Part shown: one piece after another, positions 1 through 64,000 of the stretch
Layout of the letters: every line of letters starts with the position of its first letter
Numbering within the stretch: position 1 is the first letter of the stretch
DNA from: an uncultured Flavobacteriaceae bacterium
Lineage (GTDB): Bacteria > Bacteroidota > Bacteroidia > Flavobacteriales > Flavobacteriaceae
Direction: 5' to 3'
Length of the DNA stretch: 64,000 nt
Assembly: GCA_943789455.1 (NCBI GenBank)
Contig: CALSUE010000003.1
Coordinates: 290,923 to 354,922, forward strand
The notes under the pieces: generated by a model
Told to the model about the DNA's origin: nothing
What the model saw: only the letters and a program-made list of their open reading frames with translations
Databases searched by the model: none
Made by a program: the position numbers and the translations under genes

Positions 1-167
1 CAGAGTTGTTGAAAACAAAAGCTGTACACGAAGATGACATTAACTCATTTATAGAAGTTTTTAACAGTTGTGATATGGCAAGGTATTCTCCAGTAACTGC
101 AGTGGAAATGAAAGATGATTATGAAAAATCAAAAGCTGTAATCACCCAAATTGATAAACAATTGTAA
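1..167 (+). CDS. BatD-like protein, C-terminal end (partial)
   Basis: The window opens inside a reading frame that ends at TAA 165-167, giving about 54 residues. The tail contains the pattern CDMARYSP, then a charged helix ending in ITQIDKQL, which is typical of the C terminus of BatD, the large membrane protein of the flavobacterial Bat (Bacteroides aerotolerance) operon. The next gene is a BatE-like TPR/SH3 protein starting 1 base after the stop, which supports the call. The 5' part lies outside the window, so domain content cannot be checked. Confidence 0.6.
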   Translation, partial: ELLKTKAVHEDDINSFIEVFNSCDMARYSPVTAVEMKDDYEKSKAVITQIDKQL

Positions 168-168
168 G

Positions 169-936
169 ATGAAAAAAAATCTGATTTTACTGCTATTTCT
201 CTCCGCTCAATTGTTTTCTCAAAACTCTGAACAGTTATTTAAAGAAGGAAATGAACAATACAAGTTGTCTAATTATTCAGAAGCAATTTCTAGCTACGAA
301 AAAATAGAAGCACTTGGATTAATTTCCTCAGCCTTATATTACAATTTAGGAAATTGTCATTACAAACTAAACCAAGTTGCCTCAGCTATATATAATTATG
401 AAAAGGCATTGCTTTTAGATCCTTTAAACGAAGATGCTCAACGTAATTTAGTGTTTGCAAAAAGACTCACAATAGATGCTATTGAAGAAATTCCTAAAAC
501 AATATTTCAAAAACTAGATGACGTTATCGTAAAAAAGTTATCCTACAATGAATGGGCGATTGTTAATGTTGTATTTTCTGTTCTTGGCACCCTACTTTTT
601 CTACTATTTTATTTTTCGTTTACGCCTTCAAAAAAACGCATGTTTTTTGTGACTAGTATTCTCAGTTTTCTCCTTTTACTGGTTACTTTATTTTTTACAA
701 TAAAAGAGTATACGTATTCAAATACAACTGTAGAGGCAATTATATTCAGTAAAGAAACTAGTATTAATAATGCACCAACAGACAACAGCGAAAAAATATT
801 TACGCTTCATGAAGGAACAAAAGTTCTTGTTTTAGATACCGTAGATAATTGGAAAAAAATTAGAATTTCGGATGGAAAAACTGGCTGGATTATTTCTGAT
901 AAGATTAAAACCCTTAGTATTTTTCAAAAAAATTAA
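169..936 (+). CDS. BatE-like TPR and SH3 domain membrane protein
   Basis: A 255-residue protein. It has a signal peptide (residues 1-18), two TPR-type repeats (about 20-100), two membrane helices (about 130-151 and 158-178) and a C-terminal bacterial SH3-like domain (about 185-250, with GWI near the end). This order is that of BatE in Bacteroidota. I chose ATG 169, which follows the BatD stop by one base; the reading frame is open from 151 but that part lies in the batD tail. It probably acts at the cytoplasmic membrane with BatA-D in envelope stress tolerance; the molecular role is unknown. Confidence 0.75.
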   Translation: MKKNLILLLFLSAQLFSQNSEQLFKEGNEQYKLSNYSEAISSYEKIEALGLISSALYYNLGNCHYKLNQVASAIYNYEKALLLDPLNEDAQRNLVFAKRLTIDAIEEIPKTIFQKLDDVIVKKLSYNEWAIVNVVFSVLGTLLFLLFYFSFTPSKKRMFFVTSILSFLLLLVTLFFTIKEYTYSNTTVEAIIFSKETSINNAPTDNSEKIFTLHEGTKVLVLDTVDNWKKIRISDGKTGWIISDKIKTLSIFQKN

Positions 937-956
937 AATAACTATCATCAACTTTG

Positions 957-964
957 TACCTTTG
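957..964 (+). promoter_or_regulatory. Candidate promoter -7 box
   Basis: TACCTTTG fits the Bacteroidota -7 consensus TAnnTTTG, 14 bases before the ATG of the 979-1284 gene. I do not see a clear -33 TTTG. Confidence 0.45.
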
Positions 965-978
965 TTTTTTACAAAATC

Positions 979-1284
979 ATGAGTAAAACTATTATAACTT
1001 TCTTATTTACATTGATCATCACGGCTTCAATCGTAGCGCCTACTTTTGTCAATTTGTCGGAAAGTACTATAGAGATTACAGAAATAGTTGACTTTGGAGA
1101 AGAAGAAGAAAATAAAGGTAAAGAATCTATTAAAGATTTGGAGGTAAAAATATACTACTCAACAGATAAGGAAAGTGTGTTTTTAAGCCTTGAGCACAAA
1201 AAAAGAATTCGCTATTGTTCAAAGAACTACACTTTTAAGTTTACCAAACTAAACAGCCCACCCCCAGAACAATTTTTCGCATAA
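979..1284 (+). CDS. Small exported hypothetical protein
   Basis: A 101-residue protein with an N-terminal hydrophobic helix (about 5-27) that is either a signal peptide or a membrane anchor. An acidic stretch (EEEE) and a basic C-terminal half with a single Cys follow. I do not recognise the family. It has its own candidate promoter and lies just before the carbonic anhydrase unit, so it may be expressed separately from batE. The 105 bases after it hold no clear element. Confidence 0.6.
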   Translation: MSKTIITFLFTLIITASIVAPTFVNLSESTIEITEIVDFGEEEENKGKESIKDLEVKIYYSTDKESVFLSLEHKKRIRYCSKNYTFKFTKLNSPPPEQFFA

Positions 1285-1389
1285 GAAGCCTATCTTCTTA
1301 AAGCCCTATCGTACGGTATAATAGTTTTAAAAAAAAACTATTTCCCGTAACATATTCCTATTATAGTATTAACCATAAAATATATTAAA

Positions 1390-2019
1390 ATGAAAGCCCA
1401 TACAAAAGAAACTCAGGCAGCCATTTCACCAAATAAAGCCATTCACTTATTAAAAGAAGGAAATCAAAGATTTCAATCAAATAAAGAGGTAGACAGAAAC
1501 TTATTAGCTCAGGTGTCAGATACAAGTACAGGTCAATACCCTTTTGCTACAATACTTCATTGTGTAGATTCTAGAGTTTCTGCAGAATTAGTATTCGACC
1601 AAGGGATTGGAGACATATTTAGCATTAGAATTGCAGGAAACTTTGTAAATGAAGACATTCTAGGAAGTATGGAATTTACCTGTAAACTCGCAGGAACTAA
1701 AGTAATTGTTGTTTTAGGACACACAGCTTGTGGTGCTGTAAAGGGAGCTTGTGATGATGCAAAACTAGGAAATCTCACAACCTTACTCAGTAAATTAAAA
1801 CCCGCAGTAGAAGCAGTTGCAGAACCTGCAGATACTAGCGAAAGAAACTCTGGTAATATTGAATTCGTAAATAATGTAGCAGAAAAAAATGTTTACATGA
1901 CCATAGCAAATATTAGAGCACAAAGCCCTGTTTTAGAAGAAATGGAAAAACAAGGAGACATTAAGATTATTGGTGCTATGTATGATATTAAGGATGGATC
2001 TGTAACCTTTTATGAATAA
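1390..2019 (+). CDS. Beta-class carbonic anhydrase
   Basis: A 209-residue cytoplasmic zinc enzyme that interconverts CO2 and bicarbonate. The ligand motifs are clear: C58-V-D60-S-R and GH111TAC114GA, giving the Cys-Asp/His-Cys arrangement of beta carbonic anhydrases. The length is normal for the class. Its end overlaps the start of the DUF2490 gene (2012), and a SulP transporter follows. That grouping suggests a bicarbonate uptake/handling operon, which is an inference from context. Confidence 0.93.
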   Translation: MKAHTKETQAAISPNKAIHLLKEGNQRFQSNKEVDRNLLAQVSDTSTGQYPFATILHCVDSRVSAELVFDQGIGDIFSIRIAGNFVNEDILGSMEFTCKLAGTKVIVVLGHTACGAVKGACDDAKLGNLTTLLSKLKPAVEAVAEPADTSERNSGNIEFVNNVAEKNVYMTIANIRAQSPVLEEMEKQGDIKIIGAMYDIKDGSVTFYE

Positions 2020-2668
2020 AAAATCCATGAAAAAACTCAGCATCATCCTAGTATTCTTAGCTGTTCCTTTTTTAGGGTTTAGTCAAGAAAACGGTCCCGG
2101 TAATTGGCTTGTTTATATTGGAAGCAAACAGCTAAACTCTAAATGGAATCTTCACCATGAAATTCAGTATAGAAATTACAATACTATTGGAAATTTAGAA
2201 CAGTTATTACTAAGAACTGGTCTAGGGTATAAAATAGGTGAAAAAAGTAATTTGCTACTTGGTTACGGATACATAAACTCTGAAAACTATACTGGAAGCG
2301 AAGACGAAAAAGTTACTGTAGAAGAACATCGGGTTTTTCAGCAATTTATCACAAAACACACTATTGGAAAACTTAGTTTACAACACCGTTATCGTTTTGA
2401 GCAGCGTTTTGTAGCTAGTGATTTTAAAACTCGTTTTCGTTATTTCCTAGGACTAAATATTCCTTTCAAAGACTCTAAATATTATCTATCTACTTACAAT
2501 GAGATTTTCTTAAATGGAGCAGCTAACGTTTTTGATAGAAATAGAGTTTATGGAGGCTTAGGATATAAGGTTTCCTCAGGAATAAAACTAGAAGTTGGGT
2601 ATATGAATCAAATTTTTGAAACCTCTAGCAGAGATCAAATTAATCTTATCACATTTATAAATTTTTAA
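2012..2668 (+). CDS. DUF2490 family outer-membrane barrel protein
   Basis: A 218-residue protein with a signal peptide ending near FLGFSQ. Alternating aromatic beta strands follow (for example NWLVYIG, HEIQYRNY, LQHRYRFEQRF), with a C-terminal aromatic residue as in outer-membrane barrels. This is the DUF2490 pattern. The ATG at 2012 overlaps the stop of the carbonic anhydrase gene; an internal ATG at 2027 would also leave a full signal peptide. It may form a channel or scaffold for the anion-handling operon, but no function is shown. Confidence 0.8.
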   Translation: MNKKSMKKLSIILVFLAVPFLGFSQENGPGNWLVYIGSKQLNSKWNLHHEIQYRNYNTIGNLEQLLLRTGLGYKIGEKSNLLLGYGYINSENYTGSEDEKVTVEEHRVFQQFITKHTIGKLSLQHRYRFEQRFVASDFKTRFRYFLGLNIPFKDSKYYLSTYNEIFLNGAANVFDRNRVYGGLGYKVSSGIKLEVGYMNQIFETSSRDQINLITFINF

Positions 2669-2677
2669 TAATAAAGT

Positions 2678-4543
2678 ATGAAAAATCTATTTTCAAATGT
2701 TCGTGGCGACCTCTTCGGTGGAATTACCGCTGGTATTGTTGCACTCCCATTGGCTCTTGCTTTTGGTGTTTCTTCAGGATTAGGACCTGACGCAGGTCTG
2801 TATGGTGCTATTTTCATTAGTTTCTTTGCTGCACTTTTTGGTGGAACTCCAACACAAATTTCTGGTCCAACAGCGCCAATGACAGCCGTAAGTATGGTTG
2901 TTATCGCTGGAATTATAGCTTCTAATAATGGAGATGTAAGTAAAGCATTACCAATTATTTTAACTGTTTTCTTATTGGCTGGTCTTTTGCAAATTGGTTT
3001 AGGTCTGGCAGGCTTAGGTAAGTATATTCGATATATTCCGTATCCTGTGGTTTCTGGTTTTATGACTGCTATTGGAGTCATCATATTAGTTACTCAAATC
3101 TTACCCTCCATCGGATATAATGCAAAAGAAGACGCTGAGTTTGTGAAGCAATTTGAATCACAGGTTGAAGAAGTTGTTTTAAGTAGATACTTAAAAGACA
3201 GTAAAAACAAAAAAGCTGATAAAATTCTCACCTTACAAGATTATAAAAATGCAGCAGCGGAAGGTGAAAGCATTGTGCGTGCAGACATTATAAAAGAAAG
3301 TAAAACGTTAGCTGGAAGAGAAGCTTCGGGTGTTTTAGGAACCTTAAAGGTGCTGCCAAGAGCTTTAAAACATCTTAATTGGCTAGAACTAATCTTAGCT
3401 TTAGGGACAATTATTATCATCTATGGATTTAAACGGATAACAACTGTTGTGCCTAGTACCTTGGTTGCTCTGGTGGTTATGACGGGTATTTCTGTTGGAT
3501 TTAGTCTTGACTACAAACCCATAGAAGAAATTCCAAGTGGGTTTCCAATTCCAAATATGGAAATTTTTACCAACTTTAGTTTAGCGAGTATCACTCCTTA
3601 TATTTTTACAGCCCTAACTTTAGCTTTGCTAGGCGCTATTGACTCACTGCTAACCTCTGTTGTTGCAGATAATATGACTAAGACCAAACACAAACCAAAT
3701 AAGGAGCTTATAGGTCAAGGAATAGGAAATAGTATTGCTTCTGTTTTTGGAGGAATTCCAGGAGCGGGTGCTACCATTAGAACCGTTGTGAATATTAATT
3801 CAGGAGGAAAAACAAAACTATCAGGAATGGTTGCTGGACTGATGTTATTAGTAATTTTATTAGGATTAGGACCTGTTGCATCTAAAATACCTGCAGCTGT
3901 TTTAGCTGGTATCTTAGTTACTGTTGGTATTGGAGTAATGGATTATAAAGGATTAAAAGCGATTCCTTCTTTACCAAGAGATATTAAAATAGCTGGTATT
4001 AAATTGAGTTCTGAAGTAATTATTATGATTATTGTATTGTTACTTTCTACATTCTGGAATTTAGTATATGCGGTGGGTATTGGATTGGTAATTGCTTCTT
4101 TAATGTTTATGAAGAAAATTGGAGATTTAACAGCGCAACAATCTAACGTAACCTCTTTAAAAGAAGAATCTTGGGCTGATGAAATTGGAATCACAAAAAA
4201 ATTACGTGATGAAATTTTCATTAAGCATATCAAAGGGCCTTTATTTTTTGGTTCAACAAGCGACTTTCAGCAGCTTATAAAACAAATTCCAGCGGCTGCA
4301 TCTACCATTATTATTCGAATGGATAGAATGGAGTATATCGATCAATCTGGGCTGTATGCTTTAGAAGACAGTATTGTAGAACTTAAGAAAGATGGTAAAA
4401 ATGTATTGGTTGTAGACATGCAAACACAGCCTAAATATATGATGGAACGCATTGATATAATTCCAGATTTAATTCCAGAGGAATATATTTTTGTAGATTT
4501 CAAAACCTGTTTACAATGGGTAAAAGATCATAAAGACGCATAA
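2678..4543 (+). CDS. SulP family anion transporter with STAS domain
   Basis: A 621-residue inner-membrane transporter. The N-terminal SulP core is plain (GGITAGIVALPLALAFG, then SGPTAPMTA). Multiple membrane helices run to about residue 500 and a cytoplasmic STAS domain fills about 515-620 (MDRMEYIDQSGLYAL). A charged, mostly hydrophilic insert lies at about 145-235 between helices. With a beta carbonic anhydrase two genes upstream, bicarbonate is the likely substrate, but sulfate cannot be excluded. It starts 9 bases after the DUF2490 stop. Confidence 0.9.
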   Translation: MKNLFSNVRGDLFGGITAGIVALPLALAFGVSSGLGPDAGLYGAIFISFFAALFGGTPTQISGPTAPMTAVSMVVIAGIIASNNGDVSKALPIILTVFLLAGLLQIGLGLAGLGKYIRYIPYPVVSGFMTAIGVIILVTQILPSIGYNAKEDAEFVKQFESQVEEVVLSRYLKDSKNKKADKILTLQDYKNAAAEGESIVRADIIKESKTLAGREASGVLGTLKVLPRALKHLNWLELILALGTIIIIYGFKRITTVVPSTLVALVVMTGISVGFSLDYKPIEEIPSGFPIPNMEIFTNFSLASITPYIFTALTLALLGAIDSLLTSVVADNMTKTKHKPNKELIGQGIGNSIASVFGGIPGAGATIRTVVNINSGGKTKLSGMVAGLMLLVILLGLGPVASKIPAAVLAGILVTVGIGVMDYKGLKAIPSLPRDIKIAGIKLSSEVIIMIIVLLLSTFWNLVYAVGIGLVIASLMFMKKIGDLTAQQSNVTSLKEESWADEIGITKKLRDEIFIKHIKGPLFFGSTSDFQQLIKQIPAAASTIIIRMDRMEYIDQSGLYALEDSIVELKKDGKNVLVVDMQTQPKYMMERIDIIPDLIPEEYIFVDFKTCLQWVKDHKDA

Positions 4544-4596
4544 GAAATTATTGAGACTATCTTCTTTAATTTATATCAATTTAGAAGATAACATGT

Positions 4597-4640
4597 AAGC
4601 GCTATAACCTATTAATTTAATAAGTTGTAGCGTTTATTTT
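4597..4640. terminator. Bidirectional terminator between convergent genes
   Basis: An imperfect 19-base inverted repeat (arms 4597-4615 and 4617-4635) is followed by a T run on the + strand. It lies between the convergent SulP and CvpA genes. The arms contain GTAGCG/CGCTAT and look slightly like an attC, but there is no AAC/GTT core. Confidence 0.6.
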
Positions 4641-4659
4641 TTTAGTATAACAAACAGCC

Positions 4660-5169
4660 TTATTGAAGTTCATTTTTCTTTTCCTCAATCTTTTCAATGA
4701 TATTTGGAAATAGTGTAGGAACAATTTTCTTTACAGGTGTGTATAAGACAGAGGTCTCTAATGTCTCTTTTTCTATAAAACGAATTACGCCATTTAACCG
4801 CGAAAAAAAAACAAATAGTACGCTTAAAATTAACACACTTTTTAAAAGTGCAAAGACACCTCCTAGTAGTTTATTAATCATTCCTAGCGCCACAAAATTT
4901 GCCATTTTTGTGAAAACTTTTCCTAAGGATGAAACTGCAACTACAATGGCTATAAACGTAACTGCAAATGCTGTTAAAGCAATATAATTTTCACTCCATT
5001 CTACATAGTCTTTTAGAAAATCTGAAGCAAAATAAGAAAAGTAGATTGCACCATAAATACCTCCAATTAAAGCAATTAAAGAAGCTATTTCTACAAAAAA
5101 CCCTTTCATAAAACCTCTTACGAAGGCAAAAATTAAAATAACTACTATTACACAATCAAAGATGTTCAT
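4660..5169 (-). CDS. CvpA family membrane protein
   Basis: A 169-residue protein with four predicted membrane helices. It starts MNIFDCVIVVILIFAFVRGF, a typical CvpA opening (D at the membrane entry, then RGxxKGF), and carries the later GMINKLLGG motif. I set the start at the ATG at 5169 because the longer frame adds a basic, poorly conserved leader. CvpA proteins are linked to envelope homeostasis and, in Escherichia coli, colicin V production. The gene is divergent from umuC. Confidence 0.8.
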   Translation of the reverse strand: MNIFDCVIVVILIFAFVRGFMKGFFVEIASLIALIGGIYGAIYFSYFASDFLKDYVEWSENYIALTAFAVTFIAIVVAVSSLGKVFTKMANFVALGMINKLLGGVFALLKSVLILSVLFVFFSRLNGVIRFIEKETLETSVLYTPVKKIVPTLFPNIIEKIEEKKNELQ

Positions 5170-5245
5170 AATTCTTATCCTTTTTTTCAAATATAAGTAA
5201 CTCAATGCTATTCTTTGGTACTTTCTTGTTTGTATCTTTACACTA

Positions 5246-6502
5246 ATGTATGCTTTAGTAGATTGTAATAACTTTTACGCTTCTTGCGAACGGGTATTTA
5301 ACCCCAGTTTGCAAAATAAACCTGTTGCTGTATTAAGTAATAATGACGGTTGTATCATTGCTAGAAGTGATGAAGTCAAGAAATTAAATCTTCCAATGGG
5401 GGCTCCTATTTTTAAATGGAAAAATTTCTGTAAGCATCATAAAATTACTGTTTTATCCTCTAACTATCCGCTATATGGAGATATGAGCGCAAGAGTTATG
5501 ACAATACTAGAGCAGTTTTCGCCTAATGTTGAAGTGTATAGTATTGATGAGGCTTTTATTGATCTTACGGGATTTAATCATCATGATTTTAATGCATATG
5601 GCAAGAGTATTCGAAAAAGAATTTTAAAATGGACAGGGATACCAACGTGTGTAGGAATTGCTCCTACAAAAGCACTCTGTAAAGTAGCGAATAAGATTGC
5701 AAGAAAGTTTCCAAAAGAAACCGGTGGTGTTTACGTAATTGATACAGACGAAAAACGACTAAAAGGACTCAAATGGACAGCCATTAAAAATGTATGGGGA
5801 ATTGGTCGTCGTTTAGAAAAACGCCTGATGTTAAAGGGATGTAAAACAGCATTTGATTTTACCCAATTATCTGATGAATGGGTGCGTCGCAATTTTTCAA
5901 TTACAGAATGGAGATTAAAAAAAGACTTAGAAGGAATTCCAACAATTGAATTTGAAATAAAAGAAATAAAGCGCTCTATTTCAACAACTAGAAGTTTTGA
6001 GCAGGCCTATTCAGATATTGAAGATATTACTGAAAGAATTTCTACTTTTGCTGCATGTTGCTCGGAAAAGTTACGCGCACAACAATCTAGTTGTCACATG
6101 ATCATAGTGATGCTAAGAAGTGATCGTCACAAAAAAAACACGGAACAATATAGTGCATCAAAAACTGTTGTTTTTTCATATCCTACAGATTCTACCCTTA
6201 GCATTACAAAAGCTGCGGTAGAGGCTATAAAAATCATTTTTAAAAAGGGGGTTAATTATAAGAAAGCAGGGGTTATTGTTACAGGGCTGGTACCTACAAA
6301 CAACCATCAATTGAATTTATTTCTTCATGAAAATCCAAAACATAAACCATTAATGTCGGCAATAGATCATTTAAATAAAAAATTTAAAACAACTGCCATA
6401 AAATTAGCAAATCAAGACTTACAACGAACTTGGAAAATGAAACAAGAGCATCTTTCTCCAAAATATACCACAAAAATAAACGATATCATTACCGTAAAAT
6501 AA
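5246..6502 (+). CDS. umuC: Y-family DNA polymerase (UmuC)
   Basis: A 418-residue translesion polymerase, the catalytic subunit of a Pol V-like enzyme. Metal-binding residues are D6 (MYALVDCNNFYASCE) and D101-E102 (YSIDEAFID). Helix-hairpin-helix (GIGRRLEKRL) and little-finger regions follow, with the DUF4113-like C-terminal tail seen in UmuC. It abuts umuD with no gap, giving the order umuC-umuD, opposite to Escherichia coli. SOS control is expected from the family; I could not identify a LexA site. Confidence 0.93.
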   Translation: MYALVDCNNFYASCERVFNPSLQNKPVAVLSNNDGCIIARSDEVKKLNLPMGAPIFKWKNFCKHHKITVLSSNYPLYGDMSARVMTILEQFSPNVEVYSIDEAFIDLTGFNHHDFNAYGKSIRKRILKWTGIPTCVGIAPTKALCKVANKIARKFPKETGGVYVIDTDEKRLKGLKWTAIKNVWGIGRRLEKRLMLKGCKTAFDFTQLSDEWVRRNFSITEWRLKKDLEGIPTIEFEIKEIKRSISTTRSFEQAYSDIEDITERISTFAACCSEKLRAQQSSCHMIIVMLRSDRHKKNTEQYSASKTVVFSYPTDSTLSITKAAVEAIKIIFKKGVNYKKAGVIVTGLVPTNNHQLNLFLHENPKHKPLMSAIDHLNKKFKTTAIKLANQDLQRTWKMKQEHLSPKYTTKINDIITVK

Positions 6503-6931
6503 ATGACAAAATCACTTCAATTTTTTACTCCAAAGACATCAAACAGTACTGGTGCAATTTTTATTGATATAGGAATTTCAGCCGGCTTCCCTTCTCCTGC
6601 AGACGATTTTACAGAAACTAGAATTTCTCTAGATGAAGAATTAATCACCAACAAAGAAGCAACATTCTTTGCCAAAGTAAACGGACAGTCTATGATTGGC
6701 GCTGGTTTAGATGATAAAGATTTATTGGTTATAGACAGAAGTCTTGAGCCTGAAAACAACAGGATAGCTGTTTGTTTTTTAGATGGTGAGTTTACTGTAA
6801 AACGCTTAAAAGTAAGTGATGGTGGAGTGTGGCTTCAACCAGAAAACCCTGAGTATCCTAGTATAAAAATTACTGAAGAAAATGATTTTGTGATTTGGGG
6901 AATTGTAACAAGTGTAATTAAAAAAGTATAA
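6503..6931 (+). CDS. umuD: UmuD-like S24 autopeptidase
   Basis: A 142-residue protein. The cleavage site is A27-G28 inside ISAGFPSPADDF, and the catalytic dyad is S63 (GQSMIGAG) and K100 (FTVKRL), with the spacing of UmuD/LexA peptidases. RecA-stimulated self-cleavage would give UmuD', which activates UmuC. The ATG follows the umuC stop directly, so the two genes are probably translationally coupled. Confidence 0.92.
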   Translation: MTKSLQFFTPKTSNSTGAIFIDIGISAGFPSPADDFTETRISLDEELITNKEATFFAKVNGQSMIGAGLDDKDLLVIDRSLEPENNRIAVCFLDGEFTVKRLKVSDGGVWLQPENPEYPSIKITEENDFVIWGIVTSVIKKV

Positions 6932-6941
6932 GTTTAAACTG

Positions 6942-7391
6942 TCAATTCAAATTGCGCTTTTCAATAAAAAACCGTTTCAATAAAAGACTACACTCATTTT
7001 CTAAAACACCACTAACTACTTTTGTCTTAGGATGCAACGTTGTTTGTAAATTTACAAAGCCTCTTTGAGGTTCAGAGGCTCCATATACAAGCTTTCCCAA
7101 TTGAGCCCAGTAACTTGCACCTGCACACATTTGGCATGGCTCTAAGGTTACGTAAAGTGTACATTCTTTTAAATATTTCCCGCCAAGAAAATCTGCTGCT
7201 GCAGTAAATGCCTGCATTTCTGCATGGGCCGTTACATCGTTTAAAGTTTCTGTAAGATTGTGTGCCCTTGCAATAATTTTATCATTCATTACTATTACAG
7301 CCCCTACAGGAACTTCTTTTTTCATAAAAGCAAGCTCTGCTTCCTGTAGTGCTTTTTTCATAAAATAAGTATCGTCAAAAGGCTGAATCAT
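6942..7391 (-). CDS. tadA: TadA-like nucleoside deaminase
   Basis: A 149-residue zinc deaminase with HAE (TAHAEMQAF) and PCQMC motifs, the signature of the cytidine/deoxycytidylate deaminase fold. Length and motifs fit the tRNA adenosine deaminase that makes inosine at position 34 of tRNA-Arg. Guanine deaminase is a less likely alternative. It converges on umuD with a 10-base gap and is divergent from dxs. Confidence 0.8.
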   Translation of the reverse strand: MIQPFDDTYFMKKALQEAELAFMKKEVPVGAVIVMNDKIIARAHNLTETLNDVTAHAEMQAFTAAADFLGGKYLKECTLYVTLEPCQMCAGASYWAQLGKLVYGASEPQRGFVNLQTTLHPKTKVVSGVLENECSLLLKRFFIEKRNLN

Positions 7392-7442
7392 TTTAAAAAA
7401 TATTTATTCAATATTACAAATATCTTTTGAGTTGTAAAATTG

Positions 7443-7450
7443 TATTTTTG
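7443..7450 (+). promoter_or_regulatory. dxs promoter -7 box next to the start codon
   Basis: TATTTTTG fits TAnnTTTG and ends 4 bases before the dxs ATG at 7455. Transcription would begin at or next to the start codon, so the transcript is probably leaderless. Confidence 0.55.
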
Positions 7451-7454
7451 TGCT

Positions 7455-9218
7455 ATGATCAATGCTTTACTTGATACCATAAAAATTCCATCAGATCTTA
7501 AAAAATTAACTAAAGATCAGTTGCCAAAATTGGCAGAAGAATTACGTGCGTTTATCATTGACATTGTAGCCACAAAACAAGGGCATCTGGGGGCTAGTTT
7601 AGGAGTAGTAGAACTTACTATTGCTTTACATTACTTATTTGACACCCCTAAAGACCTTTTGGTATGGGATGTGGGTCACCAAGCATACGGGCATAAAATT
7701 TTAACCGGAAGAAAAGATGTTTTTCATACCAACAGACAATTAGATGGAATTTCAGGATTTCCAAAAATAGCCGAAAGCAAATATGATACGTTTGGAGTAG
7801 GGCATTCTTCTACTTCTATTTCGGCTGCACTAGGAATGGCAATTGCTTCTTCCTTAAAAGGTGAAACTGAAAAACAACATATTGCAGTAATTGGCGATGC
7901 TTCTATTGCTAGTGGAATGGCTTTTGAAGCCTTAAATCATGCAGGGGTTAGTGAGGCTAATTTATTAATTATTCTAAATGATAACGCCATTGGTATAGAC
8001 CCTTCTGTAGGCGCATTAAAAGAATATTTAACCAAAGTAAAGACAGATCGATCTTTGGCTCAGAATAACATTATTAAGGCCTTAAATTTCGATTATTCAG
8101 GCCCAATTGATGGTCATAATTTTAAAAGTTTGTTTCGGGAACTCAAGCGACTTAAAAATAAAAAAGGGCCTAAATTTTTGCATGTTATTACAACAAAAGG
8201 CAAAGGATTAAGTCAGGCAGAAAAAGATCAGGTAACTTATCACTCTCCGGGCCAGTTTGATGCAAAAACGGGAGAAATCATTCCAAAAAATAGCAAAGGA
8301 TTATCTCCTAAGTATCAAGATGTTTTTGGAGAAACTATTGTTGAACTCGCTAGAGGAAATACAAAAATTATTGGAATTACTCCAGCAATGCTCTCTGGAA
8401 GTTCCTTAAAAATGATGCTTAAAGAATTTCCTAAAAGGACATTTGATGTTGGAATTGCAGAACAGCACGCTGTAACCCTAGCTGCTGGAATGGCAACTCA
8501 AGGAATGATTCCTTTTTGTAATATCTATTCTACTTTTATTCAGCGAGCCTATGATCAAATCATACACGATGTAGCACTACAAAATCTACCCGTTATTTTT
8601 TGTATAGATAGGGCTGGATTAGTTGGTGAAGATGGTGCAACTCACCATGGTGTTTTTGATCTAGCTTATATGAGAGCCATTCCAAATATGATTGTTTTTG
8701 CACCAAGAAACGAAGTGGAATTACGAAATATTTTATATACTTCTCAGTTGGGTTTAAATCAACCCATTGCCATTCGTTACCCAAGAGGAAGAGGGGTCTT
8801 GTTTGATTGGAAGAAGCCCTTTGAAATCATTGAAATAGGAACTGGGGTTTGCTTAAGAGACGGGAAAGATATTGCTATACTCTCTATAGGTACTATAGGT
8901 AATAATGTCACAAAAGCACTAGAAGAATTTCCAAGTGTTGCTCATTATGACATGCGATTTTCTAAGCCTTTAGATGAAAATTTATTACATAGCATCTGTG
9001 CTGATTTTAAACACATTATTACTCTTGAAGATGGTGTGGAAAAAGGCGGATTTGGCTCAGCCATTTTAGAATTTATGGGGAAACATAATTACAAAAACAA
9101 GGTTAAGGTTTTAGGAATACAAGACCATTTTGTGGAACACGGAACAATCGAGGAACTTCAAAAAAAGAATGGTATAGATGTCAGCTCAATCAAAAAGTTG
9201 ATTGGAAGTCTATCCTAA
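7455..9218 (+). CDS. dxs: 1-deoxy-D-xylulose-5-phosphate synthase
   Basis: A 587-residue thiamine diphosphate enzyme and first step of the methylerythritol phosphate isoprenoid pathway (pyruvate plus glyceraldehyde 3-phosphate). Seen: GHLGASLGVVEL, VGHQAYGHKIL, the ThDP/Mg loop GDASIASGMAFEALNHAG with a later NDN, the transketolase AEQHAVTLAAGMA motif and a C-terminal transketolase domain. I chose ATG 7455; the frame is open from 7440, but that part overlaps the promoter box and lies outside the conserved N terminus (LLDTI). Confidence 0.96.
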   Translation: MINALLDTIKIPSDLKKLTKDQLPKLAEELRAFIIDIVATKQGHLGASLGVVELTIALHYLFDTPKDLLVWDVGHQAYGHKILTGRKDVFHTNRQLDGISGFPKIAESKYDTFGVGHSSTSISAALGMAIASSLKGETEKQHIAVIGDASIASGMAFEALNHAGVSEANLLIILNDNAIGIDPSVGALKEYLTKVKTDRSLAQNNIIKALNFDYSGPIDGHNFKSLFRELKRLKNKKGPKFLHVITTKGKGLSQAEKDQVTYHSPGQFDAKTGEIIPKNSKGLSPKYQDVFGETIVELARGNTKIIGITPAMLSGSSLKMMLKEFPKRTFDVGIAEQHAVTLAAGMATQGMIPFCNIYSTFIQRAYDQIIHDVALQNLPVIFCIDRAGLVGEDGATHHGVFDLAYMRAIPNMIVFAPRNEVELRNILYTSQLGLNQPIAIRYPRGRGVLFDWKKPFEIIEIGTGVCLRDGKDIAILSIGTIGNNVTKALEEFPSVAHYDMRFSKPLDENLLHSICADFKHIITLEDGVEKGGFGSAILEFMGKHNYKNKVKVLGIQDHFVEHGTIEELQKKNGIDVSSIKKLIGSLS

Positions 9219-9233
9219 AAACATCCTTTTTTA

Positions 9234-10577
9234 TTATATAATACTTCCTTGTATTTTTTTGTGAATTCTAATAGCGTAACTGTCTGACATTCTAGAAACA
9301 TAGGTACATATAGCCATGATTCTTTCATAAGTAGATGCAGAAGTAATCCTAAATTCTTTGGGAAGCAAATTCAGTAATAAACTATCATAGTTCGTTGGAC
9401 TTCCCAGATGATGATTGTTAAGTGCAGTTACAAAAATGTCTAATAAATCAGCTATTATTTTATACCCTGCTACTTCTTTCTCTACCACTTCTTGACTCTT
9501 ATATATTTTTGAAATACTAATTTTCAAAATGTCATTAATCTGAGCCTCATAGGCACATTTATCTAATAAAGAAGTTGAGAATGTTCCTTTTAAAATGGCA
9601 GTTTCATTGGCTAAAAAAATATCAACTGCTTCATTAATTAGTGTATTAATGGCCAATGCCCTGAGATAACTAACCCTATCTTTTTTGAATTTTAAAGAAT
9701 GGTATTTTTTTGTGTCAATTGTATTTTTTACCAGTTTAATTAGATATTCTAAAGCAAATTCTTCCTCTATTAGTCCTAAATTAATTCCATCTTCAAAATC
9801 TATGATCGTATAACAAATATCGTCTGCCGCTTCTACTAAAAAGGTTAATGGATGTCTATGGTAACTGATCGCTGCTGTTTTAGACTTATTGAGTAAGCCT
9901 AGATCTTCAACAATGTCTAAGAAAGCTTCTTTATCTGACTGAAAACATCCATATTTTTTATCTGCTATGTGTGTTGTCGGTTTTTTTGGTAGAGACACTT
10001 TTGGGTATTTTATAAAAGCTCCTAAAGTGGCATAAGATAAGCGTAACCCACCATATACTCCTTCTCTATTTTCAGTCAAAATTTTAAGCCCATTCGCATT
10101 TCCTTCAAAGTCTATGAGGTCTTGATATTCCTCTGCTGATAACGTTGCTTTGTGGTGTAATCCTTTACCTGTTTTAAAATACTCTCCAATAGCTTTTTCT
10201 CCTGAATGACCAAAGGGAGGATTTCCAATATCGTGCATTACAGAAGCTGCTGCTACAATAGCCCCAAAATCATTGAATGAATAGCCCAGTTGTTTTAAAT
10301 TGGGATGTCTTTCCAATAAAACTTTACCGACTCTTCTCCCTAAAGTTCTTCCCACTACAGACACCTCTAAACTATGCGTAAGTCGAGTATGAACAAAATC
10401 TGTTTCAGACAGAGGAATAACCTGTGTTTTATCTTGTAAACTTCTAAAAGCTTCTGAGAATATAATTCTATCAAAATCCACTTCGAAACCCAAACGTGTT
10501 TCATCTTGCTTAGCTCTTGGGCGTTTTTGAATATCACCAAAACGTTTTAAAGAAAGTAATTGTTCCCAGTTCATCAT
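9234..10577 (-). CDS. dgt: dGTP triphosphohydrolase
   Basis: A 447-residue HD-domain enzyme releasing triphosphate from dNTPs. Motifs seen: FRSLQDKTQV, HTRLTHSLEV, MHDIGNPPFGHSGE and the later YHRHPLTFLVEAADDICY. These are diagnostic of the Dgt family. Two Met codons start the frame (10577 or 10574). It lies downstream of the nrdB-nrdA pair on the same strand but behind a terminator, so dNTP synthesis and degradation genes are neighbours here. Confidence 0.92.
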   Translation of the reverse strand: MMNWEQLLSLKRFGDIQKRPRAKQDETRLGFEVDFDRIIFSEAFRSLQDKTQVIPLSETDFVHTRLTHSLEVSVVGRTLGRRVGKVLLERHPNLKQLGYSFNDFGAIVAAASVMHDIGNPPFGHSGEKAIGEYFKTGKGLHHKATLSAEEYQDLIDFEGNANGLKILTENREGVYGGLRLSYATLGAFIKYPKVSLPKKPTTHIADKKYGCFQSDKEAFLDIVEDLGLLNKSKTAAISYHRHPLTFLVEAADDICYTIIDFEDGINLGLIEEEFALEYLIKLVKNTIDTKKYHSLKFKKDRVSYLRALAINTLINEAVDIFLANETAILKGTFSTSLLDKCAYEAQINDILKISISKIYKSQEVVEKEVAGYKIIADLLDIFVTALNNHHLGSPTNYDSLLLNLLPKEFRITSASTYERIMAICTYVSRMSDSYAIRIHKKIQGSII

Positions 10578-10602
10578 ATTGTTATGATTTTGATTTTAAA
10601 TA

Positions 10603-10637
10603 AAAAAAGAATCTCAAATATATTGAGATTCTTTTTT
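10603..10637 (-). terminator. Terminator after nrdA
   Basis: A perfect 15-base inverted repeat (10603-10617 and 10623-10637, core GAATCTCAA/TTGAGATTC) has a 5-base loop and A/T runs on both sides. It lies between the nrdA stop and dgt. Confidence 0.8.
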
Positions 10638-10661
10638 AAAAGTACATTAATTGACTAATTT

Positions 10662-13061
10662 CTAAGATCCACACATTAAGCAATCATCATCTGGTCCTCC
10701 ATTTTTTGAGGATTCCACCATGGCTTTGAATTCTTCTGGTGTCATCGGTGCATCTTGCTCTGGTGTTGTTTTTTTCTTTTCTTTTGAAAGTGTAAACTGA
10801 ATCGCATTTACAGCAGATTTGGTTCTTAAATAATACATTCCAGTTTTTAATCCAGACTTCCATCCGTAGAAGTGCATTGATGTTAGTTTAGCATAATCTG
10901 CATCTTGCATAAACAAGTTTAAAGATTGAGATTGATCTATAAAATATCCTCTATGACGAGCCATATCAATGATATCTTTCATACTCATTTCCCATACAGT
11001 TTTGTATAGATCTTTTATGTCTTGTGGAATCTTGTCGATATGTTGAATAGAACCATTTGCACGCATGATCTCTTCCTTCATATTATTGTCCCAAAGCTCC
11101 ATTTCCACTAAATCTTCTAATAGGTGTTTATTTACCACAATAAATTCTCCAGACAATACACGTCTTGTATAAATGTTCGAAGTATACGGCTCAAAAGCTT
11201 CATTGTTCCCTAAAATCTGAGAAGTTGAAGCCGTTGGCATTGGAGCCACTAACAACGAATTTCTAACTCCGTGCTTAATTACATTTTTACGCAACTTTTT
11301 CCAATCCCAATTTCCACTTAAATCTTCATCATTGATTCCCCACATATTGTATTGGAATTCTCCTTCAGACATTGGTGATCCTTTAAATGTAGAATACGGT
11401 TCTTTAGCTTTCGCAATTTCCATAGAGGACTGAACTGACGCAAAATATAAGGTCTCAAAAATATCTTTATTTAGTTTTTTAGCCGTATCGGAAGTAAATG
11501 GCAAGCGCAACATAATGAAAGCATCTGCAAGACCTTGAACTCCTAATCCTACAGGTCTGTGTCTAAAATTAGAGTTTTCAGCTTCCTGTACTGGATAATA
11601 ATTTCGATCGATAACCGTGTCTAAGTTTCTAATCACTTTTTTGGTTACATCATATAACTTTTTATGATTGAAATACTTTTCTCCAGCCTCGTTCTCACTA
11701 ATAAACATTGGCAATGCAATGGACGCTAAATTACATACAGCAACCTCGTCATTGGCCGTATATTCCATAATTTCTGTACACAAATTTGAAGAACGAATCG
11801 TTCCTAAATTTTTGTGATTGGTTTTACGGTTTACAGCATCTTTATAGAGCATATAAGGCGTACCTGTCTCTATTTGAGATTCTAATATTTTTTCCCAAAG
11901 CTCTCTTGCTTTGATTGTTTTTCTTCCTTTTCCTACTTTTTCGTAACCTTCATATAATTTTTCAAATTCATCTCCATAGGTGTCAAATAAGTGTGGGCAT
12001 TCGTTTGGACACATCAACGTCCATTGACCGTCTTCTTGTACTCTTTTCATGAATAAATCTGGCATCCACATGGCATAGAATAAATCTCGAGCTCGCATTT
12101 CTTCTTTTCCATGATTCTTTTTCAAATCTAGAAATTCAAAAATATCTGCATGCCAAGGTTCTATATACATCGCAAAAGAGCCTTTACGTTTTCCTCCTCC
12201 TTGGTCTACGTAACGTGCAGTATCATTAAATACCTTTAACATGGGTACAATTCCGTTAGAAGTTCCGTTAGTTCCTCTAATATAAGATCCTGTGGCACGT
12301 ACATTATGAATAGACAATCCAATACCCCCTGCAGACTGTGAAATTTTAGCAGTTTGCTTTAATGTGTCGTAAATTCCATCAATACTATCATCTTGCATTT
12401 GTAGTAAGAAACAAGAAGACATTTGTGGTTTTGGTGTACCGGCATTGAACAAGGTTGGTGTAGCATGTGTGAAAAACTTCTTGCTCATTAATTCGTATGT
12501 AGCAATGGCTTCATCAATATCATTTAAATGAATACCAATAGAAACTCGCATGAGCATATGCTGAGGTCTTTCTACAATGATTCCATTTAATTTTAATAAA
12601 TAAGAACGTTCTAAAGTTTTAAACCCAAAAAAATCATAATTAAAATCTCTGCTATAGATAATAGTAGAATCTAATTTTTCTGCATTATCTGTGATAATTT
12701 TATAAACTTCATCTGACAGTAGCGGTGCTTTTTTGCCTGTTCTTGGATTTACATATTCATATAAATCTAACATCGTTTCTGAAAACGATTTTTTTGTGTT
12801 TTTATGTAGGTTAGATACAGCAATTCTTGCAGCTAGTTTTGCGTAATCTGGGTGAGCGGTTGTCATTGTAGCTGCAATCTCTGCTGCTAAACTATCTAAT
12901 TCTGGTGTAGTAACTCCGTCATATAACCCTTCAATTACACGCATGGCTACTTTTACTGGGTCTACAATTTTGTTGAGCCCATAACACATTTTCTTTACTC
13001 TTGCCGTGATTTTGTCGAACATCACTGGCTCTTTTTTGCCGTCTCTTTTTACTACATACAT
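10662..13061 (-). CDS. nrdA: Class I ribonucleotide reductase, alpha subunit
   Basis: A 799-residue catalytic subunit that reduces ribonucleoside diphosphates. It has an N-terminal ATP-cone ([18 protein letters not shown]), the barrel with the active-site cysteines ([14 protein letters not shown]), and a C-terminal redox tail DDDCLMCGS. It lies 106 bases downstream of nrdB on the same strand. The gap holds two small hairpins (arms AATCGC/GCGATT at 13089-13104 and GTACCA/TGGTAC near 13126-13146) that could tune translation; that is speculative. Confidence 0.96.
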
Positions 13062-13167
13062 GCTGCTATTGTTTTTTAATTAGTTGTTAATCGCTAAAGC
13101 GATTGTATTATTTTGATTTGGTTGTGTACCAGAAACTTTTTGGTACTATTTTTTCTAGGACAGGTCT

Positions 13168-14139
13168 CTAGAAATCAGCATCAAAACTGATGCTTCCTGT
13201 TCCACCAGATTTAACTCCGGCTTTCTGATATTCTGATACTCTTTTTTCGAAGAAATTGGTTTTTCCTTCTAAAGAAATCATTTCCATAAAATCAAAGGGG
13301 TTGGAAGAGTTGTATTCATTTTCACAATTGAACTCTCCTAATAATCTGTCGGTTACAAATTCTAGGTATTGTGTCATTAACTTAGCGTTCATACCAATTA
13401 AACTTACTGGTAATGATTCTGTAACAAATTCTCTTTCGATATTTAACGCATCTACAATTATTTCTCTGATGCGTTCTTTAGGAACTTTATTTACAACATG
13501 ATTGTTGTGAAGATGTACTGCATAATCACAATGCAAACCTTCATCTCTTGAAATTAATTCGTTAGAAAAGGTAAGGCCTGGTAATAATCCTCTTTTCTTT
13601 AACCAAAAAATTGAACAAAATGCTCCTGAGAAGAAAATTCCTTCTACTGCTGCAAAAGCAATTAATCTTTCTGCAAAAGAATCTGACTCTATCCATTTTA
13701 AAGCCCATTCAGCTTTCTTTTTTATGGCTGGAAAAGTCTCTATTGCATTAAATAATTTATTTTTTTCCTCTTCATTTTTTACATAAGTGTCAATTAAAAG
13801 GGAGTACGTTTCTGAGTGTACGTTCTCCATCATAATTTGAAAACCGTAGAAGAATTTAGCCTCTGAATATTGAACTTCATTAACAAAATTTTCTGCCAAG
13901 TTTTCATTTACGATTCCGTCAGAAGCAGCAAAAAATGCTAAGATATGTTTGATGAAATAACGCTCATCGTCTGAAAGTTTATTTTTCCAATCTACAACAT
14001 CTTCTGACAAGTCAATTTCTTCGGCCGTCCAAATACATGCTTGTTGTTTTTTATACCAATCCCATAAATCATCATGTTCAATTGGAAAAATTACGAATCG
14101 ATTGTCGTTTGGCTGTAAAATTGGTTCTTGTAAAGACAT
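13168..14139 (-). CDS. nrdB: Class I ribonucleotide reductase, beta subunit
   Basis: A 323-residue radical-generating subunit. The diiron ligands D74 ([10 protein letters not shown]), E105 and H108 ([11 protein letters not shown]) and the radical tyrosine Y112 have the canonical spacing. The sequence [18 protein letters not shown] and the C-terminal DADF tail resemble eukaryotic-type R2 proteins. It is the first gene of an nrdB-nrdA pair. The 420-base region upstream probably holds the promoter. Confidence 0.95.
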
Positions 14140-14561
14140 TATTGGTTAAGGTTTTCTTAATTGTTGTAAAATATACTCATATCGAGGTTAACAAAGATTG
14201 AAAAAAAAGGAATGAATACAAAGCTCTACTTATTCACAAAACACGCTAAGTTTTTAACAATAGAGAAAGATTAGAAAAAAAAATGAATTCTTTATTTATT
14301 TTTAAAATATTGAAAATCAATGTCTTATGAACCCTTTTTTTTACAAAGCCTTATTCTCATTGACATTCCTAAAATGAAGAGATTTATTTTTTTATTTAAA
14401 AATTTGAAGGTCTAAAATATTTAACACTGTGATTTTTGTTGTTCATTTTTTTATCACATGCTAAAACTTCAATTTTCAAAAAATTTTTATGGAAATCGTA
14501 TTTTTTTAACACTTTTAGCTCCTAAAATGAAACTATTTTGAATATTTAGGACTGTACGCTA
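14140..14561. other. Long non-coding intergenic region upstream of nrdB
   Basis: 422 very AT-rich bases between nrdB and a lipoprotein gene. On the minus strand, TATATTTT, close to TAnnTTTG, lies about 40 bases before the nrdB ATG. I see no convincing NrdR box, RNA gene or repeat. Confidence 0.4.
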
Positions 14562-15068
14562 TTAAAAAGATGCTGTTAGTTGCATCGACAACTCAATATC
14601 AAATGAAACATCTCCTTCTTCAGAAATAGCCATTCCGGAAAGATTTAAAATCACTGCACTATTATTTAAAAACGAAGTTTCTAATTGGTCCAAGACGTTT
14701 AAATCTGTAATTTGAAATACAGATTCGTTGTCAATTTCTTGTGCGATATTTAGATCTGAAACGTCTGCTACAATTATTCCGTTGATTTCTATAGCGGCAT
14801 TTACAATAGATGCGTTTTCATTACCCGTAAGGTTTGTAAACGAATAACTTAAGCTATCTATAGTTATATCATTAATGCTATTAAAATTTGAGATCACTTG
14901 ATTTAAATCGCCTTCAATTACATCATTAAAATTTACAGCAGTGCCATTTGTTTGTTCTATTGTAACTGTTGCAGATTGATTAATAACCATTGTTTCAGTA
15001 ATTTCAACAGGTTCTTCACAGGATTGAACTACAATTAAGGCTAGCAAAAAAGGAAATAATTTTTTCAT
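14562..15068 (-). CDS. Putative lipoprotein
   Basis: A 168-residue protein with a signal peptide and lipobox (LIVVQSC, Cys 17). It is acidic and Ser/Asn/Thr-rich with a beta-strand pattern, as in periplasmic or surface adhesion-like lipoproteins. I do not recognise a family. It is followed upstream on the same strand by a DUF3109 gene 13 bases away, so they may share a transcript. Confidence 0.65.
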   Translation of the reverse strand: MKKLFPFLLALIVVQSCEEPVEITETMVINQSATVTIEQTNGTAVNFNDVIEGDLNQVISNFNSINDITIDSLSYSFTNLTGNENASIVNAAIEINGIIVADVSDLNIAQEIDNESVFQITDLNVLDQLETSFLNNSAVILNLSGMAISEEGDVSFDIELSMQLTASF

Positions 15069-15081
15069 GGAGTGAATTTTT

Positions 15082-15672
15082 TTAAAATTTAAATGTACTT
15101 GTTTTTTTAATATGGTCTTTTGCTACTTTTTCTAATTCTAAATACCAAGGCGCACCAAATTTTCTAATTAGTGCTTCTTTTACAAATTTGTAAACGGGCA
15201 CCTTTAACTCGCTTCCTAAAGAACATGCATCATCACAAATATCCCATTTATGATAATTTACTGCTGCAAATTCACTGTATTCTTTTACTCTAACCGGATA
15301 TAGATGACATGAAATTGGTTTCTTCCAATCTATAAACCCCTTGTTATGAGCCTCTTCAATACCACAACATGCAATATTATGTTCATTAAAAATAAGGTAC
15401 GCACATTCGGAATTATTAACCAAAGGTGTTTCTAATTCTCCTAAATTACTTTTTACAGAGGTTCCTTGTTGTTCTATAGCTGCAATCCCTTCTGGTCTTA
15501 AAAAGGGTTTCAGCTCTGGGTATATTTCTTCTAAAATAAGAACTTCATCTTTCTCCAAGGGTGCTCCAGCAACTCCTGAAACACAGCATTCTCCTTTACA
15601 TTTAGAAAGATTACACACAAAATCTTTCTCAATAAGATCCTCCGACACAATAGTTTTTCCTAATTGAAACAT
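15082..15672 (-). CDS. DUF3109 family cysteine-rich protein
   Basis: A 196-residue protein rich in cysteines: CNLSKCKGECC near residue 20-30, then C..., ACCGIEEAH, CHLYPVR and CDDAC. This is the DUF3109 pattern, related to YkgJ-type zinc/iron-sulfur cluster proteins. Function is unknown. It is the first gene of a two-gene unit on the minus strand. Confidence 0.82.
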   Translation of the reverse strand: MFQLGKTIVSEDLIEKDFVCNLSKCKGECCVSGVAGAPLEKDEVLILEEIYPELKPFLRPEGIAAIEQQGTSVKSNLGELETPLVNNSECAYLIFNEHNIACCGIEEAHNKGFIDWKKPISCHLYPVRVKEYSEFAAVNYHKWDICDDACSLGSELKVPVYKFVKEALIRKFGAPWYLELEKVAKDHIKKTSTFKF

Positions 15673-15758
15673 TTGGCAAAAATAAGGTAAAATATTTTCT
15701 GTTTTTTATATTTTGATTCACTTAGTTTTCTACTTTTACAACTTAAAATAAACTTTTT

Positions 15759-16340
15759 ATGAATTTTAATATTAAGGAAATATTTACAGCGTTTATGGTG
15801 TTATTTGCTGTCATTGATATTGTTGGGAATATCCCAATTATTATAGATTTAAGAAAAAAAGTTGGTCATATTCAGTCAGAAAAAGCGTCATTAATTGCCG
15901 GAATTATTATGATTGTATTTCTTTTCTTAGGAAAAAGTTTACTTGAATTAATAGGAATTGATGTGTATTCATTTGCCGTGGCAGGGTCTTTCATTCTTTT
16001 TTTTATTGCTTTAGAGATGATTCTAGGAATTACGCTTTATAAAGATGACGACGACTCTGAAAGCATAACCGCTACCGTATTTCCTCTTGCATTTCCATTA
16101 ATTGCTGGACCTGGAAGTTTAACTACACTCTTATCTTTACGAGCAGAATTCTTCATTGAAAATATTATTATTGCTGTTCTATGTAATGTTGTGGTGATTT
16201 ATGTGGTTCTAAAAACCTCTCCAAAAATTGAACGTATTATTGGAGCTAATGGTATTAAAATTATTCGAAAAATATTTGGAGTTATTTTATTAGCCATTGC
16301 TGTAAAATTATTTGCTGCTAATATTCAAGCCCTCTTTTAA
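15759..16340 (+). CDS. MarC family membrane protein
   Basis: A 193-residue protein with six predicted helices. It has FMVLFAVIDIVGNIPI at the start and FPLAFPLIAGPGSLTTLL in the middle, both typical of the MarC/UPF0056 family. Substrate unknown. Its stop overlaps the next ATG (TAATG at 16338-16342), so the two genes are translationally coupled. Confidence 0.88.
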   Translation: MNFNIKEIFTAFMVLFAVIDIVGNIPIIIDLRKKVGHIQSEKASLIAGIIMIVFLFLGKSLLELIGIDVYSFAVAGSFILFFIALEMILGITLYKDDDDSESITATVFPLAFPLIAGPGSLTTLLSLRAEFFIENIIIAVLCNVVVIYVVLKTSPKIERIIGANGIKIIRKIFGVILLAIAVKLFAANIQALF

Positions 16341-16945
16341 TGACATTTGACGCGTTAATTATTGGAGGCGGTGTTGCGGGTATGCAATGTGCTTTAGTTC
16401 TTGGATCGGGTCTTCAAAAGCCCTATGCCATAAATAAAAAGGTGGGGGTAATTATGCATCAAAGAAGTTCTCACCTTCAGAATGCTCTTTTTAACAATGT
16501 ACTTGGATTAACTTCAGGAACTCTTGGATCTGATGTATTGACTGCAGGAAAAAAACAATTGACAAAAAATTACCCAAATGTTTCTCAAATTGAACATGAA
16601 AAAGTAATTTCTATTACCATTCAAAACAATTGTCACATTGTAAAGACAACCAAAAATGAATACAAGGCTCAGGTCATTGTTTTAGCTTTAAATTATGCAA
16701 AGCCATTTCTAATTAAAGGTTTAGAAGCGTATCTAGAACCTCATCAAAGCGCAAAAGCATCCAAAGATAGAATTCAATTAAGAAATGAAAATTATTTGGT
16801 TACTGAGAGCGTCTATGTTTGCGGAACCTTATCTGGATGCAGAAGCCAATTTGCTATTGCAGCAGGTAGTGGAGCTAGTGTGGCCACTGATATTTTAACC
16901 TTATGGAATAACGGAGAACACAGCCAAGTTCATGATAAGATTTAG
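16340..16945 (+). CDS. Short FAD/NAD(P)-dependent oxidoreductase
   Basis: A 201-residue protein with an N-terminal dinucleotide-binding motif (DALIIGGGVAGMQCALVLGSG) and a C-terminal segment with VYVCGTLSGCRSQFAIAAGSGA. It resembles a thioredoxin-reductase-like fold reduced to one FAD-binding domain; the central NADPH domain and CxxC are absent. Such short forms occur in Bacteroidota, so it need not be a truncation. It is coupled to marC. Confidence 0.7.
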   Translation: MTFDALIIGGGVAGMQCALVLGSGLQKPYAINKKVGVIMHQRSSHLQNALFNNVLGLTSGTLGSDVLTAGKKQLTKNYPNVSQIEHEKVISITIQNNCHIVKTTKNEYKAQVIVLALNYAKPFLIKGLEAYLEPHQSAKASKDRIQLRNENYLVTESVYVCGTLSGCRSQFAIAAGSGASVATDILTLWNNGEHSQVHDKI

Positions 16946-17214
16946 CTGGTTTTTTGCTCCATCTTTCCTGTGAAATTTAAAATAACGAATGCTAAGCCAC
17001 ATAAAGACTGAATTAAAAAAACAACACGAATCTCATCTTTCTCTATACACTGTAAAATTCCACTAAGTACTAAGAAAACACCATAGATATAAAAAAATAC
17101 TTTTCGAAATGATGATTTTTTAGCCTCAGAAATCTTCATGATTTTCATAGACACAACATGTAAGATGGCTACTACAATAAAAGTTCCTAGTAAAATTAAA
17201 ATGCCCTTTTCCAT
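16942..17214 (-). CDS. Small membrane protein
   Basis: A 90-residue protein with about three predicted membrane helices (residues 5-23, 37-55 and 62-80). No recognised family. Its 3' end overlaps the convergent oxidoreductase gene by 4 bases. It follows glmS on the same strand with a 45-base gap. Confidence 0.6.
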   Translation of the reverse strand: MEKGILILLGTFIVVAILHVVSMKIMKISEAKKSSFRKVFFYIYGVFLVLSGILQCIEKDEIRVVFLIQSLCGLAFVILNFTGKMEQKTS

Positions 17215-17259
17215 AACACAAATATAAAAAATAAACTAAAAAAATCAACCCATCACAAA

Positions 17260-19116
17260 CTACTCTACGGTAACGGATTTGGCTAAGTTTCTCGGTTGAT
17301 CTACATTCTTATCTAACATCACTGCAATATGATACGACAGTAATTGAAAAGGAATGGTTGTTAACAACGGTGTAAGTGCCTCCTCAGTTTCCGGTATTTC
17401 AATTACGTGATCTGCAATTTCTTTTACCGTAACATCTCCTTCGGTAACAATAGCAATAATTTTACCACTTCTAGATTTTATTTCTTGGATATTACTTACT
17501 ACTTTTTCATAATGCCCTTTATTAGTAGCAATTACAAATAGAGGCATGTCTTCGTCTATCAAAGCAATAGGACCATGTTTCATTTCGGCAGCAGGATATC
17601 CTTCTGCGTGGATATATGAAATCTCTTTTAATTTTAAGGCCCCTTCTAAAGCTACTGGAAAATTAAACCCTCTTCCAAGGTATAAACAGTTTTTTGCATC
17701 TTTATAAATACGTGCTATTTCTTTGACTTTTTCATCTATTTCAAGCAATTTCTGAACCTTCTCGGGTATCAATTGCATTTTTTGTAGATAGGTGTTAAAT
17801 TCAGATTTTGAAAGTGTTCCTTTTTCTTTTGCAAGTTTTAAAGCTATTAGAGACAATACTGTTATTTGTGTTGTAAATGCTTTTGTTGAAGCTACACCAA
17901 TCTCTGGACCTGCGTGGGTATAGGCACCGGCATGGGTTTCTCTAGCAATTGATGACCCTACTACATTACATACTCCAAAAACAAACGCTCCTTTAGACTT
18001 TGCTAATTTTATAGCAGCTAAGGTATCGGCAGTTTCACCAGACTGAGAAATAGCAATGACGATATCTTTAGGAGTTATAATTGGATTTCTATACCTAAAC
18101 TCAGATGCATATTCTACCTCAACAGGTATTCTAGCCATTTCTTCAATAAGGTACTCTCCTACCAATCCTGCATGCCAAGAAGTTCCACAAGCTACAACTA
18201 TTATCCGTTCAGCATTTAAAAATCTTTCAAGGTTATTGTCTATCCCTGCCATTTTTATAATGCCTTGGTTCGCCAACATTCTTCCTCTGTAGGTGTCTAT
18301 AATGGCTTTGGGCTGTTCATGAATTTCTTTAATCATGAAATGATCGTAGCCCCCTTTTTCTATTTGGTCTAAACTTAATTTAAGTTTTTGAATATTTGGC
18401 TCTACAGATGAATCATCCGATATTTGTCTAACTCGAATATCTCTTCCAGGCTTCACAATGGCCATTTCTTCATCTTCTAAGTACATCACATTTTTAGTAA
18501 ACTCAATGAAAGGGGATGCATCAGAAGCAATAAAGAATTCTTCATTATTCTTTCCCACACCAATAGCAATAGGGCTTCCTAATCTTGCTACAATAATTTC
18601 GTTGGGTTTTTCTTTGTCAAAAACAGCAATTGCATAGGCTCCAGTTACTTCAGTAAGAGCAATTTGTACTGCTTTTCCAAGTTTACAGTTTTCTTGTTTC
18701 TTTACTTCTTCAATTAAGTTTACCAGTACCTCGGTATCTGTATCACTATGAAAGGTATAGCCTCTGTTTATTAATTCTTTTCTTAGCGTATCATAATTTT
18801 CTATGATCCCATTATGAACAATCACTAAGTTTCCTGATTGAGATGTGTGAGGGTGAGAATTGACATCGTTAGGAACCCCGTGAGTGGCCCATCTTGTATG
18901 GCCAATCCCTATGGTTCCTGCTTTTCTTTTTGAATCGTTGTCTGTTATTTGTTCTAAATCAGCTACTTTGCCTTTAGTTTTGGAAAGATTAAGCTCTTGT
19001 CCATCATAAATCATTATACCGGCACTATCATAACCTCTGTACTCAAGTCTTTTTAAGCCATTTATGATGATTGGATATGCATCTTTTTCGCCTATGTATC
19101 CTGTGATTCCACACAT
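17260..19116 (-). CDS. glmS: Glutamine-fructose-6-phosphate aminotransferase
   Basis: A 618-residue enzyme making glucosamine 6-phosphate, the entry step to peptidoglycan and lipopolysaccharide amino sugars. The N-terminal Ntn hydrolase has nucleophile C2 (MCGITGYIG) with LEYRGYDSAGI and HTRWATHG. Two SIS sugar-isomerase domains follow (CGTSWHAG, SQSGETADTLAA) and the protein ends RNLAKSVTVE, the conserved C terminus. Full length. It heads toward a DUF4270 and starch-synthase-like gene on the same strand. Confidence 0.96.
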   Translation of the reverse strand: MCGITGYIGEKDAYPIIINGLKRLEYRGYDSAGIMIYDGQELNLSKTKGKVADLEQITDNDSKRKAGTIGIGHTRWATHGVPNDVNSHPHTSQSGNLVIVHNGIIENYDTLRKELINRGYTFHSDTDTEVLVNLIEEVKKQENCKLGKAVQIALTEVTGAYAIAVFDKEKPNEIIVARLGSPIAIGVGKNNEEFFIASDASPFIEFTKNVMYLEDEEMAIVKPGRDIRVRQISDDSSVEPNIQKLKLSLDQIEKGGYDHFMIKEIHEQPKAIIDTYRGRMLANQGIIKMAGIDNNLERFLNAERIIVVACGTSWHAGLVGEYLIEEMARIPVEVEYASEFRYRNPIITPKDIVIAISQSGETADTLAAIKLAKSKGAFVFGVCNVVGSSIARETHAGAYTHAGPEIGVASTKAFTTQITVLSLIALKLAKEKGTLSKSEFNTYLQKMQLIPEKVQKLLEIDEKVKEIARIYKDAKNCLYLGRGFNFPVALEGALKLKEISYIHAEGYPAAEMKHGPIALIDEDMPLFVIATNKGHYEKVVSNIQEIKSRSGKIIAIVTEGDVTVKEIADHVIEIPETEEALTPLLTTIPFQLLSYHIAVMLDKNVDQPRNLAKSVTVE

Positions 19117-19152
19117 ATATTTTAATTTTGGGGGGTGATAAATTTAACTATT

Positions 19153-20748
19153 TTACTCCTCGTCTGTTTTGAGTGAGTATGATATTTTTAATTTAGGTTT
19201 TCTTGATTCGTTTTGAGTATTGTTGTTTAACAATGTAATTGCTTTGGGATTCCAATTGTAATTCCTAACAATGGTGTCAACAGATGATGTTGGAAGATCG
19301 GTTGGATTTAGAACTCGAACACCAAGTGCTGGAAGGTTATCTGTATTTCCGGCTAAGAGTTCTGAAATATAATCGGTGATCTTAAAAGTATAGCTATTCG
19401 GTTTATTATCGTCATTTACATTTAATGCACCGCCTACCTCATTAACACCCTCTGTGATGTAATCTATAATTTGACGAGGAGTTTCTACTCCTGCGCTATT
19501 TACTCCATCTTTGAATATGAATAACTGGTAAGGTATTGCTGTTGTATCTGGCTCAATAACGTCTTGATCTACATAAATTGTGATACTCGCATCGTTGATT
19601 AGCCAATTTTTTGTTCTCAATTCTTCTAAGTCATCCGGAATCCCATTTAAATCTAGGTCATCTCCGAGAATTTTTAACTGAGCCATTGACCCAGAAACAC
19701 CCTGAATAGGTACATTATTAACTCCTGGTAGTTGCCCTGCCGGGGTTGTTTTATATTGGTTTGTTCTTATTCCTGACAATAAGAAGGTATCTGTCTTTTT
19801 TACTGTATCATAAACCACAGTTCCTCCGTCTACTAAAACCGTATTTGTGTAATGAATATCAATTAAGGGTTGAAGATTATTGTTGTTGAAGGTTAGGGAC
19901 ATTAAAGACCCGTTATCTCCTTCTGCTTGTATTTTTATTCCCCTGAAGTAGTCATTAAAAGCATCTTGTGATGCAAAGTTTGAGGTTTCATATTGGTCAA
20001 AAAGGAGTTCTTTAATTAGATCCTCTTTTAAAGGAATACTAATGGATGGGTTTGAGTTTGCATAGACAATAGTATCTGTAGCATAGACCACTCCTGTACT
20101 AAGCCTTCTTTTAACAAATTGAGCAGTATCTCTTCTGTTGGGTTTAAACTGTAGATCTTCTACACTATTTAATTTTTCAGTTGAAGCCTCATAAGTTTGG
20201 TCTGAGAAATACCTATTAATTAACGCTGGCGTTGTTGGGTTTAAACCACTTAAATAGGTTTCTAATCGAAAAACGTTTAAGGTAAAAGGTTGAGCTTGAT
20301 CTCCAATAATTGAATCTAATATAAAATCAGAATCAAGAAGTGCAGTACTTAGTAAGGAAGCGTTGTAGGGTATCCTTAACAGAACCGTATCAATGGAAGT
20401 AACGGTAATTGTATCTGAACCGTACTCTTGGTCTACTTTTGTTAAATCTAGAGGGATGCTCAGTTGAGAAACAATAGATGCTTCAATTTTCTTATAATTG
20501 TTGTTGTTGTGAACCCCCAATAAATACTGGCCTAAGAGGCCCCCAATAGATAATCCATCTGCTTGAACTTTTTCTATATTTTTGGCAGAAATCTCTATTT
20601 CAAAAATAGTGTCATTTGTAGTAAATTCCCCATTGTTAACGATTGAAGTTCCAATATCAGTAAAATCTTCTTCACATGAAATAACCAACCCTAAAAGAAA
20701 CGCTGTAAATACAACATATACTGTTGCTTTTATATATTTTCTTAACAT
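19153..20748 (-). CDS. DUF4270 family lipoprotein
   Basis: A 531-residue protein with a lipobox (LGLVISC, Cys 25) and the DUF4270 pattern of Bacteroidota (CEEDFTDIGTSIVN near the start, repeated TLLRIPY-like segments). It is probably an outer-membrane or periplasmic lipoprotein. It lies between glmS and the starch-synthase-like gene on the same strand, an arrangement that suggests an envelope or glycan role; function is unknown. Confidence 0.8.
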   Translation of the reverse strand: MLRKYIKATVYVVFTAFLLGLVISCEEDFTDIGTSIVNNGEFTTNDTIFEIEISAKNIEKVQADGLSIGGLLGQYLLGVHNNNNYKKIEASIVSQLSIPLDLTKVDQEYGSDTITVTSIDTVLLRIPYNASLLSTALLDSDFILDSIIGDQAQPFTLNVFRLETYLSGLNPTTPALINRYFSDQTYEASTEKLNSVEDLQFKPNRRDTAQFVKRRLSTGVVYATDTIVYANSNPSISIPLKEDLIKELLFDQYETSNFASQDAFNDYFRGIKIQAEGDNGSLMSLTFNNNNLQPLIDIHYTNTVLVDGGTVVYDTVKKTDTFLLSGIRTNQYKTTPAGQLPGVNNVPIQGVSGSMAQLKILGDDLDLNGIPDDLEELRTKNWLINDASITIYVDQDVIEPDTTAIPYQLFIFKDGVNSAGVETPRQIIDYITEGVNEVGGALNVNDDNKPNSYTFKITDYISELLAGNTDNLPALGVRVLNPTDLPTSSVDTIVRNYNWNPKAITLLNNNTQNESRKPKLKISYSLKTDEE

Positions 20749-20761
20749 AACTATCCTAAGT

Positions 20762-21571
20762 TTACTCTTCTGAAATAAGTTCTTGATAAAAATTTAAATA
20801 CGATTCAAAAGAATCTTCTTCCTGATATGATAGTGCAGGAATATCTGTTTTTTCAATTTCTTCTGATATTTCTTCAGGAATCTCTTGGCTACCTTGAACA
20901 ATAGCGTCTGAGTTTGAAACAGCACTTTTTATAATATTGGTATAGTTTGGTTCTTTTAAAACTTGAATTTTATCGTCTGAAATCTTATCAAATTTGATTT
21001 TTTCAGCAAGATCACTATTCAATTCGCCTTCGAAGTCTTTGTTATATACCGAAGTTATAATTTTGCTTTCTGAAAACAAAGGCTCATCACTGTAATATTC
21101 TTTGATATATAAAGGTAATAATGAGGCCATCCATCCATGAACATGAATAATGTCTGGCGCCCAATTCAATTTTTTTACAGTTTCAACGACTCCTTTAGCA
21201 AAGAAAATTGCTCTTTCATCATTATCTGAAAAAAGCTGATCATCTTCATCAGAAAAAATAGCTTTTCTTTTGAAGTACTCATCATTATCAATAAAGTAAA
21301 CTTGCATTCTTTCCTTAGGAATTGAGGCCACTTTAATAATCAAAGGCATGTCCATATCATTGATTATTAAATTCATCCCCGACAAACGAATTACTTCGTG
21401 AAGTTGATGTCTTCTCTCGTTAATTACCCCAAAACGAGGCATAAAAATCCTTGTCTGTACACCTTTTGAATGCGCTTTCTTTGCTACATTAAATGCAGTA
21501 GATGCTATCTCTGTTTCTGGCAAGTAAGGTACAACCTCAGAAGAAACATACAATATTCTCTTATCTTTCAT
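20762..21571 (-). CDS. Glycogen/starch synthase-like protein (GT5 N-terminal domain)
   Basis: A 269-residue protein matching only the N-terminal Rossmann half of GT5 starch synthases (ILYVSSEVVPYLPETEIAS, then IIHVHGWMASLLPLYIK). The usual KxGGL ADP-glucose motif is replaced by ETEIAST, and the C-terminal GT domain is missing. Short forms next to panC are common in Bacteroidota, so catalysis is doubtful; a regulatory or unrelated role is possible. It is divergent from panC. Confidence 0.7.
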   Translation of the reverse strand: MKDKRILYVSSEVVPYLPETEIASTAFNVAKKAHSKGVQTRIFMPRFGVINERRHQLHEVIRLSGMNLIINDMDMPLIIKVASIPKERMQVYFIDNDEYFKRKAIFSDEDDQLFSDNDERAIFFAKGVVETVKKLNWAPDIIHVHGWMASLLPLYIKEYYSDEPLFSESKIITSVYNKDFEGELNSDLAEKIKFDKISDDKIQVLKEPNYTNIIKSAVSNSDAIVQGSQEIPEEISEEIEKTDIPALSYQEEDSFESYLNFYQELISEE

Positions 21572-21637
21572 TAAATTTAAGCCTTTATATAAGTTTGCAA
21601 AAGTACGAAATTTTCTGCAAAAGTCGTGTTAAAATAC

Positions 21638-21645
21638 TAAGTTTG
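21638..21645 (+). promoter_or_regulatory. panC promoter -7 box
   Basis: TAAGTTTG fits TAnnTTTG and lies 22 bases before the panC ATG. Confidence 0.5.
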
Positions 21646-21667
21646 CGATCTTAGACTATATTCTATT

Positions 21668-22516
21668 ATGAAGGTTTTTAAAACTAAGAAAGAACTAAAT
21701 TTATATTTTAAAGAATTTCGTTCTAAAAATGCTAAGATTGGTTTTGTGCCTACAATGGGTGCACTCCATAAAGGACACCTTTCTTTAATAGAAGAATCTT
21801 CAAAAGAAAATGACATTACGGTTGCTAGTATTTTTGTAAACCCTACACAGTTTGATAAAAAAGAAGATTTAGACAACTACCCAAAAACTCTTGAAAACGA
21901 CCTAAATCTTCTAAAGAAGGTCGCTTGTGATGTTGTTTTTATTCCTTCCGTAGAAGAAATTTATAACAATACCATTTTGGCTCTCCAATTCGATTTTGAT
22001 GGCCTTGAAAATGAAATGGAAGGAAAATATCGAGAAGGTCATTTTAACGGAGTGGGCACTATAGTCAAAAAATTATTTGAAATTGTACTTCCAACCCATG
22101 CATACTTTGGAGAAAAAGATTTTCAGCAACTACAAATTATAAGAAAATTAGTAAAAAAAACAGCCTTAGATATAAATATCGTTTGTTGTGCCACATACAG
22201 AGAGGCTAATGGTTTGGCCATGAGTTCAAGAAATGCTCGTTTAACTTTACAAGAAAAGGAAGCTGCAGCAATTATCTATCAAATCCTAAGTGGTGTAAAA
22301 GATAAACATGGAAAACTTCCATTGGATGCTGTTCACAAATGGGTTCTAGAACAATTTGAAAACCAACCCCTTTTTGAGTTGGAATACTTTACCATAGCAG
22401 ATGAAGAAACCTTAAAAAGTGCACCCAGCATCTCACCAGAAAAAACCTATCGTGCATTTATTGCAGTGTATGCGAGAGAAGTTCGATTAATTGACACTAT
22501 TTCATTAAATTCTTAA
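21668..22516 (+). CDS. panC: Pantothenate synthetase
   Basis: A 282-residue ATP-dependent ligase joining pantoate and beta-alanine. Motifs: GFVPTMGALHKGHLSLI with the HIGH-like site, SIFVNPTQF, YFGEKDFQQLQII and MSSRNARL. Standard length. panD follows 56 bases downstream behind its own promoter box; together they make and use beta-alanine for coenzyme A. Confidence 0.95.
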   Translation: MKVFKTKKELNLYFKEFRSKNAKIGFVPTMGALHKGHLSLIEESSKENDITVASIFVNPTQFDKKEDLDNYPKTLENDLNLLKKVACDVVFIPSVEEIYNNTILALQFDFDGLENEMEGKYREGHFNGVGTIVKKLFEIVLPTHAYFGEKDFQQLQIIRKLVKKTALDINIVCCATYREANGLAMSSRNARLTLQEKEAAAIIYQILSGVKDKHGKLPLDAVHKWVLEQFENQPLFELEYFTIADEETLKSAPSISPEKTYRAFIAVYAREVRLIDTISLNS

Positions 22517-22560
22517 CCTCTTTTTAGTGTGTTTTAGCTTTTCAAATTTTAAAAAAGTAG

Positions 22561-22568
22561 TACTTTTG
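22561..22568 (+). promoter_or_regulatory. panD promoter -7 box next to the start codon
   Basis: TACTTTTG fits TAnnTTTG and ends 4 bases before the panD ATG at 22573, which predicts a leaderless or near-leaderless transcript. Confidence 0.5.
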
Positions 22569-22572
22569 CAAA

Positions 22573-22923
22573 ATGTTAGTTCAAGTTGTTAAATCAAAAA
22601 TCCATCGTGTTAAAGTAACAGGTGCAGATTTAAATTATGTGGGAAGCGTTACCATAGATGAAGACCTTATGAATGCCGCCAATATTATAGAAGGAGAGCG
22701 TGTACAAATTGTTAACAATAACAATGGAGAACGACTTGAAACCTATGTTATCCCTGGACCAAGAAAAAGTGGTGAAATTACATTAAATGGAGCAGCTGCC
22801 AGAAGAGTAGCTGTTGGAGATGTTTTGATATTAATTACCTATGCTTTTTTAGATTTTGAAGAAGCAAAGAAATTTAAGCCAGCACTCGTTTTTCCTAATG
22901 AAAACACAAATTTACTTCGTTAG
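22573..22923 (+). CDS. panD: Aspartate 1-decarboxylase
   Basis: A 116-residue pyruvoyl enzyme making beta-alanine. The self-cleavage site G24-S25 (NYVGSVTID) is intact, and the [15 protein letters not shown] and [11 protein letters not shown] motifs are present. A flippase-like gene starts 3 bases after the stop. Confidence 0.95.
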
Positions 22924-22925
22924 TT

Positions 22926-23876
22926 TTGAATTTAAAAATTAAAAAAATAGTAAAAGTAATTATTCCGCTGCTCTTCGGAGGAGCCTTAGTTTGGTATTTA
23001 TTTACAATTATTCCACCTGAGACCCTTTTAGAATATTTTAAAAATGCAAACTATTGGTGGATTGCTCTAGGATTACTTTTTGGAATCTTAAGTCACTTAT
23101 CTAGAGCCTATCGTTGGAAGTTTATGTTAGAGCCGATGGGCTACAAGCCTCGATTTATCAATAGCACTTTAGCTGTTTTAATTGGTTATTTTGTAAACTT
23201 AGCCATCCCAAGAGCTGGAGAGGTTTCAAGAGCAACTGTGATGACTAATTATGAGGGGATCCCATTTGAGAAAGGGTTTGGTACTATTGTAGCAGAACGC
23301 ATCGCAGATTTAATTATGATGTTTTTGATTATAGGGATTACCCTGCTAATTCAATTTGATTTTATCATTGAACTGCTCACAAAAAATGTAGACCCAGTTA
23401 AAATTGGAGTTATATTGATTTTGTGTGTAGGGTTCGGATTCTTATTTTATACCTATGTAAGAAAATCTAAAAAAGGGATTGGTTTAAAAATTAAAAACTT
23501 TGTAAAAAGTCTTATTGAAGGGGTTACCAGTATTTTTAGAATGAAAAATAAATGGGCTTTTATTTTTCATACCGTGTTTATTTGGATCATGTATATCTTA
23601 ATGTTTTGGGCTACCATACCCGCCATTAACGGGTTAGATGTTCCGTTTGGAGGAATTTTAGTTGGATTTATTGCTGGAGGATTTAGTATTGCAGCAACAA
23701 ATGGAGGCATTGGCTTATATCCATTAGCCGTTGCTGGTGCGTTTACCTTATTTGGCGTACCCGAAGAACCGTCTACAGCATTTGGAAGTGTTATGTGGGC
23801 CGCACAGACTGCTATGATTATTATTTTTGGTGGTCTCTCTTTTTTACTTTTACCAATCTGTAATAAAGCAAAGTAA
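22926..23876 (+). CDS. Lysylphosphatidylglycerol-flippase-like membrane protein
   Basis: A 316-residue protein with about eight membrane helices and the UPF0104 pattern: LSRAYRWKFMLEPMGYKP, PRAGEVSRATVM and a Gly-rich GGFSIAATNGGIGLYP. It starts at TTG 22926, since no ATG is near and the hydrophobic N terminus begins there. Substrate unknown. It lies between panD and radA, all reading the same way. Confidence 0.8.
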   Translation: MNLKIKKIVKVIIPLLFGGALVWYLFTIIPPETLLEYFKNANYWWIALGLLFGILSHLSRAYRWKFMLEPMGYKPRFINSTLAVLIGYFVNLAIPRAGEVSRATVMTNYEGIPFEKGFGTIVAERIADLIMMFLIIGITLLIQFDFIIELLTKNVDPVKIGVILILCVGFGFLFYTYVRKSKKGIGLKIKNFVKSLIEGVTSIFRMKNKWAFIFHTVFIWIMYILMFWATIPAINGLDVPFGGILVGFIAGGFSIAATNGGIGLYPLAVAGAFTLFGVPEEPSTAFGSVMWAAQTAMIIIFGGLSFLLLPICNKAK

Positions 23877-23906
23877 TTTTCTTTTCTTTGTGTAAACTTA
23901 TATCTA

Positions 23907-25265
23907 ATGGCGAAAGCTAAAACTACTTTTTTTTGTCAGAATTGTGGCACTCAGCATGCAAAATGGATGGGGCAATGTAATGCATGTAATGAATGGAATA
24001 CTATTGTTGAAGAAGTAGTTCAAAAAGAGGTCGCTAGAGAATGGAAGCAGTCGAATACTGCAAAAACCATTTCTAAGCCCTTAAAAATTGAAGAAATTCA
24101 ATTGAATGCAGAAGAAAGAATTCCTACACAAAACAATGAGCTAGATACGGTTTTAGGTGGAGGCTTGGTTAAAGGGTCTGTGACATTATTGGGTGGTGAA
24201 CCCGGTATTGGAAAGTCTACATTAATTCTACAAGTAGCTCTTGCAATCCCTCACAAAGTTTTATATGTTTCTGGAGAGGAAAGTCAATCTCAGATAAAAA
24301 TGAGAGCAGAAAGAATTCAAAAAAATTCTTCTAATTGCCTTATTTTAACGGCAACAAACACTCAAGAAATTTTTAAAAATATTGAGAATACAGCCCCGCA
24401 AATCTTGGTTATAGACTCCATACAAACACTACACACAAATGCTATAGAGGCGTCTCCTGGCAGTATCTCTCAAATTAGAGAAACTACCGCAGAACTTATA
24501 AAATTTGCAAAAGAAACAGGTACCCCTGTTTTATTAATAGGTCATATAAATAAAGAAGGGCAAATTGCTGGACCAAAGATTTTGGAACATATGGTAGATG
24601 TTGTTTTGCAATTTGAAGGTGACAGAAATCACACCTACAGAATATTGCGTTCTCAGAAAAATAGATTTGGTTCTACTGCAGAATTAGGTATTTATGAAAT
24701 GTTTTCAAACGGATTGAGAGAAGTTTCAAACCCTTCCGAAATTCTCATTTCAAAAAAAGACGCTGATCTAAGCGGAACCGCTATTGCATCAACTCTTGAG
24801 GGGGTTCGCCCTTTAATGATTGAAGTTCAAGCTTTGGTGAGTTCGGCCGTGTATGGAACGCCTCAAAGAACAACTACAGGATACAACCTCAAGCGCTTGC
24901 ATATGGTTTTGGCCGTCTTAGAAAAAAGAGCTGGGTTTAAATTAGCTGCAAAAGATGTCTTTTTAAACATTACGGGGGGTATTAGTATTGATGACCCTGC
25001 TATTGACCTTGCTGTTGTTGCCTCAATTTTATCCTCCAATCAAGATATTGCTATATCTCCCAATGTTTGTTTTGCTGCAGAAATTGGATTAGCAGGAGAA
25101 ATAAGACCTGTCTCTAAAATAGATCAACGCATCTCTGAAGCAAAAAAACTTGGCTATAAAACATTTGTTGCGTCTAAATACAATAAAATTACAGTCAAAG
25201 AAGACGGTATAAAGCTTATTCTTGTTGGGAAAATTGAAGAAGTATTTGCAACTTTATTTGCATAA
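23907..25265 (+). CDS. radA: DNA repair protein RadA
   Basis: A 452-residue RecA-family helicase/recombination factor. It has an N-terminal four-Cys zinc finger (CQNCGTQHAKWMGQCNAC), Walker A GGEPGIGKST, the RadA motif KNRFGST and a Lon-like C-terminal domain (GGISIDDPAIDLA). Full length. A strong terminator follows directly. Confidence 0.95.
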   Translation: MAKAKTTFFCQNCGTQHAKWMGQCNACNEWNTIVEEVVQKEVAREWKQSNTAKTISKPLKIEEIQLNAEERIPTQNNELDTVLGGGLVKGSVTLLGGEPGIGKSTLILQVALAIPHKVLYVSGEESQSQIKMRAERIQKNSSNCLILTATNTQEIFKNIENTAPQILVIDSIQTLHTNAIEASPGSISQIRETTAELIKFAKETGTPVLLIGHINKEGQIAGPKILEHMVDVVLQFEGDRNHTYRILRSQKNRFGSTAELGIYEMFSNGLREVSNPSEILISKKDADLSGTAIASTLEGVRPLMIEVQALVSSAVYGTPQRTTTGYNLKRLHMVLAVLEKRAGFKLAAKDVFLNITGGISIDDPAIDLAVVASILSSNQDIAISPNVCFAAEIGLAGEIRPVSKIDQRISEAKKLGYKTFVASKYNKITVKEDGIKLILVGKIEEVFATLFA

Positions 25266-25292
25266 AAAAACCACGCGTTAACGTGGTTTTTT
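25265..25292 (+). terminator. Rho-independent terminator after radA
   Basis: Arms AAAAAACCACG and CGTGGTTTTTT, loop of 6 bases. The hairpin overlaps the radA stop and can also serve the convergent hemD gene. Confidence 0.85.
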
Positions 25293-25315
25293 ATTAGCTC
25301 TATTTGTTCGCTTAA

Positions 25316-26062
25316 TTATTTTTTATTTACTTGCTTGATGTATTTTTCCAAAGCCATAGTCATGGAAGGAGTTTCGGGTGATGGAGCGGTAATATTACAC
25401 TTCAACCCAGCTGCCGTAGCTGCTTTAACCGTAGAATTCCCAAAGACTGCAATTCGCGTGTTGTTTTGTTTAAATTCTGGAAAATTTTTAAATAACGAAT
25501 CTATCCCTGACGGACTAAAAAACACTAGAATGTCATAAAACACATTTTCTAAATCAGATAAATCGCTTACTACTGTTTTATACAAAATAGCTCTTTTCCA
25601 GTTTACCCCTAAAGTATCTAATTCATTTGGAATTAGTGGTTTTAGTTTGTCTGAGGAAGGCAATAAAAACTTCTCCTCTTTGTGTTTCTTAATTAACTTT
25701 ACCAATTCAGGAAAAGTTCTTTTCCCAACATAAATTTTACGTTTTCTGTACACTACATACTTCTGTAAATAGAAAGCTACTGCTTCAGACTGACAAAAAT
25801 ATTTCATCGCATCTGGCACTTTAAAGCGCATTTGCTCTGCTATTCTGAAGAAATGATCAACAGCATTTCTACTCGTAAGAACGATAGCAGTAAATTTTGA
25901 CAAATCAATTTTTTGAGCTCTAACCTCTTTTGAAGTAACTCCTTCGACATGGATAAAAGGTCTAAAATCAATTTTAACCTTCTGTTTATCAGACAAGTCA
26001 GAATAAGGAGATGTTTCTGTTTTTGGTTCTGGTTGAGATACCAAGATTGTTTTCACTTTCAT
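25316..26062 (-). CDS. hemD: Uroporphyrinogen-III synthase
   Basis: A 248-residue protein in the heme pathway that cyclises hydroxymethylbilane. Sequence is weakly conserved in this family, but VLTSRNAVDHFF, LPSSDKLKPLIP, FFSPSGIDSLF and IAVFGNSTVKAA fit HemD. It follows a DUF4271 gene by 18 bases, the usual flavobacterial pair. Confidence 0.82.
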   Translation of the reverse strand: MKVKTILVSQPEPKTETSPYSDLSDKQKVKIDFRPFIHVEGVTSKEVRAQKIDLSKFTAIVLTSRNAVDHFFRIAEQMRFKVPDAMKYFCQSEAVAFYLQKYVVYRKRKIYVGKRTFPELVKLIKKHKEEKFLLPSSDKLKPLIPNELDTLGVNWKRAILYKTVVSDLSDLENVFYDILVFFSPSGIDSLFKNFPEFKQNNTRIAVFGNSTVKAATAAGLKCNITAPSPETPSMTMALEKYIKQVNKK

Positions 26063-26080
26063 AATCTACTTCTATTTTAT

Positions 26081-26722
26081 TTAAAATATCAATCTAAACA
26101 AAACGAATAGCGGTGCTAATTCGAAGGCGCAAAGGTACAAAATAAAATAAAATAACTCTTTAATAATCAGGTTTTTGTTATTGATTAATATTAAAGAAAA
26201 TCTTAATGAAAAAAGTACTGTAAAACCTGCAAATAAGAAATAGTGATCTTGAAAAGCATAAAAATAAAACACATTTAAAAAGAACAAGCCAACAGAAATA
26301 GAATAAAGATACCCGCGTTTAGAGGTCATGAAAAATGACAACTTTGAGTGAAATTGAAAGACTGAAAACAATGCAAATACAACTAAAAACCTCAGCACCA
26401 CATAGCTAAACAAATAAGAAGTACTCAACAAGTAGTCTTCTAATAAAAATACACTGCTTTGTTTGAATTGGTTGACTAAAAAAAAGGTGGTTACAGAAAG
26501 CATTAAAAAGGTAAACAATGAAAATCCTGTATGAAAAAAAGACAAAGCCCAATAATTCTCCTCCGCCTCTATTTCAAGGAAGCCCTTGTTGAAAAGAGAA
26601 GTTACATAACCTTTTAATTTTGTTGTTGTAAAAAGTTTTAGAAAAAAAAGTAATAGTATAGAGAATACAAAAATTAACGTGATCCAATTGTTTGACAAAA
26701 CGCTTCTCTGAAGAGCTTCCAT
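26081..26722 (-). CDS. DUF4271 membrane protein
   Basis: A 213-residue protein with about six predicted membrane helices. The position directly before hemD and the helix pattern match DUF4271 of Bacteroidota. Function unknown; it is probably cotranscribed with hemD. Confidence 0.72.
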   Translation of the reverse strand: MEALQRSVLSNNWITLIFVFSILLLFFLKLFTTTKLKGYVTSLFNKGFLEIEAEENYWALSFFHTGFSLFTFLMLSVTTFFLVNQFKQSSVFLLEDYLLSTSYLFSYVVLRFLVVFALFSVFQFHSKLSFFMTSKRGYLYSISVGLFFLNVFYFYAFQDHYFLFAGFTVLFSLRFSLILINNKNLIIKELFYFILYLCAFELAPLFVLFRLIF

Positions 26723-26772
26723 ACCTTCTTTTTTGTAATTAAGATTAACACAAAATTAGTCATAAAAAAATG

Positions 26773-26780
26773 TATATTTG
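26773..26780 (+). promoter_or_regulatory. Promoter -7 box of the mannosyltransferase operon
   Basis: TATATTTG fits TAnnTTTG and lies 20 bases before the ATG at 26801. It argues against the longer open frame starting upstream at 26780. Confidence 0.5.
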
Positions 26781-26800
26781 TGCATATTCTCACACATTTT

Positions 26801-27517
26801 ATGTCTGACACTCTAGTTATTATTCCAACCTATAACGAAAAAGAAAACATTGAAGCGATTATAGAAGCTGTCTTCAAGCAAAAAAAGAGGTTTCATATAT
26901 TAGTTGTTGATGACAACTCTCCAGACGGAACTGCTGAAATTGTAGAAAGGCTAATCACTCAATATTCTGATGCTCTTTTTATTGAAAAAAGAACAGGAAA
27001 AAATGGGCTTGGAACAGCATACATTCACGGCTTTAAATGGGCTATTCAAAAAAAATATGACTACATCATTGAGATGGATGCAGACTTTTCTCACAACCCA
27101 AAAGATTTAGTAAGGCTTTATAATGCTTGTGAAAAAGGAGGTGCTGATGTTTCTATAGGGTCTAGATATTCACAAGGTGTAAATGTTGTAAACTGGCCAA
27201 TGAAAAGAGTGTTGCTTTCCTATTTTGCTTCAAAATACGTTCGTTTTATTACTAGAATTCCAATTCATGACACTACTGCTGGATTTGTCTGCTACAAAAG
27301 AAATGTGCTTGAAACTATTAAACTCAATAAAATACGCTTTGTGGGCTATGCTTTTCAGATTGAGATGAAATTTAAAGCTTGGAAACACAACTTTAACATT
27401 AAAGAAGTTTCTGTAATTTTTACAGATAGAACCGAAGGAACCTCTAAGATGAGTGACGGAATAATTTATGAAGCACTTTTTGGTGTAATAAAAATGAGAT
27501 TTAAAGGCTTACGATGA
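26801..27517 (+). CDS. Polyprenol monophosphomannose synthase-like glycosyltransferase
   Basis: A 238-residue GT2 enzyme. Motifs: [26 protein letters not shown] and the metal-binding MDADFSHNP, then [16 protein letters not shown] and [10 protein letters not shown]. This is the soluble dolichol-phosphate-mannose synthase type, which loads mannose onto a polyprenyl phosphate. Start set at ATG 26801 after the promoter box. Its stop overlaps the dihydroorotase start (ATGA). Confidence 0.85.
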
Positions 27518-28851
27518 ACACCTACCTAATAAAAAACGCAACTATTGTAAATGAGGGGGCTTCCTTTCTTAGCGATATTCTTATAGAAAACGGATTTATA
27601 AAAAAAATAAGTGCCTCCATTACTGTAGACGCTATTCCTATAATTGATGCTGAAGGAAAGTATCTTATTCCCGGGTTAATAGACGATCAAGTGCATTTTA
27701 GAGAGCCTGGGCTAACTCATAAGGCAACTATTGGCACAGAAAGTAGAGCTGCTGTTGCGGGTGGGGTTACTACTTTTATTGAGATGCCTAACACAGTGCC
27801 TCAGGCAACTACGCAACAACTATTACAAGACAAGTTTGATATTGCAGAAAGCACCTCTTTTGTTAATTATTCGTTTATGTTTGGTGGCACCAATGATAAT
27901 TTAGAAGAATTGTTGCAAACCGATCCAAAAACTGTGGCAGGTATTAAGCTGTTTTTGGGTTCATCTACCGGAAATATGTTGGTAGACAATCTTGAGGTAT
28001 TAGAAAAAATATTTTCATCTACTCAACTTATTATCTCTGTTCATTGTGAAGATGAGGCTACCATCAAAAAAAATACGGCGCACTATAAAGCACGCTATGG
28101 AGACGATATTCCAATTGAATTACATCCAATTATAAGAAGTGAAGAAGCTTGTTATTTATCCTCTTCAAAAGCCATTGCTTTGGCAAAAAAAACAGGAGCT
28201 CGATTGCATGTTTTTCATTTGTCTACCGCCAAAGAAACCAGCTTATTTAGAAATGATATCCCTTTAGAAGAAAAGCAAATTACCGCTGAAGTTTGTGTGC
28301 ATCATTTATGGTTTTCTGATGAAGATTATAAAGAAAAAGGGACTCATATTAAATGGAATCCTGCGGTTAAAACCGCTCAAGACAGACAAGGGTTGTGGGA
28401 CGCGTTGTTAGATGATAGAATAGATATTATTGCATCAGATCACGCCCCTCATACTCTAGAAGAAAAATCCAATTCGTATTTAAGTGCTCCTAGCGGAGGG
28501 CCTCTTGTTCAACACACTCTATTGGCCTTATTAGAAAAAGTTAACGAACAGGTTATTACTATTGAGAAGCTTGTTGAAAAAGCATGTCATAACCCAGCTA
28601 AAATTTTTCAAATAGAAAAAAGAGGCTTTGTTAGAGAAGGTTATTTTGCAGATTTAGTATTGGTAGATATGAACGCGCCTCAAACGGTGTGTAAAGAAAA
28701 TATCCTATACAAATGCGGATGGTCTCCTTTTGAAGGAATTACTTTTTCGTCTAGTGTTACCCATACGTTTGTGAATGGGGTTTTAATGTATGATCGCGGA
28801 GTTTTTAATACCTCCACAAAAGGAAAAAGAATTACTTTTGATAGAGTATGA
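27514..28851 (+). CDS. pyrC: Dihydroorotase
   Basis: A 445-residue amidohydrolase of pyrimidine synthesis. The first metal motif is DDQ59VH61FREPG: the first His of the usual HxH is Gln, as in other Bacteroidota dihydroorotases, so this is a family trait rather than decay. SDHAPHT and the [12 protein letters not shown] segment are present. It overlaps the genes on both sides by 4 bases, giving a tightly coupled operon. Confidence 0.88.
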
Positions 28852-29333
28852 AAAATAGAATCACTTCTTTAATATTAATCGTTCTTTTTATGTCTTGCAA
28901 AAGCAATACCATCTATGATGAGCCCTTAGATCTTATTCCAAAAGATTCTATGATGCTGTTGTTAAAAGATTTGTATTTGGCAACCGCTGCAAAAAATATC
29001 AAAAACGCAAGACAGCAAAAAAAAGTTTCCTACATCACCCTTATTTACAATAAATACAACATCGATAGCCTTCGATTTAATTCCAGTAATCTTTATTACA
29101 CCTCAAAGATTGATGTTTACGAACCTATGTTAAATGAGATAACAGCAATCTTGAAAAAAGAACAAGAATTTTTTACTGAAGCTAAAAAAATCAAAGATTC
29201 TCTTTTCAATGATTCTCTGTTAAAATTTACAGATAAAATAAGAAAAGATCGTAAAATAAAAGATTCTAAAAAGCTTGACCTTTTAAGAAAAAGAAAAAAG
29301 TTTAAAGAGTTTTCAAAGGAAAAACTACAGTAA
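28848..29333 (+). CDS. DUF4296 lipoprotein
   Basis: A 161-residue protein with a lipobox (LFMSC, Cys 17), the pattern [25 protein letters not shown] and a lysine-rich C terminus. These fit DUF4296 of Bacteroidota. Function unknown. It is last in the overlap operon and its 3' end overlaps the convergent epimerase gene by 9 bases. Confidence 0.75.
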
Positions 29334-30326
29334 AAAATCATTCTTTACCTGATGAATCACAGCATCAATATTCTCAAAAGTGATGTTTAATTGTGTTCTA
29401 CATTTTTCTGAAGAATAATATGTTTTTCTGTGTAAGGTTTTTGCAGTGTACTTACTCATTCTTGTTTTTCTTGCCATAATTTTTGAAACCAACCATTCCC
29501 ATCTCCAGAATAAACTTGCTTGCCAAGGCTGAACACATCTCGTAGGTTTTTTCTTTCCGAAAGCTTCTGCTATAGAAAATAGCACTTCTTTAAAACTTTT
29601 ATTTTCAGATACCAGAATAAATCGTTCGTTTTTACAATTGCTTCCCATGAGCTGAACCATGGCGTTAATAACATCTTTTACTCCAACAAAACCGGTTACC
29701 CCTTCAGAATAAAATTGAAATCCTTTATGAATTTGCGAGAACATTTTTCCTGAACCTGAATCCCAAAAACCACTCCCTAGAATAACCCCTGGATTTACAA
29801 TAACAACATCAACTCCTTCTTGACTAGCTCGCCAAACTTCTGTTTCTGCGCCATACTTGGTAATGGCATACCCATTATTCTTTTGATTCCCTCCCCAATC
29901 ATTTTCTTCGTTAGCAAACTCTTTTTTAGGATCGTCTCCAATTGTTGCTATAGAACTTACAAAACACAATTTTTCTACTTTAGCATCTATGGCTAAATTG
30001 GCAATAATTGCGGTGCCATGAATGTTTACCTTTCTCATGGTTCTGTAAGCTGTAGGGTCAAATGAAATGACAGCTGCGCAATGGTATACTTTTTTTACCC
30101 CTTTAAAAGCTGGTATCATAGACGGTACCTCTGTAATGTCTGCCTGAACCCATTCTATGTTGGCAAATAAATCTTTAGCAATATTGCTGTAATATGAAAA
30201 TACTTTTTTAGTTTTTTCAATACTCTCTGAGGTTCTATAAATGGCTCTTATGGGTTCATTTTCTTGAGCTAAACGAACTAACAAATGTGAACCAACCAAC
30301 CCTGTGCCTCCTGTAACTAAAATCAT
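29325..30326 (-). CDS. NAD-dependent epimerase/dehydratase family protein
   Basis: A 333-residue extended SDR protein. N-terminal MILVTGGTGLVGSHLLVRL, the catalytic YAITKYGAE (YxxxK) and VNPGVILGSG are visible. Substrate unknown; dihydroflavonol-reductase-like or sugar epimerase activity are both possible. It is divergent from tyrS. Confidence 0.82.
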   Translation of the reverse strand: MILVTGGTGLVGSHLLVRLAQENEPIRAIYRTSESIEKTKKVFSYYSNIAKDLFANIEWVQADITEVPSMIPAFKGVKKVYHCAAVISFDPTAYRTMRKVNIHGTAIIANLAIDAKVEKLCFVSSIATIGDDPKKEFANEENDWGGNQKNNGYAITKYGAETEVWRASQEGVDVVIVNPGVILGSGFWDSGSGKMFSQIHKGFQFYSEGVTGFVGVKDVINAMVQLMGSNCKNERFILVSENKSFKEVLFSIAEAFGKKKPTRCVQPWQASLFWRWEWLVSKIMARKTRMSKYTAKTLHRKTYYSSEKCRTQLNITFENIDAVIHQVKNDFLL

Positions 30327-30358
30327 AGCACGAATTTAGTTTATTTACCTCAGAAATG

Positions 30359-30366
30359 TATCTTTG
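30359..30366 (+). promoter_or_regulatory. tyrS promoter -7 box
   Basis: TATCTTTG fits TAnnTTTG, 19 bases before the tyrS ATG. Confidence 0.5.
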
Positions 30367-30385
30367 CTTTTTATAAAGAAAGAAG

Positions 30386-31675
30386 ATGACAAATTTTGTT
30401 GAAGAGTTACGATGGCGAGGATTACTGCATGATATTATGCCTGATACTGAAGCACACTTACTAGAACATGCTACGGCTGGTTATATAGGATTTGACCCTA
30501 CTGCAGATTCACTGCATATTGGTAGCTTGGTTCAGATATTAATCTTAAAGCATTTTCAAAATGCTGGGCACAAACCTATTGCCTTAGTTGGAGGTGCAAC
30601 CGGTATGGTTGGAGATCCATCGGGTAAATCTGCAGAAAGAAATTTGTTGGATGAAGCTAGTTTGCAAAAAAACATTGAAGGTGTTAAAGCACAATTGAGC
30701 AGATTTTTAGATTTTAATTCTTCAGAAAACCCTGCTGAGTTGGTGAATAACTTTGATTGGATGAAAGACATTTCTTTGATAGATTTTGTAAGAGATACAG
30801 GGAAGCACATCACGGTAAATTATATGATGGCGAAAGATTCTGTAAAAAAACGCTTAAGTTCTGAATCTAAAGTAGGAATGAGTTTTACGGAGTTTACCTA
30901 CCAACTATTTCAAGGCTATGATTTCTATCATTTGTACAAAGAAATGGATTGTAAGTTGCAAATGGGAGGGTCTGACCAATGGGGAAATATTACCACAGGA
31001 ACAGAATTGATTAGAAGAAAAGCTCAAGGAAAAGCCTACGCTATTACCGTGCCTTTGGTTACCAAAGCAGACGGCACAAAGTTTGGTAAAACAGAGGGTG
31101 GAAATGTGTGGCTAGACGCCAACAGAACCTCTCCTTATAAATTTTACCAGTACTGGTTAAATGCCTCTGATGAAGATGCAGAAAAGTATATAAAAATCTT
31201 TACTTTTTTAGATAAAGAAGCTATTGAAGCTCTCATTATAGAGCACAGAGAAACCCCTCACCTACGATTGTTACAAAAGAAAATAGGGGAAGAAGTTACC
31301 ATAATGACCCACGGCCAAGAAGCTTTTGACAATGCGATTAAAGCTTCTCAAATTCTTTTTGGAAAGTCTACTTCTGAAGATTTAAAATCTTTAGATGAAC
31401 AAACCTTTTTAGATATATTTGAAGGTGTGCCTCAAGCATCGGTTTCTAAAGAAGACATTGATAACGGATTAGATATGATTGGCGCCTTGGCTGCAAAAAC
31501 AGGATTCTTAAACTCTAATGGAGAAGCCAGAAGAGCCTTAAAAGAAAACGCAATTTCTGTGAATAAAGAAAAAGTAAAAGAAGATTTTGTGATTTCTACT
31601 TCAGACATTATTGCCAATGCATATGTGTTGCTTCAGCGAGGGAAAAAGAATTATTTTCTGTTAAAAATAGCTTAG
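30386..31675 (+). CDS. tyrS: Tyrosine-tRNA ligase
   Basis: A 429-residue class I aminoacyl-tRNA synthetase. Motifs: [14 protein letters not shown] (HIGH region), [13 protein letters not shown] for tyrosine binding, KFGKTEGG (KMSKS equivalent) and a C-terminal S4 RNA-binding domain ([15 protein letters not shown]). Full length. Confidence 0.96.
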
Positions 31676-31692
31676 TTAATGTAGAGGCGATT

Positions 31693-32667
31693 CTACATTA
31701 CCATTAAATTGCACCCTCTAATATCTGAATGGTCAAAACGTCCTAGCACCTCAAAACGGCCGTTGCTATATACTTTTCCTAAATCTTGTGTTGCAATAAA
31801 TGAGCATGAATTGTAGTTGGCTAAATCTACTACATTTAGCCCTCCAGTTTTGTTTGCCCCAACTAAAGTAAGCGCATCTTCAGTATCTCTGGCAAGGATT
31901 TTCATCCAGGGTGGGCAATCAAAAATACCATCTCCAGAAGAATAGCCTTGGCTTAACAGTTCGGTCATTCCGTACTCTGAATGAATTTTAGACACCCCAA
32001 AACCAGCAGCTAAAATTTCATGTAGTTCTTCTCTAATCATTTCTTTACGTCTTCCTTTCATACCCCCCGTTTCCATGATAACCGTATTTTTTAATGTAAA
32101 AGATTGACTTTCTATGAGATCTAATAAGGCAAACGTAACTCCAATTAACAGTACTTTTTCTCCTTGTTGATCTAATACTTCAAGTGTTTTTGATAGCTCA
32201 GATAAGTTATCTAAGTAAAAACCGCTCTTAGGATTGTTGGATTTCTGAATAAAGTCATTGACCATATAAATTAGCGAAGAACCCTCTCGTTCTAAATAAT
32301 TAGGCAAAAGCCCCAGAACCGTATAGTCTTCAACAGGCCCATAAAAATGCTCAAATGCTCTGGTGTAGCTAGCCTCATACCAACTTACATCTGCCACCAA
32401 ATGCTTACTAACTTGAGCCCCAGTGGTGCCCGAACTTGTAAAGGTTTCTTGAACCGATTGGTTGGTGGAAAGCACTTGATGAGTTTTAAAAAACTGAATG
32501 GGCAAAAAAGGAATATCTGCTACTTCTTTTACATCACTTGGATGAATGTATAGCAAATCACAAAAAGACCTGTACACCTTATTATTTTGAAACTGATGTT
32601 TAAACACTTGCAAAGCGCAGCGCTCAAAATCAGTTTCGTTTTGTATGTTAAATATGTCTTTTTGCAT
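31693..32667 (-). CDS. LuxE/PaaK-like acyl transferase
   Basis: A 324-residue protein resembling acyl-protein synthetases: FTSSGTTGAQVSKH (P-loop-like nucleotide site), METGGMKGRRKEM and SEYGMTELLSQGYS. This is the short LuxE-like family common in Bacteroidota. Substrate unknown, possibly a fatty acyl group. It converges on tyrS and is divergent from the aldehyde dehydrogenase gene. Confidence 0.75.
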   Translation of the reverse strand: MQKDIFNIQNETDFERCALQVFKHQFQNNKVYRSFCDLLYIHPSDVKEVADIPFLPIQFFKTHQVLSTNQSVQETFTSSGTTGAQVSKHLVADVSWYEASYTRAFEHFYGPVEDYTVLGLLPNYLEREGSSLIYMVNDFIQKSNNPKSGFYLDNLSELSKTLEVLDQQGEKVLLIGVTFALLDLIESQSFTLKNTVIMETGGMKGRRKEMIREELHEILAAGFGVSKIHSEYGMTELLSQGYSSGDGIFDCPPWMKILARDTEDALTLVGANKTGGLNVVDLANYNSCSFIATQDLGKVYSNGRFEVLGRFDHSDIRGCNLMVM

Positions 32668-32750
32668 ATATCACAAAAATAGTAGGATTTAGTTAAAAAA
32701 CTTTGATTATAATTGATAAATACAGCCTATTATTTTGCAAAACTTTATTG

Positions 32751-32758
32751 TATTTTTG
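32751..32758 (+). promoter_or_regulatory. Aldehyde dehydrogenase promoter -7 box
   Basis: TATTTTTG fits TAnnTTTG, 26 bases before the ATG at 32785. It shows that the upstream extension of the open frame (from 32713) is not coding. Confidence 0.5.
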
Positions 32759-32784
32759 TGGGCACAAATCAAAATAAAAAAATA

Positions 32785-34326
32785 ATGTCAGATTTTGGAA
32801 TTCAACAAGCCCTAAAAGAGTTAGGACTGCAAGATGTTAACCATGGAACTTCTACTGGTAGTCACAATTTTTCTAATGGAGAACTTATTGCTAGTTATTC
32901 TCCTGTAGACGGAAAATTAATTGGTAAGGTAAAAGCAAGCACCAAAGAAGATTACGAACAAGTAATGAGTACTGCTACTGCTGCGTTTAAGACTTTTAGA
33001 GATATGCCAGCGCCACAAAGAGGAGAAATTGTTCGTCAGTTTGGTAATAAACTACGAGACTTAAAAGAACCTCTTGGTAAATTGGTTTCTTATGAAATGG
33101 GTAAATCTTTACAAGAAGGGTATGGAGAGGTTCAAGAAATGATTGATATCTGTGATTTTGCCGTTGGATTGTCTAGACAATTAAATGGGCAAACTATACC
33201 ATCTGAACGTCCTGGACATGTGATGAGAGAGCAATGGCACCCTATTGGTGTGGTAGGTATTATTTCTGCTTTTAACTTTCCGGTAGCGGTTTGGGCCTGG
33301 AATACAGCTTTGGCCTGGGTTTGTGGTGATGTATGTGTTTGGAAAGGTTCTGAAAAAGCGCCTTTATGTGCGGTAGCCTGCCAGAATATTATTGCAGATG
33401 TTTTAAAAGAACACAATTTGCCAGAAGGTATTTCTTCTATTATTAGTGGAGATTATACGGTGGGTGAAATGATGACTACAGATACAAGAATTCCTTTAGT
33501 ATCTGCTACTGGATCTACACGAATGGGAAGAATTGTTGGTGCTACTGTTGCCCAACGTTTTGGAAAATCTTTATTAGAATTGGGCGGTAACAATGCCATT
33601 ATTATTACACCAACGGCAGACTTAAAAGTGGTAGTACCAGGGGCGGTATTTGGAGCTGTTGGAACCTGCGGACAACGCTGTACCTCTACACGAAGACTCA
33701 TTATTCATGAAGCTGTATATGCTAAAGTAAAAGATGCCATTGTAGGCGCTTATAAACAATTAACTATTGGAAACCCATTAGATGAACGCAATCATATTGG
33801 TCCATTAATTGATCATGATGCTGTGAATACGTATTTAGCTGCTATTGAAAAAGCAAAAGCTGAAGGCGGAAATGTATTGGTAGATGGTGGTGTGTTGGAA
33901 GGTGAAGGTTATGAAAGTGGTTGTTATGTAAAACCTGCCATTATTGAAGCTGAAAATCATTTTGAAATTGTACAGCACGAAACCTTTGCGCCTATTTTAT
34001 ATGTAATGAAATATTCTGATGGTGTAGAAAATGCCATAGAAAAACAAAACGGAGTAGCGCAAGGCTTGTCTTCTGCGATTATGACCAATGAACTAAAAGA
34101 AGCTGAAAAATTCTTGTCTTATGCAGGTTCTGATTGTGGAATTGCCAATGTAAATATTGGAACTTCAGGAGCAGAAATTGGAGGTGCATTTGGTGGAGAA
34201 AAAGAAACTGGTGGAGGACGCGAGTCTGGATCTGACGCTTGGAAAGTATATATGCGTAGACAAACAAATACGATTAATTATTCTGATGAATTGCCATTAG
34301 CACAAGGCATAAAATTTGACCTATAA
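32785..34326 (+). CDS. ALDH7-type aldehyde dehydrogenase
   Basis: A 513-residue NAD(P)-dependent dehydrogenase. Seen: FNFPVAVWAWNTALAW, the cofactor loop TGSTRMGR, the general base in LELGGNNA and the nucleophile Cys in GTCGQRCTSTRR. Sequence and length fit ALDH7A1/AmaB (L-piperidine-6-carboxylate dehydrogenase, lysine catabolism). A terminator follows and the integron-like array begins 84 bases later. Confidence 0.88.
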   Translation: MSDFGIQQALKELGLQDVNHGTSTGSHNFSNGELIASYSPVDGKLIGKVKASTKEDYEQVMSTATAAFKTFRDMPAPQRGEIVRQFGNKLRDLKEPLGKLVSYEMGKSLQEGYGEVQEMIDICDFAVGLSRQLNGQTIPSERPGHVMREQWHPIGVVGIISAFNFPVAVWAWNTALAWVCGDVCVWKGSEKAPLCAVACQNIIADVLKEHNLPEGISSIISGDYTVGEMMTTDTRIPLVSATGSTRMGRIVGATVAQRFGKSLLELGGNNAIIITPTADLKVVVPGAVFGAVGTCGQRCTSTRRLIIHEAVYAKVKDAIVGAYKQLTIGNPLDERNHIGPLIDHDAVNTYLAAIEKAKAEGGNVLVDGGVLEGEGYESGCYVKPAIIEAENHFEIVQHETFAPILYVMKYSDGVENAIEKQNGVAQGLSSAIMTNELKEAEKFLSYAGSDCGIANVNIGTSGAEIGGAFGGEKETGGGRESGSDAWKVYMRRQTNTINYSDELPLAQGIKFDL

Positions 34327-34344
34327 TTGTATTCACATTCATAT

Positions 34345-34373
34345 AAAAAAACCACCGATTTCGGTGGTTTTTT
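34345..34373 (+). terminator. Rho-independent terminator after the aldehyde dehydrogenase
   Basis: AAAAAACCACCGA and TCGGTGGTTTTTT form a 12-13 bp hairpin with a T run. It separates core genome from the recombinase gene. Confidence 0.88.
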
Positions 34374-34401
34374 GTTTTAATCAACTATTTTATTTACTTT
34401 G
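34371..34401 (+). promoter_or_regulatory. Candidate promoter of the recombinase gene
   Basis: TTTG (34371-34374), 19 bases, then TTACTTTG (34394-34401), one base from TAnnTTTG, 8 bases before the recombinase ATG. The -33 element overlaps the terminator T run. Because the cassettes read the same way, this promoter might also feed the first cassettes. Confidence 0.35.
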
Positions 34402-34409
34402 AGGTCGCT

Positions 34410-35579
34410 ATGAAACCCCTACAACACCCTATCATATTTCTTGAAGAAAAAATTCACAGAAAAAATAATCAGCTCTTAATCAAGTTTGATTATGATGAGA
34501 CGTTAATTTCACTTATCCGATCTATTCAAGGAACATCTTGGAGTAAATCTTTAAAGGCTTGGTATATTTTAAATACTAAGGATAACCTAAACATTATTTT
34601 AAAGCTATTTGAAAAAATTACAACAGTAGACTTCTCTAAAATTGGGAAAAGTGCACCCTTTAAAAGAAATTTAACTGAAGAACAGAAGCAATTGTTAAAT
34701 CAATTTTATTTGTTTTTAAAAGGAAAAAGATATAGCCAAAGTACGATACAAACCTATACTTTTTTTATTGCAGACTTTATAAATTTTCACACAAAAACAC
34801 CCTTAGCGGAACTTACAAACAGAGCCGTAGAACTTTTTATTGAAACCGTTTTTATGGAGCGCAACTATTCTGTTAGTTCGCAAAGACAGTTTATAAGCGC
34901 CTTAAAGATTTTTACGGTGTTTTGTCCGCAAACAAAGATTCATAATTTGTCTCTAGAACGGCCTAAAAAATCTAGAATGCTTCCTAGTGTATTGTCTCAA
35001 GAAGAGGTGTTACGTATTATTCAATTAACTAAAAACTTAAAGCACAGAGCCATTATTGTATTGCTTTATTCTTCCGGTCTTCGTATTGGAGAGGTTACAA
35101 ATTTATTATTAAAAAACATTGATATTCTAAGAAGGCAGATTAAAGTTGAAAAAGGGAAAGGCAGAAAAGATAGATTTGTTGTTTTAGCAACTAGTTATTT
35201 ACCTCTTTTACAAAATTACTTAACAACTTTTAAACCAGCTCTTTATTTTATAGAAGGCCCAACAGGTAAAAAGTACTCTGAGAGTAGTATTAGAAAGTTT
35301 TTATTTAAGAGTGTACAAAAAGCCGGTATTTCAAAAAAAGTAACCCCTCATACCTTGAGACATAGTTATGCTACACATTTATTAGAAAATGGCGTTGGTT
35401 TGAGACATATACAGGAGTTATTAGGACACGCTAAACCAGAAACTACTATGATTTACACACATGTTGCAAAGAAAGATTTACTAGATATTCAGAGCCCGTT
35501 AGACACTATTTTATTAGATTTGAATAAAAACGATAAACGAGAACAAAAGTTCCTGTTATCCGGAAACATAGACCTATAA
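34410..35579 (+). CDS. Integron-type tyrosine recombinase without the IntI insertion
   Basis: A 389-residue recombinase at the head of the cassette array. An extra N-terminal domain (1-85, with SWSKSLKAWYI) precedes a SAM-like core-binding domain (about 90-175) and the catalytic domain. Catalytic residues are R225, K250, H314, R317, H340 and Y349. The R-K (25), H-R (3), R-H (23) and H-Y (9) spacings equal those of IntI1. The segment TTMIYTHV...SPLD near the C terminus is also IntI-like. K250 to H314 is 64 residues against 106 in IntI1 and 72 in XerD, so the IntI-specific insertion is absent. It reads in the same direction as the cassettes, the inverse of most integrons. It may be the cassette integrase; a plain Xer-like recombinase beside the array is the alternative. 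Confidence 0.85.
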   Translation: MKPLQHPIIFLEEKIHRKNNQLLIKFDYDETLISLIRSIQGTSWSKSLKAWYILNTKDNLNIILKLFEKITTVDFSKIGKSAPFKRNLTEEQKQLLNQFYLFLKGKRYSQSTIQTYTFFIADFINFHTKTPLAELTNRAVELFIETVFMERNYSVSSQRQFISALKIFTVFCPQTKIHNLSLERPKKSRMLPSVLSQEEVLRIIQLTKNLKHRAIIVLLYSSGLRIGEVTNLLLKNIDILRRQIKVEKGKGRKDRFVVLATSYLPLLQNYLTTFKPALYFIEGPTGKKYSESSIRKFLFKSVQKAGISKKVTPHTLRHSYATHLLENGVGLRHIQELLGHAKPETTMIYTHVAKKDLLDIQSPLDTILLDLNKNDKREQKFLLSGNIDL

Positions 35580-35640
35580 ACAGGAGGTTTATTCTCCATA
35601 TAACGAGTTAGCTACAATTGTCAGAAAGTAATACATATAA
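35580..35640 (+). other. Candidate attI and first core site
   Basis: The first GTT core, GTTAGC at 35607-35612, lies 28 bases after the recombinase stop. The cassette start GTTAGCTACA matches the reverse complement of the bases ending at the left core of the first attC (TGTAGCTAAC at 35965-35974). The DNA between the stop codon and this core is therefore the best candidate for attI. A TTGACA-N17-TAGATA stretch at 35716-35744 looks like a sigma70 promoter, but Bacteroidota use other signals. Confidence 0.55.
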
Positions 35641-35771
35641 GCAATATACTAAAGATGCTAAATAATGTTTGTAACTTTTAATCCTATAAGAGCACTAATA
35701 ATATTGGTGTCTGTATTGACATTATATCTTAATGAGAATAGATACCAAAAAAATTAAACAATAAGACCTTT

Positions 35772-35948
35772 ATGAAAAAAAATAACAAATTAGGTATTGG
35801 AATTGCGATCGGAATTGGAATTGGAACCGCTGTTGGAGTTGCAACTGGTAATCTAGGATTATGGCTCAGTGTAGGAATAGCTATTGGAGCCGGAATTGGA
35901 ACCACACTTAATAAAACAAATAAATCGGAAGAAAGCGATAAATCCTAA
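35772..35948 (+). CDS. Cassette 1: small glycine-zipper membrane protein
   Basis: A 58-residue protein: basic N terminus (MKKNNKLG), a long segment of repeated GIGIG, GVATG and GAGIG (about 8-43), then a charged tail (NKSEESDKS-like). The Gly spacing suggests packed membrane helices. Its only cassette neighbours are the attI region and attC1. No family recognised. It is too short for most gene callers but has a clean ATG, and its stop lies 20 bases before the attC. Confidence 0.6.
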   Translation: MKKNNKLGIGIAIGIGIGTAVGVATGNLGLWLSVGIAIGAGIGTTLNKTNKSEESDKS

Positions 35949-35968
35949 TATCTTAAAAAGTAACTGTA

Positions 35969-36161
35969 GCTAACAACGTATATAGCTCATAGCTGTTTAG
36001 TTGCTAAATCGAAGTAAAGCATACTTGGAAAGTCGCCAAATTTTAAAATTTGACGATTTCCAATAATAAAGATAAATAGTAAAATTTAAAAATCTGGCTT
36101 TTGCTCAACCGAAAGGAAACAGTTAATTTGCACGCTACGAGCCATATACAAAACCGTTAGC
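35969..36161 (+). repeat. attC-like site 1 (193 bp, longest)
   Basis: Left core GCTAAC, spacer AAC, stem GTATAT; right stem ATATAC, then AAAACC and core GTTAGC. The centre holds an extra hairpin of TGGAAAGTCGCCAAATTTT with its near-complement. Longer than the other sites by about 60 bp. Confidence 0.85.
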
Positions 36162-36253
36162 ATTTATTGAAAAATAACAGAGTCTTATTCTAAAGTTCTA
36201 ATTACTGTAACAAGTTTTATTCTTTCTCGTCCTATTGTTTTAAATCAAAAAAT

Positions 36254-36847
36254 ATGAAAAATCAAATTATAATAATACTTGCATTAGTAATACTTAGCGC
36301 CTGTAAGGACACACCTAAATCCAGTACAACCTACCAACCTATTCAATCCGATTATCAAGTTGGTGAGAAATGGGTCTGGAAATTTAAAGGTGTAACAACG
36401 GAAGGAGAAGTACGCTCAGATGGAAAAGATACCAGAGAAATAGTCAATACTGATGGAGTTTTAGGTATGACAATTGGAAAGGACACCATTCCCGTTACTG
36501 ACATTGTTAAACCAGAAAAAAGCGAAACACCAAAGTACAACTGGCCTCTGGAAGTGGGCAAAAAGTGGAAATATGAAAACAATTGGACAAGTCAAGATGG
36601 AACAACGGGAAACCAAAGTCAAGATGCTGAAATACTATCATACCAAGAAGAAACAGTAAAAGCTGGAACATTTATGGCATATACGATTGAATATACAGGT
36701 AAAACTACAAATTCTAGAGGTTATAGCGCTGACGAAAAGGAAGTTTGGTTGTATGCGCCTGCTATAAAAAACTTCATAAAACTCACTCAGAATCAAGGTG
36801 ACTTTTTATACGTAGAGGAATTAATCGAATATTCAAAACCAGAATAA
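36254..36847 (+). CDS. Cassette 2: lipoprotein
   Basis: A 197-residue protein with a lipobox (LVILSAC, Cys 16), then YQVGEKWVWKFKG, a repeat of the pattern VGKKWKYENNW and many aromatic residues, as in beta-sheet ligand-binding lipoproteins. Family not recognised. It is the only gene of its cassette (36157-37009), between attC1 and attC2, on the + strand. Expression probably depends on upstream promoters, since I see none inside. Confidence 0.65.
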   Translation: MKNQIIIILALVILSACKDTPKSSTTYQPIQSDYQVGEKWVWKFKGVTTEGEVRSDGKDTREIVNTDGVLGMTIGKDTIPVTDIVKPEKSETPKYNWPLEVGKKWKYENNWTSQDGTTGNQSQDAEILSYQEETVKAGTFMAYTIEYTGKTTNSRGYSADEKEVWLYAPAIKNFIKLTQNQGDFLYVEELIEYSKPE

Positions 36848-36884
36848 ATCGAAATATTTTATAAAAACTGAAAGAAAAACAAAT

Positions 36885-37014
36885 GCTAACACCGTGTATA
36901 ATTCATTGCTGAGATGGTTAATCGAATTAAACTTCCTACATTTTAACTAAATTTAGTTAATAGGAAAAAACAGAAAACCAAAAACCGCAACGCAATCATA
37001 CACAAACCGTTGCC
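36885..37014 (+). repeat. attC-like site 2 (130 bp)
   Basis: GCTAAC on the left and GTTGCC on the right. The right half belongs to the next cassette, whose own left core is GGCAAC, so the pair is restored in the circle. Stems GTGTAT/ATACAC flank a unique centre with TTAACTAAATTTAGTTAA. Confidence 0.85.
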
Positions 37015-37021
37015 ATTAATT

Positions 37022-37678
37022 ATGAAAAAAAAACGAAATTCATTGAAATATAAATGTATAATTTTTGATTGCGATGGAATTCTTGTCGATAGTGAAGAAA
37101 TTTCAAATTCTGTTCTCATTAAAATGGCTAATGAAGTTGGAATAGAAATTAAAATGGAATATGCTCTTGAAAATTTTGCTGGAAAATCCCTAAAAAATTG
37201 TTTTGCGCATATTGAAAAACGAATAAAAAAACCACTTCCGAACACATTCGAAAAAGAATATAGAAACCGAACTTTTTCTGCATTTAAAACGGACTTAAAA
37301 CCAATTAAAGGAATACACGACTTACTTAATCAAATTTCAATACCTTTTTGTGTTGCATCAAGTGGACCAATAGAAAAAATAAGACTAAACTTGACAACAA
37401 CTAATTTGATTGAAAAGTTTGAAAACAGAATATTTAGTTCCTATGAAATTGGAAGTTGGAAACCGAATCCTGAAATATTCGAATATGCTGCTAAAAAAAT
37501 GGGGTTTGAACCAAACGAATGTGCTGTTATCGAAGATAGTTTAGCAGGAGTTAAAGCAGGAATAAAAGGCGGATTTGACGTTTTTGGACTTGCTAATCAC
37601 AAAAACAAAACTGAATTAAAAAAAGAAGGAGCAAACGTATTTTTGGGAATGAATGAATTATACGAATTACTGAATTAA
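37022..37678 (+). CDS. Cassette 3: HAD family phosphatase
   Basis: A 218-residue HAD-IA hydrolase, with nucleophile and acid D-C-D in IIFDCDGILVDSEE, motif II CVASSGP, K in KPNPEIFEYAAKKMG and motif IV VIEDSLAGVKAG. Beta-phosphoglucomutase- or phosphoglycolate-phosphatase-like; substrate unknown. I set the start at ATG 37022, because the frame upstream reads into the attC core. Only gene in its cassette. Confidence 0.85.
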   Translation: MKKKRNSLKYKCIIFDCDGILVDSEEISNSVLIKMANEVGIEIKMEYALENFAGKSLKNCFAHIEKRIKKPLPNTFEKEYRNRTFSAFKTDLKPIKGIHDLLNQISIPFCVASSGPIEKIRLNLTTTNLIEKFENRIFSSYEIGSWKPNPEIFEYAAKKMGFEPNECAVIEDSLAGVKAGIKGGFDVFGLANHKNKTELKKEGANVFLGMNELYELLN

Positions 37679-37689
37679 AAATAACTAAT

Positions 37690-37820
37690 GGCAACACCGT
37701 ATATAATTTATTGCTTGGTTCTTGCCTACTTACGAAAATCCTCGCGGATTTTCTATTCGGTTTTTATTTGCTAAATTTAGTGCTTAAACCACGCAACAAA
37801 CCATATACAAACACGTTAGC
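37690..37820 (+). repeat. attC-like site 3 (131 bp)
   Basis: GGCAAC, spacer ACC, GTATATAATTTATTGC, then GCAACAAACCATATAC, AAACAC and GTTAGC. The internal hairpin is GAAAATCC-TCGC-GGATTTTC (37734-37753). The arms pair on the bottom strand through T-G pairs where the top strand has A/C mismatches. Confidence 0.88.
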
Positions 37821-37852
37821 TCTAATTAACCATAACCAACAAAAAGACAGAA

Positions 37853-39182
37853 ATGATTCAAAAAAAACTAACCAAACTTGTCGGACTGAAAAAAACTGAT
37901 TTTGACTTATTTGTAGAAAGTGGTCAAATCAAATTACAACAAGCGAAATTAATTCCAACTTTGAAAACTGGAGACGAAATGGCATTAACGTCAATTTTCT
38001 TGTCAACAGTTAGGTTAGTTAAAGAATATAGAGACGGAATTTTTAAAAGCATTAAATTAAGTAGAGCTGGTAAAGCATATTATTATACAGAGACTTGCTT
38101 TCCTGATATTAGTTCATCTAGAATTGATGGATTAATTATTGTTGTAATAAAAGGAATAATTGCAGATGCTGTATTCTTCGAAATGAAAAATAAAAACAAT
38201 GGAATTGACCAAAAACAAGTTGAGGATTATCTTTCTATTTCAAAAAGTTTAAAAGTTAATAAATTAGTAACTGTTTCAAACGAATTCGTTGCAGACTCAA
38301 CACATTCACCTGTAAAAGCAAAAGTTCCAAGAAACATTTCATTATACCATTTTTCGTGGACGTATTTAATAACAAAAGGTAGATTGCTACTTTTTAAGAA
38401 TGATTTAAGAATACAAGATGACGACCAAGTAGAGATAATGTCCGAAGCTTTGCATTATTTTGAAAGTTCAGTATCGGGAATTTCTGGGTTCATACAAATG
38501 AAAGCAGGTTGGAAAGAACTTGCCGAATGTATTAGAGCACAAAAAGCACTAAAACAATCCGACCCACTTTATTGAGGAAGCTGTTTTAAGCTGGTACGAG
38601 GAAGAAAAAGATATGGCTTTACTTTTAAGTAGAAAACTTGGAGTTTTAGTAAAATCCTCTTCAAAAAATAAAGACAGTTTAAAAAACGACATCAAGAAAG
38701 TTATAAAAGACAACTGTATCAATGGAGAATTGATTATTAGAAATGCTGCTTCAGACATTAAACTTATGGCTGAATTTGAAAGGAGAATGGTATCAATGTC
38801 AGTTAAGCTAACACCGCCATTAGACAGAGGAAACAAAGCAAAAATTACTTGGATTGGAAAACAACTAGAAAATTGTAAAAAGAAAAATGACACTTTATTT
38901 CCAAAATTGGAAAAGGAATTAATAATCGAAGCTGACATTAAATATGCTAAAGCCAATATAAAAGTCAAACTATCGGAATTGGATGAACTGATTGAATTAA
39001 CTAAAGACAAGGAAATTCAAGGTTTTAAAATTACTTTGAATAGAGGATTTGGAGCAGGATTTTCAAGTGTGAAAAAATTTATAGTTCTGATTGACAATAT
39101 GGTTTTAGAATATTATGAGGGAATTGTTCAATATGTAAGTACTTGGACCAGACCAACGCCGAAAATTGTACAAACAGAATAA
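37853..39182 (+). pseudogene. Cassette 4: nuclease-like gene split by a frameshift
   Basis: Two consecutive reading frames, 37853-38575 (240 aa) and 38613-39182 (189 aa), join in a +1 related frame near 38550-38572. The second frame opens upstream as HFIEEAVLSWYEEEKDM, so one gene of about 440 codons was probably broken by a single-base change. The first part contains a PD-(D/E)XK-like pattern, RIDGLI followed by FFEMKNK and QKQVEDY, as in Mrr-like nucleases. A defence role is possible but not shown. A sequencing error or a programmed frameshift cannot be excluded. Confidence 0.65.
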
Positions 39183-39191
39183 ATAACTAGA

Positions 39192-39323
39192 GCTAACAAT
39201 GGCTATAATTCATTGTGGTATAAGAACAAAAAAGAATAAATTTAACAAATCAATCGGCTAATTTCTAAGCGGAATAATCCTGAGGATGATTCCACAACGA
39301 AATCATAGCCGAGACCGTTAGCC
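39192..39323 (+). repeat. attC-like site 4 (132 bp)
   Basis: GCTAAC, AAT, GGCTAT on the left; ATAGCC, GAGACC, GTTAGC on the right. A central hairpin near AATAATCC/GGATGATT replaces the usual GAAAATCC stem. A second stem type than sites 3 and 6. Confidence 0.85.
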
Positions 39324-39453
39324 ACAAGCTGAACAAAAACTCGAACTTACATTAAAAATTCCAACTGAAGAGCCAACGCTTATTCAAGCACATTCAATTT
39401 TGCTCATTCTTCACAAAATCAAAAAAGCTTTCATCTCCTCACTTTTGACAAAT

Positions 39454-39516
39454 GCTAACTTTAGTCTGTGGTATTAACTGAATACTATAGTTAGCTTTGT
39501 GTATACTAAAGTTAGC
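39454..39516 (+). promoter_or_regulatory. Controller promoter and operators of the R-M cassette
   Basis: TAGCTTTG (39492-39499) fits TAnnTTTG. Around it are GCTAACTTTAG (39454-39464), CTATAGTTAGC (39485-39495) and CTAAAGTTAGC (39506-39516). The first and last are a perfect 11-base inverted repeat. The last lies in GTATACTAAAGTTAGC, one base from the element upstream of the methyltransferase. Confidence 0.75.
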
Positions 39517-39517
39517 A

Positions 39518-39733
39518 ATGAAAGCAAATTCAGATATATTAATTCAGTTTGGAAAACGTGTAAGGCAATTAAGAAAAGACAAAGGATTTTCTCAAGAAGA
39601 ATTGGCTCATAGAGCTGATTTGCATAGAACCTATATTGGCATGATTGAAAGAGCTGAAAAAAATATTACTCTTATAAATATTGAAAAAATTGCTAACTCA
39701 TTAGATGTAAAAATTAATGAACTATTTGAATAA
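39518..39733 (+). CDS. Cassette 5: controller (C) protein, XRE-type
   Basis: A 71-residue helix-turn-helix protein: QFGKRVRQLRKDKGFSQEEL, then LHRTYIGMIERAEKNITL. Size and sequence are those of C proteins of type II restriction-modification systems, which time methyltransferase and nuclease expression. I chose ATG 39518 because it directly follows the operator and promoter; the upstream extension lies in the promoter. Operators with the same sequence stand before the methyltransferase genes, supporting the role. Confidence 0.85.
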   Translation: MKANSDILIQFGKRVRQLRKDKGFSQEELAHRADLHRTYIGMIERAEKNITLINIEKIANSLDVKINELFE

Positions 39734-39745
39734 GTAGGTAACTCC

Positions 39746-40897
39746 ATGGCACTAAAAAAAACAGAATTACTAAATATCTTCAAGGTAATCCCTTTTGATT
39801 TATTAGAATTAAAAGGAATTGGTACAGTTATTAAAATGGATGCATATTCTGCTTTTGATTTTAGTGCTATTACAGGCGCTAATTATCTAGTAGAACCAAT
39901 CGGTGTAACTATGAAAGGCAGAAACGAAACGTTTATACATCGAGCTGTATTTCAAGAAGGTTCATATATATATAGTCCTGGTTTATTCGAAAGAAATATT
40001 AATAGGAGTTTGTCAGAAGGCAATTCTGCAGATAAATTGTTAAGACTCTATCCTGATGTCTTTAGTGGTGATAAATACATTTTAATAAATGAAATCTCAA
40101 CAGGATCAAATAGTAATATTGATATAAATGTATATAATGAAATTGAAAAACATGGTTTTAATCCAAAGAACTTCATTCTATATAAATTATTTGAGTCAGG
40201 TCAAAGTCAAGAATCAATTTATGAGTATTTCACTTCTCTTTTTTATATAAAAAAAGGGTACATTGTTGAAAATCAAACACCTTGGTTTCAACAAAACTAT
40301 TTATACAAAGGGGAAAGGCTAAATGGTGGAATTCCTGATTTTTCAGCTTTTAAAACTGATATAATAAACCCTTTGAGAGAATTTAGTATCCTGTCGTCAA
40401 ATGAAGGAATTTTAATTAATAAAATTCCTGTTATTAAGAATTTTAGAACCATTAAAAAGAAAACCAATTTTACAGTTAGTAAAGTGAATTATGATTTAAT
40501 TATTGGAGAGGTTAAATCCGATAACTCTTCGATAGATCAAGCCATAAGACAAATGAACAAATATTCTAATGTCGAATTAGCAAATAAGATATACTCAATC
40601 ATTCCAAATTGTAAAAATAATGGAAGTGAAAATTTTGGTGAGTTTTATTTAGATCAAAATATTCTAAAAATTAACGAAAGTAAAAAATCTTTGACGGTAA
40701 ACTCTGTAAGTCAACAAATTGATAGAGACTGGATTAATGTCAATGTAAAATTGAATTTATTGGGTAATGCAAATTTCAATCTTTTAATGCAATACCTTAT
40801 TAACAAATATGGTTTAACTAAAGACGAAATCAAATCATTTCATTTGATTGATTTTGCGATGAATATTTCTATACCAGATATAATTAAAATAATATAA
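39746..40897 (+). CDS. Cassette 5: putative restriction endonuclease subunit 1
   Basis: A 383-residue protein with no clear homology by eye, but a PD-(D/E)XK-like site: GGIP197D198FSAF and LIIGE255VK257S, followed by Q-rich helix SSIDQAIRQMNKY. It starts 12 bases after the C gene, overlaps the next start by one base, and lies in a cassette with two methyltransferases, all of which suggest it is (part of) the restriction enzyme. Specificity unknown. Confidence 0.6.
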   Translation: MALKKTELLNIFKVIPFDLLELKGIGTVIKMDAYSAFDFSAITGANYLVEPIGVTMKGRNETFIHRAVFQEGSYIYSPGLFERNINRSLSEGNSADKLLRLYPDVFSGDKYILINEISTGSNSNIDINVYNEIEKHGFNPKNFILYKLFESGQSQESIYEYFTSLFYIKKGYIVENQTPWFQQNYLYKGERLNGGIPDFSAFKTDIINPLREFSILSSNEGILINKIPVIKNFRTIKKKTNFTVSKVNYDLIIGEVKSDNSSIDQAIRQMNKYSNVELANKIYSIIPNCKNNGSENFGEFYLDQNILKINESKKSLTVNSVSQQIDRDWINVNVKLNLLGNANFNLLMQYLINKYGLTKDEIKSFHLIDFAMNISIPDIIKII

Positions 40898-41970
40898 TGG
40901 CCTATACAAGTGATACAAGAATAAAGAATATTTTAAAAGATATTCATATAGAAGTTATTAAAGAGTTAAGCAAAATTGGTCTAGGAGATAACTTAACTTT
41001 AAGAGTTTTTGATGAATCCTCTGAAGACGGTAGATTATTCACAAATGGTGGTTTAACTTTTAAAGATCCAAATACAAATGCTGTTTTAGGGTCAAATGAT
41101 GCTGGATGGATATATAACGGGAATCCTCTTGTAATAGTAGAAGGAACATTTGGAACAGAAAGAGGGCAATTTGGAGATGGTCAATTAAATAGATTCAGTC
41201 ATTCAACAGGTGTTGCTCTTAATGGTTTTATAGGTGTTACATTCGTACCAATGCATGGGGAATCATATTCCAAATCTGGTACAAATCAAACCAACGTAGA
41301 TAGTAAAATTAAAATTAAACCAGCAAAAATCCATAAAGGTTTTTTAACTGGAGCAATAGCTATTTCTGAAAAAGAAAAAGGCTGGTTTTTAGTAATTGAT
41401 GCTTATGCACCTGAGGTTTTATGTAAATTAATTATTGAATCTGTAAAAGAAAAAGAAGGCATAAAAAATGAACTTCAAAAAACCATCGATGATATAATTT
41501 CTGTTATGAAGTTCCATCTTGGTTCTAGCAAATATGGAGCTCGCAGTATTCAACTAATAACAAACTTATATGATAGTGGAGGAAAAAGAATAAGTAGTCG
41601 TTCTAGAATGTATACCCAAAACTATGCAGCCTTAACTACTTCAACCAAACGTGATGGTCATGGAATGCTAGGAAAAAATTTGGTTGAAATTTATTCGGGA
41701 CCAAAAAGCTCAAATTATTATGCCATTTTTATAAGACTTAGAAAAAATGAAATAAAACTATTGTCACAAAGAAATTCAAAAGAGTTCCAATATATTTTTA
41801 ACCATCCTAAAGTAAACGTAAAGTGTTTTGATGATTTAAAATTTAATGATCCTAAATTAAAAATAGCATTAGAAGGCATTGTATCAGTGAATATTTTTCA
41901 AAATCGACAAAACGATTTAATAAAGGCAATTCAGACAGCTTTTAACAATGGAGAAATCCAAATTATTTAA
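40897..41970 (+). CDS. Cassette 5: putative restriction endonuclease subunit 2
   Basis: A 357-residue protein. A candidate nuclease site is D68 with VIVE82GTFGTERGQFGDG and Q96LNRF, with Thr instead of Lys in the ExK position. It overlaps the previous stop (TAATG type) and is probably translationally coupled. Two unlike nuclease-like subunits plus two methyltransferases is the layout of enzymes with asymmetric sites, for example BbvCI-type. Its 3' end overlaps the convergent methyltransferase gene by 8 bases. Confidence 0.5.
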   Translation: MAYTSDTRIKNILKDIHIEVIKELSKIGLGDNLTLRVFDESSEDGRLFTNGGLTFKDPNTNAVLGSNDAGWIYNGNPLVIVEGTFGTERGQFGDGQLNRFSHSTGVALNGFIGVTFVPMHGESYSKSGTNQTNVDSKIKIKPAKIHKGFLTGAIAISEKEKGWFLVIDAYAPEVLCKLIIESVKEKEGIKNELQKTIDDIISVMKFHLGSSKYGARSIQLITNLYDSGGKRISSRSRMYTQNYAALTTSTKRDGHGMLGKNLVEIYSGPKSSNYYAIFIRLRKNEIKLLSQRNSKEFQYIFNHPKVNVKCFDDLKFNDPKLKIALEGIVSVNIFQNRQNDLIKAIQTAFNNGEIQII

Positions 41971-43546
41971 TCAAGTTCATGTATTCCGATTTTATCAGAT
42001 AATTTGGTAACAAATTATTAATTAAAACATCATACTGATAATGACTCCCTTTCATCTTCAGAGATGATAATACCTCTTTAAATTCAACAAGCTTTTCTTC
42101 CTCAATTAATTCTAGTACTTCAAACTGATTTTGCTTTTTATTTATAAATGAAAACGCAAGAAAAGATTGAGTGTTTTTTTTAGTTACATGTTGGGACGAA
42201 GTTTTATTACCTGAAACTAATCTAGTAGGCAACTCTTCAATAATTGGTGTGAAATTTGAGTTTAATAAAATTGATTGTAACCTCTTCCAATAATCAATAT
42301 TTGGATGGTGGAAAATAATCGTAAGAATTTTATCCTTTTTTAATACTCGACTTGCTTCTGCAAGAAACTTCTCAAATAATTCAAAATAATGATTTTCGGT
42401 TTTACCTACTTCTTTAGAAATAATCATTTCATTTTCATTATCACTCAATTCTTTTAACCAAGATTCCCAAACTAAATTTAATTCTGAATAACTAAGTATA
42501 TCTCCATATGGTGGATCAGTATATATATAATCTATACTATTAGTATCTATTGTTTTTAGATTACTGGCAGATTCTCCACTTATATTAACAGTTCCGAGAG
42601 GACGTTCTGAATACAACTCAATATTGCTCTTTCTTATACTATTAACTTTTGCACAAAAACTCTTTAAAACATTATTGTCTTTAATAACTGGAGGTATATA
42701 AAATGTACCCATTTTAATTGAAGTATTCTCATATTTACGATACCTACTCATCAATGAACAATTAAATAACACTGAAGTAAAAGCAAACTTAAAAAGAGTT
42801 TTAATTTCTTCATTTTCAATTAAATCAATTCGGTATTTTAAATGAGATAGAACCGTTAAATTCCTATTCGAATACAAATCTTTAACTTTCTTTATTCCTT
42901 TTTTAAAGTTTCTTACTGGCTCTTTCCCAAAGAAATAATCATTTGGCAACACACTATCAATAAAGTTTTTTGTTTTAAATTTAACCAGGTCATCTCTATT
43001 TGGTTTCTTATAAAGTTTGGTTGAAGAACATTCACATTTATATGCTAACTGTATTAATTCAAAACCATTAAAAACTATATTTTTACCTCTAGGAGTTTTA
43101 ATTGGTTCGTCTTGTTTAATTTTCCTAAAAAGAGATTCACCTTGTTTTAATGAAATACCAAATTCATCAGAATATACTTCCTCGATTATTGAAAATAAAA
43201 TTTTACCATTTTTTTGACATATTGGACATTGAGTAATATAATACTCTTCCAAATTTTGTGTGACTTGATTTAGAGCATTACTAAATTTCGTTTCATCGAT
43301 ATTATAAAAGGAAGTATAACCTTTAGAAATGTGCTGACAAATTTTACTTATATCACTTAATATTACATTTCTATTTAGTCTAGAGCCAGAGACACCAGTC
43401 ATACCTGTTCCACAAAACGGGTCTAAAACATAATCTCCTTCATTTGAATACTTCAAAATAAAATAATCAATAGCCTCAAGAGGTTGTTTAGTCCAGTACT
43501 GGTGCTGATTAAAAACTTTTCCCGATTTTGTGTAATTGATATCCAT
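41963..43546 (-). CDS. Cassette 5: DNA methyltransferase M2
   Basis: A 527-residue amino-methyltransferase of the N4-cytosine/N6-adenine class. AdoMet motif LDPFCGTGMTG (42-51) comes before catalytic DPPYGD (344-349). A CPIC (107-110) and CEC (171-173) pair suggests a zinc ribbon in the target-recognition part. It abuts M1 with no gap (43546/43547), so the two are coupled. Confidence 0.85.
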   Translation of the reverse strand: MDINYTKSGKVFNQHQYWTKQPLEAIDYFILKYSNEGDYVLDPFCGTGMTGVSGSRLNRNVILSDISKICQHISKGYTSFYNIDETKFSNALNQVTQNLEEYYITQCPICQKNGKILFSIIEEVYSDEFGISLKQGESLFRKIKQDEPIKTPRGKNIVFNGFELIQLAYKCECSSTKLYKKPNRDDLVKFKTKNFIDSVLPNDYFFGKEPVRNFKKGIKKVKDLYSNRNLTVLSHLKYRIDLIENEEIKTLFKFAFTSVLFNCSLMSRYRKYENTSIKMGTFYIPPVIKDNNVLKSFCAKVNSIRKSNIELYSERPLGTVNISGESASNLKTIDTNSIDYIYTDPPYGDILSYSELNLVWESWLKELSDNENEMIISKEVGKTENHYFELFEKFLAEASRVLKKDKILTIIFHHPNIDYWKRLQSILLNSNFTPIIEELPTRLVSGNKTSSQHVTKKNTQSFLAFSFINKKQNQFEVLELIEEEKLVEFKEVLSSLKMKGSHYQYDVLINNLLPNYLIKSEYMNLIK

Positions 43547-44680
43547 TTATTTTTGCAGTAGCATTATCCTTTCAAATTTTACTTTTTTTGTGGTTTTTTG
43601 TACTGATTTATTAACTGGAATAGGATCTTCAATTGATCCATAATAAGTAAAACCAATTTCTTTAAACAATATTGCTAATTCTTCTGAAGTATTGATAACA
43701 AGTTTGCCTTTAAAATGGTCTCCAACAACAAAAACGCAGTATCCTCCAGGTTTTAGAACTCTATACAACTCAACTATAACCTTTCTCATTTCATCTATAT
43801 AATCCTTATATCTTTGAATTGTTTGATCTCTTAATGCTTTTTTTTCATTTTCATTATAAACACCACAAATCGCCAATCTTAATCTATGGCTATTAACATA
43901 ATCCAAGGTATTATAATAAGGTGGTGATGAAATAATATGGTCTACAGATTCATTTTCAAGAGATAACTTTCTAGAATCTTCTTTTAAAATTTTAATAGAA
44001 CCTGAGCTTTCAATCTTATCTTTATAGTTTCTTTTAATCTTTGCGATTAATCTTGTTTTTACATCTCTATATTCACCAGGATCATCAGGCCTAGGTTTAT
44101 ATGGTAGTGTCCACGCACATGGTTTTGATAAATGTCCTGGTCTATGTCCTTGACTAATTCCTACTAAACATCCATAGATGAATTTTTGTTTATCTGCTTT
44201 AAGGATATCCAAAGTATATAATATTTCCTTAAGCGTATTTTTATTATAATATTCTTTTACCCAATCTGGTATTTTTCTAATTGAAACTCCTTTAGAGATT
44301 ATTTCCAAATTTTCAACATACTCTATTAAATCTTCAAGATTTAAATTGTGTTGTGTTTTAGCATTCGAAACAGTAATAGCATAAGGATTTAAATCAACTC
44401 CAATAGTATTTCTTCCACACAAACTTCCTTCTAAAGGTATAGTACCTATTCCACAGAAAGGGTCCAAAATTATATCTCCAGGATTTGTAACATATTTTAT
44501 TAAAAAATGAGCGAAAGGTGGTTTTATTCGTCCAACGTAAGGTGCAATTTTATGCAATGAATGTCCCCAACTCTGTTTTCCATAAAGTCCATCTTTCCAT
44601 TCTAGTTTTGAAATATTTTTAATTATTTCCTCTGGAGAGTTATCAACCTTAATGTCCTTTTTGATATTTTCTAAAATCAT
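43547..44680 (-). CDS. Cassette 5: DNA methyltransferase M1
   Basis: A 377-residue amino-methyltransferase with AdoMet motif ILDPFCGIGT (71-80) and catalytic SPPY (252-255). SPPY is more common in N4-cytosine or some N6-adenine enzymes. It is the first gene of a divergent operon with M2 and has an operator 28 bases before its ATG. Two methyltransferases fit protection of the two strands of an asymmetric site. Confidence 0.88.
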   Translation of the reverse strand: MILENIKKDIKVDNSPEEIIKNISKLEWKDGLYGKQSWGHSLHKIAPYVGRIKPPFAHFLIKYVTNPGDIILDPFCGIGTIPLEGSLCGRNTIGVDLNPYAITVSNAKTQHNLNLEDLIEYVENLEIISKGVSIRKIPDWVKEYYNKNTLKEILYTLDILKADKQKFIYGCLVGISQGHRPGHLSKPCAWTLPYKPRPDDPGEYRDVKTRLIAKIKRNYKDKIESSGSIKILKEDSRKLSLENESVDHIISSPPYYNTLDYVNSHRLRLAICGVYNENEKKALRDQTIQRYKDYIDEMRKVIVELYRVLKPGGYCVFVVGDHFKGKLVINTSEELAILFKEIGFTYYGSIEDPIPVNKSVQKTTKKVKFERIMLLQK

Positions 44681-44707
44681 TTATCTAATAAAATTCTTAA
44701 ATTAATC

Positions 44708-44730
44708 GCTAACTATAGTATACAAATTTA
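44708..44730 (-). promoter_or_regulatory. Methyltransferase promoter and C-protein operator
   Basis: On the minus strand, TAAATTTG (rc 44723-44730) fits TAnnTTTG and runs into GTATACTATAGTTAGC (rc 44708-44723). This differs at one of 16 positions from the element before the C gene, so the C protein probably controls both promoters by binding next to the start of transcription. Confidence 0.75.
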
Positions 44731-44739
44731 TTAAATAAT

Positions 44740-44889
44740 TTTAATATACGAAACACAATTCCATACACATTTGCAATTCGCACAATGCCATTACTCAAGC
44801 CAAAAATTGCAAAAGAGTATTGCCTAGTAACATTCAAATTAAACTTATCGGAATAATGGAACTGAAAGCAGAATTGAATAAAGCCAGTG
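44740..44889 (+). other. Non-coding tail of the R-M cassette
   Basis: About 150 bases between the methyltransferase promoter and attC5. A short + strand frame ends LIGIMELKAELNKASG at a stop overlapping the attC core (44890s). It could be the tail of an older cassette gene into which the R-M block was inserted; this is weak. Confidence 0.3.
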
Positions 44890-45020
44890 GCTAACAACGT
44901 ATATAAAAAATAGCTATTTAAAGTCTAAAGCAAATATATATTTTATAAATTTAACATCAAGCATAAACAGAAAAGTTCGTACTATAAAATCCGCTACTTT
45001 TCATATACAAACACGTTGTA
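44890..45020 (+). repeat. attC-like site 5 (131 bp)
   Basis: GCTAAC, AAC, GTATAT; right TCATATAC, AAACAC, GTTGTA. The R-M cassette starts GTTAGCCAC (39318) and ends GTGGCTAAC, consistent with one excisable unit of about 5.6 kb. Centre is unlike the GAAAATCC type. Confidence 0.85.
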
Positions 45021-45034
45021 AAACATTAACGAAA

Positions 45035-45424
45035 ATGGAAATAAAATATAAAAAGAAACACCTAAATGTAAACTTGATTTTTGGACTAGTTTGGTTAATT
45101 TGGTTCTTTGTCGGAGTTTTTGGAAAAGAAGAACCGAATTGGACTGATTATGGATGGATTGTTATTTCTCTTATGTATCTAGGAACGTATTTTTATCAAA
45201 AGAATTATAAATATTTAACTATCGAAAACGGAATTATTAATGTGAATGGACCGTTTGGGAAAAAACTAATTCTGACTGAAATAAAGCGGATTAAAAAGTT
45301 TGCGGGAGACTATATCTTAAAAACAGACGAAAAAGAATTGACTATCAATACGCAAATAATCGATCCAAATTCACTCGCGGAATTAAATGCGGAATTGAAA
45401 AAACTAAATGTAGAATGGAATTAA
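45035..45424 (+). CDS. Cassette 6: two-TM protein with PH-like tail
   Basis: A 129-residue protein with two membrane helices (about 12-30 and 40-55) and a C-terminal beta-rich segment YLTIENGIINVNGPFGKKLI that may be a bacterial PH-like domain. It resembles the cassette 9 protein in layout. Function unknown. Only gene in its cassette. Confidence 0.6.
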   Translation: MEIKYKKKHLNVNLIFGLVWLIWFFVGVFGKEEPNWTDYGWIVISLMYLGTYFYQKNYKYLTIENGIINVNGPFGKKLILTEIKRIKKFAGDYILKTDEKELTINTQIIDPNSLAELNAELKKLNVEWN

Positions 45425-45432
45425 AAACATTT

Positions 45433-45562
45433 TACAACACAGTATATAATTTATTGCTAACTCTAGCCTACTTAAGAAAATCCTCGCGGATTTTCTATTT
45501 GGTTTGTATTTGCTAGATTAGGTGCTTAAAACACGCAACAAACCATATACAAACACGTTAGC
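45433..45562 (+). repeat. attC-like site 6 (130 bp)
   Basis: TACAAC, ACA, GTATATAATTTATTGC and GCAACAAACCATATAC, AAACAC, GTTAGC. Internal hairpin GAAAATCC-TCGC-GGATTTTC identical to site 3. Confidence 0.88.
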
Positions 45563-45578
45563 ACTTATACGAGAAAAA

Positions 45579-46154
45579 ATGAAACGATTAACAAAATTCA
45601 TAGAAAAGAATATTTCAGGAAAAAAGGTTTTAGGACTTTTTGTCTTGACCAATCTTGTTTATACCTTTATGCTGACTGTTACAATTCCAAAAACAATGGA
45701 ATTCTCTAACGGAATGAAATTATTGGATATGTTGCCCACAGGATATGATTTGAATTATGTAAGTGAATTATTCACTTCGCTTGGAGAAAATGGACGTTTG
45801 ACATATCTAACCAACCAAATACCTGTTGATATGATTTACCCACTACTATTCGGACTTTCTTACTGTTTTCTTTTGGGATATTTCTTAAAAAAATTGAACA
45901 AATTAAATTCCCCATATATTTATCTCTGCATAATACCGATAATTGCTGGAATTGCAGATTATTTGGAAAATATCGGAATTATCACAATGCTTAAAAACTA
46001 TCCCGAATTGAAAGAGACTGCGGTTTATACAACTAATATATTTTCAGTTATAAAAAGCATTTCAACAAGTATATTTTTTATTGCATTAATAATAATCTTA
46101 TTAACACTTGGAATTAAAGTATTAAACAGAAAAACAAGTGCTAACACCGTATAA
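45579..46154 (+). CDS. Cassette 7: integral membrane protein
   Basis: A 191-residue protein with about four membrane helices. No family recognised. The coding frame runs 15 bases into attC7: the last residues are SANTV, from GCTAACACCGTA, and the stop TAA is part of the attC stem. I set the start at ATG 45579; the longer frame begins inside the previous attC. Confidence 0.6.
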   Translation: MKRLTKFIEKNISGKKVLGLFVLTNLVYTFMLTVTIPKTMEFSNGMKLLDMLPTGYDLNYVSELFTSLGENGRLTYLTNQIPVDMIYPLLFGLSYCFLLGYFLKKLNKLNSPYIYLCIIPIIAGIADYLENIGIITMLKNYPELKETAVYTTNIFSVIKSISTSIFFIALIIILLTLGIKVLNRKTSANTV

Positions 46155-46267
46155 AATTAATTGCTTGTTTTAGCCTATTTATGAAAGTCCTCGCGGACTT
46201 TCTATCTGTGATTTATTTGCTAAATTAGTGCTTAAAACACGCAACTAATCTTATACAAAACGTTGGC
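46140..46267 (+). repeat. attC-like site 7 (128 bp)
   Basis: GCTAAC, ACC, GTATAA; right TTATAC, AAAAC, GTTGGC. Internal hairpin GAAAGTCC-TCGC-GGACTTTC (46183-46202). Compared with sites 3 and 6 the A-T pair is G-C, a compensatory change that supports a folded structure. Confidence 0.9.
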
Positions 46268-46274
46268 AAACATT

Positions 46275-46838
46275 ATGAGAAACCTACTAAATATCATCGG
46301 AGCAATTTTAATGGTTGGATGTACCACACTCAATAGTATAACTAACGAAGGAGGAAGTTTATACACAATAGAGAACTCTGACGATACAATAACTAAAGTA
46401 AAGAGTGACACAACTGGCAGTCTAAACAATAAGGATTATGAAAACTTAAAAAATTATTTGACCGACATTACTCAACAAAAAATAAACTTTGACAAAAAAG
46501 TTATCATCAATTTCATAGACAATGATCCAAAAACATATAGAAAGAACTATCAAGTTCCTTGGGATATATTTTACGGAAATATGGAAAATGATTTAACTAA
46601 ATTAGGAGAATGTAATCACTTTTGGATAATAAACCAAAGAGTTAAAGACTTGGACTATTATCACGGTGATAAAATTAATTGGGTTGTTGATAAAAATAAT
46701 TTAATCAGACAATCATTTTTCAAATATGATGGCCTAAATGGAGGGTTTGTAATAATAAAACCCAATGGCGATTATTTCCTGAAAATTGGAGAATATCGAA
46801 AATCTGATGTATTAAATACGCATAATGAATTTAAATAA
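46275..46838 (+). CDS. Cassette 8: lipoprotein
   Basis: A 187-residue protein with a lipobox (AILMVGC, Cys 16), then a charged, aromatic-rich body including NHFWIINQRVKDLDYYHGD. Not recognised. Start set at ATG 46275, since the frame open from 46263 lies in the attC core. Confidence 0.65.
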   Translation: MRNLLNIIGAILMVGCTTLNSITNEGGSLYTIENSDDTITKVKSDTTGSLNNKDYENLKNYLTDITQQKINFDKKVIINFIDNDPKTYRKNYQVPWDIFYGNMENDLTKLGECNHFWIINQRVKDLDYYHGDKINWVVDKNNLIRQSFFKYDGLNGGFVIIKPNGDYFLKIGEYRKSDVLNTHNEFK

Positions 46839-46845
46839 AACGTTT

Positions 46846-46976
46846 GCCAACAATGTATAACCGCAATTACGGCGGATTCGACTACGTCCGAATCCACTCG
46901 GAATTACTAACGTCAGTGCTTAACCGAAAAACAGTAACTTTAAACCCGTAACTGACGGTTATACGAGACCGTTGGC
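46846..46976 (+). repeat. attC-like site 8 (131 bp)
   Basis: GCCAAC, AAT, then a perfect 9-base stem GTATAACCG/CGGTTATAC, spacer AGAGACC, GTTGGC. A second perfect stem GGATTCG/CGAATCC sits inside. A different stem sequence on the same architecture. Confidence 0.88.
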
Positions 46977-47003
46977 AACAATATCTGAACGAAAAACAAA
47001 GAG

Positions 47004-47420
47004 ATGAAAAAAGTATACTTTAATAATATTAGTAGTTGGAAAAATGGGATATTGATAATCCCTTCAATTATCTGTTTTTTGATTGGAACATTCGAATTAT
47101 TCTCTGAACCAAATACTGTATGGAACAAAAGAATATCTATTCTCGGCACAATTTTGATGATGCTTTTCTTCGCAAGAATGTCTTATGGAAAATACTATGT
47201 TGGTTGGAATAAAGTTGGAATTACTATAAGAATAAAATCCTTTTTGGGGAAATCTTTCAATTTTAAAGATGTTAAGTCAACTGATTTACAAAATGGAATT
47301 CTTAGTGTTGTAAAAAAAAATGGAAAGAAAATAGAATTAGATTTGAGCGAAATTGAAGAAAATGACGTTATAAGAATAACTGAAATTCTGTCAGAAAATA
47401 CTATTGCCAACAATGTATAA
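47004..47420 (+). CDS. Cassette 9: two-TM protein with PH-like tail
   Basis: A 138-residue protein: two membrane helices (about 12-30 and 45-60), then YYVGWNKVGITIRIKSFLGKSFNF, like cassette 6. Its reading frame also ends inside the attC (last residues TIANNV, stop in GTATAA). Function unknown. Confidence 0.58.
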   Translation: MKKVYFNNISSWKNGILIIPSIICFLIGTFELFSEPNTVWNKRISILGTILMMLFFARMSYGKYYVGWNKVGITIRIKSFLGKSFNFKDVKSTDLQNGILSVVKKNGKKIELDLSEIEENDVIRITEILSENTIANNV

Positions 47421-47535
47421 AAATAATAGCAGTTTAATCGCTAAAACGAAACAAAGTAAATATAAAAAAGGTCTGTGTATAACCGAAAAGTTAGTGTGTG
47501 TAAATCCGCTACTATTCTTATACTAGACCGTTGTA
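47406..47535 (+). repeat. attC-like site 9 (130 bp)
   Basis: GCCAAC, AAT, GTATAA and TTATAC, TAGACC, GTTGTA. The left half is partly coding for the cassette 9 protein. Confidence 0.83.
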
Positions 47536-47592
47536 AGCAATTAAACCAAACCAGATAAATAGAGTCTAAGCTGAAATATAAATTAATAAAAT

Positions 47593-48645
47593 ATGAGGAG
47601 AAAAATCCTATTTTCAGCAATAACAATTTTATCTTTTGTTACCAGTGTAAAATCACAAGATACTCTTGTCTCAGCTTTTTTTGGACTTGATAATGGACTA
47701 CCAGGTTTATTATGTAATCAACCAGGAAGTCTGCTAGATGGTATGCCTGTTAATTTTAAATTCCCATTAGATGCATCCACCTTGTCAGAATCTGATTTTG
47801 AAGTTGTAGATAACCTTGGAAATATTCACATACCAATGTGTGCTGTTTTAGCACCGGCAAATGAAAACGGTGAAAATCGAACAGTGCTATTGATAGGTGA
47901 ATTTGGAACTGCTATTACTAATCCACCTGTTGAAGTTAGAGTTGTAGGGGATTTATTTACAAGTGATACTTTTTCAGGAGAGTCCGCCTGTTCAGAAATC
48001 ATAAACCTAAACGGAAGCATTACCACGAATGTTATTCCGCTTGCTGATGGACCAAGTTTATTCTTTGCCCAAAGAATTGATGGCGATCTGAATGAATGTA
48101 ATTCAGGAACACAAACGATTCAAGTTGCTTGGAATGGTGGCATTACACCGTATATAAGTGGTGATACCGAATCTGACTTATTTCAGTACTATGTTGGCTA
48201 TTCTGAAAGTTCTGGAGTTCTAATACCGCATGTACCAATTTCGATAGCAGATATAAATGACAACGACAACTTTCACCAACTTTGTTTTTCTACAAGTGAT
48301 GAAATTGTTAAAATTTCAATGATGGCTAACACGGTCGAAGACCCAAACCAAGACCCAAATTTATACAGTGAAATTGATGTTAGTTCCTGCACTAGTTTGA
48401 CGAGTATTGAAGAGAACCTTATCGAAAAAGGGTATAAAATTTACCCGAATCCGTTTTCGGATGAAATTTTTGTTCAGAATCTTCTTGGAGATGAATACTT
48501 CATCATTTATGACACTTTAGGGCGAAATATTATTGAAGGAAAATGTTCAGGAACTATAAAAATACCAGAAACAAAATCAGGAATATGCTATTTGACCATT
48601 CTAAACAATAACAATCAGACAACCTACAAGTTAATTAAAAGATAA
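47593..48645 (+). CDS. Cassette 10: secreted T9SS cargo protein
   Basis: A 350-residue protein with a signal peptide (1-21, ending VKSQ) and a C-terminal type A sorting domain of the type IX secretion system (KGYKIYPNPFSDEIFV, then YFIIYDTLGR, TYKLIKR). The middle part is not recognised. The protein is probably exported and anchored to the surface. Cargo with such a tail in a mobile cassette ties the array to gliding/secretion biology of Bacteroidota. Confidence 0.85.
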   Translation: MRRKILFSAITILSFVTSVKSQDTLVSAFFGLDNGLPGLLCNQPGSLLDGMPVNFKFPLDASTLSESDFEVVDNLGNIHIPMCAVLAPANENGENRTVLLIGEFGTAITNPPVEVRVVGDLFTSDTFSGESACSEIINLNGSITTNVIPLADGPSLFFAQRIDGDLNECNSGTQTIQVAWNGGITPYISGDTESDLFQYYVGYSESSGVLIPHVPISIADINDNDNFHQLCFSTSDEIVKISMMANTVEDPNQDPNLYSEIDVSSCTSLTSIEENLIEKGYKIYPNPFSDEIFVQNLLGDEYFIIYDTLGRNIIEGKCSGTIKIPETKSGICYLTILNNNNQTTYKLIKR

Positions 48646-48650
48646 CTGCT

Positions 48651-48781
48651 TACAACAACGTGTATATTCAATTGCTAGCTTCTAGACTACTTTGGAAAAC
48701 CCTAGCGGATTTTGCATTCAGTAATTATTTGCTATTTTAGAGCTTAGACCACGCAACGAGATCATACACCAGACCGTTGTA
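48651..48781 (+). repeat. attC-like site 10 (131 bp)
   Basis: TACAAC, AAC, GTGTAT and ATACAC, CAGACC, GTTGTA. Internal hairpin GGAAAACCC-TAGC-GGATTTTGC, slightly changed from the GAAAATCC type. Confidence 0.85.
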
Positions 48782-48831
48782 CGCAAGCAAACCATGATCG
48801 AATTCAGAAAATGATTATTTTAATAGAAAAA

Positions 48832-49308
48832 ATGAAAAATTCAATTGTCACCCTATTTATCTTAGCCCCTATTTACTTATTCGCTCAAAGTTCAGATTAT
48901 AGCGTTTCCTCCTATCTTACTGAGGGCACAAAGGCGCCAAATACCCATTACATTGGGGAAGCCTGGTTGAATGCCATAATTCATGATGATGCTGAATTGG
49001 GATATAATATTACAAAAGCGACTTTTAAAGCCAACTCAACTTTGGATTGGCATAAACATAGTTCTGCACAAGTTTTAATAATAGTGGATGGAGAAGCATA
49101 TTATCAGGAAAGGGGAATAGAGCCTGTGATTCTGAAAACAGGAGACATAATTAAATGTGAAAAGGATATTGAACATTGGCATTCATCCACCAAGTCTAGT
49201 GATGTTACATATTTAGCTTTATATGGTGGTGGACAACCAACAACTTGGACTGAAGTAGTGACTCAGGAATACTATGACGAAGTTGCCAAAAAGTTGAAAA
49301 GCAACTGA
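48832..49308 (+). CDS. Cassette 11: secreted cupin-domain protein
   Basis: A 158-residue protein with a signal peptide (ending YLFAQ) and a cupin beta-barrel: DWHKHSSAQVLIIVDGEAYYQERG and CEKDIEHWHSST, with metal-binding His, His, Glu/His patterns. Start set at ATG 48832; the open frame upstream begins within attC10. Enzymatic or carbohydrate-binding role unknown. Confidence 0.8.
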   Translation: MKNSIVTLFILAPIYLFAQSSDYSVSSYLTEGTKAPNTHYIGEAWLNAIIHDDAELGYNITKATFKANSTLDWHKHSSAQVLIIVDGEAYYQERGIEPVILKTGDIIKCEKDIEHWHSSTKSSDVTYLALYGGGQPTTWTEVVTQEYYDEVAKKLKSN

Positions 49309-49348
49309 TTTGGGCAAAAAAAAATTAACTGGAAATAAAAAGCCAGCG

Positions 49349-49420
49349 TACAACAATGGCTATAAGTCATTGCTAGTTGAAAGTTTAAAAACAAAAAGAA
49401 TTGCTAATTTTAGACAAAAC
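49349..49420 (+). repeat. attC-like site 11, right half missing
   Basis: Left core TACAAC with AAT and GGCTAT as in site 4, and the following CATTGCTAG, but no ATAGCC-GAGACC-GTT on the right. The cassette 12 gene follows 37 bases on. A deletion has fused two cassettes here. Confidence 0.6.
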
Positions 49421-49457
49421 TGATAAATAAGTTGAATAACACTAAAAGCTATTTACA

Positions 49458-49838
49458 ATGACAAAGGATATTAATGAAATTCAAGCTAAACTAATTGATA
49501 TTCTTAAGGAGCAAATAGACGTACTTAAGATATCTGCAGAAACGGAAAATAAATTCGAAGTTTCGGGAACTATTGAAGCAATGCAAGGTAAAAAGAAAGT
49601 AGATGGTATTTATTTTGCTTCAGTTGTGCCAAAGCCAAAGGATGTGCGATTCTACTTTTTCCCAACGTATACGCATAAAGAGCAAATAGGCGAATTACCC
49701 GAGAATCTAAAAAAGGCACTAAAAGGTAAATCTTGCTTTCATGTAAAGTACATGGACGATGAATTTGAGGATAACATTAAAGAGTTAGTCGAAACCGCTG
49801 TTAAATTATACCAAGCTGACGGGCTCCTTGCCAAATAA
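49458..49838 (+). CDS. Cassette 12: small soluble protein
   Basis: A 126-residue protein without membrane helices or a signal peptide. It has PKPKDVRFYFFPTYTHKEQIG and LKKALKGKSCFHVKYMDDE. Possibly a DUF1801-like fold, but I do not recognise it. It is part of a fused unit with the cupin gene because the preceding attC has lost half. Confidence 0.55.
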   Translation: MTKDINEIQAKLIDILKEQIDVLKISAETENKFEVSGTIEAMQGKKKVDGIYFASVVPKPKDVRFYFFPTYTHKEQIGELPENLKKALKGKSCFHVKYMDDEFEDNIKELVETAVKLYQADGLLAK

Positions 49839-49843
49839 CTATC

Positions 49844-49895
49844 GCTAACAATATGTAAAAAGCATTGAAACGACTTTTTACATTTGACCGTTGTA
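49844..49895 (+). repeat. attC-like site 12, 52 bp short form
   Basis: GCTAAC, AAT, ATGTAAAAAG, 11-base loop, CTTTTTACAT, TTGACC, GTTGTA. Same core and spacer logic as the long sites, with a perfect 10-base stem but no internal hairpin. The left core is preceded by the usual C at -11. Confidence 0.75.
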
Positions 49896-49913
49896 AACAA
49901 TACGAAAAAAAAA

Positions 49914-50291
49914 TTGAGCAAATTAATCAAGATAACTTTAGTAAGTTTCAGCTTAATTATTTTAATAATTGCTGTGCTGATTTTTAGACCCGTACCAATC
50001 GTATCTGAAAGTAATGCTATTTCGGAAATTGGAATTGTAAAGGAAATCTACAGTAACAAAGGAAATGACGTTATTTTTGTTATGCAAAATACTGACCGCA
50101 GATTTTATATAAATAGAGGACTAGAAAATGGATTGGAATTAAATAATCTGAAAGAAAAATTAATTGGAAACTCAATTGTTGTGAAATATCCAAAATATTG
50201 GACACCACTAGATTGGAATGATAAAATCAAACATATTTCTAAAGTTGAATTTAATAATGAAATTCTATTTAACGAACTGAAAGGAGAATAA
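49914..50291 (+). CDS. Cassette 13: membrane-anchored small protein
   Basis: A 125-residue protein starting at TTG 49914 with an N-terminal membrane helix (about 8-30, MSKLIKITLVSFSLIILII if read as Met) and a soluble tail. No ATG is nearby and the frame upstream runs back into the attC, so the start is uncertain. No recognised family. Confidence 0.5.
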   Translation: MSKLIKITLVSFSLIILIIAVLIFRPVPIVSESNAISEIGIVKEIYSNKGNDVIFVMQNTDRRFYINRGLENGLELNNLKEKLIGNSIVVKYPKYWTPLDWNDKIKHISKVEFNNEILFNELKGE

Positions 50292-50317
50292 AAACTAGTT
50301 AGAGTATAAAAACTACC

Positions 50318-50449
50318 TACAACACCGTGTATAATTAATTGCTAAGTTCTACTCTACTTACGAAAATCCTCGCGGATTTTCTTTGTCAGTAATTATTTAT
50401 TAACTTTCTTGCTTAACCAACGCAACTAACCTTGTACAAACACGTTGTG
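50318..50449 (+). repeat. attC-like site 13 (132 bp)
   Basis: TACAAC, ACC, GTGTATAATTAATTGC, internal GAAAATCC-TCGC-GGATTTTC, then GCAACTAACCTTGTAC, AAACAC, GTTGTG. Cassette 13 start and end share only six complementary bases, the least of the set. Confidence 0.82.
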
Positions 50450-50471
50450 TGCAATCAAAAAAACGGAGTAA

Positions 50472-52145
50472 ATGAAACAAAATTTAACATCAATACTCAT
50501 TCTATGTATTATCCAACTGAATTTGGGCTGTTCTCAACTGGAAAAGTCTAAAACTGAACAAAAGGAAGCAACAAAAATTGAACTAAAAGACAATTGGTAC
50601 TACCTTAATGGAGAGAGATTTTTTATTAAAGCAATAGGTTACGAAATAGCTGCACGTCCTGGACAACATCCTTATGAAGATGAAAGGAAAGATCATTTAG
50701 AATTAATGAAATTTGATCTTGAAAACATTAAAAAAAGTGGTTATAATACAATAAGAACTTGGAGTCAATTTTCTGAAACACAATTAAAATTGGTACAAGA
50801 ATCTGGTCTAAAACTTATTATGGGTTTAGAAGTTAATCCAGAAGAAGATTATAGTGATCCTAAATTTATAAATCATTGTAAAACGCAGCTTGAAAACATC
50901 TTAAAATATGCACCAAAATATGATTGCATAATTACGTATTTGGTTATTAACGAACCTCAAACTGATCACATTCATAAAGTTTCAGCCAAGGCGTTTAAAG
51001 ACCTTATGAAAATGATGGTAGATATGATTCATGAAAATCATCCAAATATTCCAGTAACCCTTTCTGCAAATGCAATGATTAGTGATTGGATGGACCAGAG
51101 TATGTATGATGTATACGCTTACAATTGTTATGGCTACAATGAAGGCCAAACAGCAACAATGGGATTTAGAGATTATATAAAAGGTTTAAATGAATTAAAC
51201 GGATTAGATAAACCATTTATAATTACTGAATTTGGACATTCAGTATCACCAAAAGGAGGCTTTGGTAGTTTTGGCTCACGAACTTTAAAAGAACAAAGTG
51301 AAGGACTTGTTTCTAATTACCGAGATTTAATGGATGCTGGAGCTGTAGGAATGTGCCCATTTTATTATGCAGATGGTTGGTGGAAAGGTGGAGAAAAAAG
51401 TATACATAATAAAGAGCAACCAGAAGAATGGTTTGGATTTTGGGGTTATAAAGATATAAACGACAAATATGGTTCTCCACGTCCAGTTTGGTTTGCAATG
51501 CAAGATTATATGAAAGGACTTATTATAAGCCCAAAAAACAAAACAGTACACACTAATACAACTATACCTTTAGAGTTTTATAATGATGCGAGTATTAAAA
51601 AAGTGGTTGTGAAAAATCGTGATAAAGTAATCTATTCTAAAAACATAACAAAAGAAGGTTATTTTGCAGACCAATTAACAATAAATCCAGTAGGATTAGA
51701 AGCTATGGAACTTGCTTTTGAGTTTTTTGATAGCAAAGATAATAGTGTTAAAAACGAATCTATTATAATTCTTGCTTCCAAAACAGCTATAGACTTGCCT
51801 AAATTAACTATAGAAGTCACACCTGAAAAAGATTTAAACAACGTAAAAATTGGAAGCATTAAAACAACAATAGAAACCAATGAAAATTTTAAATTAATTA
51901 GCGATTTAATAGTTAGTTATAATACACACCTTGGTTGGGACGTAGGTCCTCAGGCATCAGTTTCTGTTAAAGACCAAATGGATAAAAAAGTAATTACTTC
52001 TGAAAATTTCTTTAACATTCCTGATAATTGCTGGGTTGTAAATGCATCAGCAGGAATATCAGTTAGGTATGGTAAATTCACCTTTAAAATTCATGACCAA
52101 AAAATAATTTACAGAGGTGATTGGGCTAAAGGAATCAGTCGCTAG
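50472..52145 (+). CDS. Cassette 14: GH-A clan glycosidase lipoprotein
   Basis: A 557-residue lipoprotein (lipobox LNLGC, Cys 20). A TIM-barrel glycosidase pattern: acid/base E161 (YLVINEPQ) and nucleophile E253 (FIITEFGHS). Beta-sandwich-like C-terminal regions follow. This fits clan GH-A (GH2/GH5/GH30-type); the substrate cannot be told. It is probably a surface or periplasmic polysaccharide enzyme. Confidence 0.82.
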   Translation: MKQNLTSILILCIIQLNLGCSQLEKSKTEQKEATKIELKDNWYYLNGERFFIKAIGYEIAARPGQHPYEDERKDHLELMKFDLENIKKSGYNTIRTWSQFSETQLKLVQESGLKLIMGLEVNPEEDYSDPKFINHCKTQLENILKYAPKYDCIITYLVINEPQTDHIHKVSAKAFKDLMKMMVDMIHENHPNIPVTLSANAMISDWMDQSMYDVYAYNCYGYNEGQTATMGFRDYIKGLNELNGLDKPFIITEFGHSVSPKGGFGSFGSRTLKEQSEGLVSNYRDLMDAGAVGMCPFYYADGWWKGGEKSIHNKEQPEEWFGFWGYKDINDKYGSPRPVWFAMQDYMKGLIISPKNKTVHTNTTIPLEFYNDASIKKVVVKNRDKVIYSKNITKEGYFADQLTINPVGLEAMELAFEFFDSKDNSVKNESIIILASKTAIDLPKLTIEVTPEKDLNNVKIGSIKTTIETNENFKLISDLIVSYNTHLGWDVGPQASVSVKDQMDKKVITSENFFNIPDNCWVVNASAGISVRYGKFTFKIHDQKIIYRGDWAKGISR

Positions 52146-52155
52146 TAAGACAGCA

Positions 52156-52285
52156 CACAACAACGTGTATAGTCAATTGCTTGGTTATCGCCTACTTGGA
52201 AATTTCTTCGGAATTTCCTCTGGTTCGTTTTTGTTTACTAACTTAGTCCTAGCCAACGCAACAAATCATACACAAACCCGTTGGC
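52156..52285 (+). repeat. attC-like site 14 (130 bp)
   Basis: CACAAC, AAC, GTGTAT and ATACAC, AAACCC, GTTGGC. Inner stem GGAAATTTC-TTC-GGAATTTCC: the length and position are kept but the sequence has changed. Confidence 0.85.
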
Positions 52286-52296
52286 AGTAATATGAT

Positions 52297-52503
52297 CTAA
52301 ACCCAATCGGAATCTTCTAAAGTAAAAATTTCGCTTATTTCAACTTCAAAAATTTGAGCTAATCTTAAAGACAAAACTGTTGACGGAACATATTTCCCTA
52401 ATTCCATTGCATTAATTGTTTGTCTGCTAACTTTTGCCAATTTAGCTAATTCAGCTTGCGTAATATTCTTTTTTGCTCTCTCAACTTTAATACTATTCTT
52501 CAT
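52297..52503 (-). CDS. Cassette 15: XRE-type regulator
   Basis: A 68-residue helix-turn-helix protein (AKKNITQAELAKLAKVSRQTINAMELGKYVPS). It overlaps the membrane-protein gene by 11 bases and is transcribed against the cassette direction. Such small regulators next to membrane proteins are common in Bacteroidota and Firmicutes. Confidence 0.8.
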   Translation of the reverse strand: MKNSIKVERAKKNITQAELAKLAKVSRQTINAMELGKYVPSTVLSLRLAQIFEVEISEIFTLEDSDWV

Positions 52504-52969
52504 AATGAGCAGATTTTTTAAGTTTAGAAATTTGCCAGTTAAACCGAATAATGAAAAACAGTAAAATTGTAAACATATTAAATATCATAACCCATAAGAA
52601 AGACAAATCGAATATGAATAGAAAAGATATTAAAAGAATTGCGTAATTTAAATAAACAGCCCAAACTAAAGATTCTAACCGAATTTTTGAAATATATTCA
52701 TCTTCTGACTTTTCTTTAGAAAAAGCAACTAATAATGAACTCAATATTATTAGAGTACCTAAAATTTCATTTAAAACATTGTTGTTAACAATTCCTATAA
52801 AATGCTTATCACCAAAAAACTCATCAATAAAAATAGCAGGGACATTAAAATCCAAATAATTAGGCTCGAACTCTAAAATAAGAGTTATCAAACCAATGAT
52901 TGCGGATGGAATAAGTATTAACCAACCGATTTTCTTGTACTTGTTAGGAAATAGATAATTTAATTTCAT
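52493..52969 (-). CDS. Cassette 15: membrane protein coupled to the XRE regulator
   Basis: A 158-residue protein with four membrane helices. Start set at ATG 52967-52969 behind a strong promoter; the open frame begins earlier. No family name known to me. Read before the regulator, so both come from one promoter. Confidence 0.65.
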   Translation of the reverse strand: MKLNYLFPNKYKKIGWLILIPSAIIGLITLILEFEPNYLDFNVPAIFIDEFFGDKHFIGIVNNNVLNEILGTLIILSSLLVAFSKEKSEDEYISKIRLESLVWAVYLNYAILLISFLFIFDLSFLWVMIFNMFTILLFFIIRFNWQISKLKKSAHYEE

Positions 52970-52991
52970 AATAATCAGATTTAATTTTAAA

Positions 52992-53023
52992 CAAATGTAA
53001 AACAAATAAAACTATTAGACAAA
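52992..53023 (-). promoter_or_regulatory. Autonomous promoter of cassette 15
   Basis: On the minus strand TTTG (rc 53020-53023), 20 bases, TACATTTG (rc 52992-52999), 22 bases before the start codon. A full Bacteroidota-type promoter, unlike most cassettes here. Confidence 0.7.
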
Positions 53024-53055
53024 TAAACTTTACATTTAGTAAAACAAATACTACT

Positions 53056-53187
53056 GCCAACACCGTATATAATTTATTGCTTAGGTCTGTGTTACTCGGA
53101 AAATCCTACGGATTTCCCTAAGGTTCGATTTCCTTTTGCTAATTTAGTTGCGCGAGACTCGCAACTAACCATACACCAACCGTTAGG
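53056..53187 (+). repeat. attC-like site 15 (132 bp), last of the array
   Basis: GCCAAC, ACC, GTATATAATTTATTGC and GCAACTAACCATACAC, CAACC, GTTAGG. Right core differs (GTTAGG), and the next cassette start lacks the usual A at +11. Confidence 0.82.
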
Positions 53188-53214
53188 CCAGCTAGGTAAA
53201 ACGAATACTAAAAA

Positions 53215-53718
53215 ATGATTACAAAAGTTACTGTTTCAACTATTTACGAATGTTCTCTCGAAAGAGCATTTAAAACACCTATGCTTTGTGATGTTTCTAA
53301 GATTCATACTGGATTCGGAATTATGCCGAAAGTTACACATACAACAGACCACAAGGATTGGGGAAAACCTGGCTCTTGTAAAAAAGTATATGTTGCGAAA
53401 TCGATAACCCAAAAAGGAGGTTTTGCTTCTGTTGACAATCTAATTGAAAGAAAAGAAAATCAATATTGGATAATTCAGGTAGATAATTTTCAATCTTGGA
53501 TGCTTAGTTTTTACAAGTTTGTTGGAAGATGGGAAACGGAAAAATTAGCGAATCAAAAAATACGAATTAACTACACATACTGTTTACATTCTAACAATCT
53601 TTTACTTTTCCCATTATGTTGGATTTTTGGCAAAACTTTCTGGAAAACGTATATGAAAAGAGTGTTGGAGAATATTAAGAGAATGATATATAATAAAGAG
53701 CCGTATCAATATGAATAA
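53215..53718 (+). CDS. Cassette 16: SRPBCC-like protein
   Basis: A 167-residue protein with an SRPBCC (START/Bet v 1-like) pattern: VTVSTIYECSLERAFKTPML, then a hydrophobic pocket region and C-terminal helix. It overlaps the DUF1648 gene by 8 bases, so they are coupled. Ligand unknown. Confidence 0.7.
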   Translation: MITKVTVSTIYECSLERAFKTPMLCDVSKIHTGFGIMPKVTHTTDHKDWGKPGSCKKVYVAKSITQKGGFASVDNLIERKENQYWIIQVDNFQSWMLSFYKFVGRWETEKLANQKIRINYTYCLHSNNLLLFPLCWIFGKTFWKTYMKRVLENIKRMIYNKEPYQYE

Positions 53719-54217
53719 AAGACCAAAGATAAAATTACAATTAAACCAAACTGACAAGATACTTGAGGTTCTTGGTTGGGTTTCTGTAGTTGGTATATGG
53801 GCTTTAACATTAACAAACTATTCTATATTACCGGAAATAATTCCAATACATTTTAATGGTGCTGGAAAAGCTGATGGATTTGGTAATAAGACACATATAT
53901 TTATATTGCCTATCATTTCTACACTCTTATTTATTGGATTAACAACTTTAAATAAGCATCCTCATATGTTTAATTATCCTAGTCAAATAACAAAAGAAAA
54001 TGCAGTACATCAATATACAAATGCAACTCGAATGATGAGGGTTTTGAAATTAGTTATTGTAGTACTTTTTGGATTAATAGTTTTTAGAAAAATTCAAATT
54101 GTAAACGGACATGCAGACGGGCTTGGAACTTGGTTTTTACCTTTAACTATGGGAATGATTTTTATTCCAATGCTCTATTTTTTGATTAAATCTTTAAAAA
54201 AGAAAACAACAATATGA
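53711..54217 (+). CDS. Cassette 16: DUF1648 membrane protein
   Basis: A 168-residue protein with four membrane helices and the DUF1648 signature LPEIIPIHFNGAGKADGFGNK. Related to the SdpI immunity-like family. No attC follows its end, and its stop overlaps the ATG of the next truncated gene. Confidence 0.8.
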   Translation: MNKRPKIKLQLNQTDKILEVLGWVSVVGIWALTLTNYSILPEIIPIHFNGAGKADGFGNKTHIFILPIISTLLFIGLTTLNKHPHMFNYPSQITKENAVHQYTNATRMMRVLKLVIVVLFGLIVFRKIQIVNGHADGLGTWFLPLTMGMIFIPMLYFLIKSLKKKTTI

Positions 54218-54321
54218 AAAAAATATTTTCAATTATTATTATAATGCTTATTTGTTCTCAATCCTATGGGCAAAAGCCAAGAGCAAGAGATTTAGGAGTT
54301 CCGTTTGAAATCAAGGATTAA
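54214..54321 (+). pseudogene. Remnant: N-terminal end of a P1-family (DmpA-like) aminopeptidase
   Basis: 35 codons: signal peptide (ending SYGQ) and KPRARDLGVPFE, the conserved opening of DmpA-type peptidases (RARDLGIPF). The frame then breaks into another gene. Confidence 0.6.
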
Positions 54322-54473
54322 TAAAAGCTGTTGGCAAGTTAAAGTATGCATCAAAGGAAATATTTGTAGCTGAAGCCAACCTATACAATTCTGAAGGAAA
54401 AGAAATCGGTTTTGGAACAGGTAATTTTACCAGAAGTAAAATAGTATTATCCGAAGAAATCGGGTATAAATAA
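54315..54473 (+). pseudogene. Remnant: C-terminal end of a PaaI-like thioesterase
   Basis: The frame ending at TAA 54471-54473 reads NQGLIKAVGKLKYASKEIF and ends IVLSEEIGYK, as in hotdog-fold thioesterases. It joins the peptidase start at about 54305-54311, a deletion junction. Confidence 0.6.
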
Positions 54474-54573
54474 TTTGAAAAAAAAGTAAGCAAACTCTTC
54501 AAATCTCTTGACCTAGTTTCAAATGATTAATTTCTTTTCTATATTAGTAGCTTTAAACAACTAAAATATCGAA

Positions 54574-55440
54574 ATGAGAAAATTATTATTATTGTTATTC
54601 GTGGGGGTTATCTGTTCCTGCGAAAACCCAAATGGAACAGTGACCACAAACGATGAACGCTCTGAAATTATTAAAACTCTTTTTAAAAACGTAAGTGAAG
54701 AAAATATAGACTACCTGAAAGAGGTATTCTCTGATGACATGACCTTTGTAGACGCTAGAAACAATACAAAAGACAAAGCAGGATTTATTGCTGGAGTTGA
54801 AGGACTGTTTGAGATGTTTGATGAAATTAGCTTTGAAGATGTAGACGGAGATGCTACGGGTTCTGAAATAGAAACAACAGTCTATAACAATGGAATTGTT
54901 TGGACCAATATTTGGAATACCTTTAGCGCTACAGGAAAATACACTGGACAAAAGGTAAGTTTCCCTTTTCACATATCCTATCAATGGGACGGTCTAAAAA
55001 TAAGTAGAGAAGTTCAATTTTTTGATAATGCTGTTTTTGATAAAGAACTCAATGCTATGCAAGCTGCCAATAATGTATCAGAAAAATTAGTGATTTTACT
55101 AGAACTAAAAGTAACTAAAGGCAACACTAAAGAAGATGTGCAAACATTGGTTAAAAAATTAAATGATTTTGTAAGAGCTAATGAGCCCAACACCTATGAC
55201 TATACCTACTTTATTTCTGAAAATGGAAAACGTGTATTTTTAGTAGAAAAATACCTAACCTCTGCAGACATGATATTGCATGCAAATAACTTTGAAGGTG
55301 GGCCAAACTTTGCTCCTTTTATGAAGATGTTTGAAATCGATAAATTTATTATTGCTGGAAATGCAACAACTGAATTAAAAGAGCTATTAAAAGCCTATCC
55401 AATTGAATACAGAACCTCTGTTGGTGGTTGGATTTACTAA
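54574..55440 (+). CDS. SnoaL-like lipoprotein
   Basis: A 288-residue lipoprotein (VGVICSC, Cys 16). The N-terminal half is a nuclear transport factor 2/SnoaL-like domain (MTFVDARNN, GFIAGVEGLFEMFDEI). The C-terminal half resembles an antibiotic-monooxygenase-type beta domain. A related, shorter SnoaL lipoprotein follows, so the two are probably an operon. Confidence 0.72.
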   Translation: MRKLLLLLFVGVICSCENPNGTVTTNDERSEIIKTLFKNVSEENIDYLKEVFSDDMTFVDARNNTKDKAGFIAGVEGLFEMFDEISFEDVDGDATGSEIETTVYNNGIVWTNIWNTFSATGKYTGQKVSFPFHISYQWDGLKISREVQFFDNAVFDKELNAMQAANNVSEKLVILLELKVTKGNTKEDVQTLVKKLNDFVRANEPNTYDYTYFISENGKRVFLVEKYLTSADMILHANNFEGGPNFAPFMKMFEIDKFIIAGNATTELKELLKAYPIEYRTSVGGWIY

Positions 55441-55488
55441 TTAAAAAAACTCTCTAATAACAATAACTATTAATTAAATTTTAAAAAA

Positions 55489-55989
55489 ATGAAAAACGTA
55501 TTTAAAGTATTAGTAATGGCAGTATTAGTTACTGCTTGCTCAACAGGAAATCATGCAGATTTTGAAAAAAACACAGCAGCTGCAAAAAAATATTTTGAAC
55601 TACATCAAGCAGAAAAATCTGCAGAAATGTTTGAAATGATTCACGATGATTTAGAATGGCATATGCCCGTTTACGGTTCTGAAATGGCCGATGCACAAGG
55701 CTTAAAAGATGCTCTTGTAAATTACCAAAAAGAGTTTGACAATATGAATTTTACAGCAGATTACTGGTTGCCTGGAGTAGATGAAACTACTGGATTATTA
55801 GATGGAAGCACAAGAGTATATGGTACTTGGACTGCAGATCATGTAGCCTCTGGAAAGTCTGTTAAATTAACCTCATACCATGCTTTTGCATTTACAGATG
55901 GTAAAATATCTGGCGGTGGAGATTGGTTTGATTTTGGAGGAATGATGAATTCTTTAGCTGCCGATACTGAAGCAGCTACAGAAGAATAA
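55489..55989 (+). CDS. SnoaL-like lipoprotein
   Basis: A 166-residue lipoprotein (MAVLVTACS, Cys 17) with a SnoaL/NTF2-like domain (MFEMIHDDLEWHMPVYG, YHAFAFTDGKISGGGDWFD). A terminator follows. Confidence 0.75.
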   Translation: MKNVFKVLVMAVLVTACSTGNHADFEKNTAAAKKYFELHQAEKSAEMFEMIHDDLEWHMPVYGSEMADAQGLKDALVNYQKEFDNMNFTADYWLPGVDETTGLLDGSTRVYGTWTADHVASGKSVKLTSYHAFAFTDGKISGGGDWFDFGGMMNSLAADTEAATEE

Positions 55990-56010
55990 TCTTACTATTT
56001 ACAAACACAC

Positions 56011-56038
56011 AAAAGCCTTCTTTCAGAGGGCTTTTTTT
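56011..56038 (+). terminator. Terminator after the SnoaL genes
   Basis: AAAAGCCTTC and GAGGGCTTTTTTT form a hairpin around a TTTCA loop, with a T run. Confidence 0.65.
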
Positions 56039-56058
56039 GGTGTATACTTAAAAAACCT

Positions 56059-56505
56059 ATGAAGATCATCAGAACAACTTATGTAAATCCTGCATTTCAA
56101 GAACTTGTAGGACATTTAAATGAAGACCTAGCACAAAGAGATGGTAAAGACCATCCTTTAGCTCAGTTTAATGAAATTACGCATCTAAAGCATGTTGTAG
56201 TGGTGTATCTTAAAAATAAGGCTGTTGGTTGTGGTGCAATTGCTAAGACCGATCTTTCTGCTATGGAAATTAAACGAATGTATGTAACTCCGGCACATAG
56301 AGGTCAAAAACTAGGAGAAAAAATACTCACCGAATTAGAAAATTGGACCAAAGAATTAGGGCATAGCAAATGCATTTTATTTATGGGAGCAAATCAACCG
56401 GAAGCCTTGAAACTGTATCTAAGAAATAACTTTTCTATCATAGAAAACTATGGAAAATTAAAGGACATTCCAGATAGTATTTGTCTTGCTAAAACTTTAA
56501 CATAG
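56059..56505 (+). CDS. GNAT family acetyltransferase
   Basis: A 148-residue acetyltransferase with the GNAT core: VVVYLKNKAVGCGAI, EIKRMYVTPAHRGQKLGEKIL (AcCoA loop) and LYLRNNF. Substrate unknown. Confidence 0.85.
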   Translation: MKIIRTTYVNPAFQELVGHLNEDLAQRDGKDHPLAQFNEITHLKHVVVVYLKNKAVGCGAIAKTDLSAMEIKRMYVTPAHRGQKLGEKILTELENWTKELGHSKCILFMGANQPEALKLYLRNNFSIIENYGKLKDIPDSICLAKTLT

Positions 56506-56583
56506 ATAAATTCCACTTGAATAAATGATTCTAATACTACAGAATTATTGCATATTTGTTATCTAGATATTAAAAACCCCATC

Positions 56584-56982
56584 ATGAAAAAAATTATACT
56601 TTTTGGTTTTGTAGCCATCCTACTTATAGGATGTGAAAATTCAGAAAATCTTCCGGCACCATATTATTCTATAGAAGGTAAATGGTTAATAGAAGGGACT
56701 ATTCCTGCGGGAAACACGATGTATCTCTATGAAGATGGAGTGCGTTACACGTATTACTGTGTGGCAGATGATTGTAATGCTTTGTACAATTCATACGAAG
56801 CAAATGATGGAAATCATCTTCCAGGAACAAATAATTATACCGTTGAAGATAATATTCTAACAGTTGACTTGAATTTTGGAAATGAATTAGTTACTCCAAT
56901 TACATTTGAATGTGATGGTGGAGAGGCTATTTTTGAAACACCAGAATATAGTTTGTTCCGGTTAAATTCTGATTGTAATTAG
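56584..56982 (+). CDS. Putative lipoprotein
   Basis: A 132-residue protein with a lipobox (ILLIGC, Cys 17) and a beta-rich body containing YSIEGKWLIEG, as in lipocalin-like or META-like lipoproteins. Start set at ATG 56584. Confidence 0.65.
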   Translation: MKKIILFGFVAILLIGCENSENLPAPYYSIEGKWLIEGTIPAGNTMYLYEDGVRYTYYCVADDCNALYNSYEANDGNHLPGTNNYTVEDNILTVDLNFGNELVTPITFECDGGEAIFETPEYSLFRLNSDCN

Positions 56983-57024
56983 ACTTTTTTAACAGTTACG
57001 TTTAATCTTCTTTCCCTTATTGTT

Positions 57025-57240
57025 TCTGCACCTAAAGATGCAAAGCATACAGAAACCTGGTTTTTTCCAGATGGAAAAACATTATTTTTAAGTGTTCAGC
57101 ACCCTGGTTAGCAAACAAAAGATCTGAAGAATCCTGCAAGTACATGGTCTTTTGATGAAGACAACATCCCTAAATCTGTGGTAGCAGCCATTAAAGGGGA
57201 CTTAATAGAAAAAATGAATAGGCTACATCTGCTTGTTTAG
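57025..57240 (+). pseudogene. Remnant of a PhoX (DUF839) phosphatase
   Basis: The frame reads SAPKDAKHTETWFFPDGK, then LFLSVQHPG, a stop codon, then a long tail ending at TAG 57238-57240. The PDGKTLF..VQHPG pattern is the C-terminal hallmark of PhoX/DUF839 enzymes. Without a start and with an in-frame stop, it is a decayed piece in an otherwise gene-free stretch (56983-57377). Confidence 0.62.
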
Positions 57241-57377
57241 TTATTTTTTTGATAGTATTAATTAATAGCTCTCTTAGCTAATTTTAGATTTAAAAAAGAG
57301 TCATAACTTACTTAGTAAACCGATAGTTCTTAAAAAAACGCTTACTTTAGGGGCTTTTATTTTCTACAATTTCATCT

Positions 57378-58766
57378 ATGAAAACTAACCATTGGTACGA
57401 ACGAATTCCGCATGCAGTAACCATGCTGTTTCTAATCATTGTTTTTGTAACTCTTTTAACCTATATCATCCCTGCAGGTGAATTTAAACGCATATTAATA
57501 GAGGGAAGAAATAGAGTTATTCCGGGATCTTATAGCATTATTCCTAACACACCTATTGGTTTTTTAGATATGTTTAAAGCCATCCCTTTAGGGTTTAAAG
57601 CGGCCATAGAGGTGATGTTTGTGGTATTTTCTGGAGGAATTATGTTTGGGGTGATGGAAGAAACTAAGGCCATAGAAAATGCTGTAGGTACTTTTGTTCA
57701 TAAAATTGGACGAGAAAAAAAATACTTAGCAGTTGTTCTCATGACATTCATCTACGGGGCTATGGGAATTTTTGTTGGATATGAACATAATATTGCACTA
57801 ATCCCTATTGCTGCTGTAGTCAGTTTAGCGCTTGGTGGAGACTTGGTATTGGCAGCCGGTATATCGGTTGGTGCGGTAACTATAGGTTTTGGACTTTCTC
57901 CTATAAATCCATATACGGTGGGTATTGGACATAAAATTGGAGAACTCCCTTTGTTTTCTGGCGCTTTATTAAGAAGTATCTTATGTTTTTCTGCCCTAAG
58001 TTTTTTAGCTTTTTACAATGTTAGCTATTTAAAAAAGATTTCAAAAAACCCAGATAGTAGATTAGGAAAAGGGTTAAATGAAGACGGAATTGTACTTTCT
58101 AAACCTTTAACAGACTATTCTATTTCTCTAAATAATTGGTTGGTCATTAGTGCTTTTATTGTTGGTTTAGGAGCCATTTTGTATGGTGTTTTTAATCTAA
58201 ATTGGTATATCAACGAAATATCTGCCATCTTTCTAATGGTTACTATTGCTTCAGGCATAATAGGAGGCATGAAAGGGAATAAAATAAGTGAAACGGTTTT
58301 AAAATCTGTTGCCTATGTTGCTCCTGGAGCATTTATGGTGGGTTTTGCAACCACCATTAAGGTATTGATGGAAATGGGCCACATTAGTGATACTATTTCT
58401 TTTCATTTATCTGAGGTGTTAAAAACATTGCCCTTGTATTTATCTGCTATTGGAATGTCTATTTCCCAAAGTATCATCAACTTTTTTATTCCTTCTGGAA
58501 GCGGACAAGCACTAGCTACCCTCCCAGTGATGCTTCCTCTTGGAGAAGTGATTGGTCTTACAAGACAAACCACTATTTTAGCGTTTCAAATTGGTGATGG
58601 AATTTCTAATCTTATAAACCCAACTCTTGGCGGCTTAATTGCCATGTTAAGCATGTGTCGAGTGCCGCTAGATAAATGGTTGCGATTTATTTTTCCGGTG
58701 GCAATAATTGTATTTATGCTCTCGGCAATCTCTTTAATTGTAGCAGTAACTATTGGATATCAATAA
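57378..58766 (+). CDS. YfcC/DcuC family transporter
   Basis: A 462-residue transporter with about 12 membrane helices. PHAVTMLFLIIVFVTLLTYIIPAGEF, GFGLSPINPYTVGIG and FFIPSGSGQALATLPVM are typical of the YfcC family (basic amino acid antiporter or peptide/amino acid uptake). It ends 1 base before the argE-like gene, so both are probably one operon for an acylated amino acid. Confidence 0.82.
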   Translation: MKTNHWYERIPHAVTMLFLIIVFVTLLTYIIPAGEFKRILIEGRNRVIPGSYSIIPNTPIGFLDMFKAIPLGFKAAIEVMFVVFSGGIMFGVMEETKAIENAVGTFVHKIGREKKYLAVVLMTFIYGAMGIFVGYEHNIALIPIAAVVSLALGGDLVLAAGISVGAVTIGFGLSPINPYTVGIGHKIGELPLFSGALLRSILCFSALSFLAFYNVSYLKKISKNPDSRLGKGLNEDGIVLSKPLTDYSISLNNWLVISAFIVGLGAILYGVFNLNWYINEISAIFLMVTIASGIIGGMKGNKISETVLKSVAYVAPGAFMVGFATTIKVLMEMGHISDTISFHLSEVLKTLPLYLSAIGMSISQSIINFFIPSGSGQALATLPVMLPLGEVIGLTRQTTILAFQIGDGISNLINPTLGGLIAMLSMCRVPLDKWLRFIFPVAIIVFMLSAISLIVAVTIGYQ

Positions 58767-58767
58767 T

Positions 58768-59916
58768 ATGAAAGTAGAAGATATTTTAGCAAAATTAGTA
58801 AGTTTTCCAGTATTAGGAGGAGATCATAATCTCGAGATTATCCATTGGATACAAAACTATATTGAACCCTTTGGAATAGCAACTACTCTAGTGCCTAATG
58901 AAGAAAAAACTAAAGCTTCTTTGCATTGTAGAATTGGACCTTCTGTAGACGGTGGAGTGATATTATCTGGCCATACAGATGTTGTTCCTGTTAAAGGACA
59001 AGCTTGGGATTCTGATCCATTCACACTAACTAAAAAAGACGGTAAACTATTTGGAAGAGGAAGTGCCGATATGAAAGGTTTTATTGCCTGTTGCTTAGCT
59101 TCATTGCCAACTTTAGTCAAGGCAGATTTAAAAAAACCCATTTATTTTGCTTTTAGTTATGATGAAGAGATTGGGTGTTTAGCCGCTCCAGAGCTTATAG
59201 AGCACATCCAAAAAACCTATTCTGAAAATGCTAAATATGCCATTATTGGAGAACCTTCATCTTTAGAGCCTGTGATTGGTAAAAAAGGGGTATGTTATGT
59301 ACTAACAGAAGTAAATGGTTCTGCTGGACATAGCAGTGGAATTCACAAAGAGATAAGTGCTATCCATGAAAGCACACGCCTTATTATATGGTTAGAAAAT
59401 AAGATGAAAGAATTATCTCAAGCTACCCAAGATCACCGATTTAACCCTCCTCATTCTACCTTACATGTTGGACAAATAAGTGGTGGCGTAGCTACAAACA
59501 TTGTTGCTGACTATACTCGTTTTGAATGGGATGTACGGGTAATTCCAAAAGATGATATTGAGGCCATTTTTAACGATTATTTTTCGTTTTGTAAAGAACG
59601 TGAGCTAGAGGTCAGAAAACAATTTCCTGATTTTACTATTACGAACACCTTTGTTCACCCACCAGTACCAGCACTAGACACCAAATTAACCGATGATATT
59701 GTTGCGTTAACTCAAAAAATATCTGGTCAAAATTCTTGGAAAACTGTTTCTTATGCTGCAGAAGCTGGACAATTTCACGAGGCGGGTTACCAAAGTATTA
59801 TTTGCGGTCCAGGCTCTATCGAACAAGCACACAGGGCCAATGAATATACCACTCAAGAACAACTTAATGAGTGTGTTAAAATGTTACAAAAGTTGGTCGT
59901 TGAATTTTCGATTTAA
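58768..59916 (+). CDS. argE: M20 acetylornithine deacetylase-like enzyme
   Basis: A 382-residue zinc hydrolase: SGHTDVVPV, FGRGSADMKGF, SYDEEIGC and the later AEAGQFHEAG. ArgE/DapE/ACY1 family. ATG 58768 follows the transporter stop directly; the frame open from 58753 lies in the transporter tail. Substrate inferred, could be another N-acyl amino acid. Confidence 0.82.
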   Translation: MKVEDILAKLVSFPVLGGDHNLEIIHWIQNYIEPFGIATTLVPNEEKTKASLHCRIGPSVDGGVILSGHTDVVPVKGQAWDSDPFTLTKKDGKLFGRGSADMKGFIACCLASLPTLVKADLKKPIYFAFSYDEEIGCLAAPELIEHIQKTYSENAKYAIIGEPSSLEPVIGKKGVCYVLTEVNGSAGHSSGIHKEISAIHESTRLIIWLENKMKELSQATQDHRFNPPHSTLHVGQISGGVATNIVADYTRFEWDVRVIPKDDIEAIFNDYFSFCKERELEVRKQFPDFTITNTFVHPPVPALDTKLTDDIVALTQKISGQNSWKTVSYAAEAGQFHEAGYQSIICGPGSIEQAHRANEYTTQEQLNECVKMLQKLVVEFSI

Positions 59917-59954
59917 ATCAATAACGTTTATTTTTATAAAAAGTTTAAAAATTT

Positions 59955-60854
59955 ATGAAGAAACTGATTTTAATTTTTTCTTTTCTAACGGCAATTATCA
60001 GCAGTTGTAATAATGATAACGCCAAAGATTATGATAATTCAGAAGGGTGTTATTCTAATACCAATTCACAAACAATAGTTCATGACGGCATGAATAGAGA
60101 ATATATTTTATATGTACCTAATTCATATGATGAAACTTCTGCAATACCTATCTTATTTAATTTTCATGGTTTTGGAGGTAGTGCAAGTCAATTTATACAA
60201 GAAGCAGATATGAGGGCAGAGGCAGAATTAAACTCGTTTATTTTAGTATATCCCCAAGGCAGTTGCTTAGATGGCTCTTCACATTGGAATCCTTGCCCCA
60301 TAGATGGAGATAATAAAAGTTCAGCCGATGATTTAGGGTTTGTTGATGCTATGGTTAATGAGATTTCATCTCAGTATAATCTGGATATGGAAAGAATTTA
60401 TGCTGCTGGATACTCAAACGGAGGTATGATGGCTTATGGGCTTGCAAATTATAAAAGTAATCTAATTGCTGCAGTAGCCTCTGTTTCTGGATCTATGCTT
60501 GACTGTTTAGGAAATACAAGCCATCCAATGCCTGTCCTACATCTTCATGGAACTAACGATGGTGTTATCGCCTATGATGAGAGTAGTAATGATTACAACT
60601 CCGTGCAAAGCACATTAGACTATTGGACAAATTTCAATAACACAGTTTCTACACCTACCATAAATAGTGATAATACTAGTGGAATGACCATTGAACATTT
60701 TGTATATGATCAAGGAGACAATTCAGTTTCTGTTGAACATTATAAATATATTGGCGGAGACCACGTATGGTTTAGCAAAACTTATCAGGGTCAAAATGCT
60801 TCTAAATTAGTTTGGAATTTTATGTCTAGATATGATATTAATGGGTTGAGGTAA
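59955..60854 (+). CDS. PHB depolymerase/feruloyl-esterase-like lipoprotein
   Basis: A 299-residue lipoprotein (lipobox IISSC, Cys 18). Alpha/beta hydrolase with FNFHGFGGS, the GYSNGGMMA nucleophile elbow, Asp in HLHGTNDGVIA and His in GGDHVWF. CE1/LpqC-like esterase, probably exported. Promoter not clear. Confidence 0.85.
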   Translation: MKKLILIFSFLTAIISSCNNDNAKDYDNSEGCYSNTNSQTIVHDGMNREYILYVPNSYDETSAIPILFNFHGFGGSASQFIQEADMRAEAELNSFILVYPQGSCLDGSSHWNPCPIDGDNKSSADDLGFVDAMVNEISSQYNLDMERIYAAGYSNGGMMAYGLANYKSNLIAAVASVSGSMLDCLGNTSHPMPVLHLHGTNDGVIAYDESSNDYNSVQSTLDYWTNFNNTVSTPTINSDNTSGMTIEHFVYDQGDNSVSVEHYKYIGGDHVWFSKTYQGQNASKLVWNFMSRYDINGLR

Positions 60855-61017
60855 AACTAATCTCTAAAAAGGGATAAGGGCATGCTATTTTGATTATTGA
60901 AAGTGTCAATAAAACCTGTATCAAGTTTTCTGTTTGATATGGATTTGTTAAATTAGATTTTGTAATATTATCCTCAGTTAATTTATATTTCAGAGGCATT
61001 AATCAATCATCTTATTT

Positions 61018-62154
61018 ATGGGCTTTATAAACAATCCAATATATGTTTTAACTGTATTAAGCCTTGTGGTTATTTTAGGCATTTATGTTGGTAAAACTAA
61101 ACTTGGTAAACATCTTGGAGCAGCGTTACTAATTATCATTTTTACAGCCCTACTTGCCAACTTGAAAGTGATTCCGTCTGCATCAACAAGCATTCCATTG
61201 TATGATGGTATTTTTACCTATGTTGCTCCGATTTCTATTTTTTACTTATTACTAAATATCAATTTATCGTCTATCAAAAGAGCAGGAATACCAATGATAG
61301 GCTTATTCATCTTAGGGTCTTTTGCAACCGCATTAGGCATTCTTGTCTCATGGTATTTATTATCCCCTGAGAACACCCTAGGTGAAGATGGTAAAATTAT
61401 TGCGGGAATGCTCACAGGAACATATACTGGTGGCAGTGTAAATTTTAATGCGATTGCTTTAGAATATGGATTTCAAAAAAAAGGCGCTTTGTATGCAGGG
61501 ACTATCGCCGTAGATAATGTAATTACCACACTGTGGATCATTGTAACTCTGGCGTTTCCTATATTTCTTTCTCGTTTTTGGCCAAGTAAAACAAGAATAA
61601 AAAGACCCCGAGAAAATGAAGAATTTATTGAAGATGAAAGCATCAATTTAACATCACTTATGTGGTTGGTTTTTTTAGGTTTAGGTGCTTACTTTGTGTC
61701 TGATGAATTAAAAAGGTATGTCCCTCAAGTTCCTTCTATTATAACCATTTCAACCCTAGGGATCTTGTTAGCTCAAACAACATTTGTTTCTAAATTAAAA
61801 GGAAGCCATAATTTAGGATTGTATTTAGTATTTCTATTTTTGGCGGTCATTGGAGCATATTGTGAACTTACTGCTGTAATAGATCTTAAAGATCTTGGTC
61901 TTACCCTGTTTTGGTTTGCAGGTTTTTCAGTAGTAGTTCACGGTGTAATTACTATCTTAGTTGGTGGGTTTATATATCGTGATTGGGAAATGATTGCTAT
62001 TGTAAGTCAAGCCAATGTGGGAGGTAGTTCTACAGCCATTGCTTTAGCAGAATCTTTTAACAGAAAAGAATTAATAGTACCCGCAATTTTAGTAGGATCT
62101 TTAGGAAATGCTTTAGGTACCTATTTAGGTTTTTTAGTAATTTATATACTTTAA
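61018..62154 (+). CDS. DUF819 family membrane protein
   Basis: A 378-residue protein with about ten membrane helices and the DUF819 pattern (GMLTGTYTGGSVNFNAIAL, SQANVGGSSTAIALAES). Related to anion/organic acid carriers. It is 15 bases ahead of the hydroxylase gene, which suggests import or export of an aromatic amino acid, but this is an inference. Confidence 0.82.
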   Translation: MGFINNPIYVLTVLSLVVILGIYVGKTKLGKHLGAALLIIIFTALLANLKVIPSASTSIPLYDGIFTYVAPISIFYLLLNINLSSIKRAGIPMIGLFILGSFATALGILVSWYLLSPENTLGEDGKIIAGMLTGTYTGGSVNFNAIALEYGFQKKGALYAGTIAVDNVITTLWIIVTLAFPIFLSRFWPSKTRIKRPRENEEFIEDESINLTSLMWLVFLGLGAYFVSDELKRYVPQVPSIITISTLGILLAQTTFVSKLKGSHNLGLYLVFLFLAVIGAYCELTAVIDLKDLGLTLFWFAGFSVVVHGVITILVGGFIYRDWEMIAIVSQANVGGSSTAIALAESFNRKELIVPAILVGSLGNALGTYLGFLVIYIL

Positions 62155-62169
62155 AATTAAAAAAATCGA

Positions 62170-63918
62170 ATGTCAAATAAAGAAGACTACAGAAGCAATG
62201 AATTAATTGATCGACTGCCTAAGCACCTTAAACAGTTTATCAAACCTCAAAATTATGAGGATTATTCTACAATTAACCAAGCTGTATGGAGGTATGTAAT
62301 GAGGCGTTTATTAAAGCATTTAACCAAAGTAGCACATTCTTCTTATTTAGCTGGGTTAGAAAAAACTGGGGTTAGTATTGAAGAAATCCCAAATATGTAT
62401 GGGATGAATAGAATTCTTAAAGAAATAGGTTGGGCAGCAGTAGCTGTAGACGGGTTTATACCCCCAAATGCATTTATGGAGTTTCAGGCCTACAAGGTAT
62501 TGGTTATTGCATCAGACATCAGACAACTTGAGAATATTGAATATACACCAGCGCCAGATATTATTCATGAATCTGCAGGTCATGCACCCATCATTGCAAA
62601 CCCTGATTATGCAGAATATTTAAGAAGATTAGGAGATATTGGCTCAAAGGCAATTCTATCTAAACATGATATGGATTTGTATGAAGCTGTCAGAAAATTA
62701 TCAATCTTAAAGGAGGCTGAAGGCTCTAGTGATAAAGAAATTAAGACTATAGAGCTAGAAATTCATAAGCTGCAAAACAAGAAGGTAGAACTTTCAGAAA
62801 TGGCACAAATGAGAAACTTACAATGGTGGACTGTTGAATACGGGTTAATTGGAGATCTTGAAAATCCTAAAATATATGGTGCAGGCCTATTATCTTCTAT
62901 TGGCGAAAGTATTTCGTGCTTAAAAAGTGAGGTAAAAAAAATTCCTTATACAGTAGCTGCTGCTCAACAACCATTTGATGTTACTAAGCCACAGCCCCAA
63001 TTATATGTTGCTCCAAGTTTTCCTCATTTAATGGAAGTTCTTGAGGAATTTGCAGATACTTTAAGCTTACGAAAAGGAGGAAAAGAAGGAATTCAGAAAC
63101 TGATAGAGTCTCAAATGGTTGGAAGTATAGAGTTAACAACCGGGCTACAGGTATCTGGCAAGTTCTCTAGGATACTATTAGATGAAAATAATAAGGTTGT
63201 CTTCTATCAAACCAAAGGGCCATCAGCTCTAGCCTACAGAGAAAAAGAATTAATAGGTCATGGAATAAGTTATCATAAAAATGGGATTAGTTCTCCTTTA
63301 GGAAAGTTAAAAAATATTGAACTTGCTATTGAAGATATGGGTCCTAATGATTTAAAAATCTATAATTTTCATGACGGAAAATGGCTTTCCTTTGAATTTG
63401 AAAGTGGTATAAAAGTAGCGGGATTAAATATTACTGGCATTAGAAATGCACAAGGAAAACTAATTTTAATACGATTAAAAGACTGTACAATTTCCTACAA
63501 AAATGAATATTTATTTTTGCCTGAAGATGGTATTTATGATATGATTGTAGGGAAGGATATTGTCTCTGCATTTGCCGGTGCTGCCGATAGCAACTCTTTT
63601 CCTAATTTATATGAAGAATCTTCAACTTTAACAATTAAACCTACAAAAAATAAAGGGATCATAAAACTAGAAGGATACTATGAAGTTGTTCGAAATTATA
63701 GAATAGAAAAGAAAAATGATGCTGAGTTGTTAAAAAACTTATTCGAAGAAGTAACTACTCTATACTCCAAAGAATGGCTTCTTTTTATTGAAATTATTGA
63801 ACTTTCTAATGATGTAAAACTAAATCAGTTGATTAAAAACTATTTAAGTGAACTCATCTCTTTACATCCCGATTTAGATTCACTCATTTCTGACGGAATT
63901 AAACTCATAAAAAACTGA
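62170..63918 (+). CDS. Pterin-dependent aromatic amino acid hydroxylase
   Basis: A 582-residue protein. The catalytic core (about 100-270) has the iron ligands H and H in PDIIHESAGHAP and E in WWTVEYGLIG. The C-terminal 300 residues form an extension without known domains that is normal for the Bacteroidota form of this enzyme. Likely phenylalanine to tyrosine hydroxylation. The next gene may start at 63991. Confidence 0.85.
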   Translation: MSNKEDYRSNELIDRLPKHLKQFIKPQNYEDYSTINQAVWRYVMRRLLKHLTKVAHSSYLAGLEKTGVSIEEIPNMYGMNRILKEIGWAAVAVDGFIPPNAFMEFQAYKVLVIASDIRQLENIEYTPAPDIIHESAGHAPIIANPDYAEYLRRLGDIGSKAILSKHDMDLYEAVRKLSILKEAEGSSDKEIKTIELEIHKLQNKKVELSEMAQMRNLQWWTVEYGLIGDLENPKIYGAGLLSSIGESISCLKSEVKKIPYTVAAAQQPFDVTKPQPQLYVAPSFPHLMEVLEEFADTLSLRKGGKEGIQKLIESQMVGSIELTTGLQVSGKFSRILLDENNKVVFYQTKGPSALAYREKELIGHGISYHKNGISSPLGKLKNIELAIEDMGPNDLKIYNFHDGKWLSFEFESGIKVAGLNITGIRNAQGKLILIRLKDCTISYKNEYLFLPEDGIYDMIVGKDIVSAFAGAADSNSFPNLYEESSTLTIKPTKNKGIIKLEGYYEVVRNYRIEKKNDAELLKNLFEEVTTLYSKEWLLFIEIIELSNDVKLNQLIKNYLSELISLHPDLDSLISDGIKLIKN

Positions 63919-64000
63919 TAATGAGAAACTGTCATTAATTTGCTACATTAGATGTTTTTGAAGTAATCTAGACTAAACAAAATAATTATCATGCCAATGG

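What the first reader, a model, noticed from the sequence alone, without database searches (positions are those of the whole stretch)
34410..53187. An integron-like cassette array in a Flavobacteriaceae chromosome
A tyrosine recombinase is followed by about 16 short cassettes, mostly one to two genes each, all but one set on the + strand, separated by 15 sites of conserved architecture (14 complete). The site layout (core, unpaired spacer, second stem, variable centre, mirrored) is that of attC in mobile and Vibrio integrons, with a length near 130 bp like the V. cholerae VCR. Functions are accessory and mixed (defence, lipoproteins, surface enzymes), as in superintegrons. I know of few well-described integrons in Bacteroidota.
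Basis: partly seen in the sequence, partly recalled or inferred. Interest (0 to 1): 0.95.

Follow-up and report, generated by a model that had tools for sequence, protein, structure and literature searches.

The report
Integron lacking the IntI-specific helix
This Flavobacteriaceae chromosome carries a row of about fifteen gene cassettes, single ones of which sit in other genera between different neighbours, beside a recombinase that lacks the insertion held to be essential for integrons; it likely shuffles genes by a second kind of integron that seems not to have been studied.

Summary
Int (34410-35579) is followed by an attI-like site and 15 sites (14 complete). The two ends of each cassette are complementary: 80 of 84 core positions match across cassettes, 36 of 84 within sites; no permutation of 100,000 reaches this. 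In 40 related loci plus the window, 211 of 288 sites fit the preceding site's core fully, 9 of 288 their own. In other family genomes 91 of 102 matches to the array lie in one cassette body, none in two. So the cassettes are mobile. Yet this is not a standard integron. Int lacks the IntI insertion (25-30 residues in it and 52 relatives, 67 in 30 IntI); IntI was found in 0 of 249 Flavobacteriaceae genomes; a 100/100 branch separates the two. The sites mostly lack the extrahelical bases of attC and carry A.C mismatches on the top strand, G.T wobbles on the bottom; IntI-linked sites of the same phylum show the opposite pattern. I read it as an I2-less integron lineage of Bacteroidota. Recombination, the enzyme and the strand are inferred, not assayed.

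The parts
34410..35579 (+). int: tyrosine recombinase, 389 aa; N-terminal extension of about 90 residues, SAM_4 domain, catalytic domain (R225, K250, H314, R317, H340, Y349 by motif); no IntI-specific insertion
   Evidence: catalytic assignment from recalled family motifs
35547..35622 (+). attI-like site: ...TTATCCGG...CATATAACGA^GTTAGCTACA, GTT at 35607, 27 nt after the int stop
   Evidence: complements the 5' core of site 1 over 10 nt; position and motif in relatives
35969..36161 (+). site 1 (long form, 187 nt between cores); ends cassette 1 (35607-36156)
36885..37014 (+). site 2; ends cassette 2 (36156-37009; ORF 36254-36847, lipoprotein-like by eye)
37690..37820 (+). site 3; ends cassette 3 (37009-37815; HAD-type hydrolase)
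39192..39322 (+). site 4; ends cassette 4 (37815-39317; two genes without a Pfam match)
44890..45020 (+). site 5; ends cassette 5 (39317-45015): small helix-turn-helix ORF 39497-39733 (by eye, not searched), two genes on + without a Pfam match, two DNA methyltransferase genes on - (41963-44680)
45433..45562 (+). site 6; ends cassette 6 (45015-45557)
46140..46267 (+). site 7; ends cassette 7 (45557-46262), the cassette compared in 8 other loci
46846..46976 (+). site 8; ends cassette 8 (46262-46971)
47406..47535 (+). site 9; ends cassette 9 (46971-47530)
48651..48781 (+). site 10; ends cassette 10 (47530-48776; protein with Por_Secre_tail)
49349..49436 (+). site 11, broken: 5' half only
49844..49895 (+). 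site 12, short form (46 nt between cores); ends the double unit 48776-49890 (cupin gene 48811-49308)
50318..50449 (+). site 13; its 5' core fits the preceding 3' core in only 6 of the first 9 positions
52156..52285 (+). site 14; ends the cassette 50444-52280 (gene 50472-52145 with a Glyco_hydro_2_C match)
53056..53187 (+). site 15; ends the cassette 52280-53182 (minus-strand ORFs); last site found in the window; no 5' core partner for its 3' core downstream

Best explanation
This is an array of gene cassettes bounded by attC-like sites that the neighbouring tyrosine recombinase, which lacks the IntI-specific I2 insertion, likely excises and inserts at the GTT of each site, predicted to act on the folded bottom strand. 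Steps. (1) Each site has an outer core (..YAAC ... GTTR..), an uneven unpaired spacer (mostly 3 and 6 nt), a paired inner stem and a variable centre: shown. (2) A cassette runs from one GTT to the next; its two ends are complementary, so a free circle would restore one symmetrical site: the complementarity is shown, the circle inferred. (3) Int acts at attI just behind its own stop codon, where new cassettes would enter: the attI sequence is shown, its use inferred. (4) The bottom strand would be chosen because two A.C mismatches on the top strand are G.T wobbles on the bottom, in place of the extrahelical bases that I2 reads in true integrons: the marks are shown, their role inferred. (5) Cassettes have passed between genera and been duplicated: shown by comparison.
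For: Cassette ends complementary: 80/84 against 36/84; 211/288 against 9/288 in 32 sources, at bases outside the site matrix. Arm pairing: 13 pairs, 9 with changes on both sides; 338 two-sided cells against 82 in shuffles. Between the int stop and the first site, the exact 9-mer partner of the first core occurs in 27 of 33 loci, null 0.4%, 24 of these within 200 nt of the stop; counting 8-mers there are 26 near ones, 25 of them just after ATATAA or ATATAC. Int is on the strand of the sites in 36 of 36 sources that have sites. Identical bodies within arrays, and a 91% identical cassette in hosts whose Ints are 37.7% identical. Of 102 matches of the window array in other family genomes 91 lie in one cassette body, 11 in a site only, 0 in two bodies. 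IntI in 0 of 249 Flavobacteriaceae genomes, while the same profile rang in 46 of 148 genomes of a phylum sample. Strand marks and missing bulges with an IntI control.
Against: Nothing was assayed; no excised circle and no pair of sister strains was seen. That sites follow int and do not precede it is partly by construction: I fetched about 500 nt before int and up to 19 kb behind it; only in the window was the upstream side read far. The covariation alignment was fitted to the structure. In 4 of 13 folded sites (4, 6, 14, 15) the minimum-energy structure does not pair the two arms, and site 10 folds no better than shuffles (z 0.21). 16 of 147 Flavobacteriaceae sites have a 5'-arm bulge and 52 a 3'-arm bulge by my alignment; 83 have none. 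5 of 41 sources have no site: L050 and L070 end soon after int, L057's int has two stops, L063 and L067 are unexplained. In L035 0 of 3 sites fit their predecessor, in L066 2 of 7. In the window, site 13 fits badly and the site 11/12 join is broken. Two further tyrosine recombinases of the genome could act in trans.
Confidence: 0.83

Rival explanations
1. An ordinary integron whose integrase is merely a divergent IntI.
For: TIGR02249 is the best NCBIfam hit and IntI4 the third-best solved structure by sequence; core, spacer and attI layout agree.
Against: 213 bits against a cut-off of 265; insertion absent in the window protein and the 52 relatives checked, present in the 30 IntI checked; IntI split off by a 100/100 branch; sites differ from IntI-linked sites of the same phylum.
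Confidence: 0.05
2. The same cassette system, but the recombinase acts on double-stranded sites like Xer or phage integrases, without folded single strands.
For: Xer-type recombinases without I2 act on double strands, and an integron could in theory work so (PMC4792948, section 10, part 1 read). The closest solved structure by sequence is XerA.
Against: The two inner arms, about 70 nt or more apart, covary, which a single double-stranded core would not need; the arm duplex is more stable on the bottom strand in 280 of 289 unique sites.
Confidence: 0.15
3. Intergenic repeats inherited vertically, with no recombination.
For: Sites are homologous repeats and lie between genes.
Against: Cores fit the preceding site and not the own other half; single cassettes occur in other genera without their neighbours.
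Confidence: 0.01
4. The cassettes are real but are moved by another enzyme (host XerC/D-like or phage integrase); Int only happens to sit there.
For: The genome has two further tyrosine recombinases; a lytic Polaribacter phage carries such sites and has no annotated integrase.
Against: Int is on the strand of the sites in 36 of 36 sources with sites, with attI close behind it in most, also where Int is only 38-41% identical (L068, L069, L071, L072).
Confidence: 0.06

Closest known systems
Integrons with IntI (mobile class 1, Vibrio superintegron)
   Same: Tyrosine recombinase beside attI; cassettes of mostly one gene; GTT core shared between neighbours; uneven unpaired spacer (by one measure mostly 2/6 nt in IntI-linked sites, 3/6 in Flavobacteriaceae, 1/5 in the phylum-wide set)
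   Different: No I2 insertion; sites mostly without extrahelical bases, with A.C/G.T marks; int on the strand of the cassettes (the opposite is the usual order in IntI integrons, recalled); N-terminal extension of about 90 residues
XerA and XerC-like recombinases (PDB 5hxy, 4a8e)
   Same: Best sequence match and best Foldseek match, though with weak superposition (TM 0.39 by query); no long insertion between patches II and III in the two other recombinases of this genome
   Different: Cassette arrays are not known for XerA (recalled). Of 14 distant relatives without the N-terminal extension that I fetched, 3 have cassette chains of 3 or more, and L152 and L154 have weak site hits
CTXphi and other Xer-exploiting phages (PMC4792948, section 10, part 1 read)
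   Same: A Y-recombinase without I2 using a folded phage site whose stem has no extrahelical bases
   Different: No own integrase and no cassettes; not compared here
CALIN of lytic Polaribacter phage P12002L (PMC9892861, section 13 and passages read)
   Same: 7 matrix hits of this site type in the phage, 4 in 20 shuffles of it; the paper reports IntI1 recombining P12002L_attC2 from the bottom strand, with no recombinants from the top strand
   Different: No integrase annotated; whether attC2 is one of my seven hits could not be checked

Membership tests
Integron (IntI type) | Integrase with the IntI-specific additional domain (I2) near patch III (definition: passages of PMC9668308 and PMC7790495) | tested here: not met
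   25 residues in the window, 25-30 in 52 relatives, 67 in 30 IntI
Integron (IntI type) | attI next to the integrase gene | tested here: met
   (by sequence)
[quoted passage not shown]
Integron (IntI type) | Extrahelical bases on the 5' arm (passages of PMC2727003) | tested here: not met
   5'-arm bulge in 16 of 147 Flavobacteriaceae sites and 2 of 25 phylum-wide ones against 34 of 35 IntI-linked sites
Integron (IntI type) | Cassette boundary inside the 3' core; both ends of a cassette complementary | tested here: met
Integron (IntI type) | Recombination of the single-stranded bottom strand | not testable with these tools
   only base-pairing energies: bottom better in 280 of 289
Integron (IntI type) | SOS (LexA) control of the integrase | not tested
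   -
Xer/dif chromosome resolution | Acts at one dif site, no cassettes (definition recalled) | tested here: not met
   array and attI-like site

The most novel reading that the evidence does not exclude
Bacteroidota hold a second kind of integron that does without I2 and without extrahelical bases: a Xer-like recombinase reads strand polarity from paired A.C/G.T marks. It is either the I2-less stage from which IntI arose or an independent invention of cassette shuffling. Either way the view that I2 and cassette recombination at folded single strands occur only together would fall.
Probability: 0.6. Interest if true: 0.97.

Novelty: new variant of a known kind. Interest (0 to 1): 0.93.

Why it matters
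Published work holds that gaining I2 made single-strand cassette recombination possible, that I2 was found in no other protein, and that intermediates are lacking (PMC7790495, passages read); it calls the joint origin of I2 and attC a chicken-egg paradox (PMC4792948, section 10, part 1 read). A large natural lineage with cassettes and hairpin-type sites but no I2 and few extrahelical bases makes that question testable at the bench. Tools that recognise IntI by its specific domain (so described in a passage of PMC9668308) would miss it; I ran none of them. It could be a main route of gene sharing in the phylum: 242 of 397 Flavobacteriaceae genomes have a homologue of Int, and 87 of 296 of a phylum sample that includes family members, at E <= 1e-45 (not all are array-linked). 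IntegronFinder 2.0 reported one complete integron in Bacteroidetes proper, Salinibacter (PMC9024848, passage read); in the GTDB phylum sample here, which is wider, 46 of 148 genomes have IntI.

Tried and rejected
Rfam (gathering scores) and tRNA scans of the window: nothing. Pfam on the N-terminal 90 residues: one hit, E 0.14; its function stays unknown. AlphaFold model: mean pLDDT 75.9, pTM 0.47, parts of the C-terminus below 50; used only for the fold match, not to argue about I2. R1 on phage P12002L: one hit, E 2.9; the matrix scan finds 7. An ad-hoc scan of that phage listed 18 pairs, some plainly chance, and is not used. The first three-set strand comparison is discarded because orientation was arbitrary (core complementarity is strand-symmetric) and showed no strand difference for that reason; one search repeats it with orientation set by cassette ORFs. 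In one search shuffled sequences gave chains of up to 3, 4 and 3 in the three sets, so a chain of 4 in the Flavobacteriaceae set can be chance once in about 40 loci. Trees: the family forms one group in 59% of bootstraps, so I make no claim on whether IntI nests within it; the label 'solo' is unsure for L152, L154 and L160 (weak site hits or short contig). Some phylum-wide genomes have both IntI and the Int homologue (for example G402 and G412), so their arrays could be served by either. Matrix hits in IntI loci: 5 in 308,219 bases, not followed up. In one search only 1-2 candidates per genome were scored, so its counts are lower bounds.

Literature: 10 searches. No listed title or abstract start reports integrons without I2 or such arrays in Flavobacteriaceae; two searches listed 20 of 33 and 12 of 28 papers. 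Preprints and most subscription journals are not held, so it may be in print.
Full report
What is there. The window lies in a 2.23-Mb draft Flavobacteriaceae genome; the closest Int relatives that carry a name are Polaribacter, 83% identical. Int (34410-35579, +, 389 aa) has an extension of about 90 residues without a family match, a SAM_4 domain and a Phage_integrase domain. Behind it come 15 sites to 53187, all on +. Cassette genes are mixed: a HAD-type hydrolase, a lipoprotein-like ORF (by eye), a possible restriction-modification locus with two DNA methyltransferase genes, a protein with a Por_Secre_tail, a cupin, a protein with a Glyco_hydro_2_C match, many without a match.

The decisive test. 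If the units are integron cassettes, the 3' core of one site and the 5' core of the next belong to one cassette and should be complementary, more than the two halves of one site. In the window 80 of 84 positions (4-9 of the core, 14 comparisons) match across the cassette and 36 of 84 within the site; permutations average 36.5 and reach 67 at most in 100,000. I fetched 40 loci of the family, picked for room on the contig. In these plus the window, 330 sites lie on the majority strand and 1 on the other; of 288 sites with a predecessor within 4 kb, in 32 sources, 211 are fully complementary to it and 9 to themselves; 1518 of 1728 positions match against a within-locus permutation mean of 737 (maximum 817 in 1000 runs). 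The tested bases lie outside the matrix that finds the sites. Fits are poor in some sources: 0 of 3 in L035, 2 of 7 in L066, 6 of 11 in L042 at the looser measure; missed sites are a likely reason. The first cassette's core has its partner behind int, which gives attI: exact 9-mer in 27 of 33 loci, null 0.4%, 24 of them within 200 nt of the stop; with 8-mers 26 near ones, 25 after ATATAA or ATATAC.

Mobility. Among 286 called cassettes (median 862 nt; longest ORF on + in 248, on - in 19, none of 50 aa in 19), there are identical copies within arrays (a 606-bp body four times in L068, an 816-bp body twice in L064) and shared ones between hosts. L042 and L072 share a cassette at 91% DNA identity although their Ints are 37.7% identical; the match ends within 1 nt of the GTT on the right and 13 nt before the GTT of L072 on the left, while in L042 it starts inside the called cassette, where a site was probably missed. 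The window array matched 95 other family genomes at E <= 1e-60 (identities 68-96%). Of the 102 matches 91 fall in one cassette body, 11 in a site only, none in two bodies; by my count from that table 87 of the 95 genomes have a body match. The cassette at 45557-46262 was compared in 8 loci (identity 90.6-96.2% over the body). With 1.2 kb of window on either side as query, the matches of this cassette begin at 45436-45575 and end at 46154-46273: never in a neighbouring cassette body; left ends lie within 1 nt of the GTT in 3 loci, 5-18 nt inside in 2 and in site 6 in 3; right ends lie near the 3' core of site 7 in 4 and near its 5' core in 4. The other pieces are site sequences.

Site structure and strand. 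The consensus of 12 window sites has 13 inner pairs, 9 with two-sided changes. In 149 distinct sites of an alignment fitted to the structure 98.7% of cells pair, with 338 two-sided changes against 82 in shuffles, and sliding the partner by 1-3 columns destroys this. In 289 unique sites the top strand has 718 A.C against 50 G.T oppositions; positions 12 and 17 (counted from the A of the core AAC as 0) carry A.C in 234 of 288 and 279 of 287; the arm duplex is more stable on the bottom strand in 280 and on the top in 9. Control with one code for three sets, sites found by cassette-end complementarity and arm pairing without the matrix, orientation by cassette ORFs: IntI-linked arrays of the phylum (7 of 20 loci, 35 sites) have a 5'-arm bulge in 34, A.C 8 to G.T 9, bottom better in 11 and top in 21; Flavobacteriaceae (24 of 40 loci, 147 sites) a 5'-arm bulge in 16, a 3'-arm bulge in 52, none in 83, A.C 344 to G.T 13, bottom better in 146, top in 1; non-IntI arrays from elsewhere in the phylum (7 of 19 loci, 25 sites) a 5'-arm bulge in 2, A.C 41 to G.T 14, bottom 23, top 2, position 17 kept in 21 of 25. 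Single-site folds of the bottom strand are less clean: 9 of 13 pair the two arms in the minimum-energy structure at least in part, sites 4, 6, 14 and 15 do not.

The recombinase. It scores 213 bits on the integron-integrase model, cut-off 265, and the alignment to IntI4 jumps 59 residues of IntI4 against 16 here. The compared stretch is 25 residues in the window, 25-30 in 52 relatives, 67 in all 30 IntI. In a core tree of 56 rows IntI (15) is split at 100/100 from 41 non-IntI recombinases, array-linked and others mixed. True IntI is found in 46 of 148 genomes of the phylum sample and in 0 of 249 of the family (its 14 control genomes do not ring either, so one search is the positive control).

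Reach. 242 of 397 family genomes hold a homologue at E <= 1e-50. Cassette chains of 3 or more were also found in 11 of 34 loci of more distant homologues, shuffled maximum 1. In an order-level sample, family members included, 32 of 99 genomes have site hits at E <= 1e-4. A lytic Polaribacter phage holds 7 matrix hits; a published assay with one predicted site of that phage gave recombination by IntI1 from the bottom strand and none from the top (PMC9892861, section 13 read), but whether it is one of these seven is unknown.

Mechanism and its limits. The cassette logic and mobility are shown by comparison. That Int is the enzyme rests on position, strand and attI; that sites follow int is partly how the loci were fetched. 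That folded bottom strands are used rests on covariation between distant arms and on the pairing asymmetry. That A.C/G.T marks replace extrahelical bases is inference from their joint presence or absence with I2: I2 docks the extrahelical bases (PMC7790495, passage), and IntI1 cannot excise between two sites that both lack them (PMC2727003, passage). How the second strand exchange is avoided without I2 is open.

Verdict. It works like an integron; it is not a member of the IntI family, since two defining features were tested and not met. I file it as a new variant: an I2-less integron lineage of Bacteroidota.

Noticed in passing
39317-45015: A 5.7-kb cassette holds a small helix-turn-helix ORF (39497-39733, by eye), two genes without a match and two DNA methyltransferase genes on the other strand; GCTAACTATAGTATAC near 44705 and GTATACTAAAGTTAGC near 39500 look like one operator used twice, as in regulated restriction-modification (by eye).
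   Followed up: no
L150 (phage P12002L), 31118-40762 and about 14624: Seven sites of this type lie in a lytic phage, six on + among methyltransferase and Mom-like genes that run on -, against the direction usual for cassettes, and one on - near 14624.
   Followed up: partly
34410-34680: The N-terminal 90 residues of Int (two strands, helix, two strands, helix, strand in the model) have no family match, yet many homologues in and outside the family align over them.
   Followed up: partly
L036-L072 arrays: Sites come mainly in two sizes, about 124 and about 190 nt; some arrays use mainly the long one (L040, L064, L065).
   Followed up: no
L177, L178, L181, L182: The cassette shared with window 45557-46262 matches only up to about the 5' core of site 7 there; in L177 a different site subtype follows, as if cassette body and site had been exchanged separately.
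   Followed up: no
35547-35610: attI regions hold an inverted repeat around the int stop codon (CCTGTTA...TAAACAGG here; AACATTG...CAATGTT in L049; by eye), overlapping the coding end of int in the window.
   Followed up: no
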